Shown piece after piece: positions 1-64,000 of a DNA stretch of 64,000 bases. The stretch lies in assembly GCA_963920765.1 (NCBI GenBank), contig OY987242.1, positions 11,620,789-11,684,788 on the forward strand, in the 5' to 3' direction. The stretch comes from Ulota crispa (lineage: Eukaryota; Streptophyta; Bryopsida; Orthotrichales; Orthotrichaceae). Every line of letters begins with the position of its first letter. Positions within the stretch are counted from its first letter, which is position 1. The translations under genes and the position numbers were made by a program. The notes beneath the pieces were generated by a model. It searched no databases. It was given only the letters and a program-made list of their open reading frames with translations, and was not told the DNA's origin.

Positions 1-893
1 TTACAAAATTGTCCTCCCTACGGCCACTAACTTACCATGGAGCCATGGCCAACAGGCTTGGATTTGTTCAGTACCTCCGTAACAGTCCTTGATTGGCCTG
101 TGGGACAAGAAAAAAAAGCCCTCAACTGGTGTTGATTATCAAAATCCCCCTTAGTTTGATCTAGTCTGCAGTCTGCACTGACCAAGAGTCAGTCAAAAGA
201 TGCACTTGCTCAGCTCAAGAAACAGCCAAACTTTAAATGACAAACCAAGGAGGCATTGGTGTTCACACTTGTGGCCAAATTTAGCAAAATTAAGCTTACT
301 ACCCATGTTTATTTGATGCTACAGTATACAGAATGTGAATTTTGTAGTGATAAGTTCTGAAATTATAACACATGTAGCTTAGCAGGGGTTTTTCTTAGCA
401 ACTTGGGCTAATTATGAAAATTGCACTCGAAAGCAATGTTGTGACTTGACTCAAGAGTGTGAGTGGGCGGTTTGCACCATGTCCCAAGTCCCCGTATTGG
501 TTTGTTGCATTTTGCTTGTGTGGCAACAATTTTTTGGAAATTTTGATGTAAGAAGGTGGTAATGTGCTTTAATAATTGGGTTGATCATTTATGCTTGACT
601 AAATTTTCAGCCCAAATCCCACCAATATTTTGCTTAAAATATTCATAGCTTACTTTAATGTTCTTTATTGTCCCTAATAATGCAACAAAATTGAGATCTT
701 GAGTTAAGGTAAGATCTGCACAAACAAGACATGGAAAGTAGTGGCACTTTTGTCTACTGAATTGTTTAAAAGTATCCTTGCTTTAAAATGCTCATTCCTT
801 GTATGATTCAATATTCCTAAATAAAATCTTATGTAGGAAAATTTTGTTTTTGGGATGCTTTTAGAACAAGGTGTTTTAAGCACACACCCCACC
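1..893. other. AT-rich spacer, no gene seen
   Basis: No credible coding exon, RNA gene or clear repeat was found here. The open frames are short and AT-driven, with no recognisable domain. Confidence 0.5.
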
Positions 894-896
894 TTA

Positions 897-1325
897 GGGC
901 TTCTCTAGCCTTGCACTAGCAGGGTCTGACATGCGCCAAGCACAAATGAGAAATGCTCAAGGCCCCTCAAAATTCTCTCGTGGCACTCCATTCTAGTGAG
1001 TCAAAGCAATGACCCTTCAAAACACTGTTCATCTTAACTTTAGTCAACTTCATCCTAAATTTAGTCACCTTCACCCTAAATTTAGTCACATTCATCCTAA
1101 ATTTAGTCACCTTCATCCTAACTTTAGTCAACTTCATCCTAACTTTAGTTAGCTTCATCCTAAATTCCCTTTGGAGAATGGTCAAATTACTGTTTATGGG
1201 GCACGCTTGAAATGCAAGGGCCATGTTTGAAGTGCATGACTAGAGAGTAAGAATTTTGAGGGCCCTTTAAAAATAGATGTAATCTCTTGAAGTGTTAGGT
1301 TTGAAGTGCAAGGCTAGAGATGCTC
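897..1325. mobile_element. Tourist-like MITE (GAGCATC-end family) carrying a 21-bp tandem array
   Basis: Terminal inverted repeats read GGGCTTCTCTAGCCTTGCAC at the left and, as reverse complement, GAGCATCTCTAGCCTTGCAC at the right. TTA lies directly outside both ends (894-896 and 1326-1328), a 3-bp duplication typical of PIF/Harbinger (Tourist) elements. A second inverted pair (about 955-980 and 1243-1268) lies inside, so the element folds back. It encloses the 21-bp tandem repeat at 1036-1161. Similar ends recur at 23988, 34636, 35104 and 38126. Confidence 0.7.
1036..1161. repeat. Six copies of a 21-bp tandem repeat
   Basis: The unit is close to AAATTTAGTCACCTTCATCCT, repeated six times at exactly 21-bp spacing with a few substitutions. 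Because 21 is divisible by 3, the minus strand reads as a string of seven-residue repeats (MKLTKVR type). There is no supporting gene structure, so I treat it as non-coding. Confidence 0.85.
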
Positions 1326-1328
1326 TTA

Positions 1329-2102
1329 TAATGTTGAATTTGGTGCTTTTCACTTAGGGTTCTTGTCAAGCACTTGGATCTCATATGGTTGAAAGGACAA
1401 ATTGAAAGGCCTTCTTTATTGATTTATGAAAGAAATTATGATTCACTAGTATGACATGTGTGTCCTATGGACACACTTTGGAAAATAGTCCATTAAATGC
1501 TCAAACCTGGCCAATTATTCCCTTGCATTAAAGCATTTTTTTTGTTTTGTACCCACAGAAATTTTTACTAGCACAATAAAAGGAACATCACTATTTTCTC
1601 ATGCATAAAAGTATTGTTTATTTCTAACCTACACAATCTTTTTTTCCCACATAGTAATCATTCATGCAATTTTTGTATATTTTTGGTTTTTTACCCAAGT
1701 AATTTTTTTACACAATTTTCTTCCTTAAGCAAGTTTTTTACCCATAAATTTCCATTATGCTAATACAAACCAACAAAAAGCCTAATCCATCATAAACGCA
1801 TCAAAATATTATTTATTGATTACCTACTCAAATATTTTACCCACATAAGTAATCACTCACGTTATTTATTTATATATTTTTGTTTATTACCCATGCATTT
1901 TTTTTACACATGCCAGTTTTATTTACCCAAGGAGCGGGTCTACCCATACATTTTTTTACGCACAGTATTTTTATTTACCCAGGCAGCGGGTCGCCATGTC
2001 ACCCACATACGTATGGTATTTTTACCCAGCGGGTTGTGCGGCCAAGCTTGCTTGACCAACAGACAGATTTAATATTAAAAACTATATCTATGATTATAGA
2101 GG
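1329..2102. other. AT-rich spacer with degenerate ACCCA-type repetition
   Basis: No gene is visible. From about 1490 onward short phrases such as 'ttacccatgca', 'cccacataagtaatca' and 'atttaccca..agcgggtc' recur irregularly, the last near 1920, 1975 and 2025. It looks like an eroded tandem or foldback repeat whose unit I could not define. Confidence 0.4.
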
Positions 2103-2266
2103 ACTAGTAGATCCGTACACCCGCTGTTCCGGTGGTAGGCTATATGCTTATAATTTAGCCACCCTCTATCCCCGTGTATATCCATCTCCACGGACATAAT
2201 CGTCATTTAATTTCTTGGAGCGTGTGAGCTTTGCAACTACCCAATTAATAGATTGTATTCTATTAT
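2103..2266 (+). repeat. Dispersed repeat M, copy 1 (about 165 bp)
   Basis: The segment starts ACTAGTAGATCCGTACACCC and ends ATTGTATTCTATTAT. It matches 12028-12206 at high identity over its whole length, including 'tatccccgtgtata', 'ggagcgtgtgagctttgcaactaccca' and the shared end. It has no inverted repeats, so a retroposon or a fragment of a larger element is possible. I do not recognise the family. Confidence 0.6.
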
Positions 2267-2491
2267 AGAAATAAGATAAAGACACAAACTGTGATAGACG
2301 TAGAAATAACATGTACTCCCTACGTTTCCCAAAAAATAAAAAAACGCATAAATTTGTGCAAAACCCCAAAATGCACTAAACCAAATGTAAAATTCGGGAA
2401 TTGCTTGTTTTATGTGTTGGCATCTTTACTACACGCTAATCAATCTATATTAATAATTGAATACCATTCAGTCAGTTATCAATCCGTTAGG

Positions 2492-2596
2492 GTCAGGCAT
2501 GACTAGGATAGGGTCGGGCATGACTAGGAGAGGATCGGGCATGACTAGGAGAGGATTGGGCATGACTAGGAGAAGATCAGGCATGATTGAGATCAG
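2492..2596. repeat. Five copies of a 21-bp tandem repeat (GGGCATGACTAGGAGAGG)
   Basis: Five consecutive 21-bp units built around 'tcgggcatgactaggagagg' are present. The inner three are nearly identical and the outer two are more diverged. No gene context. Confidence 0.85.
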
Positions 2597-2620
2597 AAAG
2601 TTATAAATGGAATAAAGGGA

Positions 2621-2735
2621 AATCACCTATGGCTTTACTAGACATTAACAACAAGTCAATGGCAGTTGCATTGCCATTGGAAAATCACCTATGGCTTCAC
2701 TAGACGTTAACAACATGTCACTGGTAGTTGCACCA
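2621..2735. repeat. Direct duplication, period 62 bp
   Basis: The phrase 'aatcacctatggcttNactag' followed by 'acNttaacaacaNgtca' occurs at 2621 and again at 2683, giving two adjacent copies of about 55-62 bp with few mismatches. Confidence 0.8.
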
Positions 2736-3292
2736 CAAATTTCTCTTGCCCAAAAGAAAACTTGGGGATAGGGAGGCACGAGATATATATGGGGCATGAA
2801 GATAGGGACACAAAGATAAAGGGTGGGGGGCATAATCCCGCCGATACAACCAATAGTATACTAGTTCCTAAAATATAGCATACCTTTATGTCTAACGTGT
2901 TTACGATATAGTTTGCTCATAATGATAAAACATACACTAAAACTAACACAATATTGTTGCAATAATGAATACCATTTAAGAATACACTAGTATATGGACT
3001 AGCGTATATCAATGATATTGGAATCCATACCTTGGTTTCTGTCCTAGAGGCCATGTCCATGGTAGTATGCTACTTATAAATCAATATCATTTCAGTTGAA
3101 TTTAGTACTTCTTCTTTCTTGTTTTTTTTTTTAAATTCTTTGTACGATCTTATAAAATTTTGAACCCCTAAGATTTTTCAAACCAATTTGTAGTTTTTGG
3201 ACTTTTTGGGTGGTATGCATATGTGTGAAAACTCAACTATTTTTTGACTTAACTAATGTGGGAATCTTGTTGAGATTCTATGAATATTTATA
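2736..3292. other. AT-rich spacer, no gene seen
   Basis: No coding or structured feature could be supported. Confidence 0.4.
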
Positions 3293-3468
3293 CAATGGTG
3301 TTTGGATAAGGTCAACACTTTGGGAGAGAATATATTGTTGATCATATCCAAGCACTGACTTTAAAGAAACACTCCATCCAACTAACCTAGAATACAAAAA
3401 GAGAATAGGGACCTTGACACTATCCAAACGTTTCTCTTACAAAGGTTGATCTTATCCAAGCACCACTG
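3293..3468. mobile_element. Small foldback MITE with CARTGGTGYTTGGATAAG ends
   Basis: The left end CAATGGTGTTTGGATAAGGT and the right end (reverse complement CAGTGGTGCTTGGATAAGAT) form an inverted repeat of about 23 bp around a 176-bp element. CA(G/A)TGG ends resemble hAT elements, but the flanking 8 bases match at only 5 of 8 positions, so the superfamily is unproven. Confidence 0.55.
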
Positions 3469-3949
3469 TACTACTAGGCAAGAGGGTTTCCCTTAGTGCG
3501 CCCTTTTCTAAAACCTTTTAGAATTTTTTATTGTAAGTTGAAGCAACAAAGGATGCCCAAGATATAAAACACCAAGTGTCCTCCAATCATGTCCTTTTCC
3601 AAAAATTTCTATAATTTTTAGTTGAAGTTGAAACAATAAGGCATGCCCCAAATACAAAATACCAAATGCCCTCCAACCATGTGCTAAAAATTAATAAAAT
3701 TCCAAGCGCCCTTTTGCAAAGTATTAAATAATAGTGTTGTAGTTATAATGAAAGGAATTAGTAATTTTAGTCTCAAAAATGGACCAAAATGATAGTGCAT
3801 CAAAGTTAGATTCTAGATCAATTGTAAAATATAAATACATCAAGATTAGATTATAGAACAATCAATTTGTGAGATATTGATGTTTTGTAGAGCTGAATGT
3901 TGCAGAATTCATACATGTTCAACTTGTGCAAAGTGTGTGCCTATATACT
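3469..3949. other. AT-rich spacer with a local repeat
   Basis: No gene. Two related stretches (about 3485-3600 and 3600-3720) share the order 'ccttttc..aa', 'ttgaagttgaarcaa', 'ggatgccc(c)aagata', 'aaataccaa.tgccctccaa.catg', suggesting an old imperfect duplication. Confidence 0.35.
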
Positions 3950-4126
3950 AAGGTAGGAGGCTCATAAACTGACCATTTAAGGACTGAAACTGAATTTTGG
4001 GGAGATGAAACTTCTTGAAATGTTTTTTATGAATTTTCCGCGAAAGACAAGAGGAGTTGAAATCTAACCTAAGTTTGAGAATGTGAACAGTTTTAGAGCC
4101 TGAGAGGAATATGAACCTCCTATCTT
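3950..4126. mobile_element. TAAGGTAGG-family MITE, copy 1
   Basis: The left end AAGGTAGGAGGCTCATAAAC is matched at the right end by the reverse complement (AAGATAGGAGGTTCATA). The interior (ATTTTGGGGAG, AACTTCTTGAAAT, GAAAGACAAGAGGA) is shared with 39741-40065. The target duplication could not be defined. Confidence 0.6.
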
Positions 4127-4707
4127 ACGTATTTCCTTGCCTGTTACACTATGGAACTGCGAAGAACATTGAGGGGTCGCGGCGAGTTCGGGACGCTTTC
4201 AAGAGCCTGAGTGGCTTTCAAACTTCCTCAGTTCATAGCAGGGTAAATTTTTATTGTTTTTGCATTGATCAAGTGACACGTACCCTAGAAATCGTGCATG
4301 TTGGAGAAAAAAAGAATAGGAGCATCTATCCGTGCACGTCCATCTATCAAATCAGCAGTAATTTGAAACTTTCATCCAATTAATGGCAAACCCTAATGTG
4401 TTCCTGGTGTCAAAATGAGGGGAGATTACAACTAAAGTGGATGGGCTTGTTTAGGGCTCATGAGGTCTCTCTTTCAATTCCTACTAGTATACTGTACACT
4501 GTACATACCTCAAGTTTAGTCCTTGGTATGGGAGAAATAAAAACTCCCAATTATTGTTGAGGGAGATTTTGAGCTGAAATTCCTGCATTTCTCTTTTCCA
4601 ACCAGTTTTTTTTAGTGAATGCACTAGATATTGCCTATATACTTGTATTTTAATTATATTTTCTTGAAAACCTAGCTATTTTTTATACAAATGATTCAAA
4701 TTTCAAC
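4127..4707. other. AT-rich spacer, no gene seen
   Basis: An open frame at 4111-4383 starts inside the neighbouring MITE and shows no recognisable domain. No other feature was found. Confidence 0.4.
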
Positions 4708-4836
<129 letters not shown>

Positions 4837-5018
4837 TATTGACCCAACTTTCCCCGCTGTTTGCTCCCACCAGTTTTGTTACTCCTTGCTGCTGCTAGGT
4901 TGTGCCCGCCAGGAGTATGTGTCAAAAATAAAATAAATTTTTTGAGGAAAGAATAGGCAAATTTAAGGTGATATATTGGTACACAAAAAAGCCCAACAAA
5001 AATCAGCTTGTATATATA

Positions 5019-6060
5019 GGGCAGGCCACCTTAAAAGTGGTAATCTATAAATATTTGTCACTTTTAACACTTTTAAGCTTTGTGGTATACCACTTTTAAG
5101 TCTTTGAATGATAATGGGGAATGCTAAATCATGAACTGGAATACATGAGTTGTGAGCCATGAGCCTAAATTTATAACCAAAATATTAAATTCACCATCGT
5201 AATTGTGCATTATAAACATTTTGTCTCTTGAAAAACTTACTATATTAAAGTTTTTTCATTAATTTTGAGCTCAAAATTGGCGTAAGCTTACATAATTATG
5301 ACTCACCGCTCATGGGCTCATTGATTTACGCTCATAAAATAGCATTGTTTGGATGGATACACCACTTGTGTATGGGGTTCACCACTTCTTTGCGGATATT
5401 TTCCATTCCACCATTCCCTACTTCTTTGCCAATTATTTTAAGTCCAAGATGACATTTGCCAAACGGCCTTGTGTTGGATTTTGCCTAGCCATGCTCTCTA
5501 GCTTGCGTGGATCACTACAAGAAAACAATGTTTGAATTGACACATTCAAATTGACTAACTGTATTTGAAGTGATATTAAACTGTTCAAAGTGACATAAAG
5601 ATGTCCAAGTTGACAACTTTCCTTTGTAGTGTGAAGTTTAGATGGACCACAAAGTCATGCACACACCATACTTGGAGGGCAATGGTTTTGCTATTGTGTT
5701 TGACAATTACAACCACAAGACTACGTTTGAGGCTAGTTGGAAGCTTGTCAACTAGCAATTTGAATCCTACTTGATTGGAAGGGAGGTATTGCCACACTAT
5801 TCTCAAATACTGCATTTGTGGAGTTTGATTTTTCCATTTTTGGATAGGAGAAAGACAAATATCGCAAGTCCATCACCAATTTATTGTTGAAAGGTGATTT
5901 GCAGTCTAAAATATTTGCACTTTTGAATCAAATAAGCTTGTGAACACCAATACAAATGATAAAATAATTAAAAGTGGTTATAAACACTTTTAACTCTTAC
6001 CAATTACCACTTTTAAGCTAATTGTGGATAAAAGTGGATTTACCACTTTTAAGGTGGGCT
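5019..6060. mobile_element. Long foldback element with CCACCTTAAAAGTGGTAA arms, interrupted
   Basis: The left end GGGCAGGCCACCTTAAAAGT and the right end (reverse complement AGCCCACCTTAAAAGTGGTA) are inverted. Several further 'cacttttaa' / 'ttaaaagtg' phrases lie just inside each arm. A small CACTA-type element occupies 5513-5631. No coding capacity is recognisable. Confidence 0.5.
5513..5631. mobile_element. CACTA-type MITE (CACTACAAGAAAA ends), copy 1
   Basis: Starts CACTACAAGAAAACAATG and ends CCTTTGTAGTG. 5'-CACTACAAGAAA...TTTCTTGTAGTG-3' ends are characteristic of plant CACTA (En/Spm) derivatives. At 119 bp it is non-autonomous. The interior has short motifs such as 'ttgaattgacacattcaaattgac'-like runs shared in style with 55656-55813. 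A clear 3-bp target duplication is not visible here. Confidence 0.6.
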
Positions 6061-6190
6061 GATATAGGGTCATGAAGTGCTCATTGGTGTTCATAAATGT
6101 GGCCAAATTTAGCTAAATTTCTACCAATTTATTGACTTATGTACCAAATATGTGAAAACCTTGGGGGTGGGGAGCAGAGGTGCCCAAATA

Positions 6191-6590
6191 CTATAGGTTG
6201 GTAGCAGATTCAGCAAGTCTCTGCCAAATTGATTATTTTTTGAGGAAAAACCAATTCGGCATCAAATTTTGTAATTAAACAAGATTAGGCACTTTCAAAA
6301 AAAGGTGTTACTATTTGGCGTTCAACCAATTTTTTTAGTAGAACTAGGCCTTTTTCTAAGCATCTTTCACTTTCTAAAATTAGTTTTTGGTATAAAATTT
6401 GTAATAGATTGAGCCCTCTTGGAATCAACCTTGATCTTCTATTGTTAGTTAAGCTTAATGACTTTCATAATCTTTGAAATTTCAATTTTTTGATTTGTTT
6501 GATATTGGGTATTTTTGGAGATTAATTTATAGAATAATTAGGCAAAATTTTGGGGAATTATTTTATGCCGAATCTGCTAACAACCTACAG
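6191..6590 (+). mobile_element. 400-bp MITE N, copy 1 (TA-flanked)
   Basis: The inverted ends are CTATAGGTTGGTAGCAGATT and, from the right, CTGTAGGTTGTTAGCAGATT. TA flanks both sides (6189-6190 and 6591-6592). The interior matches 12213-12610 in opposite orientation ('gattgagcc.tcttggaatc', 'aatgactttcataat'). A TA duplication suggests Tc1/mariner-type mobilisation, but the ends are not Stowaway-like. Confidence 0.65.
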
Positions 6591-6592
6591 TA

Positions 6593-9222
6593 CCCATATC
6601 TAGAGCAAAGATTTGTACTGGGGATATGATATGCTGGAGAGTTCCTCTTGCAGGCCCATCATCACTTGGGCTCCCAGCCAAATTTGAAGGGCTCTTGCAA
6701 CAAGGTTTGCATAAAGGTAAAGATTCATTGAAATTGGATTCCTGTGCAGTTTCTAGAGAATATTGGCATTTAAAGAGGCCGGAGAATATAAATAATGCCC
6801 ACCAGAGTCATGAGGGTGGAGCATGAGCACTTGAGCAGTTTCATAGGGGGGCCATTGTAGTCCACCATTTGTGTAAGAAAATCTTGCAAAAAAAGGAGGT
6901 AGTTGACCTGATCAATTTTGTATGCGATTCACTAAAAACGGTAGCCAAGGTTTGGGACTTGTGTTGTTTAATTTTGTGATCTATGTCATGATCTGGGAAT
7001 GGCTTAGTTATTGTGCATGATGAATGCTTGAGATCTGTCTTATCTATTCAAGACTCCCAAACAATTTAGAGCAGGATTTGCCATTATATATACCAACCCT
7101 CTAGGAACTTTTTCGTAAAATTAATATTGAGCTTGACAAAATATTATAAGAAACGAAAAAAAACCCCCCACCCCCACCCACTTTAATTTTTGTTTGGCCT
7201 CTTATTGCTGAGGCCCTGATTGGAGTCTTGTTCTTAGTTCGTTTTAAACTCTACTGAACCAATTGAGGAATAGCATTGTCCCAATAGTACTAGAAACAAT
7301 AGCTATAATAATGAGAATAACGGTAGTACACGAGTTATTTCAATGAGGGCAGGAGTTTGGATATTGGTAGGCCATTGGTTGCTAATTTAGGTGGATTTTG
7401 TCCAATTAGGTAGTGTGAAGAGGTGGTATGCTTCTTGTCCTCAGGCTACTACCTTCGGTCACCCCTCACAAAGAAATAGGTTGGAGGCACGACTTTTGTA
7501 ATGTGGCATCCTTTATGCATTTTTTAGTTTAACCCCAAAGCGTCATTGGAGACAGAAATTGTCCTCGACCAATTTTTGAGGTTAAATTAAACCTGACCAA
7601 ATTACTATATTTAGTAGATTGTGTTTTTGAAAAGTTCTTTCTCAAATTTAGTTTCAACTTCAACAATCTGATTTTGCAAATGATTAATTATGATTTTTCT
7701 ATTCAAGATTTTATGCACGGGTGTTTATTGCAATCTTGACTTTATGTAGTGTTGAGGGCTCTTGGGAATGAGCCTCAAATACACTAAATCTTTGAGAAAA
7801 ATTCACATTAGAAATTCATTTAAAAAAATTGTAGAGTAGATTTTGAGAAGTCATAAATTGATTGGGATTATACATGTTAGGCTCTTTAACCCCACATTTT
7901 TTAGGTGACCAACTTTTTTGATTTGACATGTGAAAAGAAGATTGAAAGACTTCAAATCACTTTCACATTTTTAACAAGCTCATGATCAAACATTATAATC
8001 TTTAAATCCATAAGAAATATTGTTGTGTTTTCTTTTCTAATGTGATCTCCAACATGTCTAGTTTGATTTTATATAGTTACAGTTCAAAAAGATTGATACA
8101 ACTTATCAAAATATTGGCCTTTAGTTCAAATTAGAAAAAATTCCTAGAAGCCCTGGAAACGCAATGTCACTTTGGGGTTGAGTGCATGCTCTTAAAAATA
8201 TTTTTGTGATTTTGGTTACTTGTGTCACATTATTTGATACTAGTATAGAGGCATGCACTTTGCGCAAGTATTAAATGTCTCACCTAGATGGGCAATGGAG
8301 AATTTCTAAACTGCTTTGACTTTAATAAGAACATAAAGTGATTTCAATCTTTCATGCACAATCCTAAACAAATTCATCAATAAATATATTGAGAAAATAT
8401 TTGCAAGCATCACCAACCTCAAACATCCATGTATCTTACCAAACACACAAAACTATAAAAGTAAATCTCTTTGGAGTTGGCAGAATTGAGATCTTACATC
8501 CCATAGATATTTTCTTATGAGTTGAAGATACTAAAAGGTTTAGGAAGCCAAACAATACCACAAAGACACCTTGCCAAGTGCCTAGCTAAACCTTGTTTTT
8601 TTAATTCACCCGTCACAATTAGAAAACTATAGTCTTAGACTAAAGCAAAATGTAAGCACAAAAAGGCATACAACATATCAGTGACTTAAAATTTACTCTC
8701 CAAAATCCATTTCCAAATCCTCTTTCTTGATGTGTTTAGCAAATATATCTCCATGAAAATATTAGATTGCTGCTGATACCAGTTATGTCTACAATCTAAG
8801 ACTGAAAGTGTTCAAGACCATTGAGCACCTTCACAAATACAAAAGCAACACACACAATAAGCAAGAAAAGAAAATCATGCAATTTTGAAACAAAATAATA
8901 CATACACTGGTAAAGTCAACTTTTACTGACTAAGTGTAAGCAACCTTGCATGTTGGGAGGGTGTTGTAGAGATGTGCTATGGATGTAGTTCACGGCTATT
9001 AGATTCAACAACAAATCATTTAGAGTCATTTTGTGAATACGGAGTGGCCCAAATCTTACTTTCTAAGATGGGTAACTACAACAAAAAAGAATTCAAACTT
9101 TGAGGGCCTTTGGGAGGGTGGATCATATGTTTTTATCATTAGTTCCAAGTTTTCACTACATTATAAACATTTCAGATAAATGTTCCAATAGAAGTACACT
9201 TTGTTTTAACAACTGTCATAAT
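6593..9222. other. AT-rich spacer, no gene seen
   Basis: No credible exon, RNA gene or clear element in about 2.6 kb. The only oddity is a short C-rich tract (CCCCCCACCCCCACCCA) near 7165-7181. Poly-purine and poly-pyrimidine runs are common but unstructured. Confidence 0.4.
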
Positions 9223-9397
9223 TGAGAGGTGTTTGGTGCTTGGAGTGCTATTTATTGTTTCAACTTCCACCAAAAAGTTTTAGAAGAATTTGAAAAAACA
9301 CATGGTTGGAGAGTGTTTGGTGTTCTATATTTAAAGCGTCTTTTGTTGCTTCAACTTATGCCAAAAATTCTAGAAGGTTCTAGAAAAGGGCGCACTC
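9223..9397. repeat. Imperfect direct duplication, period about 86 bp
   Basis: 'gagaggtgtttggtgcttgg' and 'gagagtgtttggtgttcta' begin two copies. Each continues with 'ttgtttcaactt.caccaaaaa.ttttagaag' or 'ttgcttcaactt.tgccaaaaattctagaag'. A 62-residue open frame crosses both but has no recognisable product. Confidence 0.5.
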
Positions 9398-9506
9398 AGA
9401 GTAATCCTCCCACTTAGTAGTATAGATAGTATTAAACAACATAAATCACAAGTTTACTAAATTCACCTAAATCACAATGAACCTTATTAGTGCCCCTTGC
9501 AACCTT

Positions 9507-9746
9507 ACTTATTTCTTGAATTGGTCTAAGTTGACATTACTAGTGCGCGACATTACAACAATTGAAATAATTTATATAATAGTACTAAAGGAAAAAAAAA
9601 AAATTGTATAAAGATGCCATTGAATGACTTATTTCTTGAATTGGTCCAAGTTGACATTACTAGTGCGCAACATTACAACAATTGAAATAATTTGTATAAT
9701 AGTAAGGAAAAAATTCTAATTTTTTTGGTATAAAGATGCCATTGAA
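9507..9746. repeat. Direct tandem duplication, period 120 bp
   Basis: The block starting ACTTATTTCTTGAATTGGT at 9507 is repeated from 9627 with very few changes, through to 'aagatgccattgaatga'. The main differences are in A-run length. Confidence 0.9.
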
Positions 9747-10158
9747 TGAATAGTTTATTGAAGTTGGTTATGTACAACTGTAGATAATGTTGCCTTTGAA
9801 CTCCCCAACTTAAAAGCAAATTTGTTAACCTTTCAAAAAGAGTCAGATCGGGGTTTACACTATTTCCTTATTTCCTTATTCTGATAGTGTGTTTTCAATT
9901 TGTAAGAGTGGTGAGAGTTATTAGTGACACAAACACAAAGTGCACCTCAATCCTTTTTATACAAGGGTTGTACAAGCATAATCCATCCAAAAAAATGAAA
10001 GCAATTCTTTTTCAAAGTTGTTTGTCCATCATTGGAATGTTGGCTCTAGTGGAATTAGGATAGGAGGATTGTTTTTATATTTGTTTGTTTCAAAACTTAA
10101 AATTTGAAATTTTAGCTTGTGGTATGAGATGATTTGAGTTGCTAACAGTTCCTTTCAA

Positions 10159-10328
10159 AATCAAGCTCATAACCAAACTCATACTACTTACCCTAAAATC
10201 TCAATTTTGTCCTTGGCTTGCCTTTATATAAAAGTCATTTTATAATCAAGCTCATAACCAAACTCATACTACTTACCCTAAAATCTCAATTTTATCCTTG
10301 GCTTGCCTTTATATAAAAGTCATTTTAT
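10159..10328. repeat. Direct tandem duplication, period 85 bp
   Basis: 'aatcaagctcataaccaaac' begins copies at 10159 and 10244. They are almost identical over 85 bp ('ttttgtcc' against 'ttttatcc'), so the duplication is recent. Confidence 0.95.
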
Positions 10329-11439
10329 AGAGCCTCAATGTTGCAAGAGACTATTTTTAAATCTTATCATTTGAGTTTGTTGGTGTTCCATTTGTTTTTG
10401 TTTGTGAATAGTTGCTTCAAAGCATGGTATTGCATGCATAATGTTTGGAGGGAAAAATGCATTAAAAATAAGAATATTATCTTAGTTAGTAAAACTGACT
10501 AAATGATATTCATGTTTTCTACAATTGTAATCTCATTGAAAACTCTTATCAAACATCTAAAACCTAAGTATAAAAGAATGTGGAACATTGAGGGAAAACC
10601 TTAATGACACTTTCCTTTTATTTATTTTTATTTTTTCTAACTCTATTGTCTTTCTATTATTTCCCCTTGCTTTGTGGTTAATTCACATTGAAAAAAATAG
10701 TTTTTCATTCTTGAGTTTGTTATTGATTCTTGCAATGAAAAAATCATTTCCAAACCGTGTAGTGAATGATGGTAATAACACTTTGGCCAATAAGGAACGA
10801 CCCAAACCAAAATGAATGATCCATAATGAATGATCCATAGTAAAGATTGTCCTTAAGGTTGTGTTTCTCAAAATGATTCATACCTCATTTTTTAATTGAA
10901 AAAGGATTAAAAACTTTTCAAAGGTAGAACAAAATTTAATGTCAAAGTTTGAAAAGCCCATGTAAGATGTGTTTTAATGGAAAAGCACTTCTATAGACCC
11001 AAAAGAAAATTAACTTCAAAAATTGTACTTCACTTCACGATACTTTTAAAAAAATGTGAATTTTAAGTACACAAAGCTTTGATTGGTTTCTTCCAAGTAT
11101 TTTTATCAGCAATATGTTTTTAAATTTTTGATTTGTCTACAAGATATATTATTTAGTTCTTCGAATGACATTTTATGGAAACCGCATCCTATTCATAAAG
11201 TTGGAAGTTGGAAGTCACAATTACACCAACCATTGTTAATCAATTAAATTTTGTACCAAACATTCAAAAGAAACTCTAAGAAATGCTGTGGATCGGATAT
11301 TTGTAATTTTAATAAGATTTATTCTATAAATTTGAAACATGTTACATTAAATATTTTAACCCTAAAGGTATTTTGCATTACTCATTCATAGATTTTTTTA
11401 GGACCAAATTTTAAAGTAGAAGTCTCTTTTTGTAGAAAA
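10329..11439. other. AT-rich spacer, no gene seen
   Basis: Short open frames at 10588-10871 lie on both strands and show no domain. No repeat could be defined. Confidence 0.4.
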
Positions 11440-12027
11440 AGCTAGGGAAAATATAAAAAATGACTTTGATAAAGGATCATTTTTCAAAAGTAGCTCTGAC
11501 ATTCTAGAAATATAAAAAATAGACCTCAACAATCATTTCAAGAAATGGTCGTATACAAGAAACAAGTTTTGAGGAACTATCAGCATACCTAAGAGCATCC
11601 TCAATTGACTCGGCATAAAGGCCCAATTTATCAATCATAATCCATTAACAGCATATAGTTGATCACACAAAAATTATATGATTTGAAAGGCATGAAAACT
11701 TTCATTCTAAAAATGTAATAAATTTTTGGTTTGGCCATTGCATGATTTAGATATGTCACATCAAATGTTAACTAACTTCCAAAAAAACTTAAAGGCCTCT
11801 CCAAATCAAGCCTAAATAAGGAAATTTCAGTAAAGGGGTTGGTACAATTGCAATTCACTTCACTAAAATTACCTTATTTAGGCTTGATTTGGAGAAGCCT
11901 CTAAGTTTTTTGGAAGTTAGCTCACATTTGATGTGATATATCTAAATCACCAAAATTTATTAAGTTTTGAGAATGAGAGTTTTCATGCCTTTCAAATCGT
12001 ATATTTTTGTGTGATCAACTATATGCA

Positions 12028-12206
12028 ACTAGTGCATCCGTGCACCCACTGTTCCAGCGGAAGGCTATTTGCTTACAATCTAGCCACCCCCTATCCCCGT
12101 GTATACCCCATCCCCGAGAACGACCACCGCGGACATAACCACCATTTAATCTTCTTGGAGTGTGTGAGCTTTGCAACTACCCAACTAATAAATTGTATTC
12201 TATTAT
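12028..12206 (+). repeat. Dispersed repeat M, copy 2
   Basis: Near-identical to 2103-2266, starting ACTAGTGCATCCGTGCACCC and ending ATTGTATTCTATTAT, with a short extra stretch ('gagaacgaccaccgcg'). With MITE N it interrupts one arm of the foldback. 'tatatgc' borders both sides of the joint insertion. Confidence 0.6.
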
Positions 12207-12212
12207 CAACTG

Positions 12213-12610
12213 CTGTAGGTTGATAGCAGATTTGGCATAAAATAATTTGCCAACATTTTGCCTAAATATTCTATAAATTATTCTCCAAAAATGCCCAATG
12301 TCAAACAATTCAAAAATTGAAATGTCAAATATTATAAAAGTCATTAGGCTTAACTAACAATGGAAGGTCAAGGTTGATTCCAAGAAGGCTCAATCTATTG
12401 CAATTTTTTTACCAAGGGCTAATTTTAGAAAGTGGAAGATGCTTAGAAATAGGCTTAATTCTACTAATTTTTTTGATTGAATGCCAAATAATAATAACTT
12501 TTTTTGAAAGTGCCTAATCTTATTTAATTATAAAATCTAATACCAAATTGATTTTTTCTGAAAAAAAATCAGTTCTGCATTGACCAACGGAATCTGCTCC
12601 CCACCTATCG
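12213..12610 (-). mobile_element. MITE N, copy 2 (opposite orientation to 6191-6590)
   Basis: Starts CTGTAGGTTGATAGCAGATT and ends with 'aatctgctccccacctatcg'. The interior is the reverse complement of 6191-6590. It lies only 6 bp from repeat M. Confidence 0.6.
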
Positions 12611-12840
12611 TATATGCTATTAATAGATTATGATTGATAAGCCGGGCCTTTATGCTGAGTCAATTGAGGATGCTCTTAGGTATGCGATTGTTCCTCAAAA
12701 CTTGTTTCTTGTAAACGATTGTTTCTTGAAATGATCGCTGAGGTCTATTTTTGATATTTCCAGAATGTCAGGGTTACTTCCGAAATGTGGTCCTTTGTCC
12801 AGGTTATTTTCGATATTTTCCGAAAAAAATATGCTCTTTG

Positions 12841-13330
12841 GGTTACTAAATTTTTCACTATGCAGGTATTAGTAAATAATTTTCCTTGACATGTTCTACC
12901 TTCATACACTCAATATTCTTGTCTAGAGTAATTACCAAACATGCACTGTTGGATACGTCTTTATGCATTCTCAACTTATTTCCTCAACAATAATTTTTGG
13001 CACAATTTGTAAGACATGCTTTCTTTTTTTGTTTTTTGTTTTGTTTATTTTGAAAATGAAACTTTGCCACTCAAAGAGAGTTGGATTTTTTTTTTTCGAT
13101 ATATAAGCATCATTATCTTGCATACTACAGTATTAAATGTTTTATAGTGAGGTTTTTGGAGGATATACCTTAACAAGTTAACTAACTTTAAGATATTCTC
13201 TGGTTAGGGGTGCCATCTCAACAAATAAAAAGACAAAGATTTCAACAGAGTTTTAGGAAAGGTTGGCTTGTTATGTCTTAAGTGTTCGGCACCAAAGGGA
13301 GTTTTTTGGGGCTTATGAAAGGATTGCAAA
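12841..13330. other. AT-rich spacer, no gene seen
   Basis: No supported feature apart from the 8-bp target site duplication (ATTGCAAA, 13323-13330) of the following element. Confidence 0.4.
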
Positions 13331-13740
13331 CGGGAATTGATATGCGTACCACACCTTCTTGACTTTCGTACCACACCCCGGGGTAAATCTTAGATTTCTA
13401 CCATCAAAAAGTTGAATTTGAGAATTTGGAATTCAAATTTGGACTCAGAGACCTAGATTTTGTCTAGAACCATTAAAAAATGTTGTAATTGAACAACACC
13501 CAATGAAAAAGCTTATCTCAAGGAAAAAGTATAACTTTTACTTTTGTTTATAAAAAGATAAGTTTTTTCATTGGATGTTGTAGAATTATAATTTTTTTGT
13601 GATTCTAGACAAAATCACGGTCTCTGAGTCCAAATTTAAATTTCAAATTCTCAAATTCAGCTTTTTGATGATAGAAATCTAAAATTTACCCCGGGGTGTG
13701 GTAGGAAAGTCAAGAAGGTGTGGTACGCATATCAATTCCC
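13331..13740. mobile_element. hAT-like palindromic MITE, copy 1 (8-bp target duplication ATTGCAAA)
   Basis: Almost the whole 410-bp element is one inverted repeat. CGGGAATTGATATGCGTACC is matched from the right by GGGAATTGATATGCGTACCA, and the arms continue to a short loop near 13540. ATTGCAAA directly flanks both ends (13323-13330 and 13741-13748). An 8-bp duplication is typical of hAT elements. A relative lies at 19307-19719. Confidence 0.8.
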
Positions 13741-13748
13741 ATTGCAAA

Positions 13749-14326
13749 TATTCTCTTCGTTTATGACAAGGTACTGATGGAACATTGATTATTTCTCTTG
13801 GCATTGATTGCTTGTGAAATTTGAATGAATTGAGTGATATAATAAGCATGGTGTGTCTGGCAATTAGCCTCAGAAATCCATGTACGCATTCATAACCTCA
13901 GATTGATCCTGATATTAAACAGGTTTAATTAAAGCTAATGACGCTCTGGGAGTGCTATTGAACATTTGTTGCAGCACCATGCTCTCATGTGATGATATGC
14001 GGATTTGGGGGTATCAGTGACGAGAGTCCCACCGTCTCAATGATGTTTAATATTTAATTAGAATTCTAATCACCCTCCTAAGAAAGTAAAATTCATAAAA
14101 ATCAAAGAATCATCATGTTTGAAGTTTTTAAAAAAAGGGTGATCTTTGTACGATGTACCTCAAAAACATGGTACTGATCAAGTATGTTGATTAACACTCT
14201 TGTACCTCAAACTAAATAATTGATCTATGAAAAAAAAAAAACTCAAATTTTGGTGGACGGTGCTTCAAAATTGAAGTTTTGAACTTTAGGGCCTAAACCA
14301 CTTGCCATTTGCAAGTACTTAACCGT
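13749..14326. other. AT-rich spacer, no gene seen
   Basis: No supported feature. Confidence 0.4.
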
Positions 14327-14330
14327 TTGA

Positions 14331-15229
14331 CCCTTTAAGGACCACACCCATTTTCAGAAAACCCACTAAAAACAAGGATGACAAATTTAGATGTGGAGCT
14401 AAAGCAAATATGGACCCAATTTGAACAATCCAACCGTATAAATGTGGAGGACACCTTGCTTGTTGTCACATATCAAATTTTCAGCTAGATTTACCATTGG
14501 AGGTGAAATATTTTAATGATTGAGTGAACCATATCCGGAGAACCTTTAGTTTTTCATGCTTGTGTGGTTTTGGATGTTAACATTTCATGCAAGCTTTGAT
14601 TGAAAAGAGCCTTACATTTCTAGAAAGCCAGGGTTCCCACCTTTCCAATAAGTCTAGTTTCACACAAAATAGATAAAAACAACAATCACTAAGAGTAGCT
14701 AAGTGGACAAAAAGGGTCAAAAATCCCACTTTCTTGGCTACCCTTAAAATGTTCTACAAGAAATTTGATAACTGTTATGGAAAATCCAATTGGTGAAAGA
14801 AATCAAGAATTGGCCTTAAACATAGGATGTCAAATTTTAAAAATGAAATGACAACACCATTTCAATAGATCTTTAAATACTATAATTATATTGCTACCAT
14901 ATAGGAAAACAATATAAGCATATTTCTTAAGCAATTTGAATTTTTTTAGGATTGTTCAATTGAAATTTGACATTCTTCTTGCATATTTGATGTATTGAGT
15001 TGTTGCTTTGATCCAACTTTGACAAAAAATGGATACAATTTTTTAGGCCACGCCGTATAAACACCATTACATGTCAACTCACATATCCGATTTCATTGTT
15101 ATTTTTTTAAATGGATGCAAAATTCTTGTGATCACAAGCATTCTTCAAGAACAACTTCCAAATTGTTGAGCAATTTTGATATGTAGGCCAAAAACCACTT
15201 CCAGAGACCAAAATATGGTCGTGTGGTCC
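14331..15229 (+). mobile_element. TTAA element, subfamily A, copy A1
   Basis: Starts CCCTTTAAGGACCACACCC after TTGA (a one-base variant of TTAA) and ends GTGTGGTCC next to TTAA (15230-15233). The interior matches A2 closely ('cttacatttctagaaag', 'tagctaagtggacaaaa', 'gcaaaattcttgtgatcaca'). The final AAAGGG expected at the right end is missing where A2 abuts it. TTAA with CCC...GGG ends is the piggyBac-type signature. No transposase frame is present. Confidence 0.75.
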
Positions 15230-15233
15230 TTAA

Positions 15234-16140
15234 CCCTTTAAGGACCACACCCACTTTCATAAAATCCACAAAAAACAGGGGTGGTCAACTTAGATGCACA
15301 GTTAAATCAAACGCAAATCAAGTTTAAATAATCCAATTGTACAAATGTGAATATCATCTTGTTTGTTGTAATAAATCAAAATTTCAGTTAGATCTATTGT
15401 TGAGGTGAAATATTATAATGATTGAGTGAGCTGTATGTGAAAAATCTCTAGCTTTAATGCTTGCGTGCTTTTGAATATTAACTCTTCATGTAAGCTTTGA
15501 TTGAGAAGAGCCTTACATTTCTAGAAAGGAGGGTTTCCCACCTTTCCAACAAGACTAATTTCACACAAAATAGACAAAAATAGCAATCACTAAGTGTAGC
15601 TAAGTGGACAAAAATGGTCCAAAATCCACTTTCTTTGCTACCCTAAAACGGTTCTACAAAAAAAATTGTCAACTGTTGTGGAAAATTCAATTGTTGAAAA
15701 CAATCAAGAATTGGTTTTAAATGTAGGATGACAAATTTTTAAGATGAAATAACAACACCGTTTTAATAGATCTCCAAACACTACAATTATAATGCTACTT
15801 TATATGAAAACAATACAAGCGTATTTTTGAAGCAATTTGAAAAAATTTAGGATTGTGAAATTTAAATTTGACATTCTTCTTGCATATTTGATGTATTGTG
15901 TTGTTGCTTTGATCCATCTTTGACAAAAAAAATGGACACGTGTTTTAAAGCCAATGTGTATAAGCACCATTATTTGTCAACTCACATACCCAATTTCATT
16001 GTTATTTTTTTAGATGGATGCAAAATTCTTGTGATCACATGCATTCTTCAAGACCAATTTCCAAATTATTAAGATATTTTAATCAATAGGCCAAAAACCA
16101 CTCCCTACAACCAAAATATGGTTGCGTGGTTCTTAAAGGG
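15234..16140 (+). mobile_element. TTAA element, subfamily A, copy A2
   Basis: Bounded exactly by TTAA at 15230-15233 and 16141-16144. It starts CCCTTTAAGGACCACACCC and ends GTGGTTCTTAAAGGG, the reverse complement of the start over about 16 bases. At 907 bp it is about the same length as A1, with the same interior. It shares both flanking TTAA sites with its neighbours. Confidence 0.85.
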
Positions 16141-16144
16141 TTAA

Positions 16145-17111
16145 CCCCTCATTGCCTAAGGGGACAATTTTTGTCCTCTAGCAATCCATTTTTGCAACTT
16201 GAAGTGCTCTAACTTTTGTGTTTATTGTCCAAATTTAGTATAATTTGTTGGCAAAGTTGCGCATACTAGTTTAGTTTATATGATAGAATTTTCAAATCAA
16301 TCTAATACATAATGTGTTTGTGAGAGCCATTCAAAGTTCACAAGGTCACTTTGAGTTTCCCACACTGCATTGTGATGGCTACAACTTTGGGGGCTTGTAT
16401 CTTTTTCACCAAACATTTGTTTTCAATAAATTTGTTGGGTTTTGTTCCCCATAAAGTCTAGTAATTGTGGTAATATTCTCACGTCAATCCAAGTTTTCTT
16501 GGATGTTTGGGGGCAACTCAAAGTTCAAAATCTACACATTTTTACATTACAATGAACTCTAGTGGCTTATAACTTCTTCATAGAAAGTTTGTTTTTAATA
16601 TTAGTTATTAGAAAGGTTGCGTATACTAATCTAGTTATTGTGGTTAAAATTTCATACCAATTCAAGAAGTTATGAGTGAATGAGAATCATCTTAGGAGAG
16701 GGAGGTTTAGCCATAGATGTGATTTTTTGCTACTTTTTCACTATTATTTGACATTTCAAAACAATTTCACAAACAAAATGAGTATATTGATTGATGTTTT
16801 CTTTCACCAGTATGTTTGTATATTGGTTTGCATCACTTTACTTTTCTTTTTTCTTCAATTGAGTAGGTTTAGAAATGAAATTTCACCTCCAAACGTATTT
16901 TTAAAAAAAATTCAACATCTTTTATTAGCACTAAAACATTATAATATTCCAATCTATGTGATCAAATGATTTCAAATTTGATCCACATCATCTACAGCAT
17001 GCACATTATAAGATTGTACGGTTGAGATTTTCATACTCCACCGACATTGAGACTTACAGCACTTGGAAGCACCGATGCCATAAACCCTCTAAGGCCTTAG
17101 GCGATAAGGGG
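16145..17111. mobile_element. TTAA element, subfamily C
   Basis: Bounded by TTAA at 16141-16144 and 17112-17115. Ends are CCCCTCATTGCCTAAGG and (from the right) CCCCTTATCGCCTAAGG. The interior is unrelated to subfamily A, so the shared part is mainly the target site and the CCC(C) terminus. Its one open frame (16676-16969) is hydrophobic and AT-rich, with no recognisable domain. Confidence 0.8.
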
Positions 17112-17115
17112 TTAA

Positions 17116-17432
17116 GCCGGTAACAAGATTCATTCATAGGGGCAAGCTTGTGTCATATGTAGAGGACATTCTTGTTACTACCCAATATTCAATCCAACCC
17201 TCGTATGCTGGAAATGTATAATATGGACAAATTTGTCTATTTCAAAAAATATGTGGTGTAAATTATTCATTGTTTATTTTGGATGTGGTGAAGCTCGTAC
17301 TCACCTATAACACGATGTTCTAGAGACTTGGACGTAAACAAGTGGTATATGACGGTGTTCAATGAATGGCAAATTGTTTATTTATCTTTAAAAAATTAAT
17401 GTGAGACCCAAGCCCCAAGGGGCTTGGGCTAT
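17116..17432. other. Spacer with a perfect 10+10 hairpin
   Basis: No gene. CCCAAGCCCC at 17407-17416, AA, then GGGGCTTGGG at 17419-17428 form a perfect GC-rich palindrome directly before the next MITE. Confidence 0.6.
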
Positions 17433-17572
17433 AAGGTGGAGGCTCATGAACCACTGAGGCTCTAAAACTGCCCACCTTCTCAAATATATTTCAATTGTAC
17501 ATGTTATTTTTCATATGTTTCTACAATATACAAGCATTGCATATTTGAGGTGGTGGGCGGTTTTAGAACCTT
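17433..17572. mobile_element. TAAGGTAGG-family MITE, copy 2
   Basis: Starts AAGGTGGAGGCTCATGAACC and ends TTTTAGAACCTT. The inner arms 'taaaactgcccaccttct' / 'aggtggtgggcggtttta' are inverted. The GGCTC and 'gtcca/ccacc' motifs are shared with 39741-40065. Confidence 0.5.
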
Positions 17573-18124
17573 ATATCAGTTCAACTTCAAAATTTCATAA
17601 CTAATTTTACAAAACTTCAAAAAATATGAAGCAACTTGAATTAGATGTCGATTTTTCTTATCTTTCAAGGAAAATTTACTAAAAAAAAAATCTTTATATA
17701 TGAATTTCAAATTCAAGTTGGAAAAGGATTTAATTGGGTTTCACCAAAGATGTCCTTTCACACACTTGCCCCTTTGGCCCTTGGTCAATCACAAATTTTT
17801 AAATCATACTTTGCTTGCAACTATCCAACTAATAGAAATAAGACTATTATAAAAATAAGATATGAAGCTTGGAGTAATAATTATTAATATTCTTATTGTA
17901 TATTTTGATAAATATTTGTATTATTTACCCTCAAACAACTAAGCGAGTTGCTGTGATCAATACAATACAAGGCTGTTTTTTGTGTGTGGAATGGATTCAC
18001 ACCTTTAATACATTTGAGATCAACAAAGAAGCTGGAATATAGATCAATGCAATCCTAGTGAGCTATTTGAGATCCTAAAATAAAACTTCTTGTTGTAGCA
18101 AATGCCAATTATATGACAACATAT
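17573..18124. other. AT-rich spacer, no gene seen
   Basis: A short AT-rich open frame (17645-17887) has no recognisable domain. Nothing else is supported. Confidence 0.4.
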
Positions 18125-18496
18125 AAGGTAGGCGCACCCATAAGCGTAGAAATAAGGGTTTGGAGTAGGTAAAACAATTGATTAACTTTGAAAAAAATAC
18201 TAATAGGAAATGGAAACCAAAAATATTGGCATCAATTTCAAGGTTCCAATAGCAAGCATTTGTTCACAAAGATTTTTCAAAGTTCAAAATCATTGAAATT
18301 GTAAGAACCATGTGTAAGAGATGCTAAGAACAAGGCTTGTTGGTTCTTAAATAGTGAGATGGGTACTCAAAACTGCCATGCTAGTACCCACAACCGTCAC
18401 TTTGTTATCCATAACTATGACTTAAGTATCCATAACTATTTGCTCACCCTTAGTGACACCCATGGGGACGTGATAGCCCATGGGTGTTCCTATCTT
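18125..18496 (+). mobile_element. TAAGGTAGG-family MITE, copy 3 (CACCCATAAG subtype)
   Basis: Starts AAGGTAGGCGCACCCATAAG and ends with the inverted 'cccatgggtgttcctatctt'. The interior is nearly identical to 33611-34006 ('ggaaaccaaaaatattggca', 'tgttcacaaagatttttcaa'). Confidence 0.7.
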
Positions 18497-19298
18497 ATAC
18501 TATGCCTTAAGGTTGTGTAAAGGTTACACTTTAGAACAATAACAATTATAACATTCTTAAGAATGTTATCAGTTTTGAAAGAGGCAACTATTGAACTGAA
18601 AGATACTCAAATACTTTGAACCACAGAATTTTCACAACAAACGAGCTTAGGAAACTCATACTCTAAGAACGTAAGGTAATTCATGCAATCATTTTTCTTA
18701 GAGAAAAAATAATAATGTAAAGAAGCAGTAAGTCGTGTGTCAATATCAAAATTAGATTCATTTGTCGTCCAAAGTATGAATGTTCAAACAAAGTAAGAGT
18801 TGAATGAAAAATAATATTAAGCGTAATTCTTGAATTGCAAAAATAAAAGTTGTAACAATTTAAACATGATCGCAACGGTAGAGTTAAGTTTAAATACATC
18901 CATGCAATGAAAAAGTCGTCATTTACGAAATTCATGTATACACTTGTTACTAAAGTATCCATTAAAGTTTGAAATGAACAATAATAAATCGTTGATTTAC
19001 TTAGCCATCTACCTCCGGTGGCGTCTTTATGAGTTAATCGTGCAATATATTTCAAATGATGCCTTCCTGTAAGAAATTCTACAAATGCTGCTTGTGGCTT
19101 GATTAACAATTAATCATGTGTTAGATAGTGTATTTAGGCATTGCACGCTTAGTGATGTGGTAATGGTTTTGCCACGTCAGCTGGTACTTGTTGTCATATA
19201 AAGATTGGTCTCTATACGTATATGGCACCACTAAGAGGCTTTTTGCACTTTATCTCAACCCCACTAAATTCTCAAAATCATGAGGTTTATAATCGGGC
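18497..19298. other. Spacer with one unassigned 142-codon open frame
   Basis: The minus strand is open at 18681-19109, the longest frame outside the ERF gene. It is rich in Leu/Ile/Phe/Asn/Tyr as expected from AT-rich DNA, with no domain, no splice context and no homologous copy nearby. I do not call it a gene. Confidence 0.4.
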
Positions 19299-19306
19299 TT
19301 TATTTT

Positions 19307-19719
19307 GGGAATTGATATGTGCACACCAGGGCGTTGATATTTGCACACTCCTACAAGGTAAATTATTGATTTCTACCATCAAAAAGTTGCATTTGAGAAT
19401 TTTGAATTCAGATTTGGACTTTGAGACCATGATTTAGTTTAGAACCATAAAAAAAAAGTTGCAATTGAACAACACCCACTGAAAAAGCTTAGAGAGGGAA
19501 ACGTGTTACTTTTACTTTTGTTTGTAAAAACAATAAGCTTTTTCATTGGATGTTGTTCAATTGCAACTTTTTTTATGGTTCTAAAATAAATCATAGTCTC
19601 TAAGTCCAAATTTGAATTCAAAATTCTCAAATGCAGCTTTTTGATGGTAGAAAAAATCAATACTTTACCCCGGAAGGGGGTGTGCAAATATCAACCCCGA
19701 TGTACACATATCAATTCCC
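19307..19719. mobile_element. hAT-like palindromic MITE, copy 2 (8-bp target duplication TTTATTTT)
   Basis: Ends are GGGAATTGATATGTGCACAC and (from the right) GGGAATTGATATGTGTACAT. The 413-bp element is palindromic nearly throughout. TTTATTTT occurs exactly at both borders (19299-19306 and 19720-19727). It shares interior sequence with 13331-13740 ('ctaccatcaaaaagttg', 'gaacaacaccca.tgaaaaa'). Confidence 0.85.
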
Positions 19720-19727
19720 TTTATTTT

Positions 19728-20413
19728 TCCACACTATGTTCCAAGTCCTTAATTCTTGTTGAATTCTAAAGTATTGATTGAGAGGTTGAAAATTGAAACT
19801 TATAGGTTCATACTATGTTCCAAGTATAGAGTACCATGTTTTAAATCTCGAGCTTCAAGTCTATAGTCCAAAGCAATGTTTAGGGGAGATTTTGAGCTTC
19901 CTCTATAGAAAATTATGCATTTCTCATTTTCAGCTGGTTTTATTGGTGCATGCACGATATATTGTCTACATACTTGTACTATGATTAGTTGTTTCTTGGA
20001 AATCTAGTCAGTTTTTAATCAATGATTCTTCGGCTGACTTTTATTTTTATTTTTTTGATCTCCTTGCTCATTGGTCCAAAGTCCCACCAAAGTTTTACAT
20101 TTTGATTGGTTGAGTGGTTGAGAATTTGAACTTATAGATTCAAACCATGTTTGAAGTCTCAAGTGTGGGTGCATTTGGAAATGATAATATAGTAGAATTT
20201 TTAGATATTTTGGAAACAAAGGAGAAGGATTTTTTGTTGTATGCCTTGGGTATTATAAAATTAGAAATCTAGTTTGGGAGGCAAGCCTTAACAAACCCTC
20301 AATCTTGAGTGCAACTTGGAAATCAAGGCCAATTGGCAGATTTTCTAGATAAGTGTCTTATTTTTTGTGTTCTAGAATTGAACATTGTGTATCAATATTG
20401 ATTACTTTTTAAC
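19728..20413. other. AT-rich spacer, no gene seen
   Basis: Two related phrases ('gattgagaggttgaaaattgaaacttatagg' style near 19775 and 'gattggttgagtggttgagaatttgaac' near 20105) hint at an old duplication. No gene. Confidence 0.35.
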
Positions 20414-20951
20414 CCCTAAAGGACCAATTGTCCTCTCAAAGAACAAATGAGATTTCAAGCATGTACTTACAACTAAACTATTTTGTGTGATTTTTTGAAA
20501 CCTTTGTTGAAGATGAGGAATTCAAATATCTGCTTGTGCATCTAATTTTTTCTTCATTCCAAAACTCATTGAAAAAGTTATGCACGAATTTTTAGAAAAT
20601 GGAGGAGGGCCGGTAGTCTAAGCAGCCCAAAAAACTTCTTAAAAATTTGTTTTTTTGTGAAATAAAATTTGAAAATTGGTTCTTTAGATTTACGTATATG
20701 TGAGAAGCTTTGAATCATTCAATTTTGATTAATGAGTTGAAAATTATGACAAGTTTTAGATGGCAAGTAGGTATGGGCCTCCCAGTTTTTCAGAAATTCA
20801 TGCATAACTTCTTCAAAAAATGTTGGAATGAAGAAAAATTAGATGTCCATGCAAATCTTTAAATTTCCCATTTTCCATAAAAATTTCAAACAATTACTCA
20901 AAGTAGTTTAGTTGTAAGTACATGCTTAAAATCCCATTTGTGCTGTAGGGG
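20414..20951. mobile_element. TTAA element, subfamily B, snapback derivative B1
   Basis: TTAA at 20410-20413 precedes CCCCTAAAGGACCAATTG. The right end reads GTAGGGG followed by TTTAA, one base from TTAA. The two halves are reverse complements of each other for most of 538 bp ('catgtacttacaactaaact' against 'agtttagttgtaagtacatg'). It therefore looks like two copies of one element end joined head to head. Confidence 0.75.
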
Positions 20952-20956
20952 TTTAA

Positions 20957-21606
20957 AGATAATCTCCTACTTGGAATTTTAGAATGATTAAGGCATGCTC
21001 TTGGATCCTTGCCAACTTTTTGGTCCATGTTCACTTTTGAAATTTTACGCCTTAGTTTGTTGCAAGTTCAAAATATTTGGTGGGGGGACAAAAGTTTCCA
21101 AAAGTGATTATGAAGTTATTGCAATTGCAAAATCAACCTCAAAGTTTAATACACAACTTAGTCTATTTCACCAAATTTCCCAAAACAAATACGGGGCCTT
21201 TTGCTACAGCTACCTCGTCGAAGTTCTTCATCAAAACCCACACTTGGTAATATATTTTACGAACACTTGAGCTTAATTCTTAGGATTTCTAGACAACTTC
21301 AAATTTCATACAGAATTTGTAAGAATACTCCGAGGTGTAGAAAACACATGGCTTCATCTCTATATACGAAATGAAAATAATCAAAAAATGAAGTAAAAAA
21401 CAATTAATATTTTTGGTTAATGAATGATGGTCACATATAAAACAAAAAGGGATTCACGTTTGACCACACGGTAATAGGATCCATCTAGTAAGAATTAACA
21501 TCAGCCTAGCTTACAAACTTTGTACGTATGCATATTTGCTAAGGGGTATTCAGTTTTTTTTTTTTCAGGGACCACTCTCAGAAGACGCGTTCTCTGTTGA
21601 ACACCC
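20957..21606. other. Spacer, no gene seen
   Basis: A 91-codon frame (20995-21270) is open but has no recognisable domain. No repeat was defined. Confidence 0.35.
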
Positions 21607-22345
21607 ACTACACTATATAACTTAGTGCATTTAGGTTGCCTTAACAACTAGGTTGCCTTACCCTAGAAAGTTATCTCATGACTCATTTTTTGGTCAGTTG
21701 TAGGAACATGCAACTCTTTAAATATTTGGATTTCACATGGTTTATGACCTTAAAACTACTAATTTGTTTTTCAAAAACTTGTTACCATTGTCAAGTCCTT
21801 ATTGCTCTATATATTTTGTTCATTGCCTTAATTCTTAATGAAAATTACTGTAGTATTAGTAAGTATTTATAGGAAATTGCTAAAGCCACACCCAAAATTG
21901 CTAATGCCATACCCCTCTAAGCATGTGATTACAAAATTTCGTGTTGTTTTTTTATTCAAGTGGTCCATCATTCATTCAATCACAACATTGCCACCTCCTT
22001 GAGATAAAGAAGAACAAATATAAAACTATGTTGAACTTTTATTGCACCAATATTGATTTTTGGTGTATTTTTGCTTTAAAACAATTCAAAAGTCCTATAT
22101 ATTTTATTTCAAAATTAAGCACCTCCAATTTTTTGAATATAGCTTTAGAATGATATAGGTGAAACAAATCTTTTGATTTAGTTTAGCATTAAATTTTCAC
22201 ATTTCATGCTCAAAGCATACCTTGGGGTATGACGTTAGCAATTTTGTGTGTGGCTTTAGCAATTTTGGGTGTGGCTTTAGCAATTTTGGGTGTGGTTTTA
22301 GCAATTTCCTACTTATATTGTGTAAAATGTCAAGAAAATTAATGT
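21607..22345 (+). repeat. Duplicated backbone, copy 1, with an insertion
   Basis: The flanks 21607-21870 ('tttaggttgccttaac..ctaggttgcctta', 'atttcacatggttta', 'ttgcc.agtccttat', 'aataagtatttat') and 22311-22345 ('tatattgtgtaaaatgtcaagaa') match 28895-29140 and 30332-30365. The two copies carry different insertions at nearly the same point. Confidence 0.6.
21871..22310. mobile_element. Foldback MITE with AGGAAATTGCTAAAGCCACA ends
   Basis: AGGAAATTGCTAAAGCCACA at the left is matched from the right by AGGAAATTGCTAAAACCACA. The right terminus is iterated: 'ttagcaatttt' starts at 22235, 22256, 22277 and 22298, exactly 21 bp apart. Length 440 bp. Comparison with 29140-30331 shows the backbone without this insertion. 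Confidence 0.7.
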
Positions 22346-23984
22346 GGGGGAACCTAAAAGCAATGTTTAGTGTAGTATTCCTTGATATTGGAGGGGGCTA
22401 ATAGGGGGGTGCCACACGATGGACCTCGGATAGGCTGTATGTCCTGAAAAAGGCCCTGAATATGTGTCGACACCAGACTGCCCCAGTCCCGAGATTCGAA
22501 AACTTACACATTCCATTGGATAAGTGTGGAAGGGTGGATCTGACCGCAGCACGATTAGCCCCCATTTTCATGCATTATTACTGCAATGCCAAATCCTTTA
22601 GCAGCACATCTATTTTTTATCTGTCCTGCTCGAAAAGCACATTGAATTCTATTCAGTGCTAATGTTTTCCCGGTGGGTTTTAAAAACACAACAAGTATGT
22701 CTCACATTAAGATGCCAATTACCCGTAATATACTAGTAATATACTAGTATTATACCAGTATCACATACAACAAACATCTGTGTCTTTACTAGGGTAACGG
22801 TGGATTCAACAAGGCAATCACATGGCACACCAAGGCCCAAGCCTTTCATTTAGAGTGAAAATTACTGCCTAGCTTAGCAAACATCCCCGAAAGTAATATG
22901 GCATGATCTACATTGAATACGGGTAATGTAGCCGGCCAATTCAAGTACACCTGCCACTTATTGGATGCCACCTCAGCCTAATCTTGCTTTTTTTAAAACA
23001 AAAAAAAACCTTGTACAACAGCTAACGTGGAAGTGTTGGTGGACAGTGCAGGTGGTCACAAGACAAGTGGGTAGAAATGAAGGGTTCAACATGATATATG
23101 CCATGTCTGATTGGTGGAATTTTGGAGTACAAAAATACAAGTTACACTTGAAAAGTTCAATGGGAAATAGCTTCAAGGTTTCGTTGCCTTGCTTTTCTCA
23201 GGGGCAGTTCATGCTACATCCCTGGTGCCAACTCTGCATGTCTTAGTTTATTGCTAGTCCCTGCTTAGCAACTTTGATGGGTTATAAAGGACCAAAAAAA
23301 AATTAGGAAAACGTTCTCATAGTTTATATAAAATGGTGGTTGAAACTTGGGATTTCCAAGATGTGGTATATGTTTTTACTAGACTCAGCTCTTGGAACAA
23401 AGCCTCACTTTCTTAGAACCATTTTTTTTAAAGTCACGTAGTTACTTATGAATGGAAACTTGGGACTTGGGACACAATAGGGGTAGTTATGGCACTTTCT
23501 TGTGCGCTTGTGGAGAATGAGAACGTTGTGGTGTTGAGTTGCTAGTGGCTGCTGGAGCTTGCATTCTGCTTCAAGCCTGAAATTTCTCACATCCTCATTC
23601 TTCTCCTCCGGAGGTGTAGAATGGAGTGGAGAGTGAGTTAGCATGTGAATTTCTTACCATGATCTACGTGTTTTCCCGTTTGTGAATTGCTTTTCATGCT
23701 AGCTATTTCTGCTCCTCCAATTGCTGACCGTGCTACTTTTCTCTAAGTAAACCATTCTCCATTCTCCATTCTCATTCTCCAAAACACACAAATGGGGTGT
23801 CACAGCATCTTCACAAAGAACAAGCTCCTATTGGCTCCTCCTTTCTCTCCACAACTTCTCAATCTCCCTTCTCTGAGAAGCCGTGAATGTGAAGACGTGG
23901 GTTCTAATTATCAACCTCTCAATCAGTTAAATTTTCCAAGTTTATTGATAATTGAGACGGGGGTATAGTGTGAATGACCCCTTA
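22346..23984. other. Mixed-composition spacer, no gene confirmed
   Basis: This stretch has somewhat higher GC than its surroundings and no TTAA element. Several 60-90 codon frames occur on both strands without recognisable domains. A short 'attctcc' tandem lies near 23755-23780. Confidence 0.35.
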
Positions 23985-23987
23985 TTA

Positions 23988-24405
23988 GAGCATTGCCAAT
24001 GTAGTTGGGACATTGGCACAGGAAACCCTGTTAGACCATCTCTAACTGTGGTTCACTTACAGAGCAAGGCCATTTCCCAACCTCCCAATCCCCAACGTAA
24101 ACAAGTTATGACACTCACTAAACACATTTTTTTAATTATTTATGTGAGGAGATTCATGTCAAAAATATCTGAAATTGCTTGAAATTGCTTGAAATTGCAT
24201 TAGCGTTAGAGAATCAAATACTAGAGTGGTATGCAAAACTCTCCAAATAGTGCAAATATGCAAGGAAGGGGCCCTTGCATGGGGAGCCTTGAAAATTACA
24301 ATTGCAAGTACCTGCTACATTGGAGCCCTGATTTTCACTCAAATTGGGCATAACAATCTGTAAAAAAAAATTCATTGCCTTGTTATGGCTACATTGGGGA
24401 TGCTC
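23988..24405. mobile_element. Tourist-like MITE (GAGCATC family)
   Basis: The inverted ends are GAGCATTGCCAATGTAG and (from the right) GAGCATCCCCAATGTAG, flanked by TTA at 23985-23987 and 24406-24408. The 418-bp interior has no coding potential. It includes a short 10-bp tandem ('tgaaattgct', about 24170-24199). Confidence 0.8.
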
Positions 24406-24408
24406 TTA

Positions 24409-26089
24409 TGAGTTCTAAGGTTTTCTGTTGTGCATTTTTCATTTCCGTTACAAATATGACATATCACCAGAATGTTGATTTTGAGCCTGCCCCTCATTAA
24501 TAGCTCTTCCATTCTCCTGAAATTTTTTTACCAGAAATGTCGGTTCAAGAGAAGAATTTTACCTGCATGCCGAATTTCTTACCAATTTCCAAACCAGTTG
24601 CTACTGCCAAAATATAATCTGTCTGTTATTAAAATACTGACCCCGGATGGCAATTTTGGGCATAACTTCCAAGATAAGTTAGAACAGCCTTTCTCTTGAG
24701 CCTTGCCTCGAATTCAGAAGTAGGAAATAGTACAACAATTACAAAAGCAATCACTTTATCACAATTCATACCTGTAGGGGACAGAATGTACAGTATTTCC
24801 CAAATTGGTCACTAATTTGGGAGGTGTACAAGAGTGGATGGCAACACAAAAAGTACATGTAACTGACTGTATGTGAATTTGAGGAGGTGGATCCTTTGGA
24901 GACTTGCTGTTTTCCACTCGAAAACTGCCAAGAAACGCTGAAAATAGGCAAGAATTTGGAAGCCAACCGACAGTTTTTCACAAATTTTTAGGCCCTTTGT
25001 GGGTTGGGAAACACGTCAGATCGCATAATACAAAACGAGGGCTTTTGTACACGTAGATATAATCGTATAAAATTGCTCTCCTGTGGGAACAGTGGAATCT
25101 GAGTGGAAAGCTACGCGGTATGTACGGTTTTGGCTGCACCTTTATACTGGCTGCTCCATCATACTAGCCTAAAATTGCTACTTTTCCAACCATGTATTCA
25201 TCGTTATGTTACGGTGTATGGTGTTGGGTCTTTTTAATAGAACCTATCCTGGCTCGGCTAATTGGGGCTGACGTTTGCAAGTTTCCTTTCCACGTATGTG
25301 AAAGTCCGAGGAGATGGAATGGGATTTAGGTTCACCGACCATTGGATGGATAGAATTTACTTTGTCACCTCTCGTTGCCTCCCGGCTGGATGAATGGGGC
25401 CAGGGGGCGGGGGCCGGGACTCTGTTACTGCACATTCATGTTTTTGGGTCAAGGTGGAATTTTTTTTGTTTTTCTATATACAAGGGTTTTTTATATTTTT
25501 TATATTTTTTATATTTTTTTAAATGCCCCTAATTTGGAATTGATCGTTTATCCTCTTTCAGGATTCATAAACCAACTTAGGAATTTTGAATCCAAAATTT
25601 GGAGTTCTAGAACCTCATGTAATGTATGACATGTGACATGTAAAACGAGAGGTCAGGTTGCAACATAGAAAGGTGAGCATGCAAGTTTTGACAAAGGACT
25701 TAATTTTTTCCATTTTTTATTTGATTTCATTCATTTCATTTTCTTTCACAACATTCGCAAAATTACTACGATGAGACTTAAAGATTTTTGGCACGTTAGC
25801 CCATTAAACCCTCAAGGTCCAAGCTCCATACGGTTGAATCTTCTATACGCATTTATATTCTTTGTTAGTATGAGTTTTTCCAAAAACACCAGAAAGGCCT
25901 TGCCCACCCCAGAATCGACCATGGACCTTAATGGGTTAACATCGAGAGAGCTTGCATTCTTTCTAGAGATGATGAACAAGCAAATTGAAAGTATGTTATG
26001 TTTATTTTATTGGATAGATTCTATTTATTTAACCATAGTAAGAAACCAATTGAGGTGTACTTTGTGGTAAACTATGGCTAAGTTTTAGA
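24409..26089. other. Spacer with weak coding-like frames
   Basis: No gene is confirmed. The frame at 25771-26070 encodes a segment (around LPTPESTMDLNGLTSREL) that is less AT-biased than its surroundings, and 'aaagtatgtt' follows near 25990 as a possible donor. I do not recognise the protein. Confidence 0.3.
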
Positions 26090-27414
26090 AACCTTTTCAC
26101 CATATAAGCATCCTTTCTAATAAACTTAGATGTGTAGTTGAATCAAATATGGATTCGATTTGAATAATTCAACTGTACAAATGGGAAGAACATCTTGTTT
26201 ATTGTAGAGTACAAACATTTTAATCAAATCTACAAGTGGAGGTGAAATATTATAATGATTGGGTGAGCTATAAGTGGAAAATCTTTAATTTTTCTTACTT
26301 GTGTATTTTTGAATGTTATTGCTTCATGCAAGCTTTGCTTGAGAAAAGCCTATATTTCTATAAAGCTAGATTTTCCACCTTTCCATTAAGACTAGTTTCA
26401 CTCAAATTGGATAAAAATAGCAATCACAAGGTGTAGCTAAGTGGACAAAAAGGGTCAAAACCCCCACTTTCTTTGCTATTCTAAAATGGTTCTACAAAGA
26501 ATTTGATAAATGCCATGGAAAATCTGATTGGTGAAAACAATCAAGATTTGGCCTTAAATGTAGGATGACAAATTTTGAAATTCAAGTGACAACATTATTT
26601 CAATAGATATTCAAATACTTCAATTATATTGCTATCATATAGAAAAACAATACAAGCATATTTCATGAGGAATTTGAACATTTTTAGGACCACCCAATTA
26701 AAATGTCGCATTCTTCTTGGTTATTTGATGTATTTTGTTGTTGCTTTGATCCAACTTTGACAAAAATTGGATACATATTTTGAGGCCATTATGTATAAAC
26801 GCCATTATTTATCAACTCACATGCCAAAATCCATTATTATTTTTTGATTGGATGCAAAATTCTTGTGATCACAAACGCTCTTCAAGAATAATTACAAAAT
26901 TGTTGAGCAATTTTACTCTACATGCCAAAAACCATGTTGTGGAACCAAAGCATGGTCCATTAGGAAAATTTTGAGCCCTCAAAGAGCCCCCAATATTTGA
27001 CAAATCAAGCTATTATTTGGGGGCCAGGCATGCTAGCTTGAGTATGAAAAAAATGACTCATATCTATTGCTATCTTGTATGAAGGACCTTAGCCACATGC
27101 ACAATTTAAAACAATACAAAAGACATGGTATTGATAAAATATGTAAATGAACTCACAAGTCACTATCCAAGTACTTCACTCATTTATACAAAATGAGTAA
27201 AATATAATTAATGGTTCTGTTATACCCACATCTTTGTCCAATTGGGACAATATAACAATATAATTTTCATGATTGCATTGAACCCAAACGGTGGGTGAAA
27301 ATAGGGGATTAGTGATTTTTTTATTGTAATAGGTACATATCTTGGGATCTTTTTGAGATTTTGGAGGGGCTCTTTGAATGCTCAAAATTTTCCTGATGCG
27401 TGGTCTCTAAAGGG
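26090..27414 (+). mobile_element. TTAA element, subfamily A, copy A3 (eroded left end, interrupted)
   Basis: From about 26100 the sequence follows A1/A2 ('aacttagatgtg.agttgaatcaaatatgg', 'gtagctaagtggacaaaa', 'gcaaaattcttgtgatcaca'). The left terminus is degraded. The right end GCGTGGTCTCTAAAGGG is separated from the body by a hairpin element at 26962-27394 and is followed by TTAC. Confidence 0.65.
26962..27394. mobile_element. Foldback element inserted in A3
   Basis: AGGAAAATTTTGAGCCCTCA at the left is matched from the right by AGGAAAATTTTGAGCATTCA, with about 29 bp of inverted repeat ending in CAAAGAGCCCC. It splits the right end of A3, so it is younger than A3. Confidence 0.65.
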
Positions 27415-28107
27415 TTACCGTTCAAGAAGATTTATGAGCTTCACCCTAAAACAAGGTGTTTTCCTATTTCAACCAGCTTTTCCTAGGATGCACTGGACTT
27501 CTGCTATCACTATAGAGTAATATATTGTGGTAATATTTATAGGATTTTTTAGCCAATAGTTCCATAATTTAAAAGGTTTTTCTTACCATTTCAATTTGCT
27601 AGCTTTAAATTGATAACAAATTCTCCTTAAGCATTTCCTAAAGGCACTATTAGAGAATTACCTTCTCACATCCAAATTTGGGAAGGTATTGAATTGTAAT
27701 TCACCGATTTACCATAGCATGATTTTATTTGGTTTTTTCATTTGTCAAACTACACGCACCCAAGAATGCAAGCAAGTAAGAAGAAAATGGATATTAGCAT
27801 CCATGTGTGCACATTCATCCATAAATTAACATATATTAGTGTATTTTATCCAATTTTTGGTAAACTTTTGTACTTGTTTGAGAGAGATTTGACAATTTCA
27901 TTCATTTTTCACCCAATTTTTTTCTTAATGTTTAGTTAGGCAATGTCAAAATGAGGTAGGATTGCGGCAAAAATTTGCTTACAAAAATCTTGTTGTCATG
28001 GAGAATGCACAATTTCCTTACATAAAGATACATCCATGCCTATTTTGTTGTTTAAATAACTTTGCATAATAGATAGTAAAATTAGGAATTTGTTGTTTTG
28101 AGTCATA
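27415..28107. other. AT-rich spacer, no gene seen
   Basis: No supported feature. Confidence 0.4.
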
Positions 28108-28808
28108 GGTATTGATTCTTATGCAATTTCAACCAAGCATACCAAATTTTGGTTCCTAGAAACCAAAACCCTAGTAATGGTGAATTACTTTGTATTAAAA
28201 TCATGATTTTATATGAAAATTGATTGAAGAAAATTGGTGATGAATTTTTTAGATTTGATTGCATAAATGTGTAGGAAACATCTATATGAGCTTTTGTCAT
28301 GTTAAAATACATACCCCTAAGCAATAAAATTATGATCAACCCCTAAGCAATAAAATTATGATCAACAAAGCGTTCAATGTGGGTTGTGATAGGACCAAAT
28401 TTGTAAAATTGATATTTCTATTGAACTAGTTTTTGGCTAAGTAAACATGTTTTTATGTTCAAAAGTACAAGTTTAGTCTTAGTATATGAGTCAAATAACA
28501 AAAGATGATTATCACAAAGAAACACCAATTTTGCAAAAATTGGACATGTTCATCCTAACATTAAAATTGTTATAAAAGAATCTTAGAAGCTTTTTTGAAA
28601 ATACTCATTAGAAGGAAGGATGTGAGTATAGATGTTTCCTACATGTTTGTGCAATCTAATCTCAAAAACTCATTACCAATTTTCTTCAATCAATTTTTAT
28701 TTAAAATCATGATTTTAATACAAAATAGTTCACCATTAATAGGGATTTGGTTTTTTAGTAATTGAAATTTGGTATGCTTGATTGGGATTGCATAAGAATT
28801 AGATACCA
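28108..28808. mobile_element. 700-bp foldback element, family P copy 1
   Basis: The left arm ('gattcttatgcaatttcaac', 'ccaaattttggttcctagaa', 'atcatgattttatatgaaaa') pairs with the right arm ('ttttaatacaaaatagttcacc', 'gattgggattgcataagaat') around a centre near 28480. The same family occurs at 36711-37900. Confidence 0.7.
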
Positions 28809-28894
28809 ATATTATGAGAATAAATACCATTTATATTCTTTTTTATACAAACTTCTTTGGAATGCCAAAAGTGGGGTTATGTAACAATACTTCC

Positions 28895-30365
28895 AAGTAT
28901 TTTACACTAAATACATTATTTAGGTTGCATTAATAATTAGGTTACCTTACCTTGACTATTCCCTTGTCACTTGGAAGCGCATGCAACTCTCTAGATACTA
29001 GGATTTCACATGGTTTACTACTTGTACAATGCTAGTTTGTTTTCCTCAACATTTTGTTGCCAAGTCCTTGATGTTGTTAAAAAAAATTTAGTGCAATAAT
29101 TATTGATGAATTTTTTTGTAATATCAATAAGTATTTATAACTCGTTATTTGTTAAATTGGGAAAAAAACTTAGATTTTGGGACTTTTGAAGGTTTCAGGA
29201 GGCCTCCTAAAATTGAGCTCAACGTTTTTATTGGGTACACGTGTCCTCACTTGAGAGGAGGAATTTGAGAGGGAAAAAATCTTAGTGGCTCAAACTGAAT
29301 CTGATACCTTTGAATCTAGTTTAACCCCTAAAGACCTAAGTGTCCCCTTGGGGGACGAATGGACCTCGGGCATGTACCTATGGCTAAACTAGTTTTTATA
29401 AATTTTTCAAAATTTTTGGAGATTGTGGGGAATTCAAAGATATACGTGCACATCTAATTTTTTCTACATTTTGACATTTATTGAAGAAGTTATGCATGAA
29501 TTTCTGAACAACATGGGAGTGTAGGCTGTCTGGGCAGCCCAAAAAACTTCTTTAAAAATTTCATTTTTCAATATTAAAAATTCGAAATTGATTCTTTAAA
29601 TTATACAAATGTGGGAAGCTTTGAATCATTCAATTTTGATTTATGAGTGAGAAGTTTTGGTTTTTGGGTAGGTATGGGATTTCCAAACCTCCATTCCTTT
29701 TGCCCCTTGTAAAATTTGGTTCTTGAGCTTTTTTTTTTACTTTTTTTTTCCAAGTTGTAGTAGACTAAGATTCCTTGGTTTCACCATTTGGATCAAAAGT
29801 TATTCAGATTTCTCAAATTTACATAAATCCTCCAAGTTTGCCTAGTGTATATGCAAATTTCATGGCCTGATGGCATTGCAGGATTTTATAAAATATGTAT
29901 CACACCTCCAATTCATTTGAAAATTCTCCCACACTTAACTAACTTGGTCTTCTACATGGGAAAAATAAACTTCAACTTTGCATAGAGCAATTTTTTTGAT
30001 ATAGGAGAGGTTGAAGGCTTCTGAATTTTTTGGGCAGCAGGGAAAAAAACTTTTTTTCTGACTTCAGATGTGAATGTCTCACTCATTTACATTTAGAATG
30101 AGCTGATTTTCTTTCCACAAGTACTTGCCATAGTCTAGGGCAAGATCCTACGGTTGGATTTTCCAAAAAAACATGTATTCCTACCTTTCTGCTCATTCCC
30201 CCAAAAGTGGCAGTTTTGAGTGATTTTCACAGAAAAAAAGGTTTGGGCCTTTAGGGGTTAAGGTGACTTTTTGGGTTTAAGGTGGAGTACAAAATGGTAC
30301 CTCTGTTTTTCCCAATTTAACAAATAACACGTTTTATATAGTGTAAAACATCAAGAAGTTAGAGC
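28895..30365 (+). repeat. Duplicated backbone, copy 2, with a different insertion
   Basis: 28895-29140 and 30332-30365 match the backbone at 21607-22345. The insert is bounded by CGTTATTTGTTAAATTGGG (from about 29144) and its reverse complement ending about 30331. It contains TTAA element B2. Confidence 0.6.
29325..30257 (+). mobile_element. TTAA element, subfamily B, full-length copy B2
   Basis: TTAA at 29321-29324 and 30258-30261. Ends are CCCCTAAAGACC and (from the right) CCCCTAAAGGCCC. Length 933 bp. Next to the left end is a short palindrome (GTCCCCTTGGGGGAC). The interior order ('gggcatgtacctatggctaaact', 'gaagctttgaatcattcaa', 'ttccacaagtact', 'agatcctacggttggatt') matches 47615-48543 in the same orientation. 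No open frame of note. Confidence 0.85.
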
Positions 30366-30439
30366 ACAACAATATAAATGCACTATTTAATTTATGAGAA
30401 ACATTTGTCTATAGTTCAACCTATTTCGACCAGGGCCAC

Positions 30440-31710
30440 CAAAATTTTTGCTAGATCCACCACATTGCTGCATGTTTAGGAGTTCCATAAAGATGCAAAG
30501 GGTGAAATTCATATTTATTGGATGACCATTTAATGATGATGGCAAATTTACTCATCTCTTCCCTTTCTTGTTTCTTTTCTTCGTCCACTTTTCTTTTTTT
30601 GTTTCTTTTACTTGACTTAATGTTCATAATTTTGAGTACATGTAATCCCTAAACAAATACATTCACCATCATCGTTAACCCCTAAAGGACCAAGGAGCCC
30701 ACTTTGGGCTTTATGAGAACTCAGGCAGGCTCTATTGATTTCATAATTTGGAAATTTTTCATGAAATTTTTAGGATGGATGCTACATATCATAATCTACG
30801 TGTGAAGCTTTATTTCATGTCATTCTGATAAGTAATGCAAAAGTTAGAAGGTTTTTTCAATTTCAATGTAAAATTGGGCAGCAAAAAATATGTTCTAAAT
30901 TTGTTATTTTTTTATTTATAGAATTATATATATTGATACCTACTCAAAAAAAATTGAATCACGCAATTCCAAATAATGAGGTAAGAGTTAAAAGGAGTTT
31001 TATTTTGCAGCCAAAGAAGCTAGGAAGGGGGTAGAAAAAACATGTAAAGTTATCTTTTACTCTCAATTTTGAAAAATTTCAAATGAAAATGAAAATAAAA
31101 GTTACTAATTGTCTATTAGAGCATTCTCACCATTGTATTAACAAATTTTCAAATTCTTCCAAAACTTATTAGCATATTAGTTATATCTTTCATTCATCGA
31201 TACCTTTCACTTTACAATTTTTGTAAAAATGAATCCAATTTTTGTTGGTTAATTTTTTTAATATATGCTTTCAACCCATTTTCCAACATACTGCCGAAAT
31301 TGCACAAGAAATACAACATATGTGTTTTTCTCTAAAAAGTTTGAAAAACAAAACTTCATCTTCTGGAAGGACTAGGAAAGCCTACATTTTAAAATTTAGG
31401 CACATTGATCTTGAAATTGATGGGGATGCTCATTTTGAGATTTTGGGACAATGTACTTGTGCAAGTCAACCAAAGGATCCTATGGTTGGATTTGTTAAAA
31501 AGTAAGTTTCAATGAAGATTTTGACCTTGCTTTGGGGACTAGTATTTTGAAACAGTTTTGGGCCTCTAAACAAGAAAGAATTTTAGGGGTTAAATTATCA
31601 TTTGATAAACATGAATTTCACTTGTTTTTTCTTTATGGAACTCCTAAACATGATGCAATGTGGTGGATTTAGCATAGCAGAAAGTGTGGTGGATTTAGCA
31701 AGTTCCCGGA
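30440..31710. mobile_element. Foldback element interrupted by TTAA element B3
   Basis: 'gatccaccacattgctgcat', 'ggagttccataaag' and 'gtgaaattcat' near 30465-30515 recur inverted near 31605-31690 ('atgaatttcac', 'ctttatggaactcc', 'tgatgcaatgtggtggat'). B3 (30679-31589) sits between the arms. Confidence 0.5.
30679..31589 (+). mobile_element. TTAA element, subfamily B, copy B3
   Basis: TTAA at 30675-30678 and 31590-31593. It starts CCCCTAAAGGACCAAGGAGCC and ends AATTTTAGGGG. Length 911 bp. The start is shared with 43033. An 87-codon frame (31242-31505) is not recognisable; its segment 'aaggatcctatggttggatt' corresponds to non-coding sequence in B2 and H, so it is not a captured gene. Confidence 0.8.
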
Positions 31711-31825
31711 CAAAAACATTTGTGTCAACAACCGAAACATGCTTCCAAAACTCCCATGTCGAAGAATGACCGAAGACGGACATGTAATGGCAGCATCATG
31801 GCAGATGGAGGTTGTCACGGTTGGT

Positions 31826-32230
31826 AAGGTAGAAGCTCCCAAATGTGACACTTACCTCAGATGTGGTAATTGGGAGGGTCTTTTGAGAATCTAATGGCAT
31901 GGGCTTGTTAGGAAATGGATACAGATGCAAGGAAAATTGTTTTTGGAATTTTGTGAGACCATATGAATAAATTATGAATTGTTGAAGACAATTCCCTAGA
32001 CTTACCTATTGTAGACACTAGACCCTTGAAAATGCAACAACAACAAGACCATGTCAAGCGCATGTCACACCCAATCAAAATTGCCACCTACACAATTTCT
32101 GTTCCTTTATGTCAACTTGTGTGTCTAATTTGGGTGCATTTGTGTCTTGTTTGGGTGCAAATCTGTCTACTTTAGGTTTAATTTTAGATGTCCAAGAACG
32201 GCTGGTGTTGCAATTGGGTGCTCCTACCTT
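31826..32230. mobile_element. TAAGGTAGG-family MITE, copy 4
   Basis: Starts AAGGTAGAAGCTCCCAAATG and ends with inverted 'attgggtgctcctacctt'. Its right end runs into the TTAA target site of B4, so B4 inserted at or beside its terminus. Confidence 0.6.
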
Positions 32231-32232
32231 AA

Positions 32233-33144
32233 CCCCTAAATGCCCAAGGCACCAGATTTTGGTGTCCAAAAATTTTTAGAAAACTTTGAAATCCTGTCAA
32301 AGGCACATATTTTTTTGTTTTGAGGTTTTCCTTTTTGAAAAAGTTGCTTGCTGAAGTCAGCTTCACCATTCAAATTCAACTTTCTCCATATCTTATTCCA
32401 TTTGTTTTTGGTGGAAGGTTAACTACAAGCATACATTTTCTGTTGTGAATAGTGTCATAAATAGTGTCGTGAATGGTGTCCCAAAGCCTATGAGAAGTTG
32501 CGACATTGAAAAGACGGGCATCAAGTTGAGCAAAAGGTAAAGATTTCCCTTGGGCACTCCCTTGGGCAATAAGGGCCTTTTTACTAAAATTTTGACATTT
32601 AACAAAATCTAGAAGTGCTTTTGCACTAATTTCACTTGGAAGGTTTTTGTTATAGAAATTAGAATCCTTTCACCGTTGAAAAATCTTTCATTCATAATGA
32701 TTTTTGGTTAATAATTGAAGCTAAAAAATTCTTTGTGTTAGACAATTGCGTTTTGACAGTTGTGTTGCAAGCTCATTTGTGAAATTGTGGTCATGGATTT
32801 GGAAGAGGGGCCATTGGTTTTGAATTAACAATAATAAACACTAAAGCATCCTATGTGGCTGCTTCCCAATTTTGTATCCAAAAGTTGCCAATTTGCATTA
32901 AAAGTTTCGGGCAGCTCCAAAAAAAGCAAAAAATTCCATACTCATCATCATTCAATCATAAATATCTTAAAATCCGCTTGGCCATTTTGAATTCTTTTTG
33001 GGTAGTGCCATCTAGAAACCTTGAAGTTCAAGATTCTACGGTTACAATTTTATTTTGATGCTTGATAATGATCTTACAAAGACAATTCAAAAACTTCAAA
33101 ACTACCTTCCGAAAACAAGAAAAACACTCTTGGGCATTTAGGGG
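32233..33144 (+). mobile_element. TTAA element, subfamily B4
   Basis: TTAA at 32229-32232 and 33145-33148. Ends are CCCCTAAATGCCCAAGG and (from the right) CCCCTAAATGCCCAAGA. Length 912 bp. The ends are unusually well conserved and the interior differs from B2/H, so this is a distinct subfamily. Confidence 0.85.
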
Positions 33145-33148
33145 TTAA

Positions 33149-33610
33149 CGGTGGGATATTGTGATCATGTGATGGGAAGATTAAGCTTAAATTAACCCGA
33201 AGTGTCTTTATGTGAGCTAATTCCGTAACTTGCCGCGAGCACGACTCTCTGCAGTCCTGCTAAAGCTATCAACCAGACACTGGATCAGTGGATCGTCGAA
33301 GTAAACATGCAAGGCCATCGCCATTCCCTGCAGTCCTACGTCGGAAATAGCAACACTGGGCTGCTTTCCCATCTGCCGTGTATTCTTGTTCCGAAAAAGG
33401 ACCGGTGGTTACCAAATCTGGTCGGTGACATGTTTAGACTCCCAGGACTCTTTTTTCTCTCATCATATTTTCTCTCCTCATAGTATCTCCTGCCTCCCGT
33501 CAAATGAAGCCTTTGGAAATTAGGTTCTGAGGGGTTAGGAGCAACAAGTAGCGCAACAAGGCGTGAAGTTCTCATGCAGCCCATAAGTTTTCAGGGCCTG
33601 CACTTGCATT
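33149..33610. other. Spacer of higher GC, no gene confirmed
   Basis: Short frames on both strands (such as 33336-33584) show no recognisable domain. Confidence 0.35.
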
Positions 33611-34006
33611 GAGGTAGGCGCACCCATAAGTGTGGAAATAAGGGTTTTGGAGTAGGTAAAACAATTGACTAATTTTGAAAAAAATACTGTAAGTTAGGAA
33701 ATGGAAACCAAAAATATTGGCATCAATTTCAAGGTTTCAATTGCAAGCATTTGTTCACAAAGATTTTTCAAAGTCCAAAATCACTGAAATTATAAGAACC
33801 ATGTGTAATAGATGCTAAAACAAGGCTTGTTGGTCCTTAAATAGTGAGATGGGTACTCAAAACTTCATGCTAGTCACCCACAACCATCACTTCATCACCC
33901 ATAACCATCACTCACTCACCCACAACCAATTGTTTTTTTATTGATAAGCCGTGCCACTGTCAGGTGACGGCCATTGGAACACAACGCTTATGGATGCTGC
34001 TACCTT
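33611..34006 (+). mobile_element. TAAGGTAGG-family MITE, copy 5 (CACCCATAAG subtype)
   Basis: Starts GAGGTAGGCGCACCCATAAG and ends with inverted 'cgcttatggatgctgctacctt'. The interior is nearly identical to 18125-18496, apart from extra 'catcactcactcaccca'-like repetition near 33885-33925. Confidence 0.7.
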
Positions 34007-34635
34007 ACAACAAATTGCAGTGGTACATCTAGCGCACAACGTGAAGAGTGCATGAACAGCGCCTGGCAAGGATTGTGAAGGGGGCATGGAGAAAGCTCAA
34101 ATTTGAAGGGAAAGGGCTTTCACTGTGAAGGCCCCGTGCCCGCATAAGGACGAGTAGAGTGATGTTGGGGACTTCAAACAAGGAAGCCGTTACAATTGGG
34201 GAGTGCGGGGCTTCGATGGCGGGTGGCAGGAGAAGCTCTCAGAGCAGCTCTAGCGTGCACATAAAGGAGCACGTAACCACTACTTTAGCGAGAGGAGTCG
34301 CCCTCCACTGCTTTAACGTTATCAATTTCAAAGAACATGGAGAGACTGTAAAAGCTCCCGTCCATACCAATGTGTTGGTCTTTAACGTCCACGCTAGAGC
34401 GCACGAGAGGAGGAATTGTGTTAATAGTCACGGTGCATTATCCAAGAAGATAGGGTTTGATTTGGTTGGATCTAGCTTTGCACATGTTACCGTGACTATG
34501 CGATGGGAAGGCTGCGGTTAGGGCAAAGCTGGTTTAAAAAGGTTGCCTGCACTAGGGCATTGAATATCTCCTTTTATGTTTGCGTTTCCGCAAATGCGGA
34601 GGCAATGCTCTCAAGGAGTGCTTTGATAGCTCTAA
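34007..34635. other. GC-richer spacer with unassigned open frames
   Basis: Plus-strand frames at 34159-34521 and 34503-34901 overlap. The second runs into the next MITE and neither has a recognisable domain. Short inverted phrases ('gctctagcgtgcac' near 34248, 'gtccacgctagagcgcac' near 34387) suggest a degraded foldback element. Confidence 0.35.
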
Positions 34636-35100
34636 GAGCACCTCCATTGGATCGGCCAAAGTGGCACACTCCACAAGCATTTGAGCTAGTCAAGTATACA
34701 TGGAAAAGAGCAAGTTTGAGATCTCCAACGATTCACAACAAGATTGGCTTGCTAGCGCAAATAACTAGGCAAAATTGCTGCTTGGCATGCCACATTTGTG
34801 CCTTGTGGGACCAAGAAGATCTTGATTTGCAAGCAAGTTTGTGGGCCCAAGCTTCATCAACAAACGAGGATAGAGCTGTTTTTCCTAAAATTGCAAAATA
34901 GCTCCCACAAATTTTTGAACAAACGGAAAAGAAGCTCGCCGAGAAACCTCACTATCCCAAGAACTCACCATTTCTAAATACTTGTGGAGGGGCCACGCTC
35001 AAAAATTTGCGCTCCTCATGCCTTGGTAGAGATCTGTGACACAGCCGGGAGCCTCTGGGCTTGCTCAGACGGTGGTCTAAGCTAACTAGTAGAGATGCCC
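34636..35100. mobile_element. Tourist-like MITE (GAGCATC family), chain member 1
   Basis: Ends are GAGCACCTCCATTGGATC and (from the right) GGGCATCTCTACTAG, flanked by TAA at 34633-34635 and 35101-35103. Confidence 0.65.
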
Positions 35101-35103
35101 TAA

Positions 35104-35418
35104 GAGCATTTCCATTGGTCTGGGCTCTTTCAAAGTTTTCTATCTATTTTGGCTGACCCTCAAGGCCCTTCATCTCTACCCATGCTCTTCAAAAAGGTGG
35201 CCTTGCACTCCAACACGCCCCATAAATAATCAGTTGACTACTTATCAAGGAAATTAGAGGATAAAGTTCACTAAACTTAGGATGAATAGTGTTGAATGAT
35301 GTCTTGAAGGGCCCTTGCTAAACGCAATAGGACAAAGTGTCTTGAGAGGGTTTTGAGAGGGGCCTCAACACTTTTCATCCACTTTGTGAGTATGTTTGAG
35401 CCACTGGTGGAGATGCCC
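35104..35418. mobile_element. Tourist-like MITE (GAGCATC family), chain member 2
   Basis: Starts GAGCATTTCCATTGG and ends CCACTGGTGGAGATGCCC. It is flanked by TAA on the left (shared with member 1) and TTA on the right (shared with member 3), so its own flanks do not match. Confidence 0.6.
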
Positions 35419-35421
35419 TTA

Positions 35422-35958
35422 GGCCATCCGCAATGCACTCGGCAACGATCTCGACAACAATCCTAGTAATTAGGTTTGGTCTTTTAATAGACAATAAAAT
35501 CAACCATAAATTTTTTATGATTTAAAGGGCATTAAAAATATTATTGTGAAAATGTAATAAAATTTAGGTTTGAACATTGACTGATTTAGATACATCCCAT
35601 CAAATGTGAACTAGCTTCCAAAAAAATTAGAGGTCTCTCCAAATCAAATCCAAAAAAAGGAAAATTCAACCAAGGGGACAGTACAATGACACCCCAAAAG
35701 TGTCCCATTGGCTGAATTTTCCTTTTTGGGTTTGATTTGGAGAGACCTCTAAATTTTTTTGGAAACAAGCTAACTTTTGATGGGATGTATCTATATTAGT
35801 CAATGTCCAAACCCAAATTTTATTACATTTTCACAATAATATTTTCAATGCCCTCCAAAGCATAAAAACTTTATGGTAAAATGTATTATCTATTAAAAGA
35901 CCATACCTAATTACCAAGATTGTTGCCGGCACTATTGCCAGGTGCATTGCGGATGCCC
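35422..35958. mobile_element. Palindromic Tourist-like MITE, chain member 3
   Basis: Ends are GGCCATCCGCAATGCACTCG and (from the right) GGGCATCCGCAATGCACCTG. Most of the 537 bp is an inverted repeat around 35690. The inner arms ('ggtctctccaaatcaaa' / 'tttgatttggagagacc') are related to 11740-11960. The right flank is TAA (35959-35961), matching the left flank of member 2 rather than its own left TTA. Confidence 0.7.
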
Positions 35959-36138
35959 TAAGGTAGACAATTGTAATCCCAACCTCTGTTGTAATCTCGT
36001 CTGAATATATGTAGAGAGGGTATTTTGTGCCCAAAATCTAGGCAAGTCATAGATGCTAGATTCTGGGCACAAAATACCCTCCCTACATACATTTGGACGG
36101 GATTACAGCAAAGGTCGGGATTACAATTATCTTCCTTA
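35959..36138. mobile_element. 180-bp hairpin MITE, chain member 4
   Basis: Ends are TAAGGTAGACAATTGTAATC and (from the right) TAAGGAAGATAATTGTAATC. The arms continue through 'gggcacaaaatacccctc'-type inverted sequence ('gggtattttgtgccca' / 'tgggcacaaaataccc'). It ends at the TTAA site of the next element. Confidence 0.7.
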
Positions 36139-36139
36139 A

Positions 36140-36495
36140 CCCTTGAAGGACGGATGGATCACCATGGCTTGCCTTGCTTGTAGCATCTACAGTGTTTTGC
36201 ACATGGGCACCAGTAGTATTGCTTGAAAAAGTTGGAAAAGTCAAGAGTGCATGGTGCCCTCATGAAAATTACAAGAAGGGCAACTTAGGAGCTAACACCA
36301 TGTTTCTGAATCTTGTCACAATTTGTGTTACAAAAAAAATGAATGCGTCTCAAAAGGTAATTTTTTGTCTTCCATGATGAACCATGTGTTTATGGTCACT
36401 TCTGAAAAAATCAGATAAAAACGACTTTTTTTCTAAATCAGATAATCTTTTTTCAGAGCCGGATGACGTTTTTTGTCCTCCTCAACGTTTAGGGG
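36140..36495. mobile_element. Short TTAA element D, chain member 5
   Basis: TTAA at 36136-36139 and 36496-36499. Ends are CCCTTGAAGGACGGA and (from the right) CCCCTAAACGTTGAGGA. Only 356 bp, so probably an internal deletion derivative. Confidence 0.65.
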
Positions 36496-36710
36496 TTAAG
36501 GATAATGCAAGATCATTCATCCAATCTACCCTCATCTTCCAACGTTCTGCAACCGCAGCAGGCCAGGGGTGTTGCACTGTTGCAAAATTTAACTTACTTG
36601 CACGAAGTTTTGTTACAGAGGGAACTTCGTGCGCAGTTCTGAAGGCATTTCCTGGGCTTTCATCCTTGGCCTGCACAGCAGCACAGGTGTGGAAGCAGCT
36701 ACACGACAAT

Positions 36711-37900
36711 ACAGTACCAGAAAGAAAAATAAAGTACACGTAATCCTTCTTATGGCATTTAAATAACAAGTTTGTATAACAAAGAGTACATTTGATACTA
36801 TTCTCATATTGTTGGTCTTTGATCCTCATGCAATCCCAATCAAGCAAACCAAATTTCAGCTACTAAAAACCAGAAGCCTATTTTTGGTGAACTATTTTAA
36901 TCAAAATTCATGATTTTACATGATAATTGATTAAAAAAATTGATGATGAATTTTTGAAATTTGATTGTATGGATGTACAAGAAATATTCATGTGCGCGTC
37001 TTTTGTATTAACAAACATTTTCAAAAAGTTTCAAAATTCTTTCTATTTAGATTTTAATGTTAGGGTGATCATGACCAAATGTAGTAAAATAGACACCTCT
37101 ATTTTTTAGTTATCTTTTGGCAAAATAAACAGATTGTCATGCTCAAAGATACAGTCATTGCAATTCATGAGTCAAATAGAAAAATACAATTACCATAAAG
37201 AATAATTATTTTACTACATTTGGTCATGGTCACCCTAGCATTAAAATCTAAATAGAAGGAATTTTGAAACTTTTTGAAAATGTTTGTTAATGCAAAAGAC
37301 GCGCACATGAATATTTCCTACACATCCATACAATCAAGTCTCAAAGATTCATCATCAATTTTTTTAATCAATTATCATGTAAAGCCATGAATTTAAACTA
37401 AAATAATGGGAAATTTACAAATAGGGGCACGAAATTGAAAATATTACGTATAGGGGCACATTTTTAAAATAATTACAAATAGGGGCACAATTTCTATAAA
37501 ACAATTTTCAAACTCTTGTAAAACTTTGGTTTGGACATTCGTTGATTTAGACACATTGCATTTTTTGTTAGCTAACTTCCAAAAAACTTAAATGCCTCTC
37601 CAAATAAGGAAATTTTAGTAAAGGGGTCTTGAAATTGTGCCTTTATTTGTAATTATTTTAAAATTGTGGCCTTATCTGTAATATTTTTTGCTTTTGTGCC
37701 CCTATTTGTAGTTTCCGTAAAATAATTCACCAAAAATAGGCTTTTGGTTTTCAGTAGCTAAAACTTGGTATGTTTGATTGGGATTGCATGAGGATCAAAG
37801 ACCAACAATAAGAATAAAGTGTTAAATATATTCTTTGTCATACAAACTTCTTTTTTAAATGCCATAAGAAGGGTTTTGTATACTTTCTTTCTGGTACTGT
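36711..37900. mobile_element. Foldback element, family P copy 2, with a MULE insertion in the right arm
   Basis: The left arm from 'acagtaccagaaagaaa' (36711) through 'ccttcttatggcatttaaa' and 'catgcaatcccaatcaagc' pairs with the right arm ending 'ctttctttctggtactgt' (37900). The centre is near 37170. Without the inserted 310-bp MULE and its duplication the element is about 0.87 kb. It is related to 28108-28808. Confidence 0.75.
37408..37717. mobile_element. MULE-type MITE with 9-bp target duplication TAAAATAAT
   Basis: Ends are GGGAAATTTACAAATAGGGG and (from the right) CGGAAACTACAAATAGGGGC. TAAAATAAT flanks both sides exactly (37399-37407 and 37718-37726), the 9-bp length typical of Mutator-like elements. 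The terminal phrase ACAAATAGGGGCAC is repeated about three times at the left at 25-27 bp spacing, with decayed counterparts at the right. The interior carries a fragment resembling the 11740-11960 hairpin. Confidence 0.85.
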
Positions 37901-38125
37901 ACAACATATTATTGTACACCAAATTGTGCATATTGGTTTCCTCACACTAATTTCTCAACATTTCACACTATTTAAATATTTACTAAGACTACAATAATTT
38001 TTGTCAATAATTACTATGATAAACAATAGAGGAAGCAAGCAAAGGTTGGATGCAGCAACAAGCGCCAAAGTTAAAGAGTAGGGAAGCTGGAACTTTACAC
38101 AAAACTAATACTTTCTATAGCATAA
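37901..38125. other. AT-rich spacer, no gene seen
   Basis: No supported feature. Confidence 0.35.
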
Positions 38126-38523
38126 GAGCATCTCCACCTGTCGACTCCAGCCGGCCAAATGGCATGGAATGAGTCTACTTTTTTGCAATTTTGATCACCA
38201 TCAATCACACAAGCTTGCCATGTTTTGGAGTGGCCTCACCAAATAAGGGTCCAGGGACGGTGACCTCCTGAGACTTGATTTTCTCATAGCGCGCTTGGTT
38301 TACGCTCAACGGCTCAGCTGTCATGGGTTCCACTGCTGCAGCACCACTTGCGTAGCAAGTACATCCTCATAAATTGTTGCTTTTGTCTAACAATCCCTTG
38401 GCATGTTTGTTCTACAGCCAGTTGGTGAAAATTGCACCCTTTGCTTGGGCAATTTTGCTTCCAAGAGTTTATCAAATTGCTACTTTAGCAACTTTGTGGA
38501 TGGCCAGCCCGGTGGAGATGCTC
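38126..38523. mobile_element. Tourist-like MITE (GAGCATCTCCACC ends)
   Basis: Ends are GAGCATCTCCACCTGTC and (from the right) GAGCATCTCCACCGGGC, flanked by TAA on both sides (38123-38125 and 38524-38526). Length 398 bp. It carries 'ccagccggccaaat' / 'gatggccagcccgg' at the ends. Confidence 0.8.
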
Positions 38524-38526
38524 TAA

Positions 38527-39218
38527 AGAGAGTTGCATGCCTCTCCAGATGACCAAGGATGAATTATGAGATATAATTGTCAAGATAGGGCAACCTAATT
38601 GTTGAGGCAACCCAAATGTAATATTCAATGTAGCTGATCAGTGATCAGGCTAGACTCGATCGTCTATGCCAAAGCCAGACCCTGCAAGTTCTAGAAAAGT
38701 GGACTTCTGTTAGGGTCCGCTTGAGGACACCGGGGGGTTAGTCACATGTGTTGTTTTGGTATCTGCCTTGAACTTTATTCTCCCAAGGGTCAACTACTCA
38801 ACTTGTCTGCTCTTTGACGTGAGGCATCGTTTGGAAACTAGCTTGGATTTTAGTGAGGGCGGAAGCCGCGTAATGTGAGAAGCTTGCCCTTTCTGGCTAG
38901 AAGCGCAAGGCTTCGAAAGCAAACGTTTTCCCGAATTAGATTCCTGTCGACTTTGACTCCAGCTAATAGACAAACTTGCCGAAAATGTTGAAGTACAGTA
39001 ACATCAGTTAATGCAGAGGCTGCCATAGCCAAGTTACCACGTACTGTACCAATGAAGGAGCCACACTGGGCTGGTGGACCACCAGTCCTCTATGGCAACC
39101 AAACCTCACCTAATCGTAACTCATATGTCAAAATGCAACACAAAAGTCTTAGGTCTAAAAAAAGACACCACAGTCTATAACTAACACAATTTATTAACCG
39201 TAATCAATCAGAGTTTAT
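38527..39218. other. Mixed spacer, no gene confirmed
   Basis: The segment near 38565-38620 ('gataattgtcaagatagggcaacc'-like) is the reverse complement of part of the backbone at 21630-21680, so an eroded third copy of that repeat is likely. No gene. Confidence 0.35.
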
Positions 39219-40540
39219 CCCCTAAACGCCCACGCCCAGGCGGACAGGTTAATAACATTCACTAGCTTGAACATAAACGGAGGCTGCCTTTCCCTCTCTT
39301 CATGTATCATCCACAAACTTCATCATGACAAGAAAAAAAAAAAAAAAACAAGTTTTTTTGTAAATTTTTTTTGACATGCCTGACCCCCACATTGACGTAT
39401 GTGCACTAAATTGAGCCTCTCTTTCATAAACTCTTTGACAAATTCAGCCATGTGTCCTCTTAGCTACTAATGGGTGTGGAATATTCCACACTCTTCATCT
39501 GGAGGGAGGGCAAGCATAATGAGCACTACTGAATGTTATGTTTCGTCTGCTGTAGAACCAAAAAAAAATTAAAAACTCTGTAGAATGAAAACAAGATTGT
39601 TTTTTATCTTGTATTTTTGAAGTGATCATGGATACGTGGTCCACTATGGAAGGCAATAAATAACCTCATCAAATGCACTCATATTTTTAGGTAACCCAAA
39701 TTGTGAGAAGATTCACAAACACAATTTTAGGTTCCAAATTAAGGTAGGAGGTTCATAAACCATCCATCTAAGGGCTAAAACTAGATTTTGGGGAGGGGAA
39801 ACTTCTTGAAATATTTTTTAGTAAATTTTCCATGAAAGACAAGAGGAATTGGCATCTAACCCAAGTTGTTTCATATTTTTTGGAGCTTTGTGGACATAGT
39901 TATGAAAATTTGAAGTTGAAGTGCATAGGGCTCTAAAACCGTCCACCTCCTCTAATGTACTCCACTTGTACATTTTTGAAGCCTATAAAAACAACATGCA
40001 CAAAGGGCGTACATTTGAGAAAATGGACGGTTTTAATGCCCGGATGGTTTCAGAGCTTCCTACCTTACCCTTCTTGCAATTTTCTTGAGTGCAACATGCA
40101 TTGTTGAAATTTGCAACTTCTGAAAATGATATCATAACGGGTGAGCCCTGAGCACTTGCTACACCACTGTAGAGAGCAATTTTTTACTACACCATTGGAG
40201 AGGGGCAATCACAGTGACTAACATAACATTCAATAGCACTCAGCAAGCTTGCCTTCCCTCCAACTGAAGAGTGTGGAGTATTCTACACTCTTTCATCTAA
40301 TTGGATGAAAGAGTGTGGAAATATTCCACACCCATCAGTAGTTAAGAGGACACTTGGCTGAATTTATCAGAGAGTTTATGAAAAAGAGGCTCAATTTAGT
40401 GGATGTGGGGGCCAGCCATGTTAGAAATTATTATTATTTTTTTGTGTCGAGATGAAATTCGTGAATGATACCTGAAGAGAGGGAAAGGCACCCTCTCTTC
40501 AAACTACTGAACTGAATGTTATGAACCAGACGTTTAGGGG
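39219..40540. mobile_element. Long-armed TTAA element E with a nested MITE
   Basis: TTAT at 39215-39218 and TTAA at 40541-40544. Ends are CCCCTAAACGCCCACG and (from the right) CCCCTAAACGTCTGG. Long inverted arms (about 39360-39525 and 40225-40425) share 'actaaattgagcctct', 'gtgtggaatattccacac' and 'ggagggagggcaagc' in inverted order. A TAAGGTAGG-family MITE occupies 39741-40065. Confidence 0.7.
39741..40065. mobile_element. TAAGGTAGG-family MITE, copy 6 (nested)
   Basis: Starts AAGGTAGGAGGTTCATAAAC and ends 'agagcttcctacctt'. The first ~130 bp match 3950-4126 and the inner hairpin matches 17433-17572. It lies between the arms of element E. Confidence 0.65.
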
Positions 40541-40845
40541 TTAAGGTTTTTTTATAATTGAGGAAGTTAGAAACATTTGGTACATTAACTCTGAGTTGCA
40601 CAAGGGAGTGAAGCGACCAGTTCGGGGTTGATGAATAAACCTTTGTTACTTGCAATCAAAAATATTTTTAGATGTGAAGAAACTTGAAGTTACTCTGGCA
40701 CGGTAATCATACCATGCAACAACTGCATCTAACATTGCTAGAATATGCATTCTAATAGACTCACGGAAACAAAACTATGCACCTTTTGTACTAAGTTGAC
40801 TTTTAATTTTAAATGGTCCTTGCAAGCAAGAGCTGGTAGATTTAA

Positions 40846-41774
40846 CCCGTAAAGGATCAAGCCCTTTTTTCTACCAAAATTACTGAAAATTATCATTTCT
40901 AGGGGATGAGTAAGAAGGTTATTTTATTTTATTTTTTTGGAAATCTAATTGTAAGATCTTGCCTTACACTAGAAGAAGTACTTGTGGGAAAAAATCATGT
41001 CATTCTAGGTGGAAAGGAGGGAGATATTTACATCTGAAGTGAAGGGAAAAAGTTTTTTTCCTTAATGTTAGTAAATTTCAAAAACCTTTGACCTCTCTTA
41101 CATTAAAAAAATTGCTCTACCCAAAGTTGTGCTTTTATTTTTCCATGTAGGAAATCAAGTTAGGCATATGTGGGAGAATTTTCAAATTAATTGGAACTAC
41201 ACAACACATGGGAAAAAAATAGCAAGTAAAAAGAAGTAGAAAATGAGTCAAAACACTAAATTGTTAAGAAATTAATTATTGAAATGAAAAATGCAAATCC
41301 CAAAGGTTATAATGTTGTAATAAACAATCTACTCCCTTTGGTTTAATTTTTTTCCAAAATTTTGAAAATTGAGTAAAATAAATGACTTCAAAGTTTATTT
41401 TAAGTAGAGAACCCATAATTGCCTGCAAACAAAAACTCCTCATAATTTTTGTCTCATTGATTGAAATTGAATGAGTTGGAGCTTCCCACATACAAAAAAT
41501 CTAAAGAGACATATTTAAAATGTTTATTTTAAAAAATTGTGAATTTAAGGGAGTTTTTTGGGCTACCCATATGGGCAATCCTCCCAAAATTTCAGAAAAT
41601 CTTGCATAACTTCTTTGTCAAATGTCATAATGAATAATAAATTAGATGCCCACATAGGTCTCTAAATTCCCCACCTTCAATAAAAGTTTCACAAAATCAC
41701 ACAAAGTAATTTAACCATAGGTACATGTCCAAAATCCCATATTTCCCCTTGAAGGGACAATGATTTTTTAGGAG
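40846..41774 (-). mobile_element. TTAA element, subfamily B, copy F
   Basis: TTAA at 40842-40845 and 41775-41778. Ends are CCCGTAAAGGATCAAG and (from the right) CTCCTAAAAAATCATTG, which is diverged. Length 929 bp. The interior is the reverse complement of 47615-48543 ('aaacaatctact', 'gggaaaaaaatagcaagtaaa'). Confidence 0.75.
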
Positions 41775-41778
41775 TTAA

Positions 41779-43032
41779 AGAAACAAACAAATATGTACAC
41801 TTCATAAACCTACATTATGAAATCATCAAGTTTCAAGTCCATGTCAACAAATTTCACACAAAATTATCAATTAGTCGTTTGAAATCTAGTTTAGAAATAA
41901 ATATGAATTTATGAATTGCACAATTAGCACATACATATACATATTTATATATTTATATATTTTAAATTTTATGCATGTGTTTGATTTTGAGTGACTAAGT
42001 TTAATGCGTTCAAGTAAGGATTACTCAATTATCATTTTAGTCATATCTATCTATTGAACATTGAGAACTTATACTACTTCCCTTGTGATATTAAAAATTA
42101 AAATGTTCAAAGCCAATTTCATTTGTTTTTACTTATGTTATCAAATGTATCAATACCGTTTTAGGTTGCCATATTACCTTTGGTGTTTTCGATTCCACAA
42201 TTTTATTGCATTTAGGTTTCTAATATTTGCTATTGCTAGTTATGTGATAAAAAATAAGGTACAACAACAAAAAAACACGAAAATTGTATATCCAAAAACT
42301 AGATAATGTACATACATACTAGGTTGCAGAGCTTCAATGTGTCCTTGGTTTTCTTCAATTTATATAAATTTATACAACTTACAATTTAATGTTTCAGAAC
42401 AATTGATTTTTTTATGATTAGTGATGCCATATAGTTACACATCTTTTCATTCACTTTTTACGTTCATTTGAATTGATTTTTCAAATTCAAACAAATGTTT
42501 TTTTATAGAAATGGAATGCCAATTATTATGTTGTACTTAAGAATACAAATGAAGTGCATAACAAGAACACAGAAATTACACGATCAATCATTTTGCAATC
42601 ATATAGGTTAGTATGCGATATTAAAAAAAGTTTGTAAGAGAATATAATGGACAGAAAGATAGCTCCAAAAGTTAACCACAAACTATTCGAAATGTAAATA
42701 TCACCATTCTCAATAGAATAGGAAAAATTTCAAGTTCCAAATGCAAAATTCAATATCACTAAAACATGATATTTAAGTTCCACTACGTTTTTTTTTTGAC
42801 CTGAACAAAATAAGAAGTTTGTTTACAAACTTACACATTCACAAGAAATCATGCACATGACTATCCTCAAAATTTACATCACAGCTGCATTCAAATTGAA
42901 CTTGATTGCGTATAGTTCCAAATGTGAACATTGTCCCAATTTTTTGAGTATAGTATGAATGCTTACATTCATTTTAGCATCTGACGTAAGTTCTTAAGCT
43001 TTTTAATCCGGTTTTATTAAAATGGTCGTTAA
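41779..43032. other. AT-rich spacer, no gene seen
   Basis: An 81-codon frame (42061-42306) is rich in Phe/Tyr/Ile, as AT-rich DNA gives by chance, and lacks a domain. Confidence 0.4.
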
Positions 43033-44595
43033 CCCCTAAAGGACCAAGGAGCCCACTTTGGGCTTTTTGGATATTTGGGCAAGCAATTTTGTGTAAATAC
43101 TTGAGATAAGATTATGAAAATAAGGGTGTATGTGCTCATATTGAAAAGTTTGCATTCCTTCCAAAAAATTAGAATTGAATAATTTTTGAGTAAGATATGG
43201 TACCATATGTGATTTAGGTGTCAACACAAGAATCTTTAAAAAAAATAAAAACAAAGAGCTTGGGAAGAGTGCTACCCACAAAGTGTTCAAAGGTACTTTA
43301 CACTGGCTTGATTAATGGGCAAAATTTGCATTCAACTCTTCTTCACTACGTAATAACTTCTACTTTACCTTTAATTTTTAAGGAAAAGATTCCTTTGGCA
43401 AGTACTCTACATGGTGTTTTAGGTTTACACCGTACGGATTTTGTAATTGAGATATATTACTATAAGAATCTCTTCACTAAAGTTTTCTTAGAGTAATGAC
43501 AATTCCAACAAAGTAGTTCCCACTTCCAAAAAAAATCCACTATGTTTTAAACATTGGATGATCTTGAGATTTGTGAGGCATATAGCTAACTTCATGTTCA
43601 ACAAGAAATTTAAAATGTGGAAGATATCATTTTGGATGACCAAAACAACAATTGACATTTTAGAGAAGCTTCAAAACAATTTATGATCCTACTTTGAGTG
43701 TTATTAATTAATGAAATATGCCCAAAAACAGTCCAAAATTTTGAGAGGGTGTACACAAGTAAGCTACTAAATAGATCTTACAGCTGAATTATTGGAAAAA
43801 GTTCAAGAATTTGATCCACTAATCATTTTATTGAGAGAGGTTGGTTTCAAGCCTTGTAGAAGAAGAAGTGGTAAAATTTTTGTGACATTTGACTGTACAT
43901 ATTGAAAGTTATGAGCATTTGAAGGGAAAAGTTTTTTTTTTTTCCATTGTGCCCAAAAATTTCAGATGGCTTTGATTGACATTTGCTGATTTTTTTGCAC
44001 TATGGACCTTGAAGTTGTAATTTTATCTTATAGGTTATCTAGTTAGACCTTTGCACACCAATTTTCAAGGCAATCAAAGACATAGAACACATCCTAAAAA
44101 TATTGCAATGCCACTATATGACAAGTTTTGCAAATATAGTATGACATTTTTGAGTGAAGTTTCCCACCACATGATTTTGGGTATGGAAAATCCAAATGGT
44201 GTGTTTGAAGATGAACGTGTACTTCAAATGTCAAAAAAAAAAGAGTTAAAAAACTCAATATCTCTAAAATTTAAAAGCTCCCAAAGCCCAATTTGACCTC
44301 CTAATTGGAAATGAAAGGGGAAATAATGGGGACCACTAGAGCAACATGTGGCAACCCCTCCTTGCCCCCCTTCAAAGTCAATATTTTCTCCCTTGCCCAA
44401 GCTGCCCTTCAAATTGCTTTTGGCCAAAAAAAGCCCATAACTTGTGAACCATGTGACATAATCACATGCTTTTTTGCATCCCACAAACTTTATACATTCT
44501 TGCACACTCATAAAAAGTTTCAAAAATCATGTAAAAATTTGAGATCACACAAGCCCACCCAAAATCCCAAAAGTCCCCAAGGTTGTTTGTTCTAG
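43033..44595 (+). mobile_element. TTAA element G, right end not found
   Basis: TTAA at 43029-43032 followed by CCCCTAAAGGACCAAGGAGCC, identical to the start of B3 for about 35 bases. I could not find a matching right terminus. The phrase 'ccaaaatcccaaaagtcccc' at about 44569-44588 resembles the subterminal region of subfamily B, so truncation near 44595 is likely. The right boundary is approximate. Confidence 0.5.
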
Positions 44596-45178
44596 ATTAC
44601 TGGCTTTGCAGTTCAAAGTTTTCAAAATATAGTCTAGAAAGTAGGTAAAGAATTGAGGGAGTATTAAAATGCTAGAATGACTGAATGAGTGATTTTAATA
44701 TGATTCCCGAAGGTCAGATTGTCTCAGTTTAAGGTTTAATTAAGAGTTTTTAGAAGTTGTAACATGGAGAAGTAAAGGACTACTTTGCACCTGATGTACA
44801 AATAAAGGTTGTAGGCTTTGAAGTTTATAATAAATCCATGTTGTTTTGTTATTGGTACTATCAATTATCAAGCATGTATTAATATTCACTTGAAGGAAAA
44901 CAATGTGCACATTGACTGAACAATGACCAAATATTGATTCTAATAGGTCAATGTGAAATAAAATCCTTTTTTATAAGCACAGTTTTTCCCTAATAAATAT
45001 TTTGAAACTCAAAACCCCACCACTTGTTCTAAATCAATTTCCAAAAATTGTCAAACGGGCTTGAAGTATAATGAACTCAGCAGACATGTATAACACAAAC
45101 ATGTATTTGTTTTGTACTATGCTTGATGATATTGTTTTCCTAGAGCAATTTGTATTAAACTAACCTATATACATATAC

Positions 45179-45224
<46 letters not shown>

Positions 45225-46022
45225 ACCATACTCATTAAAATGGGAGATTGGGCACCTCTCAAAATAACCAAATGAAACATAAAACCTTTCCATTTTAGGT
45301 ATTGAGCTAAATTGCAATACAACTTTCCAATTTTAAGTCAATTTTGAATGGGTTTCTCATGTTAATTTAGCTCAAATCGAGTTGAATTGACATAAAATCT
45401 TTTGTTGAATTTCCTTTAAATTACCTTTCATTTCAATGGAAAATGAGAATGAATATGGTGTTCATTATGTTCATCCAAAGTTAATTACAAAAAAAGCAAG
45501 ATGAAAAAAACTATAATTAATTGACCATATTTGTAGTAATAATATAAAAATGTTGCAATATTTGTTGATATATTGACACAATTCAACATCCATAGCAAAA
45601 ATAACTCGAAAGATTGCAAAAGTGCATGCAAGTACTACTTGCACCTAAACAACAGTTATTGAATTTGCTATTGAATTTGTATTGATTGGTCAATTGATGA
45701 GCATGAGGTGTAGCTGGTAAAATTAGACATATGTAAATTATTGATTTGGAATGATGAGTTTTAAGAGATTTCCTTAATAATCTGTGGACTTAGTTTTTAA
45801 AGTTTGATTGATTATTCATCTCAGACCCGTTGAAGTTGTTGTTAATCTATAATGATTGTATTCTCATAATTTTAGTTAAGTGCAAACTCTAATAATGTTA
45901 GGATTTTGGTTGTTGTAGAATGCAATTACTTGACCAAGCTACTTCCAAAAATAATCATCACCCCAAAAGTGCCTTGAACGCCACTAGTTAAAGTTTGAAG
46001 CGATACATCTACCCCGCAGCGT
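44596..46022. other. AT-rich spacer with a TA microsatellite
   Basis: No gene or other element recognised. Confidence 0.4.
45165..45221. repeat. TA microsatellite
   Basis: About 57 bases of (TA)n, with 'acatatacat' interruptions at the left. Confidence 0.9.
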
Positions 46023-46026
46023 TTAA

Positions 46027-46976
46027 CCCTGTAAAGACCACACACATTTTCCCAAAATTCATTAGAAACCGGGGCAATAAAATTAAATGTGCATTTGAAT
46101 CAAATATGGACCCAATCTAAATAATCCAATCATGCAAATGTGAAGGACACCTTATTTATTGTAACATATCAAAATTTCAACTAAATCTATCGTTGTAGGT
46201 GAAATAGACTATTATAATGATTGGGTGAGCCGTATATGGGAAATCTCTAGTTTTTCATGCTTATGTGGTTTTGAATATTAACGCTTCAAGCAAGTTTTGA
46301 TTGAGAAGGGCCTTATATTTCTAGAAAGTAAGGTTTCCCACCTTTCCAACAAGACTAGTTTCACACATAATAGACAAAAATAGCAATCACAAGATGTAGC
46401 TAAGTGGACAAAAAGGGTCAAAAATCCCATTTTCTTTTGCTACCCTAAAACAATTTGACAAGAAATTTGATAAATGTTACAAAAAATCCAATCAGTGAAA
46501 GCAATCAAAGAATTGGCCTTAAATGTAAGATGATTTTTTCATAAAATAAAATGATGGTATCATTTCAATGGATTCTCAAATACTACAATTGTATAACTAC
46601 CATATAGAGAAACAATACAAACGTATTCCTTAAGGAATTTGAATTTTTTTAGATTGCACAATTGAAATGTGGAATTTGAATTTTTTTAGATTGCACAATT
46701 GAAATGTGGCATTCTTCTTGGATGTTTGATGTATTGTGTTGTTGCTTTGACCCATCTTTGACCAAATATGGATACATATTTTGAGGCCATGATGTATAAA
46801 CACCATTATTTATCAACTCACATATCCAATTCCATTTTTGTTTCTTGGGTTGGATGCAAAATTCTTGTGATCACAAGCGTTCTTCAAGATCATTTTCCAA
46901 ATTGTTGAGCGATTTTATTGTATAGGCCAAAAACTACTCTCCCAAACCAAAATGTGGTTTGGTGGTCTCTAAAGGG
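46027..46976 (+). mobile_element. TTAA element, subfamily A, copy A4
   Basis: TTAA at 46023-46026 and TCAA (one change) at 46977-46980. It starts CCCTGTAAAGACCACAC and ends GGTGGTCTCTAAAGGG. Length 950 bp, the excess being partly a local duplication of about 40 bp ('gaatttttttagattgcaca', about 46640-46710). Confidence 0.8.
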
Positions 46977-46980
46977 TCAA

Positions 46981-47323
46981 ATTCTTGGTGAATTTGCCAA
47001 AATCTTACCTGAAATTGGGCCTGGCAACCATAACATTTGAAATTTTAGGTGAATAATTGGATGAGTTTGCTAGCTGCCTACCTGAGCGTACACCAGATTT
47101 GTCAAAATACGGATGAAATGTACTAATATTGGTACATTATATGGATGAATGTGCGCTTAACAATGATTCTATCCATTTTTATGGAAGTTTTCCTTAGCTG
47201 CTGGCATTGTTGGGTGCCTGTTGCGCAAATAGTGAAAAAACAAAATTTAAAGGACTTCTACCTATGCCAGAGTTTTGGGATTACTGTAATTCAATGTTCC
47301 AGGGTTCATTCCAAACATAACGT
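46981..47323. other. Spacer, no gene seen
   Basis: No supported feature. Confidence 0.35.
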
Positions 47324-48574
47324 AAGGTAGGAGCACCCATAAGCATTAGTGTTTCCATAACCGTCACCTCTGAAATCTTGAAAAATTTGTGGAAATGAAT
47401 AGATGTAATTAAAAGGATGTACAACATGCAAACATGAAACCTTAGTGTTGGTTATGGGTGCAATGGCAGTTTGCTCTTTAAAAATTCACAACTTATTCTC
47501 ACAATATTCAAATAATACATTCAAAAGTGCAAACTCATTATTATTTTTTGTTCCTAATAGGATCCTATAATTTTCTAGCTGTTTATTAATACTCATCAAT
47601 TTCAAAACCCTTAACCCCTAAAGGCCCAGCTGTCCCCCGGGGGACAAATGGATTTTGGGCATGTACCTATAGCTAATCTAGTTTTTGTGATTAATTAAAA
47701 CTTTTATTGAAAGTGGGGAATTCCAAGACCTATGCGGGCATCAAATTTTTCTTCATTTTGACATTTGACAAAAAAGTTATGCAACAATTTTTGCTACCCA
47801 AGGGGGGAGGGCAATTTGGGTAGCCCAAAAACTTCTTAAAAATTTGTATTTTCTAAAATTAGAAGTCTGAAATTGGTTCTTTAGATTTTTTCATATGTGG
47901 GAAGCTTTGAATCATTCAACTTCAATCAATGAGATGAAAGTTATGAGATGTTTTAGTTTGTGGGCAATTATGGATTTTCTATTCTAAAATAAACTTTGAA
48001 GTCCTTTATTTTCCACAATTTTCAATGTTTTGGAATAAAAACTAAACCTAAGGAAGTAGATTGTTTATTACAACATTAAAAGTGTTGGGATTTGCATTTT
48101 TCATTTTAATGATTAAATTCTTAACAATTGCGTGATTTGACTCATTCTCTATTTCTTTTTACTTATTGTTTTTTCCCATGTGTTGTATAGTTCCAATTGA
48201 TTTGAAAATTCCCCCACACATGCCTAACTTGGTCTTCTACATGGAATAAATAAACCTCAACTTTGTGTAGAGCATTCTTTTTCATGTAAGAGTGGTCAAA
48301 GGCTTTTGAAATTTACTAGCAGTAAGGAAAAAAACCTTTTCCCTTCACCTCACATGTATATATTTCCCTCCTCTCCATCTAGAATAACCTGATTTTTTCC
48401 CACAAGTACCTCTTCTAGTTTAAGGTAAGATCCTACAATCAGATTTGCAAAACAAACTTTATTTCCTACTTTTCTACTCATTCGCCCCAAAGTGGCAGCT
48501 AACAATGACTTTCACTGGAAAAAAGAGCTTGGACCTTTAGGGGTTAAACTAACGCTTATGGGTGCTCCTACCGT
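47324..48574. mobile_element. TAAGGTAGG-family MITE, copy 7, interrupted by TTAA element H
   Basis: Starts AAGGTAGGAGCACCCATAAG and ends with inverted 'acgcttatgggtgctcctacc'. The TTAA element at 47615-48543 lies inside, near the right end. Without it the element is about 0.32 kb. Confidence 0.75.
47615..48543 (+). mobile_element. TTAA element, subfamily B, full-length copy H (nested)
   Basis: TTAA at 47611-47614 and 48544-48547. Ends are CCCCTAAAGGCCCAGCTG and (from the right) CCCCTAAAGGTCCAAGC. Length 929 bp. A GTCCCCCGGGGGAC palindrome follows the left end. It is clearly inserted into copy 7 of the TAAGGTAGG family. Confidence 0.85.
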
Positions 48575-48788
48575 AAGTCCAACTCCTCCAACCCTTGGGA
48601 ACCTTCTTACTCAAACCAGATTTTTAAATTTATTTATCCCTCACCTCATATTTTAGCGACTTGGTATATTGCACAAGCTAGTTTGTGAACACCCCATATC
48701 TTACAAGCTACAATATGTATACGGCACGCTCTAGTTTGTGGACATGGGGATGGAATGGCTCAACATTTCACCTGGTAAATCCAACCTT

Positions 48789-49221
48789 CATTAGAGGAAA
48801 AATGAGCTTAAAAGAAGGCCTCCCAATCTTGACACATTACCATATTTATTGAGATAGGAGAGGCATAGGTAAGGTACTTATACAAGAGTCTCTACCTTGT
48901 GTGAAGTACTCAAATGTATCATGCTATATGACAAAAGGATTTGATGATGCAAAGTAATATTATAACATGATAATCACTAATGCAAGGACCTCTACTGGGA
49001 CTACGACTAGAATTCCCAATCAAACAAGGACACTCATCAAACAAAAAGATTCTAATGTTATAAAAAGAAAGTATCATCATGAAGTACTACGTCATAAGTT
49101 GCAAGCTAGTATAGGGCATTAGTCTATTTTGATTTGAAAAAGGACAATAAATTTAAATGCTTTTGACCCTTCTAGCCACCTCCCTTGAGGGCCTTCTCTT
49201 GAGCTCATTTTTCCTCTAATG
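48789..49221 (+). mobile_element. 433-bp MITE with CATTAGAGGAAAAATGAGC ends, copy 1
   Basis: The left end CATTAGAGGAAAAATGAGCT is matched from the right by the same sequence, with inverted repeats of about 35 bp reaching 'gaaggcc'. The whole element is related to 58431-58854 in opposite orientation. The target duplication is unclear. Confidence 0.75.
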
Positions 49222-49315
49222 TTTCATTTAAGAAAGTGAGGTCCACAAATTGGCACACTAGCATGTGTGATGTACCAAGCCTATGTTTCAAAGTGCTAGA
49301 AAAACAATTATTACA

Positions 49316-49640
49316 GGGAAAATGATATATGTACCATCCCTTTTGAACTATCCTACTACAACTATTGTAAATGGCCAATATTTACAATATTAAAGTAGGT
49401 GTGGATCACAAGAAAAACATCACTAACTTAAAACATACAATTTGAGAAAATGCAACTTTGATTTTGTTTTTAAATCATGCTTATTTTAATTTAGATTATT
49501 TTAATGGATACTATGACTAGATCTAGAAGCTGAATTTTCAAATTTGCACGTGGTCCACACCTACTTTAATATTATAAATATTTGCCATATAGAAGTTGTG
49601 GTAGAATAGTAAAAATAGGGTGGTATACATATCAATCCCC
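49316..49640. mobile_element. hAT-like palindromic MITE, copy 3
   Basis: Ends are GGGAAAATGATATATGTACC and (from the right) GGGGATTGATATGTATACCA, with further inverted arms ('aaagtaggtgtgga' / 'tccacacctacttt'). The flanks TTATTACA (49308-49315) and TTATTATA (49641-49648) agree at 7 of 8 bases. It is a more distant relative of 13331 and 19307. Confidence 0.65.
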
Positions 49641-49648
49641 TTATTATA

Positions 49649-50240
49649 GTGAACTCACAAACTTATACATGCCGATTTGTTTAGGATGGAAATCGTTTGT
49701 TCATCTCTGTAATATATGATTTTCTTCTAAACCTGTGCATGCCATCTAATCCTTTACCAGAAATGAGAGTTCATATGGAGATATCAAATCTCAGTGTTCA
49801 GCTATTTTGCCTAATATTTATATTTATAGTCAGAGATCTTTTATGTTAGGTCCCAAAATAGAAAAGGGGGCTGCAAGTGTTCCTCATAGACATAGACCGT
49901 TACTAAACTCTCGCAAGGAGTGCGAGATCATAGATTATTTTCCATGTACCGGAAATGGCCAGTCCCTGGACAGAAACGGGGGGCGAGAAATTTGGAGTCG
50001 GTCCATCAGCGGGGGGGACGGTCAGGGACGGTCAAGGACTGAAGGCGAGGAGCCATGACAGCCAGGAATGCCACGCACTGCTCTTTGAGAAATGGAAGGA
50101 ATGCCAACGCGATCCACATTCTCTGGATGATGAACAGGAATTGCCACGACCGAATCCGGATGCAAACCCCAACATGTACTCCAAAATCTAGCCCACCACG
50201 CTTGCATAGCCTCTTGCTAGCCAGACCCCCTAGCTAGTCC
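49649..50240. other. Transition into the GC-rich island, no gene confirmed
   Basis: GC rises sharply from about 49860. G-rich sequence ('gcgggggggacggtcaggga') lies near 50010. Open frames occur on both strands and none has a recognisable domain. No transposon terminus lies between 49649 and about 55.5 kb. Confidence 0.4.
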
Positions 50241-51327
50241 CACTACAGTCCAGCAGTTTCGGCAGCGGCTGCACTTCTTCTTGGCTGCTGCGCTTGATCA
50301 TACTCCCTCTCCCCCACCTGGCCACCTCCTGCCCTAGCCCCTACTCTTGCCCCGCAACTTGAAGACGATGGCCAGGACACCTGACGCGTCACTGCTTTGT
50401 GGGCAGGGAGTACAAAGGCAGTGAGGGCTCGCCAGCAGGCCCTAGGCAATGCTGCAGCACTCCAAACTCTTCGGCAGCGCTGGCTCGTGGTCCGGTAGCG
50501 AAGAGAGGGACATACGTAGCTCTACATACATACATGTACTCCTGCAGCTCGTGCTGTACGTGATAGTCTTATAAGGTGACCCCGCATGCGTCACTGCAGC
50601 TAATTCCCTCCCCTTGGGCAGCAGCATTCGGGTCTCCCAGCGCGCGAGTGTGTGTGTGCGCGCGTCTTCTTCTATTCCTGGATCTGCTGCCGCTCGTGTG
50701 ACTGTCCGAGCGAGCAACCAGGGGTCCAGGTACTGGCGCCGGACACTGTGCTGCAGGGCCACACTTGCGGAGGGTTACGTGCAACTCCACTCGCATGTGC
50801 GGGTGTCTACAGCAGCAGCTTCAGTCCCTTGGAGTTTCTGTTGTCCCTTGGCGGTGATCCATTGGTCCCAGGTACTCTCGCTTTTGCGACTTGTTCATGC
50901 TCGCTGTTGGCGCCAACGTTTGGCTCTCTCAAATGCTCTTGTCCGGAGAATCGATCTGGTGATGTGTGTTCGAGGCCAGTTGTGAGTACTCGTCACACTT
51001 CAAGCACAGGGTCTCCTTGCCGACTCTGCGAGTGGATTTGCTAGTGATCGGCTCATTGGTTGGTGAGCTGGAGTTGGGTTTTCCATGCTCGGTTGCAATT
51101 CATGGATTCTCTCTAAAGCAATTTGGTGCTTGAGTACTGGTAGTTAGTTCTCACGTGTAACGAAGGCGAAGTAGGGCTTGGCATTCTCCACTGCTTCCCC
51201 AGATAGAGGTCTGGGGATACAATGAGATAGTTTTCTTACTGGAGTACCAGAAGATTTCTGGTTACGGTTATCTACTTGCCGTAGGGCATATCTGCGAGAC
51301 AGCATAAGTTCGGTCGGACTGACGATC
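50241..51327 (+). promoter_or_regulatory. Likely promoter and 5' leader region of the ERF gene
   Basis: GC-rich, CT-rich sequence upstream of the coding start. It includes a perfect TGACGCGTCA palindrome (50382-50391), a second TGCGTCA-type site near 50587, a 'cttataag' stretch (50568-50575) and a (TG/CG) run near 50640-50668. Several short ATG frames precede the main start, including ATG-AGA-TAG at 51222-51230 and a four-codon frame near 51102. If transcribed, these would be upstream ORFs. The transcription start cannot be fixed, and a leader intron is possible. Confidence 0.4.
50382..50391. promoter_or_regulatory. Perfect TGACGCGTCA palindrome (possible bZIP site)
   Basis: Two inverted TGACG half-sites overlap in a 10-bp palindrome about 0.94 kb upstream of the ATG. 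TGACG is the core of plant as-1/C-box type sites bound by TGA-class bZIP factors. Function is inferred only from the motif. Confidence 0.35.
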
Positions 51328-53136
51328 ATGCCGTTACATGACATTCTGAGTGGTCCTCTGCTTGCGAAGCGCAAATGGCATGACGTTACACCTGAGAGTC
51401 CCTCTCTGAAGAAGGAGAAGTGGCGTAATTTTGAGGTACTATCTGACGAACGAGGCAGCTTTAACGACACTTGCTTCCGGTGCTCTGGGCCAGCAGCATT
51501 CCACAATCTGTGCGATCTGTGTCTGTGCCCGACCGTAGAGACGACTTCCGATTGCTCTTTCGATTCCTCAGTGGAAACGAGCTTCTCAGTTCTTGAGATG
51601 GACTCCTTTCGATCTCAAGGAGATCAGTTCTTCAGCGAGAACGTTGATGAATTAAGCCCCACGAGTACTTTCAGCTTCCTCGCAGGTTACGGTGAATCCG
51701 AGACGGAGGTGTCGCCTCTCCCTCACTTGCACTACGACGATGACTCGTCGCCGACTGAGAGTAGCGCTGACATGCACACTGACCTAGACGGCATTGCGGC
51801 GGTGGTGGGACAGACCATATTGTTCGGGAACACTCGAAGTAACGAAGCACAACAAGCCGCCTGTTCATCATCCTTGAGTCAGGCAGCAGGCCTGGGGCGT
51901 CCTTCATGGCCTTCGACAGTAACTCTGCTGCAAGAAGAGCATCATCGAGTAGCATCACCGAACTCGTTCCTAAGCTGGAGCTTTAGTCCATCGTCCCGAG
52001 TAGTAGAGTACCCGAATTGCTACACCGCCGAGAATCTGAGATCTGCACTACAAAATATCATGCCATCGCCTGACAACATCCTCACGGTTGCTAAACCAGC
52101 TGCTGCCGAGATCAAGTCGCGGTTTCTGCACGACGTGCACCGGTCTGTTGAACTTCGGCACCCGAGACTTGCAATGGAGACGCCGAAAGCGCCTGCAGCG
52201 AAGTGTGTGGCGACTACTGGGCGATCTTACAGAGGTGTAAGGAAGCGGCCGTGGGGTCGGTGGTCTGCAGAGATTCGCGATCGCATCGGCCGGTGTCGCC
52301 ACTGGTTGGGGACTTTCGACACTGCTGAAGATGCGGCCAGAGCTTATGACAGTGGTAAGCAATGGAAACCTTACTATGCTTGTGGAAATGCTTCTATGTT
52401 TGCTGATATATTATTTCTACACTGATAGTCTCTCTTGCCTGACGCTCGATCTCTGAGCTAGGTACTTTATTTCTTGACTGTTGACATGATGAAACGAAGA
52501 TTTGGACGTCCTAACATCTCCTTGTTCTCTCCAGCCGCAAGAGCTCTGCGAGGTTCAAAGGCAAAAACCAACTTCGCCTCGCCATCATGCTGTGATGACT
52601 TGAAAGGATTATCAAGGACCGGAGCTGCTCCATCGGCTCAGTTGCCTCCAGTTGCACGTAACTCTCTACCTTCCTCTCGTGGCAGAACGAATCCGAGAAG
52701 CACTTCAGCTTCGCAAAAACGATCAGGAAAAAGTACCAAGCGGAGTTCTAAAACTAGTAGCGCGAAAGGAACGACGACGATTCCTGTAAGCAACGAAGTG
52801 AGGACGTCGGAATTCATGACCCATCCTCCGAAGAAAGGTGTGCCTTTGCAGAGTACGATGACCACGCAGTGTATTTCAAGCGATGCAGTAGTACCTGCCG
52901 GGGTTGTTGATTGTGGTACCGTTACCGTGGCCAGATCACTGGAACTGGACTTAAAGCTTGGCTTTTGCAGTGCCAAGTCGTGCAGTTCCAGCCTGGAGAG
53001 CACACCAGACTCGACCGTGACGTACCAGTCACCCGAGTCGTGCTCCTTTTCTTCCTTTTCTACTGTCCCGGCACTGAATGGGAGCTCACCTTTTTCGCCG
53101 GGTTCCCCTCCGCTGTCATGTTACCCATGGCGCTAG
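51328..53136 (+). CDS. AP2/ERF-type transcription factor with C-terminal LxLxL (EAR) motif, two exons
   Basis: Predicted nuclear DNA-binding protein of 542 residues, exons 51328-52354 and 52535-53136. The ATG at 51328 is the first after an in-frame stop at 51223-51225; the end is TAG at 53134-53136. One AP2 domain spans about residues 300-356: [12 protein letters not shown], then SAEIRD, then [16 protein letters not shown], then [19 protein letters not shown] marks the ERF rather than the DREB branch, and [14 protein letters not shown] resembles group VIII-like ERFs. The usual Pro after AEIRD is Arg. A basic Ser/Lys/Arg-rich stretch follows. LELDLKL at 478-484 (52939-52959) fits the LxLxL EAR repression motif, which in known ERFs recruits TOPLESS-type corepressors. 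Residues 49-67 hold five cysteines (C-x2-C-x9-C-x2-C-x-C). The long acidic, Ser-rich region before the AP2 domain matches nothing I know. By family, target sites would be GCC-box like. Codon composition is far richer in GC than the surroundings. Confidence 0.88.
52355..52534 (+). other. 180-bp phase-1 intron within the AP2 domain
   Basis: The donor GTAAGC follows ...GACAGTG. A CTAAC branch-point-like motif at 52511-52515 is followed by a pyrimidine tract and CCAG. Splicing joins codon 343 as G|CC (Ala) and restores ..AYD-S-A-ARALRG.., the expected AP2 consensus, so the junction is fixed by homology. If the intron is retained, translation runs on to a stop at 52423-52425. That would give a 365-residue product lacking the end of the AP2 domain and the EAR motif. 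Confidence 0.9.
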
Positions 53137-55568
53137 CATGGCCGCCCACTCTCGGTGTACTGTCCACTAGTTCTATTGGTGATGGCATGGTTCTCCGTAT
53201 CCCTCATTTGAGGAAGTTGGAAAATCAGATCCAGTTCGGTACGGTGCATGCAAGAGTGCGTGTGCATTGGCAGACCGGAGGTGCGCCCTGGTAAATGGTA
53301 ATGACATCTGACATATGAACTCCCGGCACCGGCGTCTCAGATTGGTTCGTTTCACGGCCGAGCTTGATGCTTGGAGCTCCATTTCCAGATCGGCACTAAT
53401 GCGTGCATTATAACGATTGAAATGGTGGTGCTCAATCTGCAGAGATGAATCATCATAGTGGTGATTAGCACTTTTACCAGGTTAATTATCGCACTATAGC
53501 GATACCTAGCATCCCCATTTAGGACCAGGTAGTTGCAATAGTTTAGTCTAGCTGAGCACCCTTGCCAGTAGATATTACGCAAATCCGTTCCATACGATAC
53601 GGAGAGCGGCCGCTCCATGTAAATAACGACGCTTGATTAAGCCTTACTAATTCTTTGCTTAGTTATAACTATGATTCCCAGCTGGTGGTGGGGTAATTTA
53701 TAAGCATGCTATAATTGATTGAGCATTCGACAGTTTGTGTAATTGGCAGCCTTGTTGGTGCGACCTAAATGGTAACTTATTTGTGATGTGGGCTTCATAT
53801 GAGTTGGTAGGTTGGCAAGATACACATCAGAGTTAACCCACCAGATCTTATGTATTCAAGCGTCGCAATGCTTTTTCCATTAGAACCTAAATTTTCCCAT
53901 TTGTTTATGTTGATCTATTCACGTTATTGTCTAGTGTGCATGCAATATACACTTCGATCTAAAATTGTGCTGCTTTTTTATTATTGGGTGCCTGCAACTC
54001 TGGTGTCCTGATTATGCATGGAAGTGTGCTCGAGTTGACAGCGGAGCAGAAAAACGGAGCACATTTCAAATGTAGTGGTAACTTCGGCTAATAAAAGGAA
54101 CTCTTGTAGATCAATGAACGTAAGAGATATCTGTTCACCATCGCAGTAAGTTTGCAAGAACACGTCCGAAGCATATAGTCACGACATGAAGTTGTTGCTA
54201 CACACATTCCCATCCAAACAGTATACTTCCCAATCATCGCAACGAAGTATTTCAGAGACTTCGAGCGTCGTCCCAAATTGCTTGTAAGTTGTAACACTCG
54301 GTTCTTACTGAGTGGACTGATGTAGGGAACTGCGCGTCAGTTTCTGATTGTGTTTTACTTTGCAAGTCGAGTAGAAAACTCCGAAGTAAGCTACATCATG
54401 TAAACTGTGCCATGCTTAATTTATAGACACGGATGATCTACACAATCGGAGAGCAGATATAGTGATTGTGCGTGTACCCAGAAGTTTATAACAAGTAGAG
54501 ATTTCTGACCTTCGATCACAAAACGTGATGCCAAATATGACCCGGAGGAACCAACCGTTGGAGCTTCATGTTAGAAAACCCATACTTACCTGGAGATTGA
54601 TGATTGCGGTGCTTTAGATCGAGGGCCACTACAAAAACAGGCTTCTCAGCACTGATATGTTCTCAGTTAGATTTGAATCAACTACAGTGTTAGTGAGCAT
54701 AAAATTTGGTAGAGGGACACAATCTCGAATGTGGGGCCCAATGCAAGGAATTTGTGCTTATGCGCATTTACTAGTGAACGGCAGCTCCCAAGACTTGAAT
54801 TGAGATTCTGTGCCTCTGATCTCAAGAGATATGTTTTGGATGTTTCCAGTAACAGTGACCAGGAGTGAAACATATTCTAATGTAGTTCTAATACCAGAAC
54901 AGACAGTCGGTTTTTACATTTTTAGTTTTTATTGCCGGAGATATGAGCTCTGGAGTCTGGACCCGCTAAACTGTGAGTTCGTCCATAACCACCGAGGTGA
55001 GGATTTTATGCAGAGTGACACAAAAAACGAGAGAGTGAGCAACCTGCAGGACACGGTTGCGGCACTGAGCTACTGAGCTAGTGCCGTTTCAAACATTATC
55101 TTTGGATTTGAGTACAGTTCTGGCCAGAACATGGTGCCATGTGGATATCAGTGCCATCTTGCAAGGTATGAGCACGCCACCTGGTTCAAGTGATTAAGGA
55201 AGTACTGGCTGTAAATTTGATGAAGGAATATCTCGCGTTTCTCTTCATTGCCAAGAGACGAGAAGGCCTGCTACTGAAATGGAATAAGGTAGTATGCTAA
55301 AGGCGTCAATTTAATGGCTGGTCTGCCTTTTCATGGGCTCTTTGAAATAATATTTTTTGCCTAATTTTCAGACAAAGAGAAATAGAGTGTAACACAACTA
55401 TTATTCATATTTTTTGAACCATTATTGAATTGTTGATGATGAGTTTTCAAAGTTTTTGTAGTAGGCATCTGTCTCTCATAATTGTTCCCCTACAACTTGT
55501 AAGGAGATGAGCAGCAATCAAGAAGTATGATTGGTTCTTGCAATAAAACACACATTTTCTTTTATGAT
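53137..55568. other. 3' flank of the ERF gene, no second gene recognised
   Basis: GC falls gradually. Open frames (53352-53618, 54810-55076 and others) are short and without recognisable domains. An AATAAA at 54090-54095 is one candidate polyadenylation signal, though far from the stop codon. No transposon ends were seen. Confidence 0.4.
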
Positions 55569-55572
55569 TTAA

Positions 55573-56751
55573 TCCTTTAAGGTCTGTGGTTGATTTGGGG
55601 GATGGGCAAGAGGTTTTCATGTTCTAAACTCAATAGTCAATACATATGAGAAATATACTACAAGAAAAACTGCCCAAAATGACAAAATATGTCCAAATCA
55701 ACATGGCCAAATCTACAAGAATTGTCCAATTTGACAATTTTTTTGTCATTTTGGACACATTTAGTCAATTCAAAGTTTTGGACATGTCAATTAGGACACA
55801 ATTTCTTGTAGTGATATAGATAACTGTGATTTGTGATGAAGATCTAATCGTACCATTGGAATGGGATTTGATGCTTGGACCTTCACAATAAATTTGGTGG
55901 TAGTTGAGGGTTCTTTTGTTGCAATTTATAATAGATCTTGTAGTCTGTATATGATGGAGTAAGCATGCATACAACAAGCTACCTTTGCCATTGCATTTCT
56001 TGCTGAGGAATTCTTTTTTGTTCTTATAGGACTAGGTTTCTCATTTTTTACCAACAAGAACCATATGGAACTCCAACTTGAAATTCCCCAAACTTGTATC
56101 TATTTGTATAAATGTCATTCTCTTTTACATTTAGGGGTATGGTTGTCACATTGGGCCGCCAGTCCGCGTGCCTACCTATACGCCCGAAGTGCCCAATTGA
56201 GATCATGGTCCATTTGGTGAAGTCAATTCATAGTTGACTTTTAACAATGATGCAAAATGATAAAAAAAAATTTACTCTGTACATGCTAGTGACACTGATT
56301 GTTGCCAACATGAAGTCAAAACGTGGATTCAAAGCCATATCATGTAATAAAAATGAAAATTTATAATTTGATTCTTCCATTTTTAGGTCAAAAACCCTTA
56401 AAATGCCCTAAATTGCCCATTTGGTCCAATTCGTCCGCTTGTCCAATCCGATTTGTTTGCCTGTTTGTGCTGTCCGACAACCTCAACTCGCCCAAAGTAA
56501 CAATGTTGTTTAGGAGTGTCTTTCTCCAATGATTTGTTTATTTTCAATTGCATGCATGCAATTTTTTCAACCCCTACACCATATGCCAACACAGATCTTT
56601 ATGGAATTTTTCCCATTACATTCATTTTCAAATTCCCCACACTTACCCCCTTTCATCCATAATCAAATTCATTGTTAAACTTTGGCTACTAATGATAAAT
56701 GTGTCTTAAACTCTTAATCAACCTTAAAATGGTTGACTAGACCGTAAAGGG
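55573..56751. mobile_element. TTAA element K with a nested CACTA-type MITE
   Basis: TTAA at 55569-55572 and 56752-56755. Ends are TCCTTTAAGGTCTGTGG and (from the right) CCCTTTACGGTCTAGTC. The 1179 bp include the 158-bp CACTA-type element at 55656-55813. The interior is unlike subfamilies A and B. The terminal match is weaker than in other copies. Confidence 0.5.
55656..55813. mobile_element. CACTA-type MITE, copy 2 (3-bp target duplication ATA)
   Basis: Ends are TACTACAAGAAAAACTG (first base changed from C) and ATTTCTTGTAGTG, with ATA on both sides (55653-55655 and 55814-55816). The interior has inverted 'ttgtcc' / 'ggacaa' phrases. The 3-bp duplication and CACTACAAGAAA ends fit CACTA derivatives. 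Confidence 0.8.
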
Positions 56752-56755
56752 TTAA

Positions 56756-58430
56756 AAAGGTTCTTTCAACTATTCAAGAACCACTTCATATCCATTTATG
56801 AGTTACCTACGGGATGCTTTACATGAGAGGGTTTTAATTAGGGCACACTACCTTAATTTGGTTTTAAGATGGAATAGTGCTCTATTTCAAAGTTTGTTAG
56901 CATAGAATATCAACATTTAATAGTGTGCCAAACATAAACAAAGCATAGGGTATGTTTTTAAAAGATTATGATGAAACTACAAAATAGTAGATTCATAAAA
57001 TAACAAATGTTTGCTCCTTCTATTGGGGTGGTTTAGGTTGCCTTCATGTTCATATTTGAGATGTTAGTATTTATTCATTGTCATTGCTCATACCGTAACT
57101 ACATATTGTCCCAAAAATCCTCAAATTTCAAATGTTAAATGACATAAAGTCATGTTGTGTTATTGATTCACATTGAGATTAAAACTCAAAAGAATAGTCT
57201 AGTGATGTCTAAATTATGACACATTGATAAAATCCATATGGTTAGACCTACCATAGCACTCACTAAATATATACAATAATTATAGTTGAAGTCTTCTTAA
57301 TAAATCAATCCCATTCATTTATAGAAATCTATTGTTAAGGAATGTTAGAGGATTAAAATTACATTTTCAAGTAGCATTTGATTCCACTATCACGAACTAA
57401 CATTGTATAAGAGGGTAGAACTTTTTAATGGATTGCAATCGGTAAATCTCCCTCATGAGATACAACCCTCTCTCTGTGGAGCTGTAGTCCTAATGCAACT
57501 TCAAAAAATACCTGAAATTGCTAAAAATACTAATAACCATGCTTAAAAATGAACCTTTGATTTTTTCAATTTATGGAGCTACAAGTTCTGTGGGGATGAT
57601 TTTTTGCTGAACTGTGAGGCATAATAGAGAGCACATGAATTTTCTTCTCTAGACTCAAAAATCTGAGACGTCCATGTTGATTCCTAGATTTAGCATTATT
57701 CTTTAACCAATGCTTTTGAATTTGTAATTTGGTTTGTTGTATATGACCTAACGATATGTTTTATTTGACGTTCAATGAAGAAAAAGATAAATGTATGGTG
57801 GTCTGAAAGATGTCCCCATATCAAGTACATCATCTAAGCTCCAAGCATGGAGAGGTTCCAAAGAAGGGATCTAACCTTGCAATTTATGGGGCCACAAATT
57901 GATAAACAAAACAAAAAAACATCCCAAAAAAACATCCATTTCATTAGCAAAACCATGAACCCTTTGGTCTTAATTTGTGCTTTTAGATATGAAATATTCC
58001 TTACAACCTACTTTTCTCAATCGAGAACTTTGAGTGCAATGATGGCTAAGAGCCTTGGATTTTGATGGAAACAAAGCAGCTAATCAATCATGATGGTGCA
58101 CAACACCAAAAATTCATAATAAAGTTGTGGCATAGTACTTGATTATGTCAACTCAAATTTGGATACCATATTACGTTCATGCTTTTGTAATGTTTAGTAC
58201 TTGTACAATGGCAAAGTCATACAAGGTAGTAGTACTTCACACACATTTTTCATGTACCAGGTCTAAACTCAATACATTTTATGAGAGTCACAAATTAAGG
58301 GGCACTTAGAGGGCTCATTATTTTGCTAATGTTTACAGCCGAGGAGATGTTGGGGGCATGACTGCCAAATTATGACAAAGTTAGTACCAAATTAGTTACC
58401 TCCACATTAGGTTAAAATCTGAAATCAAAG
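56756..58430. other. AT-rich spacer, no gene seen
   Basis: A 72-codon frame (57847-58065) is unassigned. No element could be defined in about 1.7 kb. Confidence 0.4.
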
Positions 58431-58854
58431 CATTTTAAGAAAAAATGAGCTCAAGAGAAGGCCCGTATGAAAAGTGGTTGGAGGTGTCAAAAGCATTTAA
58501 TGTAATGTCCTTTTCAAATAAAAGAGACTAATCCCCTCTACATGTTTACAAGTACTTCATGAGAATAATTTCTTTTTATAATATCATATGCTTTTTGTTT
58601 GATGAGTGTCCTTGTTTGATTGGGAATTCTAATCCTAGTTTATTCTTGTGTCCCACTAAAGGTCCTTACATTTGTCATTATCATGTTATAATATTGTTTT
58701 CCATCATCAATCCTTTTGTTATGTACCATGGTACTAGTCCACACAAGGTAGAGACACTTGTTTAGGTACCTTACTTATGCTTCTCCTACCTACACAAATA
58801 AGGTGGTTTGTCAAGGTTGGGAGGCCTTCTCTTGAGCTCATTTTTCCTCTAATG
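58431..58854 (-). mobile_element. CATTAGAGGAAAAATGAGC-end MITE, copy 2
   Basis: The right end is the reverse complement of CATTAGAGGAAAAATGAGCT. The left end is eroded (CATTTTAAGAAAAAATGAGC). The interior is the reverse complement of 48789-49221 ('gagtgtccttgtttgattgg', 'aaggtagagac'). Confidence 0.75.
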
Positions 58855-60166
58855 GGTTTGGTAATTCGCTTGCCAGCAGTTCTGTGAGCATGGCAGTAGC
58901 CAGGTCCCAGTAACTAAGCCACAGTTGTGCACGCTTCCTGTGGCGCATGCCCAGCAGTAGAATATTTCACCGAGCATTACAGCATGAAGACAGAAGTCCA
59001 GAACTGGTAAAACAACAACTACAGATCAGAGAGAACATCCTAATTAAAGTAAAGCATTCATGCAGGCCTATGAACTGCGCATGTCTGTCGAGCCGTTGGG
59101 CGGAGTTAATACACACCCTAAACTTAAATTCAAAACAAGAAAGAGAAAACATTATTCTTGTACGCTTGATGAATTCCATGTCCATGCAAATCTGGAATAT
59201 ATAAATTTTCCACAAAGATGCACCTTTTTGAAAGCTTATATTAGGAGGACTCTCGGGATGCGTGCAAAGGAAAACACGCGAGCGACTGGTTTTAGAATGC
59301 CCAAGAACAATCCCCTTCTTGCACAGAACACCAGAAAACACAACACAGCCGATTAATCCCCCATGAGACAAGGAGACAGCAGCCTCTCTCTAATTTGAAC
59401 TTTCCCAACACAAACAAACAAACATCGCAAGAACAGCGGCAAACCCCATGCCGAAGCCGTTCCCCCGTCGCCATGATCTGCTCAGCACGCTGCCACGCTC
59501 CGAATATGCACCACCGGATCCTTGAAGCAGTAAATAGGAGGGGCAACCGGAATCAATATTTAATGAAATGGCCTCGGGGAGGGGGAGGGGGAGGGACTAG
59601 GAGGGAGGTCACCAATAAACGCTCTGCGAAATCGTTCGTTCAATCAATCGCGGCCTTCCCCTCCATTTCCCTGCAATGCTGCCCGAGTGCCTGGTGGGTG
59701 CGTGGAGGGAGTCGATTGACATCCCATGATCCGAGCCAAAAAGCTGCGAGATTCCTTGCCAGGACAGGTAGCGTTCGGGTCTGACTCTGACGCTTTCGAC
59801 TGTCATCAATGCACTCAGCGCCCCTGCTATCCTGCATGCATGCTCAAGAGAGACGCGGCAGCGAAGAGAGAGAAACTGAGGCAGAGAGAGACTGAGGGAG
59901 ATAAATGGGTTGGGCAACCCCTACAGCCGCCTTTGGAGCATGTGGGCCTGTGGCTGTGTGGCTATGTGGCTGTAGCTGTGGGGGTGTGTGAATGCGACGA
60001 TGGTAAACTTAATGAGGTGCCACCGTCCTGAAGAAGAGCAGTAAAGTTACCACCTGATTTAATCCGCCCTCTCCTGCCTCTGCATGGATTATGACTTGAT
60101 TATTGCTAATCCCCATTCGACGCAGACGCCATGAGGTCTCTCTTCCCATCTCTCTGCCAGCGATCT
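58855..60166. other. Second GC-rich island, no recognisable gene
   Basis: From about 58.9 to 60.15 kb composition shifts to high GC, as around the ERF gene. Open frames of 80-134 codons lie on both strands (such as 58967-59371 minus and 59726-60031 plus) without recognisable domains or clear splice pairs. It also holds a GA-rich tract (about 59855-59905) and a TGTGGCT-rich stretch (about 59940-59990). It could be the first exon or promoter of a gene, or a non-coding RNA locus. Confidence 0.4.
59576..59595 (+). promoter_or_regulatory. G-quadruplex-type motif
   Basis: Four G-runs separated by single A residues (GGGG-A-GGGGG-A-GGGGG-A-GGG), followed by a further GGAGGGAGG. Single-base loops predict a stable quadruplex on the plus strand. 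Confidence 0.7.
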
Positions 60167-60170
60167 TTAG

Positions 60171-61073
60171 CCCTTTAAGGACCAAGCGACCATATTTTGG
60201 TCGCTGGGTGGTTTTTGGCCTGTAGGTTGAAATTGCTCAATAATTTGGAATTTGGTCTTGAAGTACGCATGTGATCACAAGAATTTTGTATCCATTTAAA
60301 AAATAACAATGTAATTGGGTATGAGAGTTGATAAATAATGGTGTTTATATGGCATGGCTTCAAAATACGTATCCAATTTTTGTCAAAGATGGATCAAAGT
60401 AACAACACAATACATCAAGTATGTAAGAGGAATGTCAAATTTCAATTGCACAATTCTAAAAAATTTCAAATTGCTTAAGAAATATGCTTGTATTGTTTTC
60501 ATATACGGTAGTAGTATAATTGTAGTATTTGAAGATCTACTGAAATGTTGTTGTCATTTTGGCTTTAAAATTTGTCATCCTACATTTAAGGCCAATTCTT
60601 GATTGTTTTCACCAATTGGATTTTCTAGAATAATTATCAAATTTCTTGTAAAACCGTTTTAGGGTAGCAAAGAAAGTGGGTTTTTTGACCCTTTTGTCCA
60701 CTTAGCTACACCTTGTGATTGCTATTTTTGTCTATTTTGTGTGAAACTAGTCTTGTTGGAAAGGTGGGAAACCTTGCTTTCTAGAAATGTAAGGCTCTTC
60801 TCAATCAAAGCTTGCATGAAAGGTTAACATTCAAAACTAAACAAGAATGAAACACAAGAGATTTTCCCCATACGGCTCATTCAATCATTATAATATTTCA
60901 CCTCCAACAGTAGATCTAGCTGAAATTTTGGTGCTTTACAATAAACAAGGTGTACTTCCCATTTGTACGGTTGGATTATTGAAAATGGGTCCATATTTTA
61001 GTCAATTCCAAATCTAAGCTTATAGCCCTTGTTTTCAGTGGATTTTGTGAAAATGGGTGTGGTCGTTAAAGGG
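60171..61073 (-). mobile_element. TTAA element, subfamily A, copy A5 (reverse orientation)
   Basis: TTAG (one change) at 60167-60170 and TTAA at 61074-61077. It starts CCCTTTAAGGACCAAGCGACC and ends GTGTGGTCGTTAAAGGG. The 903-bp interior is the reverse complement of A1/A2 ('tgtgatcacaagaattttg', 'ccacttagctaca', 'ctttctagaaatgtaag'). Confidence 0.85.
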
Positions 61074-61119
61074 TTAAACCGGCTAAGTTTTGCAGGATTT
61101 CTATAGAAAAAGAACAAGT

Positions 61120-61529
61120 AAGGCAAGAGGCTCAAAAACAACTTAGGCATTTTGAACCGCCATGTAGAGTGCTGTGAAATGGTGCATTGGGTGGTTCTTA
61201 AATTGGCCTCTTACAATCATTGAATGCATGGAAGAAAAATTGTTTTTAATTGCAAAGAGCCAATCATTCTCCTTGCTTCCCCAAATCTCTTCACAACTTG
61301 CAAGTGAACGGTTCTTGGAAGGTTTAGGGTCATAAATAGGGCCTATGACACATGCACTTTGAAAATTCATAAGTAATTCAAAAATGCTTCAAAAAATATG
61401 AAACAACTTGTGTTACATTCTGTATCTATTTCTCTCTTTTTAAAAAATGAACTAAAAATTCTCCTATCCATGGAAAACCATGAAAAAGGAATGAGCCCTT
61501 AGATGGTCAATTTTGGAGCCTCCTACCTT
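61120..61529. mobile_element. TAAGGTAGG-family MITE, copy 8
   Basis: Starts AAGGCAAGAGGCTCAAAAAC and ends 'ttttggagcctcctacctt'. The right part ('tccatggaaaaccatgaaa', 'agcccttagatggtca') is the reverse complement of the 39741 copy's left part. Confidence 0.6.
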
Positions 61530-61879
61530 ATACACCTAAATCATTATGTGAACTTTGCAATGTTAAAATTGAAAATTTCAGCTTTTTAGCAGTGTTATTA
61601 ACCACTTTGAGAGCTAAAAGTGAAAATTGTATTTGGGATCAGTGCTCCCTGGCTCCTCCTGCTCCCCTGCCCCTCTTCCAAATCGGTTGAGTGTAAGGCT
61701 GTAAGCGCTGTATTAAATGACTTCCCTTCCTTACACGATACACTTTTCTTCTTGAAAAGAGCAACCTCCTCTTGTTTTCTGTCTCCTTTTCTGTACAATG
61801 AACTGACGACATCTCATTTTGTGTGCTCCTCGAGAGCAATTTTTGCAAATATGCTGAATTCAGCAAAAAGTAAGCTTAT
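61530..61879. other. Short spacer, no gene confirmed
   Basis: Overlapping frames (61620-61886 plus, 61598-61866 minus) have no recognisable domain. Confidence 0.35.
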
Positions 61880-63516
61880 CCCCTAAATGACCGAGCAACT
61901 TTTTCATCAAAAACTCTCCAAAACTGCCATTTTTAGAGCATCAACCGAATTTGAAAGTAAAAACATTTTTATGCATATCTGACCGTAGGATCTTGTAGTA
62001 GAATAGTTTTAGAAGAAGTAAAAAAAAAAAATTTAGAATTTTTATTGCATGGATCAGAAGATAGAATGGTTTGAATATTCAAAAATGTCTTGTGAAAAAC
62101 AGAGCAGCTACCCTTTAGAAGGTGAAGTTCTGAAGGAAAAAAGGCCATGTAGGTGGTTCTTCCTTAGGTTCCTTATTCCACTTAACCCCTAAAGGACCTA
62201 GCCCCCTTTTCGGGGACAAATGGGATTTTGGGCATGTACCTATGGCTAAACTACTTTGCGTGATTTTTTGAAACTTTTATGGGAGATGGGGAATTCAAAG
62301 ATTTGTGTGGGCATCTAATTTTTTCCTCATTCCAACATTTATTGAAGAAGTCAAAAATGAATTTATGAGAATTTGAGTTTGGCGGGCAGCCCAAAAACTT
62401 CTTTAAAAATTGCATTTTTTTTAAATAAAATTTTGAGGTTAGTTCTTTAGACTTATGTATATGTGGGAAGCTTTGAATCATTCAATTCTAATTGATGAGA
62501 TGAAAGTTATGAGAAGTTTTAGTTTGCGTGTAGGCATTCTTTTGAGATTCTTTACACATACCCGCAAACTAAAACTTCTCATAACTTTCATCTCATCAAT
62601 TAGAATTGAATGATTCAAAACTTCCCACATATACATAAGTCTAAAGAACTAACCTCAAATTTTTATTTTTTAAAAATGAAAATTTTAAAGAAGTTTTTGG
62701 GCTACCCGCCAAACTCAAATTCTCATAAATTCATTTTTAACTTCTTCAATAAGTGTCGGAATGAGGAAAAAGTTAGATGCTCACATAGATCTTTGAATTC
62801 CCCATCTTCCATAAAAGTTTAAAAAAATGACACAAAGTAGTTTAGCCATAAGTACATGCCCAAAATCCCAAAAGTCCCCCAAGGGGACTTTGGTCCTTTA
62901 GGGGTTAAGTAGGGTACATGTCAAAAAAGTTTTAAATCATTTGGAATTGTACAATATGTGGGAAAAAAATAGTAAGTAAAATGAAGTAGAGAATAATTCA
63001 AAAAAAAAATGTTAAGAATTTAATTATGTAAATAAAAATGCCAATCCCAATGGTTGTAATGTTGTAATAAACAATCTACATCCTTGTGTTTTGTTTTTTT
63101 TTTCCAAAATATTGAAAATTAAGTAAACTCATAAAGGACTTCAAAGTTTGTTTGAGAGTAGAGAATCCATAATTGCCCGCAAACAAAACTCCTCATAACT
63201 TTCATCTCGTTGATCAAAACGGAATGATTCAAAGCTTTTCTCATTCACATAAATCTCCTAAATCAACTTCAAAATTTTGTTTTTGAAAAAAATAAAATTT
63301 TAAAATTTGCCCAAGCTGCCCGCCAAGTGAAAAAACAATATATTAGGTCATATCATCTTATTCATAATTCCAAATATCATGAAATTTAATGCATATGAAA
63401 GATAAACCTTGTTCCCACATTCTATCAAAATTTCAACCTAGAACATGAAAATCTCCAATAAGAGATACTTGCCCAAAATTGCTATGTTGCTAAAAGGGGG
63501 CTTGGTCCTTTAGGGG
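61880..63516 (-). mobile_element. TTAA-type element J with TTAT duplication, interrupted by element I
   Basis: TTAT directly flanks both ends (61876-61879 and 63517-63520), a 4-bp direct repeat differing from TTAA in one base. Ends are CCCCTAAATGACCGAGC and (from the right) CCCCTAAAGGACCAAGC. Removing element I and one copy of its TTAA leaves 914 bp. The interior resembles copy F ('gggaaaaaaatagtaagtaaa', 'gttgtaataaacaatcta'). Confidence 0.85.
62186..62904. mobile_element. TTAA element I, near-perfect snapback, nested in J
   Basis: TTAA at 62182-62185 and 62905-62908. Ends are CCCCTAAAGGACCTAGCCC and (from the right) CCCCTAAAGGACCAAAGTC. The two halves, about 350 bp each, are near-perfect reverse complements around a short loop near 62530-62560. 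Both halves match the left part of copy H, so the element is two inverted copies of one end. Confidence 0.9.
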
Positions 63517-63520
63517 TTAT

Positions 63521-64000
63521 ACCAACTTTTTTCTGAGATATGTACCAAAAAAACGTGAATGCTACTTGTCAAACTTGAAAATACTGCACATATACAAACC
63601 ATATTTTTAACACATACAATTGATTGCTACAAGCAAGCCGCAACACCTACATGATTGGCTAGTGCAACACCTTCACGACTGGCAGGAGTTTGCACTTCCT
63701 CTATCAAACCAGGTGTTTAGGATCGGCAAGTGGGGGTAATTTACAGAAATTTTTGTTCATGAAAACTACTTTTGGGGTTACTGCTCAAGAACCTTGCAAT
63801 TGGTTGGGATTATTGCAAAACGGAACAACCACTCTATTTCTTGTGTTTAGTTGTAAAGGAAAACAGTGGGGTGAATGACACTTGTCAGTGATACATTTGT
63901 AGTATCATTTTTGGAGAAACAACACCTCCATTATCCACTATGAGAGTAGTGGAATTGAGGTGCCATCTGAGTTTGTGTAATCTGAGTTTGTGTAAAGGAA
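63521..64000. other. Spacer at window end, no gene confirmed
   Basis: A 62-codon frame (63690-63878) is unassigned. 'ctgagtttgtgtaa' is directly duplicated near 63968-63995. Confidence 0.35.

Follow-up and report, generated by a model that had tools for sequence, protein, structure and literature searches.

Non-autonomous elements of very probable piggyBac type, and candidate transposase sources, in a plant nuclear genome

Elements of the window and their ends

The window, by which we mean the whole stretch of 64,000 bases analysed, belongs to a plant genome, as the preliminary description had proposed and as an AP2-domain frame within it confirms. Plastid psaB is closest to moss chains, so that the host is probably a moss; psaB DNA gave no match in the plasmid collection. 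The window carries the following elements, given with coordinates, strand and the four bases at the left and right borders.

14327..15233, plus strand: Family A element, 907 bp, TTGA/TTAA; right end without terminal AGGG; adjoins the next element
15230..16144, plus strand: Family A element, 915 bp, TTAA/TTAA
16141..17115, plus strand: 975-bp element, TTAA/TTAA; ends CCCCTCATTGCC/CCCCTTATCGCC; one TTAA common with 15230..16144
20409..20955, plus strand: Family B element, 547 bp, TTAA/TTTA
25804..25939, unstranded: possible further 136-bp TTAA-flanked element, absent from the earlier list; ends ACCC/CCC
26086..27000 (extent approximate), plus strand: Family A interior relic (14327 family), neither end recognisable
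29321..30261, plus strand: Family B element, 941 bp, TTAA/TTAA; empty relatives L039, L014, L053
30675..31593, plus strand: 919-bp element, TTAA/TTAA
32229..33148, plus strand: Family C element, 920 bp, TTAA/TTAA; both ends common with the 5.7-kb piggyBac element L043
36136..36499, unstranded: 364-bp element, TTAA/TTAA; weak inverted repeat, little match past the first bases
39215..40544, unstranded: 1330-bp element, TTAT/TTAA
40842..41778, minus strand: Family B element, 937 bp, TTAA/TTAA; right end CTCC
43029..43066, plus strand: single left end, 38 bp, identical to the first 38 bp of the 30675 element
46023..46980, plus strand: Family A element, 958 bp, TTAA/TCAA
47611..48547, plus strand: Family B element, 937 bp, TTAA/TTAA; empty relatives L033, L038, L030
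55569..56755, unstranded: 1187-bp element, TTAA/TTAA; left end TCC
60167..61077, minus strand: Family A element, 911 bp, TTAG/TTAA
61876..63520, unstranded: host element of a nested insertion, 922 bp net, TTAT/TTAT; split by 62182..62908
62182..62908, unstranded: Family B element, 727 bp, near-palindromic, TTAA/TTAA; nested in 61876-63520; empty relative L052

The preliminary description had listed 18 TTAA-flanked elements, of which 16 are two-ended and two fail: that at 26090 is a relic without ends, and that at 43033 has one end, its right end having been sought and not found. TTAA stands at both ends of 10 of the 18, and a one-base variant of it at one end or both of six. The ends are directly observable, with CCC...GGG at both in 13/16 two-ended elements (exceptions 14327, 40842 and 55569), and terminal inverted repeats start with CC[C/T]T, the end motif that a passage of PMC2872659 gives for the piggyBac superfamily, the repeat being weak in 36136-36499. 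Several subfamilies with unrelated interiors follow this same border rule, and a length of 0.90-0.96 kb, close to the 0.9-0.95 kb described as frequent, recurs in 10/16 two-ended elements, 61876-63520 being counted as 922 bp after subtraction of the nested 62182-62908. Together the elements cover 15,300 of the 64,000 bases (15.3 kb, 24%, the "roughly a quarter" first estimated), including the 26090 relic but not the 43029 single end. One 120-aa frame in the list of frames of 100 aa or more overlaps element 36136-36499. An Rfam scan of the window gave no match at gathering score.

Measured against 40 dinucleotide shuffles, TTAACCC and GGGTTAA together occur 29 times in the window (shuffle mean 11.6, maximum 17), and 23 window ends lie within two mismatches of TTAACCCCTAAAGG (shuffle mean 0.5, maximum 2), a count that rules out a chance origin of the ends.

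Transposase frames and the parentage of the short forms

A search of the plant's own genome for PF13843 (DDE_Tnp_1_7), the domain that the preliminary description had expected to find there, returned 120 matches, with every listed match exceeding the threshold of 22.4 bits (the best at 254.5 bits), whereas none was found in 14 control genomes. Only 10 of the 120 are free of internal stops, which makes present activity doubtful. Among eight transposase loci, each read at ~7 kb, four directly display a TTAA-bounded element with the same type of ends around the transposase; no end pair was found at L040, L042 or L076, and a tentative one was found at L074. The coding elements of the four loci with both ends measure 5.0-5.7 kb, one of them holding a nested repeat. 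L043 is a 5746-bp TTAA-bounded element whose ends match at 15/16 positions and whose piggyBac frame has one in-frame stop, while L041 and L075 belong to a single 5.2-5.3 kb family with 89-93% identity, in which the likeness begins and ends at the TTAA ends when the whole loci are compared. The open frame of L042 aligns with piggyBat (9c0f) at E 2.6e-24 and with piggyBac (6x67) at E 7.6e-20, and in this one frame four aspartates align to D in the solved transposases: D268, D346, D447 and D450, whose positions we counted manually along the alignment with 6x67 and which we take to be the catalytic aspartates of the piggyBac transposase.

Across lineages, the transposase frames from six loci (L041 and L075 representing one family) share 26-45% amino-acid identity, and the ends of the coding elements (CCCCTAAATGCC, CCCCTTGAGGAC and CCCCTCATCGCC) differ, the first and third resembling different window subfamilies. 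Several diverged lineages of predicted piggyBac transposases are present in the genome. It is likely that the subfamilies were mobilised by several such lineages independently, every one of them with non-autonomous derivatives of its own. This reading is a refinement of our main explanation, not a rival to it, although all the coding elements have the outer CC(C)CT and cross-mobilisation is possible. The proposal that one unseen piggyBac-like transposase had moved all the elements thus holds as far as the presence of transposases goes, whereas a single mover is not supported.

The transposase locus whose ends match a window element, as had been anticipated, is L043: the first 61 bp and last 553 bp of 32229-33148 match the two ends of the L043 element at 85-86%. 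Because its central 306 bp have no match in L043, the latter is a relative, not the direct parent, of 32229-33148. A predicted coding parent can be tied firmly to this one subfamily only. Ends alone tentatively link transposase loci to 16141, 29321/47611 and 55569, in that 16141-17115 and the transposase-bearing element of L039 have similar ends and, on visual comparison, the left end of 55569-56755 is like the right end of L040, another transposase locus. No parent of family A (14327, 15230, 46023, 60167) was found among the eight transposase loci read at ~7 kb.

Copy number was examined for two families, with the best 40 scored places (own copy included) drawn from 7151 candidates for the 727-bp family and from 2290 for the 920-bp family C, which is itself a repeated family. 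The scored places of both lie near the query length, as in MITEs, the evenness of copy length being biased because only the best candidates were scored. MITEs are usually under 500 bp, according to a passage of PMC2872659; most window elements are ~0.9 kb.

A direct four-base target duplication

The TTAA preference extends across the genome, in line with the test set by the preliminary description: among 3614 exact CCCCTAAAGGACCAAG ends, 3038 have TTAA directly before them and 576 do not, and in the 727-bp family TTAA stands at both ends of 27/30 copies. From 71 candidate end pairs we directly observed an insert-free relative of the element's own flanks for nine elements. These nine remained from 26 junction-crossing matches after removal of self-matches and overlaps (L012_1256_2227 on L012, L028_1501_2392 on L028, and window 15230 on itself), of L009, whose position coincides with window 62182, and of the ambiguous L012_1256_1497. 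In the empty relatives, which represent the site without insert rather than evidence of excision, the flanks meet at a single site of ~4 bp that is exactly TTAA for four of the nine elements, one base off for three and two bases off for two, with one extra A in two of the empty relatives.

Copies starting with TTAT were informative in this respect. Thirty such copies were taken, eight of which gave no right end; of the remaining 22, six end in TTAT, ten in TTAA and one in ATAA, whereas none of 38 TTAA-starting control end pairs, from which TTAT-selected loci were excluded, ends in TTAT (Fisher p 0.0015). Thus the fourth base is duplicated as well, and the direct TTAT repeat together with the single ~4-bp empty site indicates that the duplicated bases are neither part of an inverted repeat nor TA alone, the two outcomes at empty sites that the preliminary description had named as counting against its reading. 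The target duplication is a direct 4-bp repeat, observed at TTAA as in piggyBac and not confined to the TA of Tc1/mariner elements.

Tc1-like elements duplicate TA. A TA-duplicating superfamily of the Tc1/mariner type, with fixed T and A beside TA giving only an apparent TTAA duplication, deserves consideration since TTAA empty sites alone cannot tell the two duplications apart and Tc1-like elements exist in the moss Physcomitrella (PMC4054914, in the part seen); yet it is very improbable in view of the duplicated fourth base, seen also in the window element 61876-63520, and of the coding elements with such ends, which encode a piggyBac-type transposase (PF13843 being the domain searched). Still less probable is a reading in which the elements make no fixed duplication, TTAA is the outermost segment of their terminal inverted repeats, and the piggyBac genes are bystanders. 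In its favour, TTAACCC is common to the subfamilies, and a parent is identified for a minority of these; yet it expects ATAA opposite TTAT, which was seen in one of 22 copies as against six with the direct TTAT repeat, the empty relatives retain one copy of the site, and both ends of a window element recur around the piggyBac frame of L043.

Proposed mobilisation and comparison with known systems

We consider it very probable that these are non-autonomous, MITE-type elements from the piggyBac superfamily, that they lie in the nuclear genome of a plant, probably a moss, and that they were moved by the piggyBac DDD transposase of 5-6 kb relatives. This transposase, encoded by those relatives elsewhere in the genome, would bind the CCC(C)T...AGGG(G) ends and excise the elements, which would insert into TTAA with duplication of the four bases. 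The short forms may have arisen from coding elements through interior loss, as supported for one subfamily and presumed for the parentage of most others, and would then have been amplified to thousands of copies, at times into one another. A broader reading, to which we give even chances, is that mosses hold old, diverse endogenous piggyBac lineages, from which interior loss and cross-mobilisation generated MITEs numbering, very roughly, in the tens of thousands; piggyBac would then be a main architect of the genome studied here and a footprint-free transposon native to plants.

PiggyBac transposases are known mainly from animals. From the literature consulted, the piggyBac kind is already known and the host and scale appear unusual, in keeping with the earlier remark that it is seldom reported in plants, although piggyBac is named in print, without detail in the parts seen, among plant superfamilies or with plant hosts. 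At title and abstract level, literature searched for piggyBac yielded no endogenous piggyBac in a moss; a Niphotrichum moss paper was set aside, the matching word being "piggybacking". The use of piggyBac as a tool in plants was reviewed in 2023 (PMC10905368); in the part available, that review states that all plant DNA transposons found leave an excision footprint, and it treats the moth element as a tool brought into plants from outside. A set endogenous to plants, in which coding relatives accompany non-autonomous ends by the thousand, would broaden the superfamily's documented host range, would allow MITE origin to be traced from coding elements in a plant, and would pose the question of vertical descent versus transfer into mosses.

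The likeness to the piggyBac superfamily (moth piggyBac, bat piggyBat) lies in DDE_Tnp_1_7, the four aligned aspartates, the TTAA duplication and the CCC...GGG ends; moth piggyBac is ~2.5 kb long (2472 bp in the passage seen of PMC10813416), compared with 5.0-5.7 kb for the coding elements here. In contrast to both known elements, the present host is probably a moss and one genome holds several diverged lineages. Rice, a plant, is the host of the MITE Wuneng and the MSITE Microuli. These are likened to our elements by description only, being short with a TTAA duplication, and the passage of PMC2872659 that describes them names no transposase for either. The coral CMITEs of the same paper, as described in the part seen, are likewise MITEs of piggyBac type: they duplicate TTAA, have CC[C/T]T termini and coding relatives within their own genome, and an empty allele is shown for them. 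However, they are ~100 bp long with a conserved interior under differing ends, whereas the elements here mostly measure ~0.9 kb, their interiors are unrelated, and their ends number in the thousands across the genome. The Physcomitrella Tc1-like elements (PMC4054914, in part) belong to a different superfamily but offer a parallel, as a cut-and-paste group of animals and fungi later met in a moss.

TTAA-bounded elements in the window

The preliminary description had listed about 18 piggyBac-type elements in the window, here named by their start coordinates. Both ends are recognisable in 16 of these, with the general end type TTAA-CCC(C)T...AGGG(G)-TTAA; 43029 has a single end and 26090 is an end-less relic. 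The border rule stands with some variation among the 16: TTAA is exact on both sides in 10, in the other 6 one flank or both differ from it by a single base, and CCC...GGG termini are present at both ends in 13. A stretch of 136 bp at 25804-25939 may be a nineteenth element. The estimate that roughly a quarter of the window is occupied agrees with a measured coverage of 15,300 bases (24%, including the 26090 relic and excluding 43029). Ends resembling TTAACCCCTAAAGG with at most two mismatches occur 23 times in the window, whereas 40 dinucleotide shuffles yield 0.5 on average and never more than 2.

BLAST among the window elements upheld the division into several subfamilies, separating families A, B, and C from the remaining elements, which have either no relative in the window or an end alone in common. 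Elements 30675 and 43029 are identical over 38 terminal bases.

Subfamilies of window elements, from BLAST among the elements
Family A: 14327, 15230, 26090, 46023, 60167; 78-85% identical
Family B: 20409, 29321, 40842, 47611, 62182, parts of 61876; about 73-83% identical
Family C: 32229

The near-palindromic element 62182-62908 is nested within 61876-63520, which measures 922 bp without it. At 14327-17115, three elements form a chain with TTAA as common boundary; since the right end of the first lacks the terminal AGGG, nesting or recombination may have produced the chain. Elsewhere in the genome, the common end occurs six times as an exact back-to-back pair around a single TTAA.

Among other features, a 399-aa frame at 51226-52425 matches the AP2 domain close to the end of the frame and is probably a transcription-factor gene; because the match ends at position 46/54, an intron may follow. 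Further long inverted repeats, with 85-92% complementarity between arms of 127-212 nt, lie at 13329-13743, 28160-28753, 35417-35963, and 36893-37405, the first having a relative within the transposase-bearing locus L043, through 19307-19719. Of three tandem arrays, at 1028-1187, 4699-4843, and 45147-45231, one has a 21-bp unit and two are long and TA-rich. On large nuclear contigs of the genome, 46 smaller psaA/psaB matches look like plastid DNA fragments. The psaB on contig C157 scores best (1708-1712 bits) against chains 8htu, 6l35, and 7ksq, from the moss Physcomitrium patens, with 9lut (1673) and the following chain (1630) behind; together with the AP2 frame, this makes a moss host likely.

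Target-site duplication

The proposed genome-wide preference for TTAA is borne out, with 3038 of 3614 exact CCCCTAAAGGACCAAG ends (84%) lying directly after TTAA and 576 without it; as background, TTAA begins at 452 of 64,000 window positions. In the family of the 727-bp element 62182-62908, TTAA flanks both ends in 27 of 30 copies and a one-base variant occurs at one end in 3 (window copy included), and the 20 bp outside the 30 copies differ, by eye, from copy to copy. Empty relatives, i.e., related flank sequences without the insert, were found for nine elements from 71 candidate end pairs in the available sequence, the window contributing 29321, 47611, and 62182. In these relatives the flanks meet at a single 4-bp site, with one extra A at the site in two and small gaps farther out. 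For four of the nine elements at least one relative has TTAA at this site; for three the site is one base off, and for two it is two bases off.

An empty site reading TTAA is compatible with duplication of TA as well, so we examined variant ends. Among 107 copies beginning TTATCCCCTAAAGGACC, the first 30 with loci were examined and the right end was located in 22; the bases after it are TTAT in 6, TTAA in 10, and another sequence in 6. In comparison pairs beginning TTAA, from which the TTATCCCCTAAAGGACC-selected loci were excluded, TTAT follows in 0 of 38 (TTAA 34, CTAA 2, TTAG 1, TAAA 1; Fisher p 0.0015, the 38 pairs not all being independent since either strand of a near-palindromic copy can supply a reading and locus L009 repeats a window place). 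The target duplication is thus direct and includes the fourth base, and this TTAT/TTAT correlation argues against a TA-only duplication. For the copy at L056, TTAA stands in both of the empty relatives; the TTAT on its left is therefore a later mutation.

Transposase-bearing loci and their relation to the window elements

The transposase predicted to exist elsewhere in the genome is represented by 120 PF13843 matches from 528 candidates (116 scored), all matches listed exceeding the curated cut-off and 10 of the 120 lacking an internal stop; none was found in the 14 control genomes of the same search. All eight frames or pieces submitted from the transposase loci, of ten submissions in all, match DDE_Tnp_1_7 (Pfam). 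The open 389-aa frame of L042, one of these loci, aligns with bat piggyBat (E 2.6e-24) and with 6x67, moth piggyBac (E 7.6e-20). Aspartates are aligned in this frame with the catalytic residues D268, D346, D447, and D450 of 6x67 (positions counted on the printed alignment). Across six frames, identity is 26-45% between lineages and 84% between two copies of one family, so that several old piggyBac lineages seem, from these frames, to coexist in the genome.

Eight transposase loci were examined at about 7 kb each, and in four a TTAA-bounded end pair encloses the piggyBac frame.

Coding elements with paired ends
L043: 5746 bp; ends match at 15/16; nested repeat of ~0.4 kb, one stop in frame
L075: 5230 bp; ends match at 14/16
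L041: 5308 bp; ends match at 13/16
L039: 5027 bp; ends match at 12/16

L041 and L075 belong to one family, with 89-93% identity between the two copies; when the whole loci are compared the similarity begins and stops at the element ends. The right end of L074 is clear and similar to those of 29321 and 47611, its left end being tentative; a candidate right end alone was seen in L040 and L076, that of L040 resembling, by eye, the left end of 55569. No end that pairs was found in the roughly 7 kb of L042. A microsatellite of ~600 bp (L074:4573-5193) adjoins the piggyBac frame of L074 and in frame reads HTYIHTYI...

The closest link to the window is the 920-bp element 32229-33148. Its left-hand 61 bp and right-hand 553 bp, each reaching the terminal TTAA, are 85-86% identical to the corresponding ends of the L043 element; the intervening 306 bp have no match in L043. 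By this comparison, it is related to a piggyBac coding element and has lost part of the interior, although it did not come from L043 itself by simple deletion. The L039 ends resemble those of 16141-17115, the similarity fading a short way inward. Most likely, piggyBac transposases recognised the element ends, cut the elements out, and placed them at TTAA. Because the coding elements differ in end type, we favour several transposase lineages, rather than one enzyme, as the probable movers of the subfamilies.

Copy number and comparison with other genomes

The window lies on contig C1 of a 274.8-Mb assembly (157 contigs) with 15,411 exact occurrences of TTAACCCCTAAAGG (reversed control, 1). The window carries 8 of these exact matches, split 5 and 3 between the strands, which is about twice the genome average (about 3.6 per 64 kb). 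Scaling the 16 window elements by the window/genome ratio of this one end type suggests a genome total of very roughly 30,000 elements. The family A end type, TTAACCCTTTAAGGACC, occurs 669 times (control, 0). For the 727-bp element, the best 40 places from 7151 first-look candidates were scored, all of them full-length or close to it and one of them the window copy; for the 920-bp element, the best 40 from 2290 candidates. The other 39 are 92-94% and 88-91% identical to the respective window copy, values that describe the closest copies since scoring was restricted to the best candidates.

Endogenous piggyBac in a moss is the subject of no title or abstract that we found in the openly licensed literature, where absence is weak evidence. 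A table row for the C-fern genome gives 1230 PiggyBac copies (0.00%), and an entry for feather grass gives one copy of 75 bp. The abstract of PMC10813416 names plants, beside insects and fungi, as sources of isolated piggyBac, and a review (PMC10794571) includes PiggyBac among plant class II superfamilies; both count against novelty. A further comparison is offered by Wuneng and Microuli, mentioned as TTAA-duplicating in a coral MITE paper (PMC2872659).
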